Assembly: GCA_034509925.1 (NCBI GenBank)
Contig: CM067534.1
Location: 6,598,001-6,662,000 of the forward strand
DNA from: Hirudinaria manillensis
Taxonomy: Eukaryota; Annelida; Clitellata; Hirudinida; Hirudinidae
Direction of reading: 5' to 3'
Length of the DNA stretch: 64,000 nucleotides
Position 1 is the stretch's first letter. Each line of letters opens with the position of its first letter. The position numbers and the translations under genes are program-made. The notes beneath the pieces were generated by a model. That model saw only the letters and a program-made list of their open reading frames with translations, was not told where the DNA came from and made no database searches. This document shows positions 1 through 64,000 of the stretch, piece after piece.

Positions 1-14
1 GATTCCATTTTCAG

Positions 15-3000
15 ATCCCGTAGGTAGTTTTGGTAGCGAGCTTCAGAAGAAATTGTCATCAAAACAATCAAAAGATGACCCATCCCAATATGGCCATAAG
101 TATCTGAGGCCAGCACCCATTTACAAACCTCATTCATCGACCGACGACAATTCATCCCAGCTTTCTGATCTCCAATCTGTCGTCTCCCTGACCAAAACCC
201 AGTGCGGTTCTTCGCAGAGCTTAAGGGATTCGGGTTATGGTCAACAGTGCGATAGTGAGATAGAAAAGAGTTCTTCCAAGCCGTCCTTGTCTCGCGAAGG
301 ACCCGAAGCAGGGAGGCACAACAGACTTCCCCTCGCTCCAACGCCTTCATTGAGCTGCTATGACATGAGCAATTCAAGGGAGCATCCTAGCAAGGTTGTT
401 TCAAGGTCCATCTCTATGGTACAGAAGCCCCTCTGTCCGCCTCCGCCCCTACCCAAACCTCTCAACGACGGTAGATTTAAGAAGTGCTTTCTGTTTCATT
501 TTGTTTTTTGTTTACATTTTGCAGTGATCATCAATTCGAATGCTGTTGTTGATTACTAACTTTGCTAGCCGTGATCCTCTCCTCACAAGGAATGTGTAAT
601 GAGAATGCATGCAATAGCTTGTAACGGCATGATTCACATCTTGGGAAGATATGATTCCAGTCCAAGGATTTGCAACTCCTTGATTGACATGTATTGTTGT
701 AATCTTCTTTTAACCATTACGCATGCTGTGCTAGTTCAGGGAAAAAGTAAGAAACTTTAACTCCTGACTAAGGCAAGATGTGATTATCCTGGCTAAGAAT
801 AAATCTCGTTTATTTGGTAGGCTTAGCCATACTTTAAAGAGTCCACAAGAGTTTGTTTATGATGATCCTTATGTTGAGTGACATTGCAGAGCCTCTTACT
901 ATCACAGGATATCAATATCATTACTGATTGTGAAAGTAGCACAGTACTTTGGGTATAATTTATATCTATTATTATTATTTTTTAGATATTATAAGACTAT
1001 AGAGGATCGTTTATATTTCCAAGGCTGTTGATAGTTAAACTTAGAATTTGAATCAGAAGCTAGACTTTTTGTTTGCTCAACCATTTAAGGCATTGGAGGG
1101 TTACAGAATATATTTCTAAAAGTGCCAAACATATATATATAATATAATGCTTATTCTATTATTATTACAAGTTATAATTTTGTTGTCCATACTCTTTCAT
1201 TTGCATAGGCAACCACAGATATGCATATCCTTCGTTTTGGCCCATTTCGCATTCAGGAAGCTATGGCTTTGAGTTTTGCTTGTTGAATGATCATTTGATC
1301 GTGGAGGCATCATTTGAATTCTTCGGCTATCGGACTGTTGTTAAACAGTTCGGCTCGTTATTATTCTTTGACATTACTTTACTTCATGTCCGGGCGACCT
1401 TCACATGGCCATCTTTATTTCTCAAAGAAATTTATCGTCTCCTATTCTTTCAACTTTCATTTTGGGGCTTCAGTTGTCAACTTCCTGATGTCTCTTTTTA
1501 TGAAAAATAATTTTTTGCTGTTGTTGTTGCAGCTATTATAAAATTTGTCACCACTTGAAGAAGTGTTATTGTTTTTCTTCTTATCTTATTTAAGTCAGAC
1601 ACTCTCACTTTTTAAATGTGCTCTCATTTGAGTAGCATTAGCTTCATCAGCTATCTCTTTGAACTCAAAATTTCCTGGTTTGCAAATTCAGCAGAGGTAC
1701 ACAATTCTAGTAACCTTGGATAAAAGCAATAGTTATGGTATTCTTGTGAACCTTACAGTACTTCAAAGTATCTTTGGGAATTCAGCACTATGTGATTGGT
1801 CTGAAACACTTACAGAGATATAAATGCATTCATTATATTTAATATCTTTAAGTTTTTGTATTTGATATACTTTTATTATTATTATTAGAACATAATCTTC
1901 TAATTGTATGAGATATAATTTTTCAAAATCTTGGCAGAAAAGCACTTAAAAATTTTTTTTTAAATTGGTGATTGGTTGTCAATAATCATGGCCGTTGGTT
2001 GATTCAGAACGTGTTAAGATAGGATCAGTCGGAAAACTCAAGTACAACCTGAGTCAGGCTTTCAAAAATATCCTTTCATCAGACACTGATGAGTTTGAAG
2101 TGGACAGACTAGAAGTTCAAAGGTCATGTAAGCCCATGAGAGAATCTATTTTTAATTGTCAACTACAGAGAGAGTTTGAGAATTCATTTTATGGGTCTTT
2201 AAAAGTTGATGGTTTGTGATTTTGTTGTCTTGTATATAAACTAAATATATGTACTTTGACTATTAATATTGTAATAATATATAATATATTATTGATAATA
2301 CCTTGCCACAATATAACTAACATGTGACATATGAAATTATTTGTGTCGATGCGTGCTTTGCCCTTAAGCTGCCATTATTTTGAAATTGTGAGTAATGGTT
2401 AGACATGGAAAATTGTAACAATTACTCTTATTCATTTTTGTGCTAATAGTAATAGCTATGCATTGTCATCAACTGTTTGACCTATAAATGATAAACTTGC
2501 ATCATTAGTGCCTTCATTTCTACTCATTCTTTAGACTCAATTGAATCAGAACTAATCCAAGCCTAAACAGAATGTTTAGGTGCCTTGTTGTGGCTAATTT
2601 ATCCATATGGCCAAGTGGACCATTAGGGAATCTGTTTTTGAGTTCTGAGATTGAGTTCTTAGTGGTTATCAGAAAAGGACTTTGCAGAAGGCTGTTCCTA
2701 CTGTGTGTTATTTTGTAGCCATTTGCCATGTCATTGAATTGATGTTGGTATCCATTCCAGGTACTAAGTTTAAAAGTTTTAAAATTAACAATAGTCAAGC
2801 TACTACCAAGCACTTCTGTCAAGAGACAAAGACTCGGTGGAGTTATAGCAAAAAATTTGTTGAAGAGAGTGACTTTGAAGATGAGAACAAAGGAGAGGGT
2901 TTAGGTAAGGATAAGTGTCGTAGAGGACGGACGGATGTGTTATTTATCATCACATATTGTATATGATATATCCTCCCTGCCTGAGAGCATAGAGTGTTGT

Positions 3001-5426
3001 GAAGGTAAAGATCAGAAGGTTGTTTGTCATCCCTATCCAAGAAGCCACCCAAGGCTGGAGTGGATACGTGGATTGCACAGGAATGCAACGGCATAGCTCA
3101 TTTCTACCATACTTTGATATCATGATAGCAATTTAATTGCAATTATTTTGCTTTGTCTGTGTGTAAGAATGCATTGTGTATGTGTTTGTAACATTGCCAC
3201 AGGGGGATGTTTATTGATCGCTGTCGATCAGTATCCCAAGAAAATCATAATATTTTCAACTTCAGAACTCCTACTGTGGATATTCATGCCTGGTGTTGAC
3301 TCAATACTGTTGAGTACTTGCTTGAAATTTGATGGCCTAAACTTGAATTTTGTTGTTCCTAAACCATCGTCATCGTTGTCATCATTCTCTGGTTTCCTTT
3401 TATGGCTTGATAGAGCCACTGTAATCATGTTTACGGTTCTTAATGTGCTTAGCTCCTGCAGTAATATAGATGATTATCAGCATAGTATTCACTAGTTATG
3501 TTCCATCTGCTACTGCTGAGTCACTAGAATATCTTGCCTTTCATTATTAAAGTGATCATAATTATTATTTGAAAAATTTAACTTATGCTTGGGATTTCCA
3601 ATCTTCAAAATTTTCAGTTTTTCATGCACAGTACTTAATATTGAAACAAATAATTAGAACTTCTGATTTGAATGAGTTATTCAATAACACTTGAGTTTGT
3701 TGTTGTAACATGTTGTCGTCGTTGTTGTTTTCCTAATATTTGTTCATTACTAACATTCTGGGGCTTGCAACCAATTTATAAATTCTTTGAAAAACCAAGA
3801 GTTACTAACTTCTAACCAACAAAACCTTAATTTAATAGTTTTTATAATACTTCTAGTCTGGAGTCTAATATTTTTATTGAATGCATTAATGTTCTCCTAA
3901 ATATTAGTGCTATTAAGAATTAGTAACGAGCCGTGACTCGTTTGACTGAGTAACGGACAACTGTAATGGCGTGTTTTTTTTCATTATTTTATTCCAAATT
4001 AAATGATAATTAAAGGAAATCATTTTACGAAAGGACTCACTACATATTAAATAGATAAAACATATTTTAGGAATAGAAAGAATATTAATTTTAAAAATCT
4101 TATTATAATCAGACATAAAAATTTCATAATAAAATAAAACCCATGAATTTGGCTCATCATTGTTTAGGAGGACCGACATCATCGAATAGTACGGTCGGTC
4201 CGGCGGGTGGCAGAGGCGGAAGAAATGCGGGACCCCCGGCCTTGGCGGGCCTATTTGCGGGAGGTGTTCCCAGACCCAAAGCCATGGCATCTCATGGTTT
4301 GTCAATGATTCCTTCGCTTACTTATAAAGTTACAACAACAATCATTGAGGTCCATTTATCTGCTTATCTATCCTCGTTTGAAGTTTCTCGTTTTTGCCAG
4401 ATTCTCCAGTCCAGAATGGCTACAGATCAACTCCAGGACACAGACCAGTCAGACCTATGGTCACAAATAGTGCCATGGCACCACCACCACCACCTCCTTC
4501 TGCTGCTTGCAAGCCATCAGCCAATCAAGAGAGCTTGACGGGACACGGAGCGAATGGAAGGATAAGCGGACTGGGAATTCCAAGCGGATTTCCTCCTCCG
4601 CCTGCCTCGCAGACGCCTCGTCCGCCACCCCCGAAGATTTCCGGGAACCGTGCTCCACCACCGCCGCCTCCTGCCAGGACGTTGGACAATCGCGCTCTTC
4701 CTCCTCCTCCTCCTCCACAAGCGGCATCTTCCAATGGCAAGGTGCCACCCCCTAAGTATGCACCCCCACCCATCCCACGTGCTCCGGGGACTGCCCCCCC
4801 TCCACCTCCGCCTGCCAGGAACAACCCTCCGCCACCACCTCCGCCTGCCAGGGACCAATCGGCTCCGACTCGACCCCCTGCCAGTGCCAAACCTCAAGTG
4901 CCACCAGTGCCTCCTCCAATCAAGAAGAATTGTTAGTTTGTTGTTATTGCAATGCAGGAATTATTGGTCTGATATTTTAAAAGGTTGAATGTATTTCAAG
5001 TATATTTGTGACATTCATTCGTACTCAAACTGATATCACAGCACATTGATATCTATATTGGACGGGGTTGACAGTTGTGATCATCGAGAAGATGTTATCA
5101 AATTAGCTTTTATGTTTTCAGCATTTGAGTCAAGGTTCAGTTTCCACAATGAACTTCCTCCTGCTCCCGGAACTTTCCGCAAATCCCCGAAGACCTACCC
5201 TAGTGCTGCACCAAAAAGTACCAGGAGCAGTGGCTCAGGTTTGTCTCAAAATATCCACAGAAATTTGAAATATATTACTACCAATAAGATAATGTCGTTG
5301 ATTTATTCATTTACATGAATTTCCTACTGACATTATAAGCAAAATTGGGTCGTTAAAAATATGTCTCCCTACCTGAAATATTTCCTTCCAGGTAATAGAC
5401 CTTGTCCTCCCCCGCCTCCGGTCTGA
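15..5426 (+). CDS. WIPF: WIP/verprolin-family actin regulator (WIPF-like), 5' end outside window
   Basis: Exons 15-470, 2008-2127, 2761-2904, 4168-4296, 4401-4931, 5122-5238 and 5392-5426 join in frame. WIP proteins bind actin through an N-terminal WH2 motif and hold N-WASP through a C-terminal segment. Seen here: a glycine-rich stretch followed by GLFAGGVPRPKA (exon 4), which resembles the segment after WH2 in WIP; a long polyproline region (exon 5, many PPPPPP runs); and a C-terminus with FESRFSFHNELPP, KTYPS and RSSGSGNRP, matching the WASP-binding ESRFYFH...KSYPS...GSNRR pattern. The gene ends in PPPPPV-stop. The WH2 exon should lie upstream of this window. Exons 1-3 (serine-rich, then acidic and lysine-rich) do not match WIP as I know it and may be cassette exons. 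Every internal junction is phase 1. Confidence is high for the 3' half and lower for exons 1-3. Confidence 0.8.
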
Positions 5427-7305
5427 AAATGCAGATGGAATAAATGAGGATGCGACAACCTTCTAAAGACCCGACAACAACAACAACAACCACAACAACA
5501 ACAGCCTGGCAATAAGTCTAAATTACACAACTGTCTAAGTGCTTTTCTCTGTTGCAAGTTTATCTGAATCTGTAATATCCATGATTCTTATAAATATTCA
5601 TGAGGCTCCTCCAATCTGCTGACGACAGACGTTTATCTCGCTGCAGACGTTCAGCATGGCTTTTGATTTTAGTTTTTACCACCTAGGGGGACACGGAGTG
5701 CGATGCTCCGTGCCGAACTTTGCGAATCAATTTCAAGCTCTATTTTGAACAACTGGAACAACTGTCATGCCTTAGCTGAAATCAGTCTCGCTACTTGTGT
5801 ATAGCTTTTACTCTTTAATGATTGTAAATAGGAACTCCCAATCAAAAGACATGCAAGTTCTCGGCCTAAGTCTAGAATTAATTAATTAATTATTTCACAT
5901 TTAATCTACTTGAAGGTTCTGCCGGGACTCGTGGTCTAAATTTTGCACCAAAATTATTTTTATCCGTTGATTGTTGAAATTCGTTTTTTTTTTAAAGAAA
6001 TGTCGACTTAAGACGTGAAAATCATTCTTCTTGTGCTTTAAGGAGCTCTCGTCAACGTTTATTGTATTTTATAAAAAGAAAAAACAAAACATAAGTGGAC
6101 GAAAAGCCAATCCCTAGTTTAATCCTTGAATGGCCCTTTTGGGCCGCACTGTCATTACATCGTCAACACATCACATATATTTTTTTGTCGGTCCTGACGC
6201 CAAACCACCGTCTAAACTCGTTCGCGGCCTCAGGCAACAGTCGGCAATTTGCTACCAGGATCTACTGAAGTTGAAGTAATGCTATGACTTGCAAATGGTT
6301 AATTATCATTCATTTGTCATAATTGCCTCGAACCGTACGAATGCACTTGCACGACAAAAGTGAATCCGCGGGGGATGCAACGTAAAATTTGCAGCTTCAG
6401 AAACATAAGACGACAAAACCATACGATCTGGGAAGATAACAACAACAAAAAGGCTTGAAAGTAAACCGACCGAGAATTGTTTCCTTCACAATAAATCTGC
6501 CGCAAATTTCCTTGGTCAAACTTTGTCCGGTCGCTGACGGTGCAGAAGGGATGGAATTGCCGGACGAGTGAGTCGTCGCGAGCGAGGAACCAATAGGAAA
6601 AGAGCTGACAGAAGTCGAAAGATTAACTGAAGACGTGATGACGTTGTTGTTTACGATGTCGATGAAAGGAGCAATTACAAAACTGGCGCGGTGCCGACAT
6701 CCTCTTCTGCAAATTGGATATAAAACACGCGAAGATATGCCTAGTGTGTTACGGGTAGTAGTCTGTGAATGGTGGCAGACGAAGATGAATGTGAGGTGGG
6801 ACAGAACTGATGGGTGGCCGGTATGCATAGGCTATAATAATAGCTCATGCACTTTCATCTGAACTGAAAGTTTTCAACTGAATATAAAACAAAAATGGCA
6901 GACGTAGCTTCTGCAATGTACACGGTGTAATTAATTGGCAAAGATACAATACACTTAATAGCAAAAAAAAAAGAAAGAAAATACACATTTACATGCCATC
7001 AATCAAAAAAGAATGTTCATTTCGAGCCACGAATCTTTTTACAAATGGACAAAATAATTGAGATAACGTCTTAGATCCGTCTGAGAACGAAACCAACAAT
7101 CCTCTGATTCTAAACTTTGCTTGTACGTACGCACGCACGTATGTGACGGTGTCGATCGGTGCGGTCGTCAGTGACGACGACAACAGAGAAAGGGGAGCTT
7201 AAAAATCAAATCCTCTTCCGAGATTTACGTCCTCAGAGCCGAAGAATATCTTAAAAATGAAAAACCAGAGAAAGAATACTTAGAAATGAGCGCCGTCTGA
7301 GATCC
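5427..7305. other. Intergenic region between two convergent genes
   Basis: This stretch lies between the stop codons of the WIPF-like gene and the MORC2-like gene, so it should hold both 3' UTRs. A (CAA)n tract lies near 5476-5505 and an AATT repeat near 5880. The longest open frame (6397-6828, minus) has no recognisable motif and no supporting neighbour exon. Confidence 0.5.
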
Positions 7306-10300
7306 CTAATTAGATTGTTCCGACGACCCTCGGGCATGTTCGAGGGCCTGCCTGAGGCAGAGTGCCAACAAGTCGTCCACTTCGTCCGTGTCGCACTCTG
7401 AATCTATTTCGAAGTCCTGGAAAGATGTGAATTTGGTTATTAAATAGTAAAATCATCATACTTAGAAATAGGAAAATAATTCTGACATTCAGAGAAAACA
7501 ACAGCAAAGTAATTGGGCAGTGGATTTAACTGAGCAAGGATGATAAAATAATGGCTGAAAATACTTATGAAGTAAATCACGAGTAACTGGAATAACACGA
7601 TTATAGAAGCATAACTCAGTGCAGCAATTCAGCCGGAGTTGATCAGACCAAATATGACATGGATGGCTGACCTCATTTATGGTTTTGAGAAGTTTGGCTA
7701 TCATCCTCCTGACAGTGGACAGTTTATTGCTCGACTGTTCCGCCTCACACTGCTTCACTTGGGCCTCGTGCTGGAAGCTGCTCACCAACTGTTTGCGATA
7801 AATTGTGATGGTCACATTAAACCATTGAAAGATATTTTTATAAATAGAGGCATTTCTATAAATACCTTTCTCAGCCCCTTCTCGTATTGGTCAAAGAAAT
7901 CATCCAATGGGAAAGTAGAGAGATCCTGTGTGGCAAGGGAGGATACTGTTTCTTTATCCATGTACCACTGTGGAGGTAGGAAATATCTTAGGCAGGTCCT
8001 GCAAGCAGTGATTGATTGCAGATATTGATTTGATAGATGAACTCAAAGGCATTGTCTAATTAGGACTTATAAATCAATTATCAGTTAACATTTGTTTCGC
8101 TTTGTATTACCACACATAACTTAAATGATTGTGATAATTATATATTAAAACAAAGAAAGAGTTATGACTCATAACTAACTAGTAAATTGAGCTCCATAAT
8201 TTTTATACCAGTAAAATCTGTCATCATCTCTAACAGTAAACAAATACCATCCTTAATACCGTAGTCGTTGAATAATCATTATCATGAATTCATCTGAAAC
8301 AATACCTGAAACCGTTGGCAATCTCTTCGTAAGCTTGCACGTCAAAGGTGGTATTTGTCCCGCAGCTGTTGAAAGTCCTGCCTGTCGAAGCGCTGGCAGC
8401 AGGGGCGCTGGACTGGGAGTCGTCTGCGGGCAGGTCCGCGGACCCGTTCAGGGAGGCGTCGTTGGAGGGAGAAGGGTGGTGGTGGTGGTCGTCGTCATTG
8501 AGGCCGTTCTTCGGAGGACCAGAGTCGGAATGAGAGGTCGACTGAGTGTCACCGTTGGTGTCTGCTGTCAAGTTGTGGCCAGGAGAAGGCTCTGAGGGTT
8601 CGTTGGCCTCCAACGGGGAGTTGTTCTGAATATGAAGGTGCATCCAATCATTGGTCTTAAGATGTAAATGCAAATTTTATATGATATACTGATCATCAAT
8701 CATTGTCCCATTAAGGTGCATTAACAAGGCAAAATGTTATCATCATCATCATCAATATTTCTTGAATATGAATTGTAATTGAAATAAAGCAATACCTAAA
8801 ATGCTATAATATCTATTATATGAAAAGTTCCATAGTAACTATAGGTCAGTGGAGGCGCAGAAACAACAATCACCACAAACATCATCACAAAGTCACATCC
8901 TCTCACCTTATCGTCCACAACCTGAATGTCATGGCTGGCTTTCGGAAACCTGGAATATATTTTAATTTTAAATAATCATTATGCATACAGAAAATGCATA
9001 AATAATTCTGGCTGGTGATTGACAAATTTGTAACAACAAGCATTTTAGGTCCATCATCTCCTCTGATGATTTGTAATGACAATTGCTTAAATATATGCAA
9101 CCTGTGCCATGTCCAAAAATAGATTTTAGTGACCTAGATTGATGTACTACATTTCAGAGAAAATACATATCAAGAATACGTCTGATGCGACCAATTGCAT
9201 GTCGGACCCGACGAGACCATCCTCAAGTGAATAATAAGCAAATAATAATAATAATAATATCAATAATAATGGAATAATAATATCTATGCCTCACCACATG
9301 TCCGTGATTCCATGGAAGCTGTTGTTGAATCGGACCCTGCACGTCTCCTTTGAAATGCTTTCCTCCACGACTTCTCCTTCTATCCTGCACGGACGAGTAC
9401 GAAGTACATTAGAATGACCGCATAGTACCTAGGCATAGTACCTTCCCTCTATCTCCATTCACATGCCCCTTAAGTGACTAATTTTAACTGCAAGTTTTGT
9501 TGCTATAATTCAGAAAAAAAATTTTCATCACCAATTGTTGAAGTAAAATCTAAAACCCCAATCAATTTATAAATTCTGCCTGCATCACTAAGTAGACAGA
9601 AAAATGAACTGAAATGTATAATTTAAAAAAAATGTACAAAACAAACAAATAAATAAATAAAATATTAAATGATGCTAAAAATTTTAATGTTTTAAATAAT
9701 GTAGTAAATAATAATGTAATATTAATATGTTGTTAAGGTTAATTAAATACTACTATTATTAATATTATTTCTGCCTAATTGCAATAAATTGGCCACAAAG
9801 AATTAGAAAAAGGCATTAAATTAAATGTTTGAAAAATCAAAATATTGTGAAATAATGAATGTTTAATAATAAAAAACATTCTCAACAACCAACCAGAACT
9901 TCTGCACCATGGCCTTGACCTTGCTTCCCACTGTTAACAGATCCCTACTTCTCCTACTATCATCTCCTCTGATACTCTCTATCAAACCTTCGTTGTCATC
10001 ATCGTCGTCGTCGTCATCATCCTCGATGTCCTTGACCCTTCTGGTGGCGACCACAGGAGAACTTGTTCTGGCCTTCGAGCTCGAGTCTGTTGCCGTCTTC
10101 GCGATCGATCGATGGACTGAAGAAAGAATGAACTGATTAAGCAATTAATTCGTTAATGGATTTACGAACAAGAAAAAATTCATTAAACGTAATATATATC
10201 TCTCGGGCCTTGAGGTTTGAAAAAAAAAAGAAAATAAATAAATAAATTCATCATCATTACCATCACCAGCATCACCTGCATCCTCATGGAAATGCCTTCC

Positions 10301-13300
10301 AGCGGAGTCCTTCAACTTGGCGTTTTTCTTTTTCTCGTAGGTGAGAGAGGGCACGGAAACCCTCCTCCTCTTCTCGCTCAACCTATCCGAGCGGACGTCG
10401 TAGTCGTCGTCTTCGTCGTCCTCCTCCTCCAAGTCGCCGCGACTGCTGTTGTTCGTGCGTCCGCTGAAGTCGTCGTCTTCGCTGTTCAGGTTGCTATGGT
10501 TACTGCTGCTCCGGTCGGCGCTGCGTCGCGGAGTCTTGTCCCGTCGCGGTATCTTGTAGGGTCGACGGACCGGAGAAGGGGACGTCCGATGTTTTGAAGA
10601 CACGTCCGCGGAGGGCCTTCTGAGGATCGGCTGATGGAGAGAAATGAACGACGAATGAACGAATGACTGACGTACAAACACGTACTCTCGTTCCAAATGG
10701 TACGTCTTCAAACATCTAAGGACCATTGAAATTATGATAGTAATTATGTTATTTACTTATTAAACCGGTCGGCCATCTAGCAGGATTGAAATCCCTTCTG
10801 GTCAATCGATATTATATTAATTTTGCTGTTTTTGTTTTGGTTCAATAAAGACAATTGTCAAGGCATCAGAAATGTATAATTACAAATCATATCTCAACAG
10901 CTGACCTCCTTGATTGTGGAATGTTGGAGAGACTTTGTAGGCGTGTGCTTATTGGAGGGAGGGTGCTTGTGCAGCGAGGGGGCAGCCGAAGACAGAGACG
11001 CTCCGAAGTTCCTCATGGGGCGCTGGCTCGAGATTTTCAGTGACAGGTGGTTCGAAGAGGAGTGAGAGGGGCGCTGTAGCATCCCCCTTTGAAGAGGATG
11101 TTTGGAAGGCTGGAAAGAATTGTGAAGGGAAGTAAAGCATTAACAGAGCGATTTAAGAAATTTGGATGACGTGTCACATCCCCACACAAAATGCGGATTC
11201 ACGCAACTCACGGTGGCGTATTGTTTCCTCGCTTCCGTCTCCGAGGAATGCGTGAACGGATTTTGTTTCTGGAATATTACGAATTTATTAGAAAAACCTG
11301 ATTAGAAAAAGCTGAGTGAAATGTGTTTGCTTTTTTTTTAAAGGTTTGCTTTGTTACTTTTGCTTTGACGATTAAAATAAATTTACTCAAAAAAGAAAAA
11401 TATCTGCAATATCATCATCATCATCATCACCGCCATCATCATCGTTGTTGTTGTCAAAAACAGACCGCTTTGTTGCCCCTCGCTTCGCTGCCATGAGAAC
11501 TGTTTTCGATGTCATCCGAGTGGATCGAGGACATGGAGGAAGGGGATGAGTCGACCCTCCTCTTGGGTACATTCCTCTGCTTCAATAGATTGTATTATGA
11601 AAGTCTATACTGTAATACTAAATACGTTCTTGGAAACAGAGTCTATTAAGGTAGAATAGATCGTTGTATGAGTATAGTATAGAATTTTTGGAGCCTACTC
11701 TGGAAACAGAGTCTATTGGAAAAAGGTATAGATTATATTAGTTACCAGAATTATGGTGCCTATGTTGCCATATGAATAACTATAGAACACATAACTATTG
11801 GATGCATAGCTAAAGAGTCTATCAAAAGGGCCATCAATGGACTTTTTTATTTGGTTCATTACCTGCATCTTGTCCAAAAGAGACTGTTTCCTTTTAATTT
11901 CCTGCAATGGTACAGAATAATTGCAATGGTTACTGGTTAATTAAAATTAATTTGAGTCAACAAATAATAATAATAACATAATAATAATAATAATAATAAT
12001 TTACTTGTAATAAGTAAATGTTTTAGATGTTTGTGATTATTTAAAGCTAGCCTCTTCCAAGTCCTTTTCCTTCTGTTCCTTTGATTTCGGCATCTTCTTA
12101 AGGATACCCTCTGGCAGGTTCAGCTTTTCCTCGGGAGCTGAACAACTATTCAAAATTGCCTCATAAATTCAAATTTACTTATAAATAAATGAACGCATAA
12201 ATAGTATCGTATATAACATATATATATATAGTTAGTATAATGTATATCATATATATGTATATATTGCATATTATAAGCTGTTATGTATGCATATTATATC
12301 CTATTATGACATGGAATTTCATATCCAATTTTTGTTAGTCTTTTATTAATCAATTTATTAATTAATTTTTGTTAATCAATTTTTGCCTCTTGACATGTAA
12401 ATCGGAAGCATGGAGGCAAGTCTACGAGTTTAAAACTTTAGTTTAAAATGTCAGACGAACCGATTGTGGGCAGGATCGGGGTTCATGGAGCAGACCCAGT
12501 CGTCCGGGAACACTTTGTTTATGTTGTTGGATGAGTAAGGAATGATGCGCCACTTGAGGCAGAGATCTGGAATGGTCATTAAGCATAAATCCTCATCATA
12601 AACATCACCATAGCTTACAAGCTGGCAGTGATGCGATTATGATGATCATGATCTTGATGACGATGACGGCGATGATGGTGAATGGTAATACTTGAAGCAG
12701 CACACTTACCACACTGAAGAGTGATTTGAACCTGTGCAGTCCTTTTCCTGATATACTTTGGATCTGAAGATGGCAGTGCATGCCAGTTTGGACTGATGTA
12801 GCCAAAGTTCTCCCTGAAAAAAATTTAAAACCTCAATCATGTTAATGGTCTGTCTAATGTTATGATCAAAAGCCTCTTATTGATGGCATATCCTAGCACA
12901 AAAATCTTGGTAATTCTTTTCAATAAAATTACTATTTACTGTTGTTACAAAAATAAATTCTTAAATTGTGAATTGCAATAAATAATCATCATCATCATCA
13001 TCACCACCATCACCATCATCATCATGTTCTTCAGTTTCGTCATCAACATCACAATTCATTAACTATAACTCACCAAAACTTGGAAACTCCTTGTTGGGCT
13101 GGCAGAGCATTTAATAACAAAATATTCAAATTTTTACATCCATTAAAACCAAAAGCAACACCAATTTGTTTGAAAAGTATTCAAAGAAATCAATTTTAAT
13201 CAACCATAAAGTCATTCAAATCTTGTTTTTTGGCTTATTATTGTTATTATTATTATTATTACTATTATTATTATTAATTTTGTTTTGTTAATCATCAATA

Positions 13301-16300
13301 GAATAGGATTGACCAGTGACTGCTCACCGATATCAATGTCCCTCCAGTACTGCAGCATGTGTTCCCCCATGGCCTGCTGCAGGTGCCTGTACTCCTTGGC
13401 GTCTGCAAAGTCCTGCTTGTTGTGCGTCGGCTCCAGGACCAGGTATGGGGCATCAACCACACCTAACATTAAATTGTTTACGTTGCAATGAGCGGTCAAT
13501 AATATCAATTTAATTGAATTCCTCAATCAATAATATTGATTTCATTGAATGATCACTGGGCAATGGTGGACCCGCTTAAAAGTGGACTCTGCTATTAATT
13601 CTAAATTGTCACAAAAACATGCAGTTCAAGTCAATGTCAAATTTGATATCATTAACAAAAGATGAAGGATAAAACAATGAGAAGATAATAATAATAATAA
13701 TATACCAAAAATTAACTCACCTACAACACCGTTGCAAAGGCTGAAATAAAAAATAAGAAACATTGAATATTCATTCAATTCATATTCAAAGTTCAAAATT
13801 GATATTAATTCTTAACTTGACTTAATTGATAGTGTAGATCATCAGCTGGATCATAAACATCATCAACATAGAAACCAACAACACTTTCAGCTTAAGAAAT
13901 CGAGGCATTTCTGATCATTAAGGTAAAAAAAATAAGCAATTGTAAACCATGCAGCCGTCTCGTTTGTAAAACAAAACCCGTCATCACCGCTACACCTATA
14001 TCGCTATATCACGCGACGCCTCGACGCTTACACTCCTCCGTCGAGCTGCGGTCCGATCTTCTGGTACATCTTGATGAGTCGACTGCAGTTGTACACGAAA
14101 ACTCCGTCCCTGCTCCTGTTTTCCAAGTTGATGCCAAACACGAACACCAACTGCTTCGGCTCTTTCAATGACCTACGAACAACACAACAACAACAACGAT
14201 GAATGCAATGACTCAGTTGTCATTGGCGTTGGCACAATCGCATTAAATCAGTTGACGTCATAATTTATCAGATTGCATACAAAAATTACTCACCAAAGCC
14301 TAAACCAAAAGAATAATAACAAGCGATTTATAAAAGTTCAACAAAGATGCAAAAATAAGAAAAGTGTGAAAAACACAACAACACACACACACACACACAA
14401 ACACAAAAAAAACAATGCAACACACTTGTTCTTCCTTTCTGAAATGGCCTTCCTCAATTGGGCTTCCTTCCTCAATTCGAGAGCATGAGTCTGCGCTCTC
14501 CTCAACTCTATCTGGAATAAACAGCAACAACGATTATGAAAATGATGACGATGACAATGATGATGATGATGATGATTACAGTGTTGATAGTTATAATAAT
14601 ATTATTAATAATAATAATAATAAAATAACAATAATAATAATAATAACAATAATAGTAATAACCATGGCATCCTACAAAAAAGCAAACTGTTAACTTACAC
14701 AAATGTCTTGCATAAAGCTTACCCTCTGCTCTTTGTCTGGCATCATGCCCAGTTTGATCTCAAGGTCCCTGGAAATCGGATGAAATCAAGGAAATTATGA
14801 ATGAAGCCTAAAACGGTGATACGATACAACACAATATGTGTTGGATATTCAAATATCGACTCACTTGGCCTTGCTCTCAGCTTCTCTGGCCCTGAATTCA
14901 GCTGCATTAATAACAGATAGAGGGGAAGTTTACTACTAAGATAGCAATGACACTGATGATTTGGTAATGATCACGATGACGACGATATCGGTGATGATGA
15001 TGGATTTGAAGCCAACCATTTCTGGCATCCTCCTCAGCCTTCTTGGCCTCTTTCTCTGACCTGGCTCTGAACCTGGCGGAGGTGTACTTGTAGGATCGCG
15101 GCTTGTACAGGGTGTTGACGATGCGCTTCGTGCGCACCTTCTTACCCTGGATGTACACCCTCATGTGAGGATCGACGTACAGCACGGAAGCGTACGACCT
15201 GAAGGACTTCCTCTCCGGTAGCAATCTGTATCGAATTACTCTGTTGATCGTAAATTCTACAGTTATAATTGACCCATATCAGTCAAATCTTTATTTGATG
15301 GTTGTTCTCAATAGGTTAGTTACCAGTAATGAATTAACTAATAATACCAAAAAAAAACTTTAAACATGAATCATTGAATTAACCTTAACCCTAAACCCCA
15401 ACCCTAATCAAGCTCAAATTGACTTGTTGGAAATATTTTTTCATCTTCTTTAAAATAAAATGGCAGGATCACCTCCATCTATGTTTACTATTTACAAATA
15501 CACCTATTAGAAATTAATTTGTAAAAAAAAACATTTGTTCCTCTTGGTACATGCATGGCTAAAAGATACCAGAATTGTTGACCACTGACTATGCATCAAT
15601 TTCATAAGAATAATTTTTTTATTTTTCTAAACAATAAATAAATAAAATAATAAAATAAAATAAAATATGAATAATTAAAACGAAGAAACCCCAACTGACC
15701 CCTCGTTGCTGTCGTCGTCGGCAGAGCTGAGGAGAATGTCGTACGGATCGGTCTTCACGTCCAACTCCGGCTCGCCCGTGTCCAGGAGTTTCAGATTATA
15801 AACAATGACGAGGGTCCCTTTATGGCAATATGGAAATTATTACGCATTACGAATAACGTAAATTAAAATTATTTTAATTGACTGTTAATACTTAACGAAT
15901 TAAAAATTGCAACTGATCAAAGCCCAAGTATATTTCGTCCGTCGATGCTCAACGGAAAAGAATTAGAAGTTGAATTAGTAAACTTCGGAGCCACCTGATG
16001 CGCCCTCTATCTTGTCGAACTCCTTCATGAACTGCGCGTCGGTCCTGAACGGAGAGTACTTCAGGATCAGCTCCATTTCCTGTACGTGCTGTCGACCAAT
16101 CGAGGTAGGAATCATTGAACGACAATTATTTATTATTAATTAATAACAAATTAATTAAACAAATTAGTTAAACAAATTAATAATCATCCATAGTAAAACA
16201 ACGTCCTTGTGTCACAAGTTTATCCTCCCCCATACCTTCTCCCTTTCTCTGGGTGTCTTGGCCAGGGGTCGCTTTGTATTGGCATCAAAGGATGGCATGG

Positions 16301-18081
16301 GAACTATGATCTGAGGTCATCATTTAATTATGATTTGAATTAATTAATTAATTAATTAATCAGCATATAAAGTAATATTTGTATAATAATATGTGATAAT
16401 AATGTATGATAATACTTATAATATCCATATATTATAATTATATCAATTATATAATCCAGATCTATGGTCGAGATATTTGCATAAGACGGCCCACCTCTTC
16501 CAGTTGCTCCCTCTCGTGGAAAGTTCTGGAGAGGAAGACGCAGGTGAGTGCCGAGTCTTTCTTCGTAAACAACATGAGGTCGTTGCCGATCCTCATCGAG
16601 CCCCTGATCAGAAGATTATCGTTGTTATTAATAAATAAATTAATTAAAATGCATAAATGTCCAAAAAAAGTAAAATGCCTAAATAAAAATCTAAATGTAA
16701 GGGCATAATATATCCAAAGGCACAATTCTATGTGTCCCTGGTCCATCATCATTAGTCAATAGTGTTGTGGGATGACACCTGTTGCTCTTGCAAGTTACTC
16801 AAAAGGTTCTTCGTTTTAATTAGCCAATTATTGTTGTAACATAAATTTTCAGGTAGCTTCCAAAAAAGGTTAAATTTGGTATAATGTCTATCTTATCAAT
16901 CAATTCTGATGATCATCTCATCTTACAGAAAGTTATGTCCAGGAAAATATTCGACTTTGGTTGATTAATTAAATCTTTAAAAGTTTGAGCGTTGATTTAT
17001 TCTTTTAGGATATTTAAATATCATGTTGCAAGAAAAGTTTGTGACTTAAAAAGATACAGGCTGACTTCGAAAATGATTCTTAAATGTTTTGGAACTACAT
17101 AATACTCTTTATTCACAACTCGCTAGTATCCTCAATTAAGAAAAAAAACTTACTAAAGGAAATATTTATAAAAGGACAAATATTCCTTTATATATGTCCT
17201 TAATAAGACAAATTTTTAATTAACAAACTCTTCAAAAGAAAAACTCCTCTAAGATAAAAGCCATCAGAAAAACCCGGACTAACGATTTAAGCCCGTTGCC
17301 ATATTTGCCGATCATGTGCGAATCGAGAGATTTCTTGGTGGATTTACCGAACGTGATGATGTCGGAAGCCTCCTCTGTAAGAACAACAAGTAGTAAGAAA
17401 TGAAAATGGCCGGGAAACACCAGCTCAATGGTTTTGGCGACAATGATAATGCTTGCCTGGAGACATTCCCTGTCCGTCGTCCAGGAAACACAGCATGTAC
17501 CCTCCTCGTAGAGTGGAATCCGACACTGAAAAGATTCCAGGAGCAATCGCTTAGCTGTCAGTTGTAGCTCAAATTAATAACTCAACATCCATTATTAAAT
17601 AATGTTCGGCTCATGTTAAGAACTGATGCAGAATGGAAATATAAGAACGACTTACCAGAATGAATGTTGATTTTTGTTGCATAGGCATCCCTGAGGCAGA
17701 ATATTTGTAAGTAATTATCACAAATACATTAAAATGAGAGAGCTCAACTTCAGATGGTAAATGTAATAAAATGTCCAAATAAAAATCTAAATATAAGAGC
17801 ATAATATATCAAAAGGCATAATTTTATGCGTCCCTGGTCCACCATCATTGCATGTAATAAAACAAGGTGCAAGACAAGCAAATTCGAGATTTAAAACTAT
17901 TATTTTGACTTCTTAGACATTTTCATTATCATAATTATTGCCAGTAGTGATAATAATAGCAGTAATAATGCCGACAAATTAAAAAACGAAACCTAATTGA
18001 TTGAAAAAATGATTAAGCATCATGAACCTGGCATTGTCCAACAACTCAGCTAGGGCACCAAAGAGAAATTCGTGGGTAGTC
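7306..18081 (-). CDS. MORC2: MORC-family CW-type zinc finger ATPase, MORC2-like
   Basis: 31 coding exons were joined in frame: 18081-18028, 17690-17656, 17525-17457, 17374-17284, 16603-16495, 16310-16236, 16079-15995, 15817-15700, 15225-15017, 14901-14865, 14768-14723, 14511-14426, 14172-14032, 13740-13721, 13462-13328, 13098-13074, 12813-12710, 12566-12461, 12145-12052, 11901-11863, 11576-11466, 11268-11212, 11109-10906, 10630-10276, 10116-9894, 9384-9295, 8949-8907, 8625-8306, 7986-7866, 7788-7672, 7416-7306. This gives about 1142 residues plus a missing N-terminus of about 25. MORC2 is a nuclear GHKL ATPase in chromatin silencing. Seen in order: GHKL motifs [17 protein letters not shown] and [12 protein letters not shown]; the S5/coiled-coil insert [27 protein letters not shown]; the CW finger (C-x2-C, then [14 protein letters not shown]); basic and serine-rich linkers; a chromo-like module; and a C-terminal coiled coil with an acidic tail. 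Two introns use GC donors (after 17457 and 12052). The start codon exon was not found. Confidence 0.93.
12984..13025 (+). repeat. ATC/ACC trinucleotide microsatellite
   Basis: A run of ATCATC repeats with ACC interruptions in a MORC intron. Similar CAT/ATC and AAT runs recur in introns across the window and appear typical of this genome. Confidence 0.8.
13074..13098 (-). other. 25-nt micro-exon of the MORC2-like gene
   Basis: It is flanked by CTGCCAG and GTGAGTT and encodes QQGVSKF with split codons at both ends, giving [20 protein letters not shown] when joined. The family has IIKFWDEFGYLS at the same place, and the frame only works with this exon included. Confidence 0.8.
13721..13740 (-). 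other. 20-nt micro-exon of the MORC2-like gene
   Basis: It is flanked by TTATTTCAG and GTGAGTT and encodes LCNGVV between QLDGGV and [12 protein letters not shown]. Joined, it restores the family sequence at this point. Both flanking phases agree (2 in, 1 out). A gene finder could easily drop it, but dropping it breaks the frame. Confidence 0.8.
14380..14398 (+). repeat. AC dinucleotide microsatellite
   Basis: About nine AC units in a row in a MORC intron, shortly after the donor of the exon at 14426-14511. Confidence 0.85.
14592..14660 (+). repeat. AAT trinucleotide microsatellite
   Basis: An imperfect AAT/ATA array of about 70 bases in a MORC intron, next to a GATGAT run just upstream. 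Confidence 0.8.
16682..17847 (+). repeat. Two direct copies of a ~70-bp dispersed repeat inside MORC introns
   Basis: About 70 bases at 16682-16752 and at 17777-17847 are nearly the same. Both contain AATAAAAATCTAAAT, GCATAATATAT, then GTCCCTGGTCCA and CATCATT. They sit in two different introns of the MORC2-like gene. They may be remnants of a small interspersed repeat. Confidence 0.6.
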
Positions 18082-19702
18082 CTGCCAAAGAGACACAAGA
18101 CTGCAGTGTTTTTAGAGGTTCATTGAGTAATTTAATGTGGAATGTGGGTTAAGTGTTCAACCACACCCACCTCAAAATGACCAAATTCTCACACATACAG
18201 AGTTACATTGGCATAAATTAACTTTACAAAATAATCAAAAGGCTCATAACTACACAAATCCCATACTATATTAATGTGCCACAACACACAGATATCAGTA
18301 TAAATTAATGAACTTAATGTATTTCTTGGTCAAGAATAGATTCAAGATAAATACCAAAATGCTTTATATATATCTGCTCATAATTATGACAGAGGTAGCA
18401 ACAATGAGCAAATGAAATTGCATTTTTGTAAGTTAACTCAAGGGGGTTGCATGATGTAATGTAATGTCAATGAGTAATGACAATGATTACAATATTTTGT
18501 GCTGACAATGTTACATAAATGGTTACAAAAATGCCTCCAGGGTATTACACAAATGAAGTGTTCGTACATATGGACCAACTAATCGTTTATCTTTCAAGAA
18601 CATTTATCACAAATAGATGCTTTCTTTTAAAAAAACATTGATAGACTATTATCATGGCCAGCATTAATTAAATATCTTGTGTAATTTTTCGTAAAAGCCA
18701 TAAAGATATTCAGATATTTTGTTTCAAGTGTGTGATTAGTTTGCTTGATTTGAATTAAGTTTATGCTCTGAATCACAATCTTAATGTAGCTAAATTTTAT
18801 GCATAAAAATTTGTGTAAGCTACTTTCAAATTAAAGATTATCATGACTAGATGCTAGCTTATACATCCAGAACAAAACTTAAAGGCACAAATGCTTCTTC
18901 AAATATACGAGTGGTCTTTTTCTGGAATAATGAATTTAGTAAAATTGGAACCACTTCATCCTCAATGTTTGTTATATTAAAAGTTTGTGAATCATTATAT
19001 TACTACAGCAAATGACAAAAATGAATCCATGGTAATTATTGCGTAAATTAACTAACGAATTGGTATGTAGATAATCAAAGCTCAGTTGAGCCCTACTCAG
19101 TCCTTTATACATTTGTGCTTTTGGAAACTCAGTTATAAATAATATTCTTTGGTTGCCGTAACAATTTCGTCCTCTTGAAAGTAATATTGGCTAGTGGGCA
19201 AAATGTTTGGATTTTGATCAGCAGTAAGGTTTCGTTTGTTATCCAAAAATCGATATTAGTCGGCATAACCGAGAAACGAGTCTGAATTGCCTCTTTCGAA
19301 TCATCAATTTGTCAACTCTGCAGTAAAATGCAGACACAACGAGGCTCCAAACAACAAAACTTTAATACTCTGGAACGATAAGGGTACGACTTTTAAAAAT
19401 TGATGAAATTGTTACAAAACAAGGCATGGCGTAGAAATGCTAGTGCTCTTAGTAATTTGCAAGAGTTTGCGCGAAATATATTTAATCTCTATTATATTAG
19501 ACTTAATGAAGTAATCAAAATTGTATGCAATGCGAGATCAAGTCAATATAATGAACTAGTTTGAAATGTTGTTTAAACAATTCTTATTGTTTTTATTTTA
19601 TTTCTAGTTTAAATAACAATTGCTCTTGCACAACTTTAATTTATATAAGCGATACGAGTCCGCCTAGCGATAGACCAAAAAAAACTCGATGTACACAAAG
19701 TC
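18082..19702. other. MORC2-like 5' intron, missing first exon and divergent promoter region
   Basis: The first mapped MORC exon has a good acceptor (TCTTTGGCAG) and starts mid-codon, so a first exon with the start codon should lie upstream on the minus strand, probably here. I searched for a frame matching the conserved MORC N-terminus and did not find one. The right end should hold the NDUFA2 promoter. The sequence is AT-rich with no other recognised feature. Confidence 0.4.
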
Positions 19703-20400
19703 ATGGCTGCTGGTAGGGCGCTCTTCAAATTCGGGGCCAATGTCAAAGAGTTTCGCTTGCATTTGTGCCAAAAATCGGCATCTAGCAAAGGCGTGAGGTA
19801 AAAACTAAAGGAGCGATGCTCATAAACTTAGTTTGACATTTTCGTATATGAATTCGCAACTTTATTTAGGGAATTCATTGAGAAACACTATGTTGAGCTG
19901 AAGAAGAACAATCCAAAGTTCCCTTTCTTGATTCGGGAATGCAGTGATATTGAACCTAAGCTGTGGGCAAGATACGGTAATTTTAAAAGCTTTAATTTTC
20001 TTAAGCTAGGTCATATTTTATATTCTAATTTTTTTGTGGTCTTTATCATAATTATTGCCTTTCCAGAGCGATTGCCACGTATATTATCCAAAGCTTCCTA
20101 ATGGAGTTAAATCTGTTGTGTGAAGCAATGCCAGTTATTTTGTAAATTGTATAAGGGGAAATGTTATTAAAGTTCACAATGTCTATACAACAAACTTAAC
20201 CTGCTTGAATGATTTGTCTACAGCATCTTATGTGATTTGTAGATATAGCTATATTGAAATTATTATTATATCAAACAATATAATACATTTAATTTAAAAT
20301 CATTTAAGGTTTTGGAAAAGAGTCCCAAGTTTCCTTGAATGGCTTTACTAGTGACCAAGTCTCTGATGCTGTACAAAAGTTGGCCCAAAAGTCTGCATAA
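19703..20400 (+). CDS. NDUFA2: NADH dehydrogenase (complex I) alpha subcomplex subunit 2
   Basis: Exons 19703-19797, 19870-19976 and 20309-20400 encode 97 residues, close to the human length (99). NDUFA2 is an accessory subunit of the matrix arm of mitochondrial complex I with a thioredoxin-like fold. Seen: [40 protein letters not shown] and [15 protein letters not shown], all family hallmarks. The C-terminus [17 protein letters not shown] matches the usual end. The ATG is the first in this frame and sits at the expected family start. A canonical AATAAA follows at 20486. A second possible last exon lies inside intron 2 (20067-20101). Divergent from the MORC2-like gene. Confidence 0.95.
20067..20101 (+). 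other. Possible alternative last exon of NDUFA2
   Basis: TTGCCTTTCCAG precedes 35 bases that continue the NDUFA2 frame from exon 2 and encode [11 protein letters not shown], then TAA. An ATTAAA follows at 20166. Use of this exon would replace the conserved third exon. Only the splice site, frame and poly(A)-like motif support it. Confidence 0.35.
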
Positions 20401-21605
20401 GTCCACTTTAGAAAAGGAATTAATTATACTAAGAGCCTAAGGCATGCTGGAAGACTTTTGATGCTCTTTCCACTGATTAGGTGTAAATAAAGTTTTTCCA
20501 ATGAATGGTTTGGCATAGCCTTGGGTGGTTATAGGTTGAAATGTAGGTTTTAAGATTGTCAGTTCAATTTGGTAACATAGCCATAACTGGTTGTAAGGTT
20601 TGGTAAATTTTTACATATGCGTGTGTGATGGTGACCCCTCTTTGTTTCCTAAGCCAGAAGTCATTTACTTTTGGGGCCTCATTGGCAATTATGGAAGCCA
20701 CCAGCTCGATTTTTTTGTAATACCTATATTTTTAGAACCTACTATCTGAATCACTTGCCAAATTAGTCACAAGGCAAAAAATTAACGTCGGTCCATTGTT
20801 TTGAATTAAGTTGATAAATCGTTATGATAATGTGTAAAGCCTATGATTGGACCTCTTATGACTCACAGATTGAGTTTTTAAACAATATTACTTACATGAT
20901 TACTTGTATTAATTCTTGTTTTATTTTCACAATTGGCAATTAACATCCAGAGTTGTAGCGCTTAGAGCCTTTGCTCCATTTTAATATATCTCAATTGTTA
21001 TTGGCAACATGAACTTCCACTTCATTTTGCACAATGAATAGATGAATTCAGATGGGGTGCCACAAAAAATAAATAATTAAAAAAAAAGAAGCAAATTGTT
21101 TCACAGTAAATGTATTATGTAAAATACTTTCTGAATTAGCAAAAACTGATTGGGTAATATAGACTTCAAGTCCAAACTGCATCATCAAATCACAGTGCAT
21201 TGACTTAGATTGGATTGGTTTAGATATTTTATGCCCCTTGATGTTTGTATTATAGAACCATAAATCTGAACAACAAAGCTTTGAACGTAATGGTGGCAAT
21301 GATAACAAGGGAAATCAATCAGGCTTTCAAGCATAATTTCAAAAGGCATTGGACTGATATTAGTCAAAGCATGAACACTCAAAAATGTTTAGAATTCTAA
21401 TACCTTGTATGACCGGAACATTTTGGACTATGACACAAGAATGCCTACAATGGCTGAAATGGGAATGAATGCAAGTCAGTTTGAACACAACGAACAATGA
21501 ATTGGGCATGCACGATTTCCTACAGAGGTAACTGATTGAATGAGGAATGCCAGGATGAAATTGAAAATATTATGCAGCTCCTCTTGTACTTATTTCTACT
21601 TTATC
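20401..21605. other. Intergenic region between convergent NDUFA2 and lectin genes
   Basis: It holds the NDUFA2 3' UTR and probably that of the lectin gene. The open frames here are short and show no motif. Confidence 0.5.
20486..20491 (+). terminator. NDUFA2 poly(A) signal
   Basis: AATAAA 86 bases after the NDUFA2 stop, followed by a T-rich stretch. Confidence 0.7.
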
Positions 21606-23187
21606 TCATGCGTATTCAATTCTCCATAGCTGATTCTTCTTTCCATGGAAGCGATAAGAGCAGAGATGAGCCCCATCCTCCTCTGAACAGCCACGAATGT
21701 CCAGACATTCTTCATCTCCATTGAGTATCTTGTCTTCATCAATTCTCCATTGGTGGCGCTTGGAGTTCTTGTAGTCGGACGTCTTTAGCTTCTTTCCTGG
21801 CTCTGAAATAAAATTAAGATTTTAAAGACTTCAAAATGAGCAACTAGTCTTTTATTTAATGAAATCTTGAAGGAAGTAAAAATAAATTATCTTAACTTTA
21901 CTCAGTAGATTTTTAATCAACATCATATGCTAACTCACGTTTGCTATAAAAGACCATATTATTGATTGATGATCGTATGTTTCCCTGAGAGTCCAGGTAC
22001 CACAATTGGTTTGGCTGCTTCTCGTGGCCTTTCTCCCACATTACGACCTTTGCCCCTTCATCATCCGAGCCCCTCTCAATGTCAACAACTTTTCCATTCA
22101 ACTCACTCACAATGTAGAATAAAGGAGGTCTGTATATTCATTGTATTAAATTTTATTAAATTTGTATTGATTATTAAGTTTAGAACAATAATATCATACT
22201 CCAAAACAATTGTCAAGCTCAATGACATAATAATATTGTTGTTGCTGATGAAAAACATGACATGTCTTCTGGATGATTTATGAATTCCTACATAATGTAT
22301 TGACATCCAATAAGTCTTGTTCTTATATTTGTAAAGAGACATGTAACCAATAAATTAGCATCACAAACCTCATGTGGTCAGCAAATCCATCCAAGGGCTC
22401 AAAGATCCACAACTGAGAATCCTTGTCATCAAATTCATCAGAACCAATGCCATCGCCAGCCTGTATACCTTCAACAAATATCAATGAATAATGTTTGAAA
22501 TCAGAAATTAAAAGTCTTGGATTTCTTAAACACAAAATTAATAAGAAATGTGGCTTTGATTAGAAATTTAGGAGAAAAAACTGATATTGTACCAACTTCC
22601 TTTTATTTCCAAAACTTTATCATGATCATGGACATTCCTGATAGTTTCCTTGTGAAACTGCCATTGTTGATTTTCATCTCCAAGTTTGAATGGATTCAGA
22701 ACAACACTTTCACCTGAGTTACAAACTATTCTATGATATTTACCTCATAATTGTACAGGACTTTTAAAGCATTGAGTACCATATAAATATACCATATACC
22801 AAATAAAGATTCATTTTCAATTTGTAATGTTTGCCAATACCTTCCAAATCCAAGCAGTAGTCATTCATTTTTGATCTGATGGTGCCAGTAGCTGGGTCAT
22901 TGTACCAAATTTGATTTGCATTTCCATGTTCTGACCAGACAATGACTTTTGCTCCAGCTCTGGTATTGGCACCACTTACATCCAGGGCAAGACCACTGGA
23001 CTTATTCTTGATCAGGCAATAAACAAACTGAAACATTCAAAAAATAAGCAAACATTCAGTGTAACTAAAATGTTGTGAATATTTAATCATATTTATGTTG
23101 TCATTTCCCTTTCCTGCAAAAGTGTGAAAACAACTTAGCTTCAAATTGCAAATACTCCAATATCAAAATAATAATCCTTACATCCAT
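21606..23187 (-). CDS. Ricin-B-type (beta-trefoil) lectin-domain protein
   Basis: Exons 23187-23182, 23027-22841, 22468-22369, 22129-21939 and 21802-21606 encode about 226 residues. The start MD exon has a perfect GTAAGG donor. Five Q-x-W type repeats are visible: ANQIWY, DSQLWIF, PNQLWYL, KRHQWRI and KNQLWRI, with LALDVSG, KVVDIERG and CLDIRG strands before them. This is the signature of ricin-B beta-trefoil subdomains. Such domains bind sugars, but the ligand cannot be read from sequence. There is no signal peptide and no membrane segment, so the protein is probably cytosolic. No enzyme domain is attached. It shares a 344-bp upstream region with the ACOT13-like gene. Confidence 0.82.
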
Positions 23188-23531
23188 GATTTGTCAATAA
23201 GAAGCTGAATTGGTTCACAAAATAACCCAAGCTATAGCCCTGTTAACAAAAATAATACAGTATAAAGTCACCGCCCAGAATGCCACACACCACGACAAGT
23301 ATAGGCAAATCGGAATATTTGGCCTACAATGATCAGATTAAAGTCATGTGCTGTAATGTTCAAAAGTTTCAACTTAAAATGGTACTGCAAATAAATATCA
23401 ATTCAAAATGTTAAACGGCATTCTAAAAAAAAAACAATTGATATTTTGCATTAACTTTTAATCAAATAGTCAAATCAACGAGAGACTGGTACCGAGTTTT
23501 GACCTCTGTTTAGACCTTTAATTGAGAGGAA
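23188..23531. promoter_or_regulatory. Divergent promoter region, lectin / ACOT13
   Basis: 344 bases separate the two start codons, which face away from each other, so both promoters must lie here or in unseen 5' UTR exons. I see no TATA box of good quality. Inference from layout only. Confidence 0.5.
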
Positions 23532-24174
23532 ATGTCTAAATTACAAATGGTAAAACAGATGATCAGCACTTTAACGAAAGGCCCAGGCTTTGATACAACC
23601 TTAAACAAGGTATTTCCTGCTTATATTCTCAAGCATCAACATTCTTCACCAGATGCGTATTAAAATTTTGAATCAACTTAAAACTTTACGAGCATCACTT
23701 CTGCTCCCGCACAGTTGTCAGTAGTCGAAGCTTCAGCAGGAAGATGTGTTTGCGAGCTTAAACTAGATGAGGAGCATTTGAACAGAGGAGGATCCTTGCA
23801 TGGAGGTCTGACAGCCACTTTGGTGGATACTGTCAGCACTGCAGCTCTCGTTACCAATGACAACACCGGGCCTGGCGTGAGCGTGAACATTAACGTCTCG
23901 TAAGCTTTTTAAGTTTGTTTACTAAGAAATCATGTGATGTGGTGAGAGCTTATTGGTTGCAATAACCATTTGTTATGAGATATTTGTTATAATGCCAATG
24001 CAATTCAAACATTGCATCAGGTATCTTCGACCAGCTCTTTCAGGAAGTGAGATCATCATCGATGCTTTTACAACAAAGCTTGGAAAAAGGCTAGCTTTCC
24101 TAGCTGTGGAGATAAAGGACAAGGCTAATGGTAAAGTGATTGCAACAGGAAGTCACACAAAATTTCTCAGTTAG
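23532..24174 (+). CDS. ACOT13: Acyl-CoA thioesterase 13-like (hotdog fold, THEM2)
   Basis: Exons 23532-23609, 23715-23899 and 24021-24174 give 138 residues, near the 140 of human ACOT13. The family hydrolyses medium- and long-chain acyl-CoA to fatty acid and CoA at mitochondria and in the cytosol. Seen: the hotdog active-site helix SLHGGLTATLVDTVST with the HGG turn and the aspartate of LVD, the strand GVSVNINVSYLRPA, and the C-terminal LAFLAVEIKDKANGKVIATG. Each matches the family in order. The splice phases (0, 2) agree. Convergent with the GT92 gene; AATAAA lies at 24471 after the stop. Confidence 0.93.
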
Positions 24175-24509
24175 AATATTTTTATAGTGGTTCAAAAATA
24201 TTTGTTTAAAGTTGTTTGATAAGAAAAATGGTAAATAATGTGAAATTCAATGGAAAAATCAAATCTTTGATCACAAAAACGATATCTCAGTCCATCAAAT
24301 ATCGGAATGTCAGGGGAGGTAAGAGATCACAAGAGTCATCCATTGGCATCGGAACTATAAGCATGCTTAGATCGTAAGTGTCGATTCCAACGCAATGCTC
24401 AGAACACTAACACATGTGAGAATATTACAAAATGAACAAATCACATGATTGAAATGAAATATTATCATGAAATAAAATTAATGCCCATAAAAAACACTGG
24501 CAAGTAAGT

Positions 24510-26349
24510 TTAAAATTTATCAGCTTGCAGGCTATGTAGTTTCTTGGCTACTCTATGTATATAGTGATGTGCAAAATGGTGAAGTCTTGTGCATGACTTT
24601 GAGGAATTTTCCTGCTGACCTCCATTCCATTTCCTGTAGTGATGGAGTAGGCCTACATGCTCTTTCACTGGAACTTGCCAACTGGCATGCGGTGAGAGAA
24701 ACGTGTGCACTTGGTGAACTGCAACTGTTTCAACCACTTGAGTCCATACTATATATTTTGACCTGATGTACCAGTTGTATGACTCACTCTCGCACCCTGT
24801 GACCAGCACTGAATTCATTTTGAGTTTCAGGACTGATTTGACGTCATTCTTTGTCAAGTTATGACTTCTTTGAAGGCTGTTTATTTCGGATTTGTTTACA
24901 GTTCTGAAATGGTTCCTTTTCCACTGTAATGGAAAGAAAATGTTTCGAATGAGGAAGGAACTTGGAAAGATTTCTGAGGCTCCGACCTTCCGAATGAACA
25001 CGAGATCTGCCTCTGCCTCAACTGTGGCATGTCTGATCATATCAAACCATGAGTTGTGCATCTGTGGGACAATGAGCTCATCGAGGTCAGAGAAAACAAC
25101 AAATTTGGACTTGAACATGTTCCTATAGAGACAGTCATTCAAGGAGACCAGCTGAGCAAAATAATGAATCTCCACCTCCACAGTTGGATCTGAAGGATTA
25201 GTGTCAACATTCACTGGGACATCCCATTCCAGCACTTCTGCCAATCCTTCAGATGAATAGCTTTCTAAGACTTTTGAGACGAGTGGCCCAACAGAATAAT
25301 CATAAAATGTAAAATGATCTGCTCCAAAGAGTTTGTTTATTTCTACCATCTCTATCAGCTGCACGGCATTGTTGAACTGAAAACTGAATGGAGTAACACA
25401 CACTGTGAAATTATGAGTCATCTTGCTTCTTTGCTTTGTGACAACTTTCAGGAAGTGGTGCTGCCTCTTGCATTTGTGTATTGACAGCGATACAGCCTCA
25501 GGTAAGTCACTCCTTGAAAGTACGCAATGGTAGATGGAGGCTGCATAGCTAGAAATTAGATATGAATTTGTCATTGAAACTTCCTACCTAAAGCACTAAA
25601 AATTGTGTACATAAATTTAAAAATTAGATTAAGAATCAAAACATGTGAAATCACCAGATAAAGCCAATGATCTAACAACAGCATTAATGGCAAACAAATA
25701 TAATATGACAAGCAACCAATTTGAAACAAATATTTGTGCTTATGCAGTGGATCAAAATGTCCCAATTAACCTTAACTTACATTCTGCCATGGGTCTCTGG
25801 AATGACTTCATAGCTTGCGACCATCACGTCGGGTCTGTCTCTTCCTGCAAACCATACGTAGCAGTACTTTAGGCCAGACACATAGTTGGCATCTAAGGTC
25901 ACCCCACTGGACATTCCAAAGATTTTTATGGAAGGTGGATCGTGCCGAGTGTCGTGGTAAGCCGAGTATACATAAGTTTCGTTGTATTTTCCGTCATCTA
26001 TGAATCTCCAGTGATCCTTGGTGCGTTGGGTCTCATCAGGTTTCCCAAGGTACTCATCACAAGCTATTAGCTCTGGTTTTCTTTCATTTTTCATTGGAAA
26101 TTTAAGCATTTCATCTAATCTATAAAAATCACCAGGAGCATAAGAAAATCTGGATCTATGAAATTTGTTTAAGTGAAACTTGGGCAAGGCCTTGGTATGG
26201 TTATAACCAATTGTAAGTTTGGAAGAGCTTGTCCTAGCACACCAAAGACTGATAAGAAGGCCATTCACTGAAAGCAGCAGAAAAAGCATGATAACTAGTA
26301 GTGCCACCCTATATCCAGATACAGAGCATTTCTTTCTTTTGGTCAGCAT
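24510..26349 (-). CDS. Glycosyltransferase family 92 type II membrane protein
   Basis: Two exons, 26349-25781 and 25548-24510, encode about 535 residues. GT92 enzymes (for example the C. elegans GALT-1 galactosyltransferase) work in the Golgi lumen on N-glycan core fucose. Seen: a short basic cytosolic tail (MLTKRKK), one signal anchor at about residues 14-36, a serine-rich stem, CYVWFAGRDRP, then EMVEINKLFGADHFTFYDYS, and the metal-binding acidic motif SDLDELIVP around residue 344. The C-terminal HHYRKWNGG resembles the family ending. The acceptor and sugar donor cannot be assigned. A single phase-2 intron splits the coding sequence. Confidence 0.88.
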
Positions 26350-28257
26350 TTTATAGCATGTTAAATTATAATTTTCAAATCATATCACTTGAAGACTAAG
26401 ACATAAGGTCATATTATGTAGTGCAAAATTAGGTTAAATTTAACTCGAATAAATCTCTTCGATGAAATAATGCTTGAAGCCACATCTGTTATCACTGTCA
26501 TGCAATACCGCTTAACTATCATTTATAATAAATGCTAATTAACTCGCATAGGTAATTCTCTCATTACATACAACACTCATAACTCGCAACTGCTAATATT
26601 TATGTTTATATCGATTATTTAAAAGTTAATCAGATTAAAAGATTAGCGAATGCATCAACAAATAAGCAAAATTAGCATCATCAGAACGCCTACAAAATAA
26701 AACGTATTCGTAAAAATATAAAAATTCTGATGGACTATTTAGAATCAAATAAATTTATACATATCAATCAACTAAGCCATACCAAGATATCGATATCGTG
26801 AATTTTAAATACACTCAAATTAACCCAAACCTAAAAAAAAACCACTACCCCTGATGCTTGAAATGGTATATGAGTCATGACAGGTATCGACTTGACTTTC
26901 TATCTAACTCTATCTAAACTTGCATACGTATTATGGCCATACCATTGAGATTTAAATTGAGTTTATTATTATCATCTCGCATTTTTGCATGGCCTAGGTC
27001 ACTGGAAAGGTCATTTTGCATGAGAATAGCAATTTAAAAAGCCATGCTTAACTGCTTAAGGAATAAATTCCTGTGCTATGATGTCACTCGTGCAGAGCAA
27101 AGGGTAACAGGGATGCATCCCACAACAGTGATAAAGACCATCTATTGCAGTGAATCTTTATATGTAACACCGAAGTAGCTAGCAACATATAAAGTCAGTT
27201 GAAAACAAAGGGTCAGAGAATCACAAATCACTTTTCTATGTAACCAACTGCCCTTCACAGTGTGTTGAGCCCTTGATCTTGATGTATTTTGAAAATAAGC
27301 AATGATCAGAAGAATTTCTATGGGCAACTATTATCATCCTCAAGACACAAATGGAAACAAGAGACAGTGGGTGGTGAGAATATTTTTCTCTCTAAAAAAA
27401 AATGCAAATGAAAACAAATGAAAAAATGATCACGATCAAACCCTTCGCAACAATTCCAACAAAAATTCTTTGGAATTATGGATAATTCAACAACATCAAG
27501 TTGCAATGGCTAAATATGTTGATACAAATCAATTAGTAAAGTTCCAAAACAAATTCTGTCAAATCCTGAGATTATACACCAACTTAGACTGGCCAAAAGA
27601 GAAATAACCCTTAAATCATGGGACATTGTTTTTGACAAATATCAGACACTCAGAAACTTCCAAGAAATTAAGCAGCCAGAACTCAGTGGTTATTAGAAAA
27701 CAACACTGGTCGTTAATATGTAACTATTAGTACAAAACAGTTTGTTAATGCCACAAAAAAGTGACTTATTTATATTGCAAATGGAATTGCAAGCAATGGA
27801 ATGCAAAGCCAGCATTAATGTGAAATTATTGACATAAAACATGTAGTTGAAGTGTCACAAACATGGCAATTGTATTTGCAGTTATTGAAACAAAACATGT
27901 AATGTATACCACAAATTGTGACTTATTTCAATCAATGAGAAATCCAAAGTGAAACTGTCACAAAACTGGCTATTGATATGAAGTTATTAACGCCATAAAA
28001 ATGGCTTACTTGACATCAGACATTTACTACAGTTCAGCACGGTAACAACCTTAAGAAAAACTTTTACAAGAATTTTTACCTACAAGAATTTCAATAGAAA
28101 CTCGGAAAATAGTATCAAAGCGAACCATGAAATGTTCAGATCAATACCAATGTCTTTCAATTTCCTGGTAAAGGCCACATCTAAAGGTCACTTCGTTCCT
28201 CGTCCAAGGCAGGTCCGAAAATCGAGGCTGTATCTTGTCTGGGAAAGTCGACGGAAT
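26350..28257. other. Intergenic, AT-rich, nothing recognised
   Basis: It carries the GT92 promoter on its left side. The rest is AT-rich with short meaningless frames. I see no repeat, RNA gene or coding exon that I can support. Confidence 0.4.
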
Positions 28258-28533
28258 TTATCTTCTTCTGCGTTGACGCCTTCTCCTGTTCCTCCTTCTC
28301 TGGCTTCTCCTCCTGTTCCTCCTCGCCCTTGTCATTCGACGTCGTTGTCTTCCGACGTGTCGGCGACCATTGTTTCTGCGGCTCCTCCTGTGGTATTTGA
28401 GGCGAGGGCAAGGATGGCCTTTTAGGACGATGAAATGGCCACTGCAAAAACGACAATGGTGCTTCCTCCTAACATGCCTTTGGAGCATCGAATGGTTCTG
28501 AAAATATGCACCACAATAGCCGCAATCGACCAT
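28258..28533 (-). CDS. Possible one-exon C2H2 zinc-finger ORF
   Basis: 91 codons from an ATG that follows an in-frame stop. Residues 4-24 fit a C2H2 finger exactly: C-x2-C-x12-H-x4-H (CGYCGAYF...LQRHVRRKHH). A second C-x2-C (CRFC) follows at once but lacks a clear histidine pair. The tail is almost all arginine, which is unusual. The +1 frame over the same bases is open and rich in Glu and Lys, like an ordinary disordered tail, so a frameshift or splice may switch frames. No neighbour exon was found. I do not recognise the gene and it may be a remnant. Confidence 0.35.
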   Translation of the reverse strand: MVDCGYCGAYFQNHSMLQRHVRRKHHCRFCSGHFIVLKGHPCPRLKYHRRSRRNNGRRHVGRQRRRMTRARRNRRRSQRRRNRRRRQRRRR

Positions 28534-29417
28534 TTTCCACTCTTAATTACAATGCAGACCAGCACGCAAACAAATCTGCGTCAACTCAACGACATCTTCC
28601 GCCCAAAACTAATGAATTGATTCCAAAGAACATTTGATAGCTTTGCGCTATTCGTTGCACATTCTAGAGAAATATTAAAAGTGTTTGCTTTGTTATAATA
28701 GATTTAATTAAGTTACTAACATTTTTTTTAACAATCTAAAACTGTTTCAATCAAGTTTCACTGCCTTAATTGGAAATCACGCTCGATGTAATTATTTATT
28801 ATTACCTCATAATGTAATTGAGTTAATTGATAATCTGAAGTGCGAAGTGCATTGGTTAAATATCTGTGTTCAGATATCCTTGAAAATCGAAATTTGGTGC
28901 ATAAAAATTCTGTAATAGTTAAAAATTTACTTCTACCATGAATAATTAATTGCATTAAATAAACAACCAATAAGCCATGATTTGATGTTTTCTTCACTTA
29001 TGAGCTGCATTGGGTTGTCAGTCGCGAGTTTTGGTGTAAAAATTAAAATGGTCATTACGTAGAATCGTTGTCTGCTGGTCTTAGGGAGAATTGGAATTTT
29101 TGAGGATAAATTCAACTTCCTTAGAGATCTCAAAATGAAACACTGGATGACAACTAATGCAATTTAAATTAATTTTAATGTGCGGTCGCCAACTTAAACA
29201 CTGTTGACCCCACGAAAAAGCAGTTGGATACCCATTCTTTCGAATAAAATTTTCAAACTGATATTCGATTATGAAATTTTATTAAATTATTTTAAAAGAC
29301 GTGAAATTCATAATCATCCAAATAAAGTGTCGATTTGTAAAGTACTAAGGTATCTATGCAGGATTTGATTTAGGATATTTTTCAAAAACTAACTTTTAAG
29401 ACAGAAATTTCACGAAA
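28534..29417. other. Intergenic, upstream region of copy A
   Basis: No coding exon seen. Part of this region (around 29190) resembles, in inverted orientation, sequence upstream of copy B around 54775 (a GGTCGCC and ACACTG/GTTGAC context), so the duplication may extend into the 5' flank. Confidence 0.4.
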
Positions 29418-32406
29418 ATGGTCCAGAAAAAGAAACAACTTCAGAACAAACAATCGTGTATGTGGATAGCTGCTATTCAATTATATATCTTCAAATGAGA
29501 TTAAGAACTTTTATTTTCTAGTCTCAAGCAGATTTATCAGAGAATTGAAGGAACTTTTAGAAGAACATGAAACATATTTGTCGGTAAGAATCGACTGTGA
29601 TTTAATAATGCCTTCAATTCTACAGCCTGATAATTGTAAAGGCATTTTATTTTACTTGTTTTAGATTGATGAAAAAAGTTTTAGAAGATTCCGAAAAATC
29701 TCAGCCGAACTAAGGTTGTTTTGAAATTATTCCGACGCCCAATCACATAATTTTTCTTTGATATGCTTATCAAATCAATTATTCTCAGAATATCAACATA
29801 ATATTAATTATCACATCTAAGCAACGTCTACGTTATATTCTTAATAATGTCATTTCGCTGATAATCTCACCTTCTTTACAGTGCCATCTTACCGGACTTG
29901 AGCGACACGTCGATCTGTTCAATTGACGATATATTATATCCAGGCGAAAGCATTCCTGCTGCGAATCCAGGTTTGTGTGAGGCCTCCTCAAATGAATTAT
30001 AAATTTATTTAAAGGTCATTTATTTCAACAGGTAAAGGCAAAACAAAATCCTTCAAGAACACTGCCTTATTAGCTACGTATTGCTTTCCGTTATACCACA
30101 AGTTACTTGACAAACTTCGGGTAACTAATTATAAAATTGATTGCACGATATATTTAGTTTTAAATATTTCAAACAATATATAGAATCAACGACCACGCAT
30201 TCGTATTTTGGATCAAACGTACCTGCAATTGTTGGAAAACACAACTGGAGATTTATTGAATTCGGAAGAAAAGTTTGATTCTGCGTAAGGAGCCAGAATT
30301 TATTTACAGCCTTAAGGATTATTTCATAGACACATTTATTCAATAGACATTTTCCTAACGTTCCATTTTTTTTTACTTAATTTAATATCTATTTGTCTAG
30401 GTATAATCACAATTTGGAAACAAGAGACCAGATAAAATTATGCCTTTCATTAAAATTCCTGAAGGTTTGTCTTGATAAGGACGTGAGAATAATCAATGAG
30501 CTACGAAGTAAAGTCTATGTTTATTCCATAATTTAGTATTACAATAAAACTAATGATTAAAAACCTTAGTTACAGATGTTTTCTTACGTTTATCAAAACT
30601 GCAAAAAATTCCTCAAGCTAAAGATCCGCAGCAAAGGAGGCTTTGTAATTGGCTTGCTCAGCAATGTAAGATGACTCTGATATTAACAATGAAATTAAAT
30701 ATGTAATATTATTTTACAATTTACTAATTGGTAATGCATGACGCAATAACATATTAACGTTGTTAAGTACAAATTATTAGATATAGACGACCATCATGTA
30801 GATAATCATACCTTATATACAATTATACATGTTTTCCAGGCACTTCGATAATCTCAAAAATAGACCCGAAATCCTTTCACCTTAATTCAGATGTAATGAC
30901 ATGTTACGAAGTTTGCAATTCCTTGAAAGAGGTTATTAGTTTGCTATTTTCTTGAAAAGCATTTAGGGATTAATCGAAACGAATATTTCATCGAAAGGGT
31001 CTAAAAAAATGTGCGAATGTCTTTAATTTACTTTCAAATTCATTCTTTTTAGGAAGACCTTGACGAGAATTTTATAAATCTGTTGATGAGGACAACCAGT
31101 GACGGAAATTTCATATTAAATCTTCTTGATTCTTTGTACATATTCTTTAAGTCAGCAAAAGACAAAAATGCAAAACTCAAGCGCTTGGAGGATTTTCTGA
31201 AAGGCACATATTTAGTAAGTAATATTATGAAATACCGAAATCGTAAATTTATTGACCCTGATGTCTCAACATAATTTTATTGTTTGATCTATTTCCTTCA
31301 TTTTATAGAGTGTTAAAGAAGATGACGGATCCGAAGATCTGAGCGAACGTTTTGTATCGAAGATAATTTCAGTTTTAGAGACTATTGATTACAGACTTAT
31401 GTATTTATCCTGTGTAAGTATTTTTAAGCTTTTTTCTGTTGAACTAAACTTTTCGTTAATATAATTAAATGTTGTTATCACTTCAGACCTCCTTTACAGA
31501 TGAGTGCGTCGTGCGTGGCATTGAAAAATATCACAAACATATAATAAAACCATATTTGTCGGAGGATCCTAACAATGATCCAGGCGATCGATATTATGCC
31601 CAGATATATGAAACCGGCCTATTTTCGGAGGTCGATTATATAGATTTTAAATACGAGCGAGATTATACCATCGAAAAATTCCTTTGTTACGATGAGTTTA
31701 TGAGAGATTTGGAATTGATATCAATCATCCGCACCGCACATTCGATGCACGAGAGAATTTTTAAAGTTCGTAAGATTATGAAATCATTAAAACTCATTTA
31801 ATTTGACATTAAAAAAATGATACCAGTAATTTCACGAGTACATTATAAATCATTATGTTTGTCTTTATGCTGAAATATCACCGTAGCATCTTATCATTAT
31901 AGAAAAAAATTGATGAAGCGGTAATTTTCAGAAGAGCCGATATGTATGTTAGAGATGCGATTAGTTGTAAGTTTGGTCAGACAGCTTCGTGCCATTGTTC
32001 GACGATATGGTTTTATGAAGTCATCGTAAAAGAATGGTAGGAAGACTTTTATTTTATTTACTCCTTCAGTTAGATTAATGAATGCTTAAATTATTTATTA
32101 ATACTATATCATTGATTTATAATTTGCGAATGAATTTCTGCAGTCCTTTTTTGGTATTACCTGATGAGTTCATACACATGAAACAAGATGTAATAAAATT
32201 GCTCAACAAAGGCGCACTTGATATTGTGAGTGTTATAAGGATATTATTATTTTAAGGAATATTTGTTGCGGATTTCTCAGATCATTACATCGGTTATATC
32301 AATATTAATCATTGACAAATTATTTTCACAGGCAAAAATGGAATCTCTATATTTTGTCGTAAATAGTCTTGTTAGCGTGAAAAGTGGACGTTATGTTGAC
32401 GACTAA
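29418..32406 (+). CDS. Unrecognised 518-residue protein, copy A of inverted gene pair
   Basis: Fifteen exons join in frame: 29418-29457, 29522-29583, 29665-29714, 29882-29970, 30032-30120, 30184-30284, 30401-30507, 30576-30665, 30840-30931, 31053-31214, 31309-31413, 31487-31765, 31903-32036, 32144-32225, 32332-32406. I do not recognise the protein. It looks soluble and helical, with no signal peptide, membrane segment, clear repeat or catalytic motif. Recognisable stretches are FIRELKELLEE, YHKLLDKLR, LCNWLAQQC, NLLDSLYIFFKSAKDK, and the long exon 12 with GIEKYHKHIIKPYLSEDP and RYYAQIYETGLFSE. The ATG was chosen because the small first exon has a GTATGT donor in phase 1, conserved in copy B. 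AATAAA follows at 32452. The matching gene at 51139-54501 supports every exon. Confidence 0.75.
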
Positions 32407-32457
32407 GGTATGCAGTCACAGTTAAACGAACGCCGGGAGCTTATTTGTGAAAATAAA
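29418..32457 (+). repeat. Left arm of ~3 kb inverted segmental duplication
   Basis: Copy A from start codon to poly(A) signal matches copy B in reverse orientation in exons, introns and part of the 3' flank, for example GGCATTTTATTTTACTTG in intron 2. Intron conservation at base level means the duplication is recent or kept alike by gene conversion. Confidence 0.85.
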
Positions 32458-32800
32458 TGTGAAATTTAAATGAATCACATTTTTACGAATCACTGAGTTA
32501 CTTCATGTCGATAAGGTCGATTATTGTTATTTATTTCACGAACAGAAAGGCCCTTGATGCTAATTTGGAACATTAACCCAATAATGATCCCGCATCCATG
32601 CAATGCTCAAATTGATTTACTTCAGGTTTATGCTCTTACATTACAAACTGTAGCATTTGATAGCAGACCTCATTGCAGCAAATCAATGTTATTTTATTTG
32701 AGGACAGACCCTGTAGAGAAATCTTCCCAAACATTCAACATGATTTTCCAATGAGAAAATGCAGCAATGATCCAACATAAATAGTAAATAGATGAAGCTC
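32407..32800. other. 3' region between convergent copy A and BCS1L
   Basis: It begins with the copy A 3' UTR, including the poly(A) signal at 32452. GGGAGCTTATTTG and nearby bases here are shared with the 3' flank of copy B. The rest is the BCS1L 3' side, with nothing else recognised. Confidence 0.5.
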
Positions 32801-34598
32801 TTATGATTGGTTTATCAATTCTACTTTCCTAATTGCCTCTTCTGGGTCATTCTTGTGGAACATGAAATGGCCTTGAACCCCAGCAGGACTCAGGGATTTT
32901 CCAGGATTGAGTTTTCTTGCCATATTAACAAACAGCTGAGCTTGTTCCAAAGAGCATTGGGGATAAAATCTCGAGAACATGTTTTGTAGCTGGTAGTCTG
33001 AGCAGTGGTCAATCTTTATAGTCATATCGACTCTTCCTGGCCTCACTAAGGCTGTATCTAGCCTGTGAAGGAAAAGTGACAAAAGCATACAGTAAAGTCA
33101 AGGGAATAACAATAAGTGACTGCATTTATCTTGATAACAACATGACTTCAAGTCAAAGAAGTAACAATTAACACTAGTGGCAAACCTTTCTGGGTAGTTG
33201 GTGGTCATAAAAACTATCCTGCCTTCGGAAGGGGTTACGCCGTCTAGAGCATTCAAAAGTCCACTGAACGTCAAGGTACCCATTCCCTCAAAGGCCTTTG
33301 GATCTTTTTAACATCAATTAAGACTAATGCAATAACTAATTGCAGCAAACAAACAATCAAAACTTTTGTCAAAAGGAAAGATAAGTAAGGTAAGTTTTTA
33401 AAATATAAGATATTACAAGAATCATAAATTTGCATCTTAATAAATTTCATTAGTTTGGTCTTACTTTCCTTTGTGAGGTTTCGACTTTTAAATGCAGCAT
33501 CAATGTCTTCCAAGAGTATGATTGTCTGTTGTGGAGCGACACTCATAAGGTGAATGAGTCGATCATCAGACAATCCCATCTGGTTCAGACTCAATAAACA
33601 TATTCCATATCCCAATTCACCTTGAAAAATGAATTATATAATAGTCAGTTTTAGGAGTTCTGCATCAAATTTTAAGAACTTTAATCCACAAATGAAATAT
33701 GAGAATTTATAAAAACAGCTCTACTCACAAGCAAATCCTAAAATTACATAGCAGAAGTACCCCACCTGTATTCACTCACCAGCAAGAGCAGTGATGAAAC
33801 TGCTCTTTCCACACCCAGGTGGACCGTGAAGCAAGTAACCCCTCCGGTAAGGTATTCCTCTCTCCCCATACCAGCCCGAGCTCTTGCAAAATTCTTTAAC
33901 GTCACTCAATGCCATTTCAGAAATGCCTTTGTCCAAAATAACCGAAGAGACTGGTCTTTTCTTCATGGGTTGGCCGAAGGGTCTCCACTCACCCGCTGCA
34001 GGAATGTACATTATTGTTTTGCCCTCCTGCATCTGCAATGCAACTTCCCTGGCATTTGTGAGGATGTTGGCAAATAACTGCTGCTTCTTTCCAAATGCTG
34101 TCAGCTTGACAGATTCAAATGGAGCTCCAGTTTGCATATTTGTCATCTGCATAGTGGTAAACATCATTGTTTAATAATTTGTAGAATTGCATTCTTTAAG
34201 CTAAATCCATAAGTTTTACACCATTCTATGACATATACCTGATTTTCCCTATTGCGTTCCACTTGAATCCAGGTTCCATTATATTTGAAATGGTGTCGTC
34301 CCGGACCAGGGACAAAATGAAATTGCGTCTCAATCTGACCCTGAGTAGTCTGCTGAAAGGATGTGTTTACGCTGATGTGTTGGGTAATACGACCTTTGTC
34401 GTTGAGCCATTGAAGAAGCCACGGATAACTCTTGTCGCGGCTGGTTACTTCTAAAGATGTCATATAATATCGTCTGAACAGCACCAATCCATGCTGTGAA
34501 CCTCGCCTAAGAATTGCTAGTAGTGTACCTACACCGACAAGGCCAAAACCTGCTCCGAAGAACTGATTGTCCTTAAGTGATGCAAGGAACTCAGCCAT
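32801..34598 (-). CDS. BCS1L: Mitochondrial chaperone BCS1 (AAA ATPase)
   Basis: Exons 34598-34239, 34146-33780, 33620-33465, 33303-33186 and 33062-32801 encode 420 residues (human 419). BCS1 moves the folded Rieske iron-sulfur protein across the inner membrane into complex III. Seen: a short N-terminus with one hydrophobic segment (about residues 14-30), the BCS1-specific domain ([29 protein letters not shown]), Walker A GPPGCGKS at about 228-235, Walker [13 protein letters not shown], sensor LLNALDGV...[13 protein letters not shown], and arginine finger LVRPGRVD. No presequence is visible, as is usual for BCS1, which uses an internal signal. Shares its upstream region with MED18. Confidence 0.97.
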
Positions 34599-34933
34599 AA
34601 AAAGTTACCGAACAAGTTAATTATGCAATATAAGCGTCAATCTTTTAAGAGGGAGAGGAATACAAGATCGCTTGGACTGAAAAAGTCACGCCGACCACAA
34701 ATGATTAAAACGAGACGGGATTAACAGTAAAATTACTATCACCACAAACTGATATTTGCTAAAATCTTTTTTTTAAATATTTAAGTTGTTATTACCATTT
34801 CTAAAATTACGTTATGTGTAAGTATTTTGCTCAGCAAATGTAAAATATTTGCTTAACATTTAGTTGTTTACATGTTTCTACGAAAACATGCCGGGATAAA
34901 AAGAATTGCCAAACGTTCGTTCGGATTTGTAAT
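34599..34933. promoter_or_regulatory. Divergent promoter region, BCS1L / MED18
   Basis: 335 bases between two start codons pointing away from each other. No TATA box close to either gene that I would trust. A layout-based call. Confidence 0.55.
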
Positions 34934-36386
34934 ATGTCTTCTGAAGTGGCTAAAGTTGGCCAAGGGCCAAAAATTGAATATTTCCTCCAAGGAAGTATTC
35001 TTGAGAATCACAGGGAACTACTACTCAATCGTCTAAAAGGCTTGTGCGATATGGCTGAGAGCCCTCCAGAAAAGTTCAATGACCATGAGATGGTGTTTTC
35101 TTTACGTAGGTTTTTTGGTTATAAAAAACGTTATGCAGAGGAATGTAATATTGTTTGATTAAGCTAAAATGAATACAATTGCTATTAATAATATTCATGG
35201 AAGACTAATTAAGATGTTAAGTTTTTTATTTAAAATTAAATATTTCAGGGGGTCCTCCACCAACAACTCCTGTCGTTTTAAATGTTAGACATGCTTTAGA
35301 CCATCCTGACGAACCATGGTAGGAATCTCTTGTCCCATTTCTTTCATGGAATTTGATAATTACTACATTTGTAGGCACATAAAATGTGTTGGTACGTTTG
35401 ATTCTGGAGATGCTGCTCGTCCAACAATGACACGCAACATCGTTGAAGTGGGAGTAACGTCAAACATCACACAATTTCTATCAGAGATGGGATTCGTGTA
35501 GGCCATTTGCTTATTGACTTCTCATGTTAATATGTTAAGCATTTGTTTTGATAAAATTTTAAGTTGTTAAAAATACTCTTAAAATAACAGAATTATATTA
35601 ATTATGGTGAATAGCTATCATATCTTGCACTATTTTTGACTGCTTATACTCTGTTGGCTGAAGTTTTTTCTAAATTGATTTATTTAAATAAGATTAGATG
35701 AGAGATTATTTACCTTTTTTGCATAGGATGGACTTTGAATATGTTGCCAGAGGTTATGTTTTCAGGAAGGGTTGGCTAAAGACAACAGTATCCAAACTGA
35801 ATAAGGTTACTACATGTTATCTTGCTCAAAAAATAATCTCACCATCCATGAATGTCAAAATTGAACCCTATTTTGCTTAGTAACATAAAATGTTATCACA
35901 ATCTATATATTGACCAATACATCACCATCACCTGTGTCTAAAAATCTTAATAATAAAAGTGGAACACTGATGAGCATGAGGCAAGTCGAAAATCAACCAT
36001 GGCAAGTCTTGGAAAGGAAGAGTGACTTACTCCATCTTAATTGATCGCAGGTCATCAGTCCTGGAAACATGGAACATTTGGAGCCACAGTCAAACTTCCA
36101 TCTCGTCGAGTTGAGTGTCACTGCTAGCCAATCCCAGGACAAAGTGGCAGATGACATAAAGAATTTTGCAGAGCAGCTGAAACCGTAAGTCATGCTTTTG
36201 AAACTTGACATCATCCAAGGGTTACAATTCTTTTCAAATAATTTATAGCTCTAAACGAACTCCCAGTGATACAATGTACCATCAGCAGAAAATACACATA
36301 ATCAATTCATACTCATCCTAAAACTGAATTTTATTTGCAGTCTCGTGGTTCTAGAAAAGCTCGATTACAGAAGACTACCTCAATGA
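34934..36386 (+). CDS. MED18: Mediator of RNA polymerase II transcription subunit 18
   Basis: Exons 34934-35105, 35249-35318, 35375-35497, 35727-35805, 36051-36184 and 36341-36386 give 207 residues (human 208). MED18 is part of the Mediator head module and works with MED20. Seen in order: IEYFLQGSILENHRELLLNR, LKGLCDMAE, DHEMVFSL, RNIVEVGVTSNITQFLSEMG, MDFEYVARGYVFRKGWLKT, and the C-terminus KNFAEQLKPLVVLEKLDYRR, which parallels human FAEQLKPLVHLEKIDPKR. All phases agree. Convergent with the SR-factor gene. Confidence 0.96.
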
Positions 36387-36830
36387 CAAAAACTTATTTA
36401 CTAACCAAACATTTTTGATTTTTTTGGAATTGGTTAAAAAGAAAACACCGGGTACAAACAGCTTGTCATATTGCGGGTGCTCGGGTAGAATGCGGCACCA
36501 ACGTCCCACAAGCATTAATCTCAGAAATTCTAAAATGTGAGCAGCTATGGCAAACATGCAACCATGCCAAACAATTTTATCAGGCGGTATTGCTCTCAAA
36601 CCCAGATGAAGGTGATCTTCTCATTTTGACAAGAGTGGATTGCACCAACTAAGCAGGGCATTTGAAGACCAATATGATTGCATGACAAGAGGTGACAAGG
36701 ACCCTTAGTTACTTTTAATAAGTCAAACTGCTCAAAGAAATCCCCATAAAATCTGGGACAGGATAATAAAAAAATAGCCATAAAAGTTCCAGCTAATTCA
36801 GTCATTTCTCGCTCGCAATGATTGCAGAAG
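36387..36830. other. 3' region between convergent MED18 and SR factor
   Basis: It should contain both 3' UTRs. The minus-strand open frames here show no family motif and are read as chance. Confidence 0.45.
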
Positions 36831-38609
36831 TCAGTTGTTGCTTTCAGTTGGAGATACGGATCGAGATCTTGCATGCTTCTTCTGCGGACTGCGGCTGCTC
36901 GAACCCCTCTCTCTCTTTCTGCTCGAGGACTTTTCTCTATCCTCGTCGTCGGCTCTGCCGCAGCTGTGCCTGTCGTTCCTTCCGGGGCTGTCTTTGCGAC
37001 CTCCGCTGCTGCTTCTGCTGTAGCTTCGCGATCTATCTCTCGATCTAGATCCGCTGTGGGAACGCGACCTACAACCCCAAGGTTATTAGCCAGGAAGAAA
37101 TCAAAACTGTGGTAATCAAGTTGTTAATTGCCTTCTTTTTGCATCCATGACCTTTATTTTGCGTCCTTCAAATTCGTATCCATCATATTTTTCAATGGCC
37201 TTTCTAACGTCGGCACTAGAGGCAAACTCCACAACGCTGACAACAAATATGATTAATGAGAAAATGCTAATTAACATGGAATCCAACAAATCATACCCAT
37301 CCCCTGGCCTTATTTTATGGGCATCTGCAAACGTCACCTCACCAACTCTCTTCATCAGGTCTTTCAGATCCTGCATTTTGTAGAATTAGGTTAAAAGAAT
37401 AAACAGGTGTAAATACAAAGCTCAAAGTTCACATAAAAGAGGCATGTTAAAAACATCTACATCATGACAAAAGTTACCTGACTCACACAATAACTCAGAA
37501 AATTTGGGGTGAAGATCAGGCAGGAACCAACTAGTAAATGGTCCTATTGACCTGAGGAGGGTCCTGATAGCTAATTTATATTGGCCCCCATGTTCGGGCT
37601 TTTTATCTAAAGGAGAACCTCTAATGGATTGGAATCCCTCAAACAACAGTGATTTGATTGGGAGGTAGGAGGGAAGGAGGCCACCTTGGGACATCCACAC
37701 CTCTAGCAGGCAAAAGGAAGTGACCCTCAACATATACATTTAGGAAAAAATTCAGCACCCCCGATGTTAATGGTCCTCTCTAGCCAATAAGCTTTCAAAG
37801 AAACAATAAGAAATTATAAGTATTGTGTTAATGGATTGTTTTCTAGGCTTAACTGAAAAATATCCCAAAAATTTAAATTAGAAGCTAATAAAAATGATGA
37901 AAATTTCCCAAAATAATACTTCTCATAGCAATTGCAGTTCTCACCTGCCAAGAAACTCTGCTGGACAAGTTTTCAATAAGAACTCTATTTTCAGTTCTAA
38001 CAGGAGGTGGATTCCTAGGCCTAATTAAAATGCAACAAATTCTTATAATCCAAGCATGCACACAACTTAAGAAAAGAAATACCTAAAATCTGAATATCTT
38101 CCTCTATCTCTCCCAAAACTCCTTCTCATTGGGAAGTTCCCACTCCCTCTTCTTCCACCAAATCCACTTCCACCCCTAGAATCTCTTTTTGAATTAGGGC
38201 TTCTTGCTCTTTCAATCACAACTCTAAATAAAATTTTTAAGGTTGGATCTGGCTTACAAAGCATCACGACCCGCAGTGGTTTCAATGTATTCCAACCTTT
38301 CACCACACAGCTCCTTTCCATTCAAATCGTACACAGCATCATCAGCATCTCTGTCATCCTCAAAATTCTGTTTTATTATCAAATTTGAATAATTAACCTA
38401 GATTGGATCCTTTTAAACTTTAAACTAAATAAAATTAATTATTTTCCTAAGATCACATCGAGGAAAGCCCTCTTTATACAACTTACAACAAATCCATAGC
38501 CATCTTTAAGAGAAACCTCGGTTATTCTTCCGTAACCTTTAAAGAAATTCTCTACGTCTCTTTCTCTCGCATCTCGACTTAGACGCCCAATGTAAACCCG
38601 AACAACCAT
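36831..38609 (-). CDS. SR splicing factor of the SRSF4/5/6 (B52/SRp55) type
   Basis: Exons 38609-38487, 38367-38297, 38223-38083, 38020-37945, 37370-37297, 37236-37132 and 37068-36831 encode 275 residues. It acts in splice-site choice in the nucleus. Seen: RRM1 with RNP2 VYIGRL and RNP1-like KDGYGFVNF; a Gly/Arg linker; and an atypical RRM2 with SWQDLKDLMKRVGEVTFADA, the SR-family signature, plus VVEFASSADVRKAIEKYDG. The C-terminal RS domain starts RSRSHSGSRSRDRSRSYSRS and ends RSRSVSPTESNN. The last intron joins AAGAAG to GC rather than GT (donor GCAATT). The frame across it is exact and no usable GT donor lies close by. Which of SRSF4, 5 or 6 it equals cannot be settled; the short RS tail favours an SRSF5-like size. 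Confidence 0.93.
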
Positions 38610-39422
38610 TACGTTTAGAAAATCAGCAGTACCAAATCAACTCAAATCGCGGCCACGTAAGTAAAATGGAGGCTCATCGAAGTCGTTTGGTTTTTGGTAA
38701 ACGAAATAACATTTTAATTAATATGTGATCGGAGACCAAACTTATAGAAATTTAAATGAGTATTAATATTTAAGTTTATATATATGTTTTTAATTATTTT
38801 ATAGTGAACCAGTTACGGAGTTATTAAAACATTAAATAATTATATTATGTTAGCATGTACACATTCCTATACCCATAAGAATAATGACAAATCTAATTTT
38901 TTTACATTCCTTAATATTAAAGACATTTGTTTAGATGGAACTGGATTTTATTTTAAAATATCCGATGTAATATAAGAATGGCACTTTTTAAAATCATGAA
39001 CCTTAGAATTATCTCAGTGCTCTAAGAACGGGAATCATTTCCCTTTTCTAAAATTGTAGCTAGTAATACTACCAGCCAACACCATGTGGCACAAGCATTA
39101 GTCGATCCGGGACACGATCCCAAAATAGCTGCTGGCTTACTGCAGAATCCCAAGATCCACACACTCTAGGCCACCCAACATAACCTTCTAAATCCATGAA
39201 AGCATAGCTGGACCAGACTGTCAGAAATGAGGATTTTATATTTGGATGATCTCAATATAATCATATGAAACACTGCCCAAGCCATGTCTTACAGTTTGCA
39301 TAATAAATACACCATTCAGGTAACACTTGTTCATGTGACAACAAGCATGAACATACTACCGATATCAATTAAGGTAAAGATGGTTTTGATGTTGTTTATT
39401 AAAACTCTAACAGTCCCATCAT
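38610..39422. other. Promoter of SR factor and 3' flank of RPS10
   Basis: SR factor and RPS10 are on the same strand, so this holds the SR-factor promoter (near 38610-38700) and the RPS10 3' UTR. AT-rich; nothing else recognised. Confidence 0.45.
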
Positions 39423-40054
39423 TTATTCTTGATCTGGCTGTGGCTGAACAGGTCCAGCTCCACGTCCAAAACCTCCCCTCTGTGAAGGAAAGCCATGATT
39501 TAGATTGATTCAACAAATGCATCGCTCAACATGCTTTAACTTACAAAGTTGAAGTTGGCATTGGCACCAGCACCGGCTTCGCCCCTCTTGTCGGGTCCAC
39601 CTGGTCCCCTTCTGTAACCGGGCCTCTCATCACCAGGCATCTTTCCACCTTCGGGGACTCTTGGGCGTGACTTTCCAGCATCAGGTCTGGGAGCCTGAGC
39701 CTGCCTCTTAAGAGTAGTTGGGACAATCTCGGGTGGGAGATGGAGGAACTCCCTAAGGTAAGCAATGCCCTCGTTAGTGAGGCTCCAGTAGTAATGGCGC
39801 CAGCAAAATTGCTCCTTCACATATTTCTTGGAAACGAGAGACTATGAACAAGAACGATTCGTTAATAAATTGTCTGTTCCAATTTCGGACGATAATTGGA
39901 TTCAATTACTAACCTGAACAGCCTTAATGACGTGCAAGTTGGGAACATCAAGTTCGGTGTGCTTGGCGGCATGGAAATCCTTTTTGGCTACGAGAACTCC
40001 CTCTCTAAAGAGGTGCTCATAGATTTTAACACGGTTCTGCTTTGGCATCAACAT
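39423..40054 (-). CDS. RPS10: 40S ribosomal protein S10 (eS10)
   Basis: Exons 40054-39914, 39841-39545 and 39479-39423 encode 164 residues (human 165). eS10 is on the head of the small subunit. Seen: [20 protein letters not shown], the winged-helix core [20 protein letters not shown], the invariant [20 protein letters not shown], and a basic Gly/Arg/Pro tail ending [17 protein letters not shown]. The start codon lies ten bases inside an exon that has a TTTTCAG acceptor, so a non-coding first exon exists upstream. The upstream exon appears to begin with a terminal oligopyrimidine tract, as in most ribosomal protein genes. Confidence 0.98.
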
Positions 40055-40235
40055 CTTGGAGCTGAAAATAAATGATTTCCGGTCAGAAATATGGCGGCCA
40101 CTATGCTAACTCCAAAACAATCGCGACATGAACATAATACGATATGTGAATAAATCGATTTGCACTTTTAATATTTTCTATCCAAAGAGCAACTACTCGC
40201 GAAGTCCTGTTTACGAATTAGAAAAATAGCGCTAC

Positions 40236-40264
40236 CTCACTAGTCGAACCACGAGAGAAAAAGG
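40236..40264 (-). promoter_or_regulatory. RPS10 non-coding first exon with 5'TOP-like start
   Basis: On the minus strand CCTTTTTCTCTC starts near 40264 and is followed by about 17 bases, then GTGAG|GTAGCG, a donor that would pair with the acceptor before the start codon at 40054. A C followed by a pyrimidine run at the 5' end is the terminal oligopyrimidine signal that places ribosomal protein mRNAs under mTOR control. The start site is inferred, not observed. Confidence 0.55.
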
Positions 40265-40603
40265 ATGGTAGTCAGTAAACACTCAAAGAACCAAAAAGAA
40301 CAATGTCCACTAGAGTATATATTAATATAAAAAAATAATATATTAAACAAATATTTAAATACAATTTTATTTATAAAGTAAAACTTATTAATATTTTTTA
40401 AAAAGTTAAATAATAAAAATAGAAAAAATGTTGCTAATGGAAACGATTTATATTTTATAAGAATGTTTTGGCTATCCGTACATTTTGAAGTGCCTTACAC
40501 TTTAATTTATAATGTTATCGTCGATAAAAATAATTTATTTGCAATAGACACTTATTGGAAAAAATACCCAACTTAACTATATCTTAAATTATATACAGAT
40601 ATA
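40265..40603. promoter_or_regulatory. Divergent promoter region, RPS10 / LRRC56
   Basis: Very AT-rich stretch of about 340 bases between the inferred RPS10 start and the LRRC56 start codon. TATATACAG just before the LRRC56 ATG could be an acceptor, so LRRC56 may have a non-coding first exon. Confidence 0.45.
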
Positions 40604-43424
40604 ATGTCAACTTTCAATAATAGTGACGAGGTTAATGTGAATATAAATAAATTAAACTCTGGTTCTGAATCCAGACCATCTAGTGCACTTTTGAGAGGTG
40701 TTAAAATAACTGAATTTAACGAAAATAAAATTAACCCCGAACCGGTAACGTTAGAAGAATTTGATTTTTTTGTCGGTGATGCTTTAAGCCCTGCCAAATT
40801 AGTAAGTTATCTAGATATTTTTTTAAACAAAGGTTATTGTATTGTTCCTTATTTAATTTTAATGGTTGTTAAACATAATTAGAGGGATCTAACTGGATGC
40901 GATAATTTATCTGAAGTCGAGACTTTGGAATTGAAAGTGAACACACTTGGAAAAAGTCTTGGTAATTTTGGAGAGTATTTGCCAAAGTTGAATTTATTGA
41001 AGCTATCACATAGTGTTGTCCCAGTTGTGAGGTAAAGGGAAAATCTTTTATATTATTAGTTATATGGTACAAACCAGACAAACATTAATTTCAATTAAAT
41101 AACTAAAAAAGTTATAAAATAGTGATTGTAAATATTTATTTTTCAAGAATTACATGGATTCTTCTTATATCTACATAAATGTTCTAGGTGTAAATCTATA
41201 ACAATTTATAATTCAGTGAATGTGGATATTTAGGAAATTTTGGTGCTAGTGTTTATTTTCACTTTTTATATTAACTTGGAAACACCTCTAGTGTGAATTT
41301 CATGACATGTAAACACATACTGAGAGTTAAATCAAATTTGAACTTATGCATGAACTTTCATCACATATAGATATAAGGAATTATAGAAATGAATTAAATC
41401 TCCATTTTTTGCCTTTGTTTAAAGGGATCTAGGAAGTTGTTTAAGGAATTTGAGAGTGTTGCACATGTGTAGGTCGGGAGTGACAGACCTCGATGGTCTG
41501 CCCATGTTGGTGTCTCTCAGAGAACTTTACTTGGCTTATAATGACATAACTGATATCAGCAGCTGTGGTCTTCTTGAGCACTTGACGATTCTTGACCTAG
41601 AAGGGTAAGTCAATCTTTTGTGAGCCTGTAATTCAAGATTGATTTAAAATAGATTCTTTTAAAAATAAGTTGCTGATGTTCATTTGTGATGTTAATTTAG
41701 CCAATAATCTCTGATGATATAAAGCTAATTTATAATGTCTGAAATGATTTGATTAATCAACTAATAACATACACAAAAAAATGTTTTTATGACTGCATAT
41801 CAAGAGGTTCTTGTAGAAACAATGTTTCGGACCTGTCTCAACTGTCATTCCTTGGTCTCTGCTCTAACCTAACTAGCCTGACTTTGGAAGGTAATCCATT
41901 GTGCATAAGACCTCAGCACAAGGACTCAAGTAAGGTAAGTAACAGATTCAATAAAAGCAAATATTTGATATTCTTGAAATGATTGTTAGTCATAAATATG
42001 AATTAGAATGTCCATTTTATATCTAAATTTCACATAAATCAATTCAGAGTAGTTAAAATGTGAATGTTTAATATTATTTAATTAATTATCCACAAATTGT
42101 AGGTGAATTACAACTACAGAGAAGCTGTTTTAGATGAAATACCGCAGCTGAAGGTTTTGGACGGGCAGCCAATACCTGTCGATAGCACAAAAGTAGAGCA
42201 TCAAGAAGATGACTCACCAAAATGTGGACAAGAAGTTCATGCAAAAGATTCATGCGATAAGAATCTGCTTGACCTACAAGAAGATTGGGACATGCTGTAT
42301 GATCTGATGGGGGATGACACTGTGGCTGAAGCTGATGAATCACCCCCAAACTATTTTCAGCCCAACGGTCTTTCCTTCGTTTATGATATAATAATTTTTA
42401 ATACCAGTAATAATAGTATCATTATATTATCATTACTGGTGGTTTTTTAGAGTCTTGAAAGTTCACCTTTGTTCCAGGGCGACCCATGACCCAACGACCC
42501 CTAACTTCCCAGTCTTCCATACACAGACCAGGATCTTCGATGAAAGCCGGAGGGTTTAGATCTAACGTACAAAGCATCGGCTCATTTCCAAAATCAGTGC
42601 CACTTGGAAGGTCAGAAGACAACTTCAATAGTTCTGCGACTGCTTTCGATGCTGGAACAACATCTGTTGATTCATTGAAACGAATTTCGACTCCCAGGAC
42701 CTGTTCTTCTATGGAATCAGGAGTTTACTCTGCCTCAAGTTTGTGTCCTTGTAACTGTTTATTATGATAATTGATAATTGTTTAAGTAGTTGAGTGGTTT
42801 TTGCAAATTATGAAACTTAAAGTTCTATCTTCCAATATTGAATATTCCAATATTGCATATTTTATTGAAGCATTTCAGCCAGTGTAATTAATTTGAAATT
42901 AACTTATTTTTGACTTATTATCAGCATCATTAATTGGTTTAGATGTTATGTTAGGTAACTGTTTGTCAGTGATCTCATTGCTACACCTTTTGTAGTTCAC
43001 CAGTTCTTGTTTTGATATGCAGTGTTGTGATCCTAATTGGAAATTCATTTCTTTTGAATTGATGTGTATGTATATTTCTGTATGTATGTATATTTAGATT
43101 TGGAAATCACAACTTTAGAGGATTGTCCATCAGGCATGGTTTTCTGTGGCAACCTCGCTAGGGCCATGAGGTTCAGAAAGCAGCCTACCCCTCTCAAAAA
43201 ACTACTCATGAATGATGATAATGATAGGCACGACCAAGTTGGCAGTAAACATGAACTGCCTTCTTATCCTGAGGTATGGAGTTGCTTAAATTTGCTAGCA
43301 ATTGTGTGTTTCAATGCTCACTTTTGCTAGAAGTATTATTATTGCTGTAAACTTTGTAGTCATCATCACCATCGTCATGACCACTATCGTTAAACAAATA
43401 ATAAAAAAAGATATCTTGAAAGGG

Positions 43425-43472
<48 letters not shown>

Positions 43473-44626
43473 CAGGGAAGAGTCCTTATCCTTGATAAAG
43501 AAGAGGAGTCACATTCATTGGACTCTGATTTGGAGGATATGAGGATTCACATAAAAATGTTTGTGAATAGATTTTTGTGAATAGATACCAACTTCATTTC
43601 ACTTGTAAAAGTTCAGAGTTCAATTGAATCTACTTAGAATCATCATTCAGTGCAATCGCCTCTTGACTGACAGAAATAAGTTTTCTTCCACAGGTCTATT
43701 GAACACATCAAAGCCAAAAAATCGCCCCAAATTTTAAAAATCAGTCACGAAAGAAATTCTGACAATGAAGATGATGCCATTTGTTTGAGTGATGATGATA
43801 ATGATGAAGATGAAGTGACTTCACTTAGAAATGACAAGCCGCTGACTGGTTGCACAAGTGAAAGGGACAGGAAACTGGAATCGCTAGAAAGTTTTGCTGA
43901 TTATTTCATAGGTTCTTTTTTTGTCAGACTTTTAATGAACCATTATTTAAGTCAAAAAAGTGTCTCCTTTTCTCCAATAATTATTTTAATGTTTTCCAAA
44001 CATATTTTTACTGCAGAGTTGTCATCAAATCCTATCGATTTCAAGTCAAAGCAATTTGAAACTGATTCTGACCTGATGAAGCACTTTGACGAAGAAGAAA
44101 AAAATGAGGAAGTAAAAAATTGCAAAGTCAAATGTTTATCAGGAAGTGACGTGAAGTTGAAAAACGATGCCAGGCAACAAAATATCAAAAGATGTAACAA
44201 ACCACTTCTGAATCCTTTGGAGATGCCTTCAAGCTTAGTTTTATCAAATTCAAAGAAGAAGAAAGAATGCCTGAGGTAACTTTATGCTCTTTATCACAAG
44301 TGAAATTAATAAAGTGCAGGTGATGTTTTAAGTATTTGTGCTTGTTTTTGATCTTCATTGTGTTTACAAATCTTCACAAGAGACTATAAGCTTCCTGTGA
44401 ATTGAAACTTTGCAGACTCAATCCATTGCCTCAAACATCCCTTAAACCAGGCCACGACTTCCCGACGAAGGCGTTTCTCAAGCTGCCGACGTTGTCCTCC
44501 GATCCCAGATCTCGGACGCATGCAAATCCGACGATGAAAGGTTCAAGTTCAACTGTGTCCCCTCTCCATCACAAGACTGTCATGAAATCTGCTTCACAAT
44601 TTCTCAGAACAGGAGAAATCAATTGA
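40604..44626 (+). CDS. LRRC56: Leucine-rich repeat-containing protein 56
   Basis: Exons 40604-40801, 40883-41031, 41425-41604, 41817-41934, 42103-42367, 42478-42738, 43098-43273, 43476-43558, 43694-43911, 44017-44275 and 44416-44626 encode about 705 residues. LRRC56 is needed for intraflagellar transport of outer dynein arms in motile cilia. Seen: leucine-rich repeats VETLELKVNTL, LPKLNLLKLSHS, LRNLRVLHMCRSGVTDLDGL, LVSLRELYLAYNDITDISS and LTSLTLEGNPLC, then the cap VNYNYREAVLDEIPQLKVLD typical of this protein. Further on come GRPMTQRPLTS and MVFCGNLARAMRFRK, a stretch I associate with the family, and then a disordered acidic and basic tail. The intron-7 acceptor sits directly after a GATT array. 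The C-terminal tail is long and low in motifs. Confidence 0.92.
43426..43472 (+). repeat. GATT tetranucleotide array next to a splice acceptor
   Basis: About twelve TTGA/GATT units run straight into TTGCAG, the acceptor of LRRC56 exon 8 at 43476. The array therefore replaces the usual polypyrimidine tract. Confidence 0.9.
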
Positions 44627-46442
44627 AATTTCCAAGAAAATACATCACCAGCTGGTCATGACATATGGGACAAAATCATAATTTTGTATAACTTATTCAT
44701 TATGTTGTTTATATATCTATTTATACTACATTCATATGTAATTCTTTTACATAGGATTATTATTTCAATGATGTGGCTGTTTCTAAATTAAAATAGTTTC
44801 TTAAATTCCTAGTTGAATTTGTATTTCAGTGGTCAATAATTTTATTAATTGATCCTCTGTAAACTTGGAGTAAGCTATAATTATTAATTTATCGAGGATA
44901 ATAACGCAACGTTAATATGAATGCAAGAGCTTTGTTAGATAGTCCATTGCCGTTAGCGACATTCATCGCCACCAACCAAAGAATTGTTTTTTTTCGATTT
45001 GCGATACTAAAACGACATCGACATGATATAAAAATTATACATTTTCGGAAAGGTAATAGAATAAACAATTTGAATATGTAAAAATTATAATTATATTGGA
45101 CTTTGTTAGATTCCCAGGTCGATATTTTGCGTGGCCATATATTTGTTTTTCGTTTAATTTGTTATGAACACGAGAAATTCTGATTAATTTGCCAAGGATT
45201 ATGAAAGTAAAGTTAACTAATTAAGGCACACCGTCAATCCGCCCAAACGTTTTCGATGGGGGGAATTATCTCCCCTTTGTGCTTAGGCTCAAACTACGCT
45301 AAATCTGTATCAAATTAAATATAATCATGTAAGGACCAATTAAAAGCAGATCTTTCCCTGGTAGTGGTGATAGATAGCGAAAACAAACATAAGTCATCAA
45401 TTGACTTGTTTGCTTAAATATGGGTGATGTAAACACGACCATAGCTATTTTAAGAAACTGAACCTAACCGAGCAATGAAAACAAACTTTGTGTTACTGCG
45501 TACATGTCACATATGACGTGTAATTGGAAAATTTATTTTAAATTTTAGGTAATGCATCAAAATGAAACGAAGTAAACAATCTTTGGATGCGACATACATC
45601 CTGCACTCCCTTAAATAGATACAAACAATACGGATATTGTTATTTCTTGTTGACCTTCGTATTTGAGATAACAATTTTTTGCAAAAACTGTTTACTCAAG
45701 GTTGACAAATATAAACATTTTTCAGAAATGAGAGAACGTTCATCAAAATATGGAAGGTTGTTTTGAAGATAATTCGAAAATTGATTATCCGATAAAATGG
45801 GGGAAAACAGCTGGTAGTCGAAAAATAAAAATTTAAGATGTGTTCGATAAATGCGCTCGATTTATTCAGGGGAGATGTATTAAAGAAATGAGAGAACCTC
45901 GATTTTGACTTCTAGAACGCAGTAAGCCAGCGATTACAAAAGTCTAAGTACTTCTGGTTTGTGGTAAACAAGTACATTCCAAAGTTCCAGATGTTGTTTT
46001 CTGAACTTTTGTTGGTTTCGTTTGAATTAGATGATGCAAAATAAAGTTACGAATGAGTATTACTTTACAGGAAGTTCGAATTGTTGTGGATGATGCTAAT
46101 CTAGCGTAGAGCTGAATGGTGAAAAATAAAAATAAGCTTGTAATGCTCGCTGGTGCTTGCGTCACTCGTCCCGTGAGTCACGTTCAATGAGGCCATATCA
46201 CGGGGCACACATCGATTGGAAAACAGCAGAGAGAATTCGTCATTGTAGTTCAATATTAAAACTACAAAACCCATACCTGAATATTGCAACTATTTTGTTC
46301 GCATACATTTTAATTAAAATAGTGCAGATTTTTGGGACAAAGACCATGGCAACCATAGAAAGTTGAAGTAGCCGATAGGAATAACAACAAAATAGACTTC
46401 GCAGGAAATATTCCGAGCCACGTACGCGCGTACAAACACGCG
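44627..46442. other. Intergenic region between LRRC56 and 4E-BP
   Basis: LRRC56 3' UTR on the left, 4E-BP upstream region on the right. No exon, RNA gene or mobile element recognised. GC content rises towards the 4E-BP promoter. Confidence 0.45.
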
Positions 46443-46480
46443 CACGTGAACTTTCTACGAAGTAAGGGTCGTCTATAAAA
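46443..46480 (+). promoter_or_regulatory. 4E-BP promoter: E-box CACGTG and TATA box
   Basis: CACGTG at 46443-46448 and TATAAAA at 46474-46480 lie about 200 bases before the 4E-BP start codon. A TATA box here predicts transcription starting near 46505, giving a 5' UTR of about 180 bases. These are the clearest core-promoter elements in the window. Confidence 0.6.
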
Positions 46481-46685
46481 GCGATGAGGCGCGATGCTAA
46501 AACGGAGGCAGTTGGAGAGAAAGTTGGTCTCTTGAGTAGATTTAAGAGATATTTGTTTTTAAGATTTAGAGTGGTCGGGGGTAGGAAGAAGACAGTGACA
46601 GCCGATATCAAAATTGAGTAGGTTTGAAGATTTTGCGCAGAAACTTTTTGAAAAGAAGTGATCCAGTTTTCCTACGCCGACGGTC

Positions 46686-49131
46686 ATGTCAAGTGTTGCC
46701 CACGAATTACCTGCCGTGTCGTCATCAGCTCCAGCTAAGCATATGGTCATCAGGCAAGTGCAGATGGCGGATGCTTATCCTGGAGAATACAGTTCTACAC
46801 CTGGAGGTACCTTATTCTCAACCACACCAGGAGGTGAGAATTTTGCCAACTATGTTGCCTAATTGTAAAATAAGAGTATACTTGGGCCTTGTTCATACAA
46901 TATTTATTCATTAATAATATAAAATACATTTTATATGGAATTTATGAATTTGATTCAAAATTCTAAAAGTGCACCATAAACCAGTTACACTTATCAGTTG
47001 TATCAAACCACTGTGTATCATTTTTGAAACAAAATAGTTCAATTGCCGCAAGATATGCCAGTTGTGCATAAACATGTTCCAACTTTGAATCCGAAATGTG
47101 AGGACATGACATGAGAATCATTACAAATTTAATTGCAACAAATTGCAACATGCCTTTTGATCAAAATATTCAGAGCAATGCATGTGATTTGAGAAATTGA
47201 AATTCTGCCCACTTTAGAGAAGAAACTGAGAGACTTTAATGAGAGAATTGTCTGAAATGAAATTGGTTCAAGCATTGATAAGCCAGACAAAGTTCAGAGT
47301 TCAGCAAAGGTTCAGGATGGGGATATTGTTTTCATAATTTGAAATTACCTGAATCCTGGATAGCATAGATCCTAATTTAGGAGCCTGGAATTTCAGTATG
47401 GATACAACACATACTAGCCATTTGCATTTTTTGAAATGAATTATTATTATGTTTAATTGACAATGACATTTCTCAAAACCAACATTGCCTTTTCATTTAC
47501 AATAGGGATTATAGCTTAAAATATTTTTGGCTGTCAAATATTATTACCTCATAAGAGTGCATTTTGGACTTAAAGTAACAAGAATAGGGATGTGTTTTAT
47601 GATTGCGTCCTTATCCTGATCTTAAAATATGTTTGTTTTCAATTTCTGAGAAAAACACATGTTGTAATATCAGAAAAACAAAATTAGTAATAAAATGGGA
47701 AAATGATGAATTGGATAAATTGGGTCAAAGATTGTCACCCAGTGATTTTACTCAGTCAAATTGGGTTGTTGTTTAGTCCTATTTCTCCAGTACCTTTAAT
47801 TATTTCTTGTTTTTCTTGCTAACAAAAAATATCTTTTACTTTTTTGTGAGATGAAAACACAGAAAATGTATGAAGGGAAATGTTGAGAGACAGTTGAGTT
47901 AATTTTTTTCTTAGGCAGACCCTGATGAGTGCAAAACTATTTATAGCCCACAAAGATGTTAGAATTTTCCAACTATCTGCCTCCTTGTTAATACAAAATT
48001 ATCATCATCATCATGGCCATTAAATGATTTTGAAATTTCTACTATCTAGACCTAAATTACAAGCATTGGTAAATTTTAAACATCATGTGACTCCTAACAT
48101 ACACATTTTTAAAAGAAATTTTAGGTTTACAAAGGCTGAAATAGTATTAATAACTGAATATTTCATTACTTTAATTATTTACAGAGCTTATTTATCTGTT
48201 TTAAATAGATACGGAGCAGTCTCACATAAACATTTAGAGCATCATGTCTTAAGATGCCAATCTCAAAGTCCTGGATGTTTTAGAGATGAATTCGTTAATA
48301 TTTTATGGTCTTAAAACAAAAATAAAACATTATCAATCAAGCCTGAGAATGGTGAAGTCAGAAGTATCTCCATTTTGAATCTAACAGCTTATAAATAAGT
48401 TTTGGTTCAGTCTCTAGGAAAAATGAGAATGACTCATTATCGATGAATTATCATGGCAGGTGTGAGCTTGCAACGAATATTTGTTCTAATATGTGTGGGA
48501 TGCCAGACATTTTGTAACCTTTATTGGCTACATTCTGACCTTCTTAATAGGATATTTAAGTTGTTTAGGGATAAAAAACCTAAATAATCAAATCCACAGC
48601 AAAATGGTCAGAATATTGATTATTATATATTTGTCTTCATGACTTTGAAATTAGTTAATATTGGATTGCATGGTTTGAATGTAGAAAAGAATTTAGAGTT
48701 ACCAAAGCCAACCAAAGTCCAAATTTGATAATTTAATGAATTTTATGAATATTTAAATGAATCTTTTCATTTAATCAAGGAACAAGAATCATCTATGACC
48801 GAGCTTTCCTCATGCAATGCAGAGAATCTCCATTGGCTCGGACTCCGCCTAGCAACCTGCCGATGATACCCGGAGTCACGTGCCCCAAGCAGAAAAAGAA
48901 CCACCACAAAGGCAGCAGTCCTCTGTCTACAAGTCCAAACAAATCCAGTTCATCCAAGAACAAATTTCATGCTCAAGGTTCTACACTAGTTCAGAAGGAA
49001 CAATTTATTTGTGCCTTAAGCTAATGCATCAGATTAGTTTTACACACAAAATATTTCCAGGTGCACAGTCCCACCATCATGCTGCTCAACAATGCCATGG
49101 TGAAGATGCTCAGTTCCACATGGACCTGTAG
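46686..49131 (+). CDS. EIF4EBP: eIF4E-binding protein (4E-BP)
   Basis: Exons 46686-46833, 48780-48977 and 49061-49131 encode 138 residues. 4E-BP binds the cap-binding protein eIF4E and blocks translation until phosphorylated by mTORC1. Seen: the two phosphorylation repeats STPGGT (about 37-42) and STTPGGT (45-51), the eIF4E-binding motif YDRAFLM (55-61, Y-x4-L-phi), later sites ESP and [13 protein letters not shown], and the C-terminal TOS motif FHMDL (134-138) that binds Raptor. A lysine- and serine-rich stretch after the IPGVT block is longer than in vertebrates. I see no clear RAIP motif near the N-terminus. The second intron is phase 1, and only that reading gives the TOS end. AATAAA lies at 49562. 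Confidence 0.95.
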
Positions 49132-51138
49132 ACATTCAATTATCTCCTAGACAGTCAACAATTCCTGTCTCCAAAGTGCTCAGTTATCACTTTTGCATAT
49201 GTATCTGTTTCACTTATCTTATTGGACAGTTCAACACTCAAGTCTGGCCTGATCTGGCTTGTCGTTTCGATTTATCCACCATATTTCCTTACTATTTCTT
49301 GTTGTCACCAAGGCTAACTTCACGATGGTACTCGGAGCTTTAAATGTAATTTGTTTTCTGGCAAGAAGTCATCCGTCAGCTTTAACTTGTTTCGATCCAA
49401 AATCTCTAATGGACAGAGATCAAATGTTCTGTGATACTATTAGTGACTATTGCAAGGGTGAATGCTTCAATCCTGAGATTTGAGAATTCATTTGCTTTGA
49501 ATTTGTGGCACGATTTGAGCATAATTGTTACTTATGTTTCATTGTTCTTTGAACAATTCAAAATAAAGCCAGGTGAAAGCATGGAGCTTGTTTTCGTTTT
49601 GTCCTACATTTTAGAAATGTTTACATTCTGCAACCAGCTGCTTTAAACCTGAATATGTACAACAATAACGATTCAAAGCATAAATTTAAGTACATGCCCA
49701 AAAGGTAATAGAACTACAGCTCAAAGATAATAGCACATATTTATATTCGAAACAGAGCTCGTGAGAAAAAAGAAGAGGAGATTGTGAATTACATTTGTAA
49801 TCTTTATTTGTATTTACTAATGGGGATTTTGCATCGTCTCTCCCTCTAATCACTTAAGATTATGCCTTTAGCAATTATTTACGTTTGTCTCTATTTATTT
49901 GGTTTATAAGTTTATACGTTTAAGAACCTTTAACCATTTGGGCGCAACACAGACGAAACAAACTCGATAATATTTACGATAATCATGTTCTGCGTCGTTT
50001 CTTTTATTCAAAAACGCGCCACTTGTTTTGTTTACTAGAAATCCTTCAAATATGCTTCTCGAATTTAGTACCACTTGTGTAAAATGTGGATACGACGACA
50101 TTTATGCTTTTTATTTTCAACTCCTTTTGCTCGACGGTTCGTAATGGCACCCTCAAAAACCAGCCTCACGAAACATAATCACAATAGATTTAAATGAGAC
50201 CTGTTGCAACTGGGCCACTAAATCTAGTGAAATAGGTTAATGTTAATAGGTGACAACATGTGCCTGGAAATTGACCTTTGACGAATTATTTGTGGGGCGA
50301 GCAGATGGTTCCAGAAAATACAAATTAACCTTCAATTTAATTCCTTAACAATATTCAAGTTGTGGTCAAGAAAAGAGCCTGACATATTTGATGAAATTTG
50401 ACAAAACACATCGCGTTGTCTAAAAATTTGGTTTTATTGGAATATTGAATTTCACATTATTTAGCGAACATCTTCGAAGTCTCGAAGAGTCGAATCAATG
50501 AAATTGTTTTTAATTGTAACGTTTAAGTTATGCGAAATTTTGTATATAAATACATAAATTACTGCCAAGTTATTTAAAGAGGTTCAAATGTATGCCTAAG
50601 CGTTTGTTTGTAGCGGAGTCATCCAAATGGCCGCCTATAGGTCAGATCCACCCCGTCAAGGGGTGGAATGGCTCGTAAAGATACAACAGACAACTTCAAA
50701 CACTGTTATAGAAAATGTAATGGACTGATGTTACAGAAATTATAATGGGCTTAATTTTCATTCTCCTTTTTAATTTCCAATTAAATTTAAACTAATGCCA
50801 GCAGCCTCATGTCTCACCCTAAGTATTTATACAAAAATAACTTGAAACTTTGGAAATCGAAACACGATTAAACCTCACAATTTTTTAAAAGCTATCACGA
50901 ACAACAAAAGAAATAACTGGAGAATCAAGCTGTTTCTGAGTGAATCGGTTCAAGCAAAGAGCTCAGCTAGAGGTAAATCTCATTGAGCGCTGTATGGATG
51001 TAGAATATTATTTAATGTCAACAGCCTTTCTATTCGTAAAATAAATAATAATAGATAAACCTAAAGCAACTCATTTATTCGTTCAAATTTCAAATTTATT
51101 TTCATCAAATAAGCTCCCTGCGTTTGCTATTGGATGCC
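49132..51138. other. 3' region between convergent 4E-BP and copy B
   Basis: It holds the 4E-BP 3' UTR (AATAAA at 49562) and, at the right, the copy B 3' UTR (AATAAA motifs on the minus strand near 51075 and 51100). The middle has no recognised gene. Confidence 0.45.
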
Positions 51139-54100
51139 TTAGCTGTCAACATATGGTCCACTTTCCACGCTAACAAGACTATTAATGACAAAATACAGAG
51201 ATTCCATTTTTGGCTGTGAAAACAAATGATCGGTGACTAATAGTGAACAACAAATACTCCATAAAATAATATCTTAAACTCACTTCGTCTAAATTTCTAT
51301 TGTAAAGGACATTTATTACGTCTTGTTTCATGTGTTTGAACTCATCAGGTAATATCAAGAAAGGACTTCAAAAAATGAATCGTAAATTTATAATAATATT
51401 AATAATGATGATGATGATAATAATGATGATAGCAACAACAATAATAATTTAATCACTCATTAATCGGAGTAAAATAAAAAAAAAGAATGAAAAGCTTTCC
51501 TACCATTCATTTACGATGATTTTATAAAACCAAGCCCGTGAACAGCGGGGACAAATAAGACCCTTTAACAATCCAATAAGCGTTTGCCTGAGGAAAATAT
51601 CGGCCCTTCTGAAAACCATTGCTTCATTAATTTGTATCTAAAACGACAAAATGTGATGGTTCAAGTCAATCGTAATGTAAAATATACTTGTACTTAATGG
51701 TTTGTGTCGTACTAGGACAAGGACAAGAAGTACAATTAATGGCTTATTGATAATTCCATATTCTTACATCAAAAATTGTAGTGTGAGTCAAAAATGCGGT
51801 GTGAATGATTGACAGCAATTCGACACCTCTCATAAAATCATCGTAACAAAAGAATTTTTCGACGGTGTAATCTCGCTCGTATTTAAAATCTATATCATCG
51901 ATCTCCGAAAATAGGCCGGTTTCATATATCTGGGCATAATATCGATCGCCTGGATCACTGTTAGGATCTTCCGATAAATATGGTTTTATTATATGTTTGT
52001 GGTACTTTTCAATGCCACGAAATAAAGACTCATCTGAAAAGGAGTACTGAAATGATAACATATAATTAGATCAGCAATTTAGTTAGACTAAAAGTAGCTA
52101 AAAAAAATACTTGCAGCGAATAAATAATTAAGTCTATAATCAAACGCTTCTAAGATTGAAATCATCTTCGACACAAAACGTTCGCTCAGATCTTCGGGTC
52201 CACCATCTTTAACACTCTAAGGAATTAAGGAAATCGATCAAAAGCTATATAAAATCGTATTATATAAATAGATCGAAGTAGAGTGAATTTATCCCGAGCC
52301 TATGTTATATATTTACGATTTCCTTATATCATAATATTACTTACTAAATACGTGCCTTTCAGAAAATCCTCCAAGCGCTTGAGTTTTGAACTTTTGTCTT
52401 TTGCTGACTTAAAGAATATATACAAAGAATCAAGAAGATTGAACATGAAATCTCCGTCACTGGTTGTCCTCATCAACAGATTTATAAAATTCTCGTCAAG
52501 GTCTTCCTAAAAAGAATGAATTTGAAAGTAAATTAAAGACGTTCGCACATTTTTTACCCTTTCGATGAAATATTCGTTTCGATTAATCCCTAAATGTTTT
52601 ACAGGAAAATAGCAAATTAATAACCTCTTTCAAGGAATTGCAAACTTCGTAACATGTCATTACATCGCGATTAAGGTGAAAGGATTTCGGGTCTATTTTT
52701 GAGATTATCGAAGTGCCTGGAAAACATATATAATTATCTACATGATGGTCGTCTATATCTAATACTTAACAACGTTAATATGTTATTGCGTCATGCATTA
52801 CCAATTATTTGTAATACAATATTACATATTTAATTTCATTGTTAATATCAACAGAGTCATCTTACATTGCCGAGCAAGCCAATTACAAAGCCTCCTTTGC
52901 TGCGGATCTTTAGCTTGAGGAATTTTTTGCAGTTTTGATAAACGTAAGAAAACATCTGTAACTAAGGTTTTTAATCATTAGTTCTATTGTAATACTAAAT
53001 TATGGAATAAACATAGACTTTACTTCGTAGCTCATTGATTATTTTCACGTCCTTATCAAGACAAACCTTCAGGAATTTTAATGAAAGGCATAATTTTCTC
53101 TGGCTTCTTATTTCTAGATCATAATTGTACCTATACAAATTGAAATTAAATTATGAACAAAATTGGATTTCTTTGAATCTTTGACCCTTTGAGCCCTGCA
53201 GGGCTGTGAAATTTAAACTATTCCGCAGTAAACGACGTGATTAATATTAATTAGATTGTAAACTCCGCCCATCAGTGCTGTCCACCAGTGATGCCAATTT
53301 GAAATGTATCTATCTTTATTTTAATTTAACATAATTATCTATATTCTGATTTAATTTATGAAACATATATTAATTGTATTTATTTAATGTATTAAATAAA
53401 ATCTATTATTCACTGGACAAAAAATAACAAATGAAATATCATTGTTTAATTATTATTCAAATGTAAAATAACATATATACATTTCAAATTGACAATACTA
53501 GTGCCATTCATATTGATTGTCAGAGTTAAGTTTGCGTTGGGGGATAATATTGACGAAGTTTTATGCGGTTTTGGACAGTTTCTCTCCCAAAGGATCAAAG
53601 GGCTATCGCTATACAGAAATTCTGGCTCCCTTACGCAGAATCAAATTTTTCTTCTGAATTCAATAAATCTCCAGTTGTGTTTTCCAACAATTGCAGGTAC
53701 GTTTGATCCAAAATACGAATGCGTGGTCGTTGACTCTATATATTGTTTGAAATATTTAAAACTAAATATATCGTGCAGTCAATTTTATAATTAGTTACCC
53801 GAAGTTTGTCAAGCAACTTGTGGTATAACGGAAAGCAATCCGTAGCTAATAAGGCACTGTTCTTGAAGGATTTTGTTTTGCCTTTACCTGTTGAAATAAA
53901 TGACCTTTAAATGAACATACAATTCATTTGAGGAGGCCTCACACAAACCTGGATTCGCAGCAGGAATGCTTTCGCCTGGATATAATATATCGTCAATTGA
54001 ACAGATCGACGTGTCGCTCAAGTCCGGTAAGATGGCGCTGTTAAGAAAGTGAGATTATTTGACGTATTAGCGAAATCACATTAGTAAGAACACAACGTAG

Positions 54101-54501
54101 ACGCTGCTAAGATGTGATAATTAATATTATGCTGATATTCTGAGAATTGATGAATATATCAAAGAAAAATTTTGACTATGCGTCGGAATAATTTCAAAAC
54201 AACCTTAGTTCGGCTGAGATTTTTCGGAATCTTCTAAAACTTTTTTCTTCAATCTAAAACAAGTAAAATAAAATGCCTTTACAATTGTCAGGCTGTAGAA
54301 TTGAAGGCATTATTAAATCACAGTCGATTCTGACCACCAAACATGTCTCATATTCTTTTAGAAGTTCCTTTAATTCTCTGACAAATCTGCAAGACTCTGG
54401 AAAATAAAAGTTCTTAATTTTATGAATCAGATCGATAATTGAATGACAACTATCCACATACGCGATGTTTTGTTTTGAACTTGTTCCTTGTTCTGGGCCA
54501 T
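51139..54501 (-). CDS. Unrecognised 517-residue protein, copy B of inverted gene pair
   Basis: Exons 54501-54462, 54396-54335, 54253-54204, 54037-53949, 53887-53799, 53735-53635, 53130-53024, 52955-52866, 52716-52625, 52506-52345, 52216-52115, 52046-51768, 51637-51504, 51365-51284 and 51213-51139 join in frame. All match copy A in length except exon 11, which is 3 bases shorter. The protein is closely similar to copy A: FVRELKELLKEYETC, GIEKYHKHIIKPYLSEDPNS, RYYAQIYETGLFSEIDDIDF. It differs most in exon 13, where a CPRC pair appears. Intron 11 has a GC donor (GCT|GCAAGT) where copy A has GTAAGT. Intron 6 is 504 bases instead of 116 because of an insertion. No stop or frameshift was seen, so I read it as a working gene, not a pseudogene. 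Confidence 0.74.
53185..53602. mobile_element. Fold-back MITE-like element in intron 6 of copy B
   Basis: About 418 bases absent from the same intron of copy A. The left end starts CCCTTTGAGCCC and the right end, read on the other strand, starts CCCTTTGATCC. Further in, both sides carry CCGCA-TAAA and a TCAATATT/TTAATATT block, and later CAATTTGAAATGTAT. The element is thus an imperfect palindrome with no coding frame, as in non-autonomous DNA transposons. The CCCTTT terminus recalls piggyBac-like ends, but no clear TTAA target duplication is visible. Confidence 0.6.
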
Positions 54502-55529
54502 TTTCTTAAAAACGTAAAAAGTTTCTAAAGATATTTAGAATATCTGTATATTCTAAGTCCAATCCTATTTACCAATGACATCGTGCGTTTACAAATAGAT
54601 ATGGTAATTGAATGATCATGAATTTCATGCCGTTTTAATATTACTTCATAAAAATTTTACAATCAGATATTTGAAATTAACACACAAATTTTAAATTACG
54701 AACATTTCTTTAAGAAAGCTCAGTTTATATTCTAGTCTTAAAATGCATTTTATGAGGCTCAAATGTCTTTAAAATTGGCGACCAGTGTTGACATATATAC
54801 TGAATGCTAAAGTATAAGCATGAGTAAAAGTATTAGCGATCCAAGCTCTAGTACTCAAGATTTGAGTAAAGGTACCGATGTGACGTGAACGGTATTTGGA
54901 AAATTCACCGAACGGAAAAATTAACTAAAGCCGGATCATGGGACACTATGGGACAGCTGACAACAATAGAAATGCACTATGAGCACAATTAAATATTCCC
55001 CACTCGATTAAAGCCTTCTATTCGTTTAATGTTAATATTAATCGCTTTTCCATCGCAGTTCATCTTCAAACAACACTTTATTTCAAAAGGTCAAAAAGGG
55101 CAGAAATCAATAATTGAATAAATAAATTATTTTAAACAATAACTTCTACATATTTCTAGTTTTATTATGTTTTTATTATTTTAAAATGTTTGAATTATTT
55201 GCAGATCAGAACTTTAGCGCGAGTATGGTAATCTTTCGTTCAGATTATACATTTTCTAGGATCAGATACAGATAGTCGATGACTGAAGTTAAATTATTTG
55301 AAATTAAACCCAAAAAAATCAAAAGTCAACGGCAAATCGCAACATTCGAAGTTTGAGTGAAAACCACGAGATTGCAAGCTTTAATGTTATTGGAAGGCGG
55401 ATATATCGTCAGACCGTCAGCTCATTCGGGATTGCGTTTCGTCGTTGTGAGATATTTCGTTCGAAATAGAATTATAAGGAAAAATAATTCTTCCGGTACT
55501 TTGCTTCTTTCCAAATTTAAATTTTGATT
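54502..55529. promoter_or_regulatory. Divergent upstream region, copy B / NSDHL
   Basis: About 1 kb between two start codons facing away from each other. AT-rich, with a more GC-rich patch near 55380-55450 that could be the NSDHL promoter. No strong core element recognised. Confidence 0.4.
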
Positions 55530-58500
55530 ATGGATGGTAAACATCATCATGCAAAGGTTGGAAAGTGATTGTTTTAAGGATATAAATTCATTTTTAAAGA
55601 TTGCGCTTTGATTTGATTTGTGGGAATTGCAGTCTGTTTAGAAGTATTTTTTTAGGATTTGGCATAGAATTTTTCTTATGCGAAATTACTCTGGACACAA
55701 TCTAATAAACATTTTTGCCGATGAATTATCAATGTGCCGAGGTTACGTTGTGTGGGTATTGCATAACCGTTTACTTACATAACCCGTTATTCTATTTAAT
55801 CGCAAACCAACAAAATCGGTAAATTTTAACATAATTTATTCAACAACTAGGATCGCTTTTAAATATTGATCTGATATCGATCGCACATTTAGCCATCTCA
55901 AGGAGGGCTATGAGAGAATGAAGATGAAAGCGAGGGTTAAAGAGGATGCTGAGCACAGGTAGCTGTGTAATGTCGAGAAAATTAGTAAAGCAGTATGTTT
56001 CAAATAATAGACTAGGAGTTTAGAATTAGATCCCTATAGGGAGGGTATGACAGATTGCAACAGGCTTCCGCTCCGATCTGGTTTATAACGCCTCCCTCCG
56101 GAAGGTAATTTGAGGGGCTGGATGGGTAGCGATGCCCCAGAGTGGTCGTGTTCGGAGTTGTGTGAGGTTTTCTTCCATCTGTAAAAATTGAAATCCTGCC
56201 TCAATCCCTTGAAAGGTTCCACAAAAAGGCATTTCACAGTGGGGAAAAAGACCTCTTAAATATGCATTTTAGAGATTTGTTATGATGTTTCATGGTAATT
56301 TTATATTTTGAGTTGTGCAACTTCTAGAAGGGAATATTTTAAATGTCTCTTAAAGTTATGATCATAGATGTGATAATTTCAATAATTTATTCAAAAGCCT
56401 TTAAGATGTCTGGTGATTGGAGGGAGTGGATTCTTGGGAAGACATCTGGTGGAAAAATTGCTGGAAAGGGGCCATGAAGTTAATGTATTTGACCTGAGGA
56501 CAACATTTCAGGATGATAGAGTGCATTTCTTTAATGGAGATCTCTGCAATAAGCAGGCATGGTGGTTCAGTATGGTTTTAATATTCTGACTACTACTTAT
56601 TTTTCAAGCAAGCATATTTTAAAATTATTTTTCTACTTTACTTGGCTGGTTTTGGAATTTAGTAGCATACTATTCTAGCATTGACTCTATATGGGCATTA
56701 CTTTTGGTGAGTAGTAGCTAGATGATATTGATTTGTTATCCCAGTTGGCAAACTGTGTTTGCGTGGCTTACACTTTGGAGGAATAGAGATTTTGTTTCTC
56801 ATTATTGAACCATTCAGACTGATATCATTATTCAAATTTGTTGGATAAAACAATATCACTCTTCACTGAGTTAACATGTCCATAGTATCCATAGGTGATG
56901 AATTATGTAAATTGAGATGCATTCCGGATATGAATATTAATGAAATTATGGTTATTATGAACAATTATTCACTTGTAACTAGATATTTGTATGATATTTC
57001 ATAATTCATATTTCATAGAAAACTCGATAGTTTCAGCTAAATCAATATATTGAAATCAATGTCACATGGCAACCATCATCATGTCATCATCATGTTCATC
57101 ATCATCAGGATCTCTTGCCATCCATGGAAGGAGTCCATACAGTCTTCCATTGTGCCACTCCAAGTCCCCTGAGTAACAACAAGAAAATTTTCTTCAAAGT
57201 CAACGTGGAAGGCACGAAGAATGTCATCGAAGCTTGCCTCGAAAAGGGTATTAAGGTATGATGTACGTGTAGGTTTAATACATGTACCCAATGAGGGCAT
57301 GGCTTGTGTTGTCTGTTGCAGACATACCATTGGTTATTGATTCATGACTAATGAGAGTTTAGTTTGGGATTTTTTTTTGTAGTTGCTTCACAATCATAAA
57401 AAATAAAATTATAAATTACTTTAATATCCTATATAATTTTTTTCCTTGAATTTATTGAAGCAAGGGCTTTTATGAGTTGCAATTGTTGTTATCAATTCAC
57501 AGAATTTGGTGCTGACCAGTAGTGCCAGTGTGGTATACTCTGGCCGTAACCTCGAGAATGGTAATGAGGATTTGCCCTATGCAAGGAGACCCATGGACTA
57601 CTATACTCAAACGAAGATACAGCAAGAAAAGGTGAATTTATGTCAGTTAATACAAAGCCATTTCAATTTAAATACCAAAGCCCATTTCAAAGTTAGCAAA
57701 AAATTACAAAATATATATCAGAAGAGACTTTTATTATTGTGAACAGCTCGTTCTTGAAGCAGACAGTGAACATCTGAATACGGTGGCCATCAGGCCTCAT
57801 GGCATCTTTGGTCCGAGGGATCCTCACATGCTGCCCACCACAGCAAGACTGGCAGCTGCTGGGAAAACAAAGTTCATAATTGGGTAAATATCAGTGGAAT
57901 GAAATCTTGAGTTAATTTAGGATTGGGTTATTATATATATACATACATATATATTTATATACTATAATTGTTTATTTATGATGAAATATTTATTAATATA
58001 TTTCATTAAGTACTAATAAAATTGTTGATAAATAAATAAATAAAATTGGTAAATAAATTTATTTCAAATACTTACCAGCAAGGGGAAAAACTTGGTTGAT
58101 TTCACATATGTTGAGAATGTGGTTCTGGGACATGTAATGGCTGCTGAAAATCTTGGACCGAACTCAAATCTCAAAGGAAAGGTAATGAGTATTGGAATAT
58201 TGCTTGTTTTTGTGAGTTGTTTTTAATTGCTTTCATTTGGTATGTTGCCTCGTGAAAATGAAGCATTTCAGACGCCAAAACATTGGTGATGGTTTATTCA
58301 AGATGTTGGGAAATTAAGCATTTTTGTAATAATAATTGTGATAATTTTTTGAAATAATATTTTTTTTTCACTGTAGGCCTACAACATAACGAACGACGAG
58401 CCCGTGCTGTTCTGGAAGTTCATGGCAAAGATTCTGACGGGACTCGGTTACGCCGCCCCCAAGTACCATCTCAATTATTACCTGATCTACTTCCTGGCAG

Positions 58501-58724
58501 TCATCGTTCACTTCTTTGTGCTCATACTGAGTCCCTTCAAGACCATACGCCCCACTCTGAGTCCGATGACTGTCGCTCTGGCCGGCACCCATCACTTCTA
58601 CAGCTGCGAAAAGGCCAAGCAAGATTTTCACTACCGGCCCTCTGTGAAACTCGATGATGGCATAAAGAAAACCCTGGCATCGTGCCCTGATCTTCATACT
58701 TCCCCCAACAAGAAGACCAGCTGA
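55530..58724 (+). CDS. NSDHL: Sterol-4-alpha-carboxylate 3-dehydrogenase, decarboxylating
   Basis: Exons 55530-55556, 56398-56556, 57109-57255, 57503-57631, 57747-57883, 58079-58181 and 58377-58724 encode 349 residues. NSDHL removes the C4 carboxyl group in cholesterol synthesis, using NAD(P)+, on the ER and lipid droplets. Seen: the Rossmann motif VIGGSGFLG (about 15-23), [35 protein letters not shown], catalytic YTQTK (Y145, K149), [21 protein letters not shown] and ITNDEP, and a C-terminal hydrophobic stretch ([17 protein letters not shown]). The first exon (nine residues) is inferred from phase and a GT donor. Intron 2 has a GC donor (CAG|GCATGG): it keeps the frame and gives the family sequence LCNKQDL. 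AATAAA at 59098. Confidence 0.94.
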
Positions 58725-59796
58725 GCTAAACAAGCCAACTTCCTTTACGGATGTGCCTTCCCCGATTTCCATTCGCCTTGCAGCTTGAAAATCCGTCACT
58801 TTTTTTTTCAAAGATAGAAAGATTAGGTTGAGCTAGCTTTTTCTCTTTTTTGTGATGTATGATGATAATAGTTTCTAGGCTATGACAGGCTTTTAAGCAT
58901 GTGAAAGCTCCCAGCAGATTCCATAAAGCTTGAAGTGTGTCTCCAGGTAGCTAATTCTATTTTCTTGAAATTTTATTTTTGGAGTTCAGATTTTAATCTT
59001 TGCACTTTTGAAGAGAAAGGACATATCCATTTATTCTGGCAAAAGGGGCATTTTGTTTGCTTGCTTGTGGAATTTCATACAGTTTGTGCATTTTATGAAT
59101 AAAGATAAAAGTGAGCTTAAATATGTTCATTAATGGTAAATAAATACTAGCCAAGGCACTGCTAATGCAAAGTCCGGGCCTGCATGTATTTAAATTAACA
59201 TTAAACCTTTAAGCAGCAGAAAAATGGCTAACTAACGATCACTTTGTAGGTACTAAAAGATTGAAGGTGTCATGTCATGTTATATTATCAGGTCTGCTCT
59301 CAGCCACTATCAAGACAACAAATAACCTTTCTAAACTGTTACAAATGTGACTGCGTTCATGTAGCATTACGATTGCATGAGCAAATAGAAAGCATATTTT
59401 GAAAAACGCACGCACCACGATTAGCAACCGAGCGGCTAATCTGGCTGACTTCAAAAAGGATAATACAAACAGCAGATGTCAACATAATAAATAGAAATGG
59501 AATACTCGTGCTGACTGGTAAAAGTCAATTGAATGAATATGTAAAATTCAGTAAAAATGCAAAAAAAAGCTACTGAAATGTCGAGCCAAAATGGAATAAC
59601 ATTATGACTGGTTAGGCGAAGGTCAATGACTTGAATCCTAGGTCTGGCCGTTTGATGCATCACAAATTAATATATCACCTGACATAAAATGTGCTAAAAA
59701 AAAATTATGCAAGGACCAAAAATACTCCCCCCTCTTCCAAAGAACACGTAAACAGCGAACGAGCCATCAGACTGAAAAACAAAGCCTGCTTCGATA
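58725..59796. other. 3' region between convergent NSDHL and AGPAT5
   Basis: Holds both 3' UTRs. No other feature recognised. Confidence 0.5.
59098..59103 (+). terminator. NSDHL poly(A) signal
   Basis: AATAAA 374 bases after the NSDHL stop codon. Confidence 0.6.
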
Positions 59797-62379
59797 TCAG
59801 TAGCGGCACGAGGAGACCAATGCCGTGGTCGCTCCCAGCACGACGGAGATCAACAGGTACACTTTGAACATGAACAGCGACGAGAACCAGGGCAGGAGGC
59901 ATGCGAAATAGACGCCGGCAGTGAAAGCGGCAGAGGACGAACTGATGCCGGAAGTCACTCCTCCGGGGCCGAACGTGCCCCTGTGGCCGGAATCCTTCGA
60001 GTAGAAGTCCCAGAGCATTCTGCAAAACGTTATCGAACGAGCGCTTCACGTCATCGTGCTAAGAACTCGATTATTTCTAAATGACGTTTGATTGCTTTGC
60101 TCAGATAACAATCAAGACTGGCCATGGTACTTAAGATAAAGGCCTATTTCTAATTGAATGTTTCAATCGCATACTTGTCTTTAATGGAATATCGTGAGTA
60201 AAGCCATTTGTCAAAGTCGTCCCCGTTCACTGGCACTTGAGATACTGGAATTCTGGAAATGTGGAGATGGATGACGACCTTCTCTTTAAAGAGTCCTGAT
60301 GTCATGGAGTGCAAGCGTTAGTTAATCAATACCAGTTGGAGCATCTTATAAGTCAATTCAATCGATGTCGTTAACAGTCACCCGAGCGACAAGCCACTCA
60401 CGGAAGTAAGACGGAGGGGCGTATCGGGGCAAAGACTCCCTTTCGTCGAGAGGCGGCAGAGTGCAGGAGAAGGCAAAAGTCATGTCATAAATCGCTTCCA
60501 CTTTCTTGTTGAGCCTCTCCATGCATATCGAAAAAGCCTTCGTTCTAGGTGTCAACAGATGCGTGTAGGTAGGAAGATCTGAAAAAGAAAGAATTTTTAA
60601 AACAGATTCCCAACGAAACCGTCCATTCTTTTTTATTATACTACCAATTACTACTTAAAGTATTGGTGCTAGCTACAAACAAAGCCTAGCAAGTCTTGAT
60701 AAATTAGAATGTGATGGATTTTGATGCTATGCCACCAACCGTTGTCTTTGGCATATTGTTTCATCTTCTCAAGGATGGTGGTGTTCTCAGGATTGTATCT
60801 ATGCCCCTCTGGGAATAAAGTCAGCCAAAGCTGAGCAAACAACATTTTAATTTCTTTTAAAAGCTTTCCCAAAAACTAGTAAATTTCTACGTGAAAATAA
60901 TATCAGGGCACTCATTGCAGGATAAAGAAATACAATGGGCTGAAATAAGGATGCATGGAGTGACATTCTATAAAGTGGTGCTTGATAAATAATATAAATA
61001 AAATAAAATAAACAAAATTGTTTTGTTTTTGATTTCTTTTCATTGTTCCTAAAAGTGTCAAAAATCAACAAACTCTTTGGAAAATTCTACTTACTGGGTG
61101 AGGAGACTTGGACAGTTGATCGAGTTGCTGCTGGAATTGTTCTTTCTTGAACTTTCCACTTCTTTCCACATAAACGTAGCCATGCTGGGGTAAAGTATCC
61201 GTCAAGAATCAATTGTAATAACGAATGCATTGTATATAATAACAAATGCATTGTATTTTTGGTCTTTCTTTATTGACAAATAACCAGGGTATAAGACATC
61301 AGAAACTGATAAGATTATCACATCATAGCCATTAAGGGTTTGAGAAGAGTCGTTAATCAATTTCCAACCTGCCTGAAGTAGAAGCCGTACATGGGTATAA
61401 ACTTGAGAGACTGCTTCAAGACAAACTGCACCAGTCCAGGCATCCCCGCTCTCTCGGCCAGCATTGCCACGACGACCCAATCCACTGGATGATGATGTGC
61501 AAATGTTCAGTCAACCAATTAACATTCAACAGTAATCACAGAGTGTCAGACTATATCAATCAAGTAACGATTCAATGAAGTTAGTACTCGCGCATTGATG
61601 ATTACTGAACAGTATGATGCTCTCCTTCTTGCTCAGGGCATCAACATGATCGCCATAAAGTATGACCTGCAATCATTTTCAATGGATTGTATTGACCATT
61701 TTTTCAGTAGTGCCATAATATAAGTGAGCTCATATTATGTAATATAATTAGAGGTTATTATAGATACCATGTACCATGCATTCATTACTATTAATTGCTT
61801 CAAAATTTACTAAAATATTACTGGTATGAAAGGTAAATATCAATTAATTAATGTAAATCAAATTCCTAAGGAAATGAACCCAAATTTAAAAGGAAATTCA
61901 ATGAAGGAAATCCTAATAAAACGTTATCAATCTACTTCAATTCCATTTGGAGTATGCACTTTTAAGCCTTTGGCAAATTAGGCTTATGGAAACAGGAAAA
62001 TGTATGGCACAAAAAATAGTAGTAAATCCTTTAAAGACTGCATAGTTTCTCTCTTTTAAGTGATGGAATTTATTCACACCATTTTATCTTTATTGTTGCC
62101 TTTGCCTTATTGGTATTGCACTATTTTTTTTATATGGAGAGCAATGGCAATAATATATAATAAATAAAAAACCCTTACTTTGGTGTCTGCGATGATTTCC
62201 ATGAAGAATAATATAAATCTCTGGTATGAAGCGTACATCATCTCGTCTAGAGTTAATGCCATTCCGCGCGCACGACAAATTTTAAATAAAAACTGCGAAA
62301 GGATCCAAACAACCAGATACAACGGGGCCACGGCCACCATCATGAAGGCACACAAAAAATATTTCAGATGGGCTAACAT
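59797..62379 (-). CDS. AGPAT5: 1-acylglycerol-3-phosphate acyltransferase epsilon-like (AGPAT5)
   Basis: Exons 62379-62179, 61666-61588, 61484-61369, 61184-61095, 60830-60740, 60578-60402, 60295-60175 and 60019-59797 encode 365 residues (human 364). It transfers an acyl group to lysophosphatidic acid, making phosphatidic acid, in mitochondrial and ER membranes. Seen: an N-terminal membrane segment (about residues 6-32), acyltransferase motif I NHQCAMD (NHx4D), motif II-like YGFYFRQHGYVYVER, motif III LFPEGHRYNPE, then HLLTPRTKAF and VEAIYDMTFAF, and C-terminal hydrophobic segments. In motif III, His replaces the Thr of the usual FPEGTR. The start is the first ATG of the frame. Convergent with NSDHL. 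Confidence 0.95.
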
Positions 62380-64000
62380 TTATATTTTAATTTTCTAATG
62401 CAAAAAAAAATTGATTGTGAGCTATTCCCGGTCTCCTACGAACCATCAACAGCAAGACCGAAAACTTCGTTGAGGGACGTATGACATCGAGAATGTTGTT
62501 GAATAAACAGAGATGGTTAAAAGTTAGACCTAAAATAAAAACTGGAAAAATATTTACTATTAAAAACATTCAGAATGACCCTATTACTAAATCAAAAAGC
62601 AATAAAATATAGTTTTAATTTAAAAATCAAAGTATATTAAGCATAACGCATGTGACAATGTAGAGTGAGGATGCATGTGATTAAATTAGAGATAGGAGGG
62701 TCAAAAGGCAATTGGAGAGCGAGTCTGACTAAAAACCGGAACAACTTGAGTAAAGTGCTCTCCACATAGGGAACAATTGCTGACCACTGGCATGGATGGT
62801 TGCTTGAATAAAATGGCGGATCTAAAATAATAATTTGACGGGAGAGCACACATTTAAATGGACGTTGGCAAAATAAAATTTAAACACAAACGTTTTTCTA
62901 TGTTTTCAACTCTTCTCTAAATCCGTTGATGCCTGGACTTACAGTAACCCTAAGGCTGGCTTTAAATAATTTTTTTTCTAATTTTTATGAAATTTTGACA
63001 CCTGGTGAAGTAAGGGCAAGAATCAACTCAAAGGAATCAAATTTCATCATTCGGCTTTTTAGGGTTAAGAGGGTTAGGGTTTTGTAATTAAGCCTTGTTA
63101 ATGATCCACGATCAAATTGATTATGTTATTATTACTGTGTTTTTGTCTGATTTCACGACGTGATCCGATTCGTACTGATGTTTGAGATGGACAAACATCA
63201 CAATTGTAATTGTTTTGAAGTCCAATGACAAATGGAATTTGGACAAGCGGTGACGATGCAATGAAAGGAGGACACGAACAAGAAAGGGGCTGATGGAGAA
63301 GGTTACAGTTGGGCAGACAAGCGACCGGTGGATAGTAGCATGGGGATACAATGAAAAGGACTAGGTGGCCAACGATGACGTCATGGTGTCAGCTTTATCT
63401 TCATTACAGCCGTCTAATGAAACCCATCCATCAGACGGGCCTGTCTCCTCGCATCCGATCCTAACTGAGAGAGACACGTATGGAGACTGACGAGTGGGAT
63501 GAAGAGGGAAGACCGGGAGAGATGCCGACTGTGAAAAGTGAGAGGAGCACGTGGAAAATCCAGAGAAATTAAATTATTCTCGAGTATTAGAAATAAAAGA
63601 ATTCTCTCGGACGATAATTGATTGAATTGACATTTTGAAAGCCAGTATTAATCGATGGCCACAGAACAACGACCAGTGGAAAGAGGATTTGGCTGTCTTT
63701 GCTCTTTACCTACACAAACTCGTCGCCATGGAGACCGTTTCAATCCTAGAAAGTAGACGGCGAAAGGTGGAAAATGTTAACAATTGCTTTTGGAGGAACG
63801 AATCAAGGATTGATTTGGAAAAGTTGGTCGCGTTGAATGTATTTGTCGTGAATTGGCCATGGTAATGGTCTTTTGGGAAATGACAGGGAATAATAGGTAT
63901 ACAGTAATAATAACAATAGTGGATACAACAATAATAATAATCATTATTATAAATATAATAATAATAATAATTATGTCACCGACACCAATACCAGACTGAA
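62380..64000. other. AGPAT5 upstream region and unassigned right end
   Basis: The left part should contain the AGPAT5 promoter and 5' UTR. I see no exon with family similarity. The plus-strand frame at 63635-63865 has no motif. An AAT microsatellite lies near 63905-63975. Confidence 0.4.

Follow-up and report, generated by a model that had tools for sequence, protein, structure and literature searches.

Inverted gene pairs that are kept similar by gene conversion are familiar from the palindromes of the mammalian X and Y chromosomes, and inverted paralogues under conversion are an already known kind of locus. The pair of genes described here, A and B, from the medicinal leech Hirudinaria manillensis, is like those palindromes in that its copies are inverted, its introns are as similar as its exons within certain tracts, and its divergence is patchy. 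It is unlike them in its short arms, of about 3.3 kb, which are separated by 18.7 kb and resemble each other mainly in the middle of the gene; a large near-identical arm is missing. A second comparison is with the tandemly expanded, lineage-restricted gene families of invertebrates, which the family of A and B (about 81 loci) resembles in its arrays, dispersed single copies and shared intron layout, whereas the absence of a recognised domain, the opposed orientation of several of its blocks and the three intronless loci found here set it apart. In the same species, the available part of PMC10671345 describes multigene families of antithrombotic proteins as clustered on one or few chromosomes, an arrangement that the family of A and B shares; the antithrombotic proteins covered there are secreted and mostly disulphide-rich, while the A and B family has no obvious signal peptide or membrane segment as judged by hydropathy. 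The hirudin-family matches above the cut-off in our searches are located on contig C4.

The window, that is, the whole stretch of 64,000 nucleotides analyzed, covers positions 6,598,001 to 6,662,000 of contig C9, and the genome searched comprises 148.43 Mb in 23 contigs. A sequence-only reading of the window had proposed two intact inverted copies of a 15-exon gene. At the level of sequence, this proposal stands: the exon models of A and B (Table 1), which were built by hand, were checked with a purpose-written spliced protein-to-DNA aligner. It reproduced all 15 exons of A and placed the 15 matching ones in B, a check that is not independent of the A model, as the query was A's own protein. 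As had been claimed, 14 of the 15 exons agree in length and one is off by 3 nt (exon 11, 105 nt in A and 102 nt in B). The frame is likewise open throughout in both copies, over 518 and 517 codons, that of B being kept only with a GC donor (GC-AG intron) after exon 11. The donor of intron 2 in B is weak (GTCAGA). The two genes are convergent, their 3' ends facing each other across 18,732 nt, and the proteins are identical in 417 of 517 alignment columns. All 14 introns are present in A and B; a retrogene pair, for which intron loss would be expected, was rejected on these grounds.

Table 1. Positions of the features in the window (strand relative to the window; B coordinates read 5' to 3' along the gene)
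Feature	Position	Strand	Remarks
Gene A	29418..32406	+	15 exons, stop included; 518 aa; CDS 1557 nt with stop
Gene A exons 1-5	29418-29457, 29522-29583, 29665-29714, 29882-29970, 30032-30120	+	
Gene A exons 6-10	30184-30284, 30401-30507, 30576-30665, 30840-30931, 31053-31214	+	
Gene A exons 11-15	31309-31413, 31487-31765, 31903-32036, 32144-32225, 32332-32406	+	stop included
Gene B	54501..51139	-	15 exons, stop included; 517 aa; CDS 1554 nt with stop
Gene B exons 1-5	54501-54462, 54396-54335, 54253-54204, 54037-53949, 53887-53799	-	
Gene B exons 6-10	53735-53635, 53130-53024, 52955-52866, 52716-52625, 52506-52345	-	
Gene B exons 11-15	52216-52115, 52046-51768, 51637-51504, 51365-51284, 51213-51139	-	stop included
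GC donor, B intron 11	52113..52114	-	GT in A
Repeat insertion, B intron 6	53181..53589	-	in break between tracts 1 and 2
Arm A	29210..32550	+	homology to arm B detectable; gapped alignment
Low-divergence tract 1, A	29587..30301	+	31 differences in 705 aligned sites; spans intron 2 to intron 6
Low-divergence tract 1, B	53617..54331	-	
Low-divergence tract 2, A	30434..31230	+	22/766 differ; exon 7 to intron 10
Low-divergence tract 2, B	52329..53097	-	
Low-divergence tract 3, A	31532..31706	+	9/175 differ; inside exon 12
Low-divergence tract 3, B	51827..52001	-	
Gene 1, BCS1 (mitochondrial AAA ATPase)	32801..34604	-	PF08740, PF00004 on 33772-34170; extent by eye
Gene 2, Med18	34844..35158	+	PF09637; first exon region only
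Gene 3, SR-type splicing factor (RRM, RS stretches)	36834..38636	-	by eye from ORFs
Gene 4, ribosomal protein S10 (RPS10)	39539..40105	-	PF03501 on 39536-39841; rest by eye
Gene 5, leucine-rich repeat, LRRC56-like	40577..44279	+	by eye; extent uncertain
Gene 6, eIF4E-binding protein (4E-BP)	46662..49021	+	by eye, ORFs 46662-46859, 48761-49021

An inverted-repeat scan of the window returned 10 inverted segments of 83 to 430 nt, 83 to 97% complementary, plus shorter ones, that pair 29.5-32.4 kb with 51.1-54.4 kb. In the gapped alignment, homology of the arms is weak upstream of the ATG (about 60%) and reaches 85% in the 120 nt or so that follow the stop. The alignment of the whole gene contains 400 differing sites among 2,885, and its longest exact run is 116 nt. 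The arms of about 3 kb predicted from sequence are present at the expected spacing, but they are old and uneven and do not form a uniform repeat. Similarly, the claim that introns are conserved at the base level is correct for the middle of the gene (93 to 98.5% identity in introns 2, 4, 5, 7, 8, and 9) and fails for introns 10 to 14 (63 to 80%) and for intron 6, which is 388 nt longer in B than in A; introns 1 and 3 are 81% and 89% identical, respectively.

Along the arms, divergence forms a mosaic in which three tracts (705, 766, and 175 nt) at 2.9 to 5.1% lie between segments at 20 to 36%, with 34/169, 47/132, 65/291, and 192/647 sites differing in the segments that separate or flank them. 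A scan with two rates reached a log likelihood of -1045.6, compared with -1161.2 for one rate and -1212.6 for the best of 1000 site shuffles. Inside the low tracts, 33 of 724 intron sites and 29 of 922 exon sites are different between the copies; the corresponding counts for the high segments are 182 of 608 and 156 of 631. A and B thus show the clear-edged tracts of low divergence, introns included, by which a gene-conversion pair is recognized. Silent divergence follows the same course, with a dS of 0.05 in exons 4 to 6, 0.08 in exons 7 to 10, 0.25 in exons 11 and 12, and 0.55 in exons 13 to 15. Along with the identities per exon and intron, a dN/dS value had been proposed as a check on the pair; it is 0.57 (95% codon bootstrap, 0.42 to 0.82; NG86 counting with Jukes-Cantor correction and 1000 resamplings). 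A and B have each retained the splice layout and an open frame, and their amino-acid-changing sites have diverged less than their silent ones.

We consider it probable, at roughly 0.82, that A and B are paralogues that arose by inverted duplication and that ectopic conversion subsequently rewrote the middle of the gene. In this scenario, a DNA-level inverted duplication would have copied one gene with little flank, since the introns were kept and the neighbours were not copied, and the dS of the last three exons would make this event old. Exchange between the inverted arms without crossover would then have rewritten the middle (exons 4 to 10), while the ends of the gene went on diverging. A mosaic of low- and high-divergence tracts is what such exchange between arms would leave, and gene conversion explains it best. 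Two copies give neither the direction nor the date of an exchange, and crossovers, or a third paralogue taking part in the exchange, can likewise make divergence uneven. A close third donor is unlikely, though for the 5' part only, because a genome DNA search with the first kilobase of A matches A and B only.

The repeat inserted in intron 6 of B may interrupt the pairing of the arms, since tracts 1 and 2 stop on either side of it. Searched with window positions 53170-53620 of the minus strand as the query, it has nine other places in the genome at 68 to 82% identity, most of them partial, and query positions 32 to 440 match other contigs. It contains an internal inverted repeat (window 53283-53503) with 45-nt arms that are 78% complementary, and its sequence resembles a non-autonomous element.

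Stronger constraint on the middle of the gene after one duplication, with no exchange at all, could be read from the position of the family's conserved core, which is partly in the middle exons: of the 14 columns invariant among 12 aligned family members, 7 fall at residues 66 to 205 of A. However, protein constraint does not explain the mosaic, since the introns of the low tracts are nearly as similar as the exons and far more similar than introns outside, and dS falls along with them from exons 13-15 to exons 4-6; constraint alone is very improbable and was rejected. False duplications are common in draft genomes, and C9 also includes a nearly identical piece of mitochondrial sequence, perhaps misjoined, so that one of the two genes might be a haplotype copy placed inverted by the assembly. 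We rejected this explanation as hardly credible because the divergence is too high, reaching 30 to 36% in segments; moreover, A and B sit in different flanks, B carries an insertion that A lacks, and the published HiFi reads could cross one arm plus both flanks. According to the available part of PMC10671345, those reads average 18.73 kb, and the assembly made from them has 22 scaffolds, 148.59 Mb, an N50 of 11.46 Mb, and 13 chromosomes (14.76 to 8.30 Mb), plus the mitochondrial genome.

The remaining alternatives concern what has become of the pair. Crossover between the arms, in addition to conversion, would flip the 18.7-kb block with its six genes, and both orders would segregate in the species. 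The two longer tracts, at 3 to 4% divergence and with exact runs of up to 116 nt, lie in inverted arms, and the mosaic, which suggests past exchange of sequence between these, lends indirect support to the earlier suggestion that the arms could recombine; yet exact identity is short, the single assembly holds no visible marker of a past inversion, and conversion without crossover suffices for the data, making a flip unlikely. It is also rather improbable that one copy, probably B, has recently become a pseudogene without yet losing its intact appearance. The GC donor of intron 11, the weak donor of intron 2, and the repeat in intron 6 would all fit a decaying B, but its 517 codons have remained without a stop or frameshift after long divergence, dN/dS is below 1, and GC donors occur in five further family models too (L031, L038, L041, L042, and the partial L035-2). 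Inverted duplication followed by gene conversion remains our preferred reading of the pair.

With respect to copy number, the sequence-only reading knew of two copies, and its picture of an isolated pair proved too narrow: among the matches listed, about 81 loci, including A and B, are related, 63 of them on C4, C6, and C8. By contig, the loci among these matches number 4 on C1, 3 on C2, 1 on C3, 20 on C4, 2 on C5, 31 on C6, 12 on C8, 4 on C9, 2 on C10, 1 on C11, and 1 on C13. The count was obtained by merging exon-level matches by hand, and some places are partial or weak (C4:8961145, C6:9421356, and C2:9190031); some of the loci may be pseudogenes or fragments. Protein A as the query gave 88 exon-level genome matches at E values up to 10 (best 83 of 170 candidates scored), and two more members gave 132 and at least 151 at E values up to 0.01 (best 86 of 339 and best 90 of 418 candidates scored), so that some matches may have escaped these searches. 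Blocks of the family often face oppositely, as on C4, with five genes on the minus strand at 1.904-1.926 Mb and four on the plus strand at 1.971-1.987 Mb, and on C8, with two on the plus strand at 0.936-0.941 Mb and seven on the minus strand at 0.962-0.996 Mb.

We modelled 24 loci with a profile; 23 scored above the limit, giving 28 models, and L040 fell below it, with a partial model otherwise. Internal stops are absent from all 28 models, which is weak evidence of intactness given an aligner designed to steer around them. The invariant columns of the 12-sequence alignment include a CPF motif at 467-469 of A; protein A is 20 to 36% identical to the 10 paralogues. Eight of the 14 intron positions of A are common to at least 20 of the 23 intron-bearing models, in the same phase and within three columns. 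For introns 1 to 14 in turn, the numbers of models sharing the position are 0, 3, 22, 15, 3, 20, 7, 23, 22, 10, 23, 23, 23, and 23; many models end short of introns 1 and 2. Both in its conserved columns and in the positions and phases of its introns, A belongs with the array family of C4, C6, and C8.

While the other full models of the family have 12 to 15 exons, three loci are intronless, one of them on C9 (at 2.478 Mb) and the other two on C10, each with one open frame across the match; the frames at L023:2459-3886 and L024:2070-3716 span 475 and 548 to 567 codons. These members are either old retrocopies or survivors of an intronless ancestor. In a tree of 27 rows, comprising A, B, and 25 models after exclusion of three shorter than 400 aa, A and B are sisters (100/100) and are joined next by C5:7.38 Mb (98/98), which sits on a long branch and is unsure in its placement, as are the two intronless rows, on very long branches. 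Divergence is uneven in all nine pairs inspected (A/B and eight chosen ones), each lying above all of its 300 shuffles, by the narrowest margin at 2.5 against a shuffle maximum of 2.0, on a measure that differences in constraint between exons and introns and alignment error also raise. L041 (C8:3.78 Mb) and L042 (C11:4.02 Mb), which lie on different chromosomes, share 94% identity in both exons and introns, so copies of the family also move between chromosomes. A literature search that included the available parts of PMC10671345, PMC10087013, PMC11897028, and PMC7303139 yielded no description of the family, which may still be published; among expanded families in H. manillensis, the available part of PMC10087013 names FBN1 and GLB3.

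The gene had been called unknown, and no relative of it came up in Pfam, PDB, or the viral and prokaryotic collections. Pfam gave no match to A or B at E values up to 10. In NCBIfam, A matched two phosphoribosyltransferase models, PyrR at 15.3 bits (cut-off, 218) and HGPRTase at 13.8 bits (cut-off, 150), both of which we take for chance. Across 12 members, the best E values were 0.0023 in Pfam, 0.013 in NCBIfam, and 0.004 in PADLOC, each in one member only, and no assignment to any family of these three collections resulted. Searches of PDB by sequence or profile found no match for A, the intronless member on C9, or the 12-sequence profile and two insignificant ones (E values of 0.31 and 0.64) for an intronless member on C10. 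The viral and prokaryotic collections returned 82 and 71 pattern matches, among which no relative was confirmed.

The highest mean Kyte-Doolittle value over 19 residues is 1.24 in A and 1.19 in B, and by hydropathy alone neither protein has an apparent signal peptide or membrane stretch. Hydrophobicity averaged over the alignment is most strongly periodic at 100 degrees per residue (5.1 SD over 50 shuffles), the period that amphipathic helices would give. Because of the low hydropathy and this periodicity, we read the product as soluble and largely helical; most likely, it is an intracellular, alpha-helix-rich protein without a recognised domain. Mean propensities for helix and strand are nearly equal in A (1.03 versus 1.01), and AlphaFold predicts exon 12 as helical in two sequences, at the low confidence of a mean pLDDT of 51.8. 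It might serve in immunity or the germ line, as a recognition or scaffold protein that multiplies, but this is only a guess, and a doubtful one.

Between A and B lie at least six genes, in agreement with the number first reported, three identified by Pfam match and three named by eye from open reading frames (Table 1). For the latter, one overlapping frame of the SR gene (36596-37123), three frames in the LRRC56-like stretch, and two other frames in the 4E-BP stretch had no Pfam match. Rfam, at gathering thresholds, had no match over the window. At window positions 9228-14661, imperfect trinucleotide-repeat stretches of the ATT/ATC type pair as inverted repeats. Elsewhere on C9 (L052, around C9:3026446), a segment of 2,871 bases or more, with a COX1 match, is 99.7% identical to the mitochondrial contig C23 (L053), with eight mismatches and no gaps; it is either a very recent nuclear copy or a misjoin, and ARAGORN found no tRNA at the COX1 locus. 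COX1 on C23 appears to follow the invertebrate mitochondrial code, its AGR codons standing where serine is expected and AAA where lysine is. A sea squirt as the source was rejected, an 18-mer from the spliced leader of Ciona being missing from the genome. PTEN_C2, taken as a species marker, has three matches, the two best of them in a gene that by eye resembled tensin, and was uninformative.

In conclusion, two results stand out as most useful, namely the conversion mosaic and how large the family is. A and B are a clean natural case, with visible tract edges, a repeat at a tract break, and an about tenfold range of silent divergence within one gene. More broadly, a sequenced medicinal leech has some 81 loci of one family in which no domain is recognised. 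A tentative reading, with the odds against it, is that this family is undescribed and perhaps leech-restricted, that it encodes helical intracellular proteins, and that its oppositely facing copies would keep trading sequence, so that mosaic variants arise much as in a rapidly evolving recognition repertoire.
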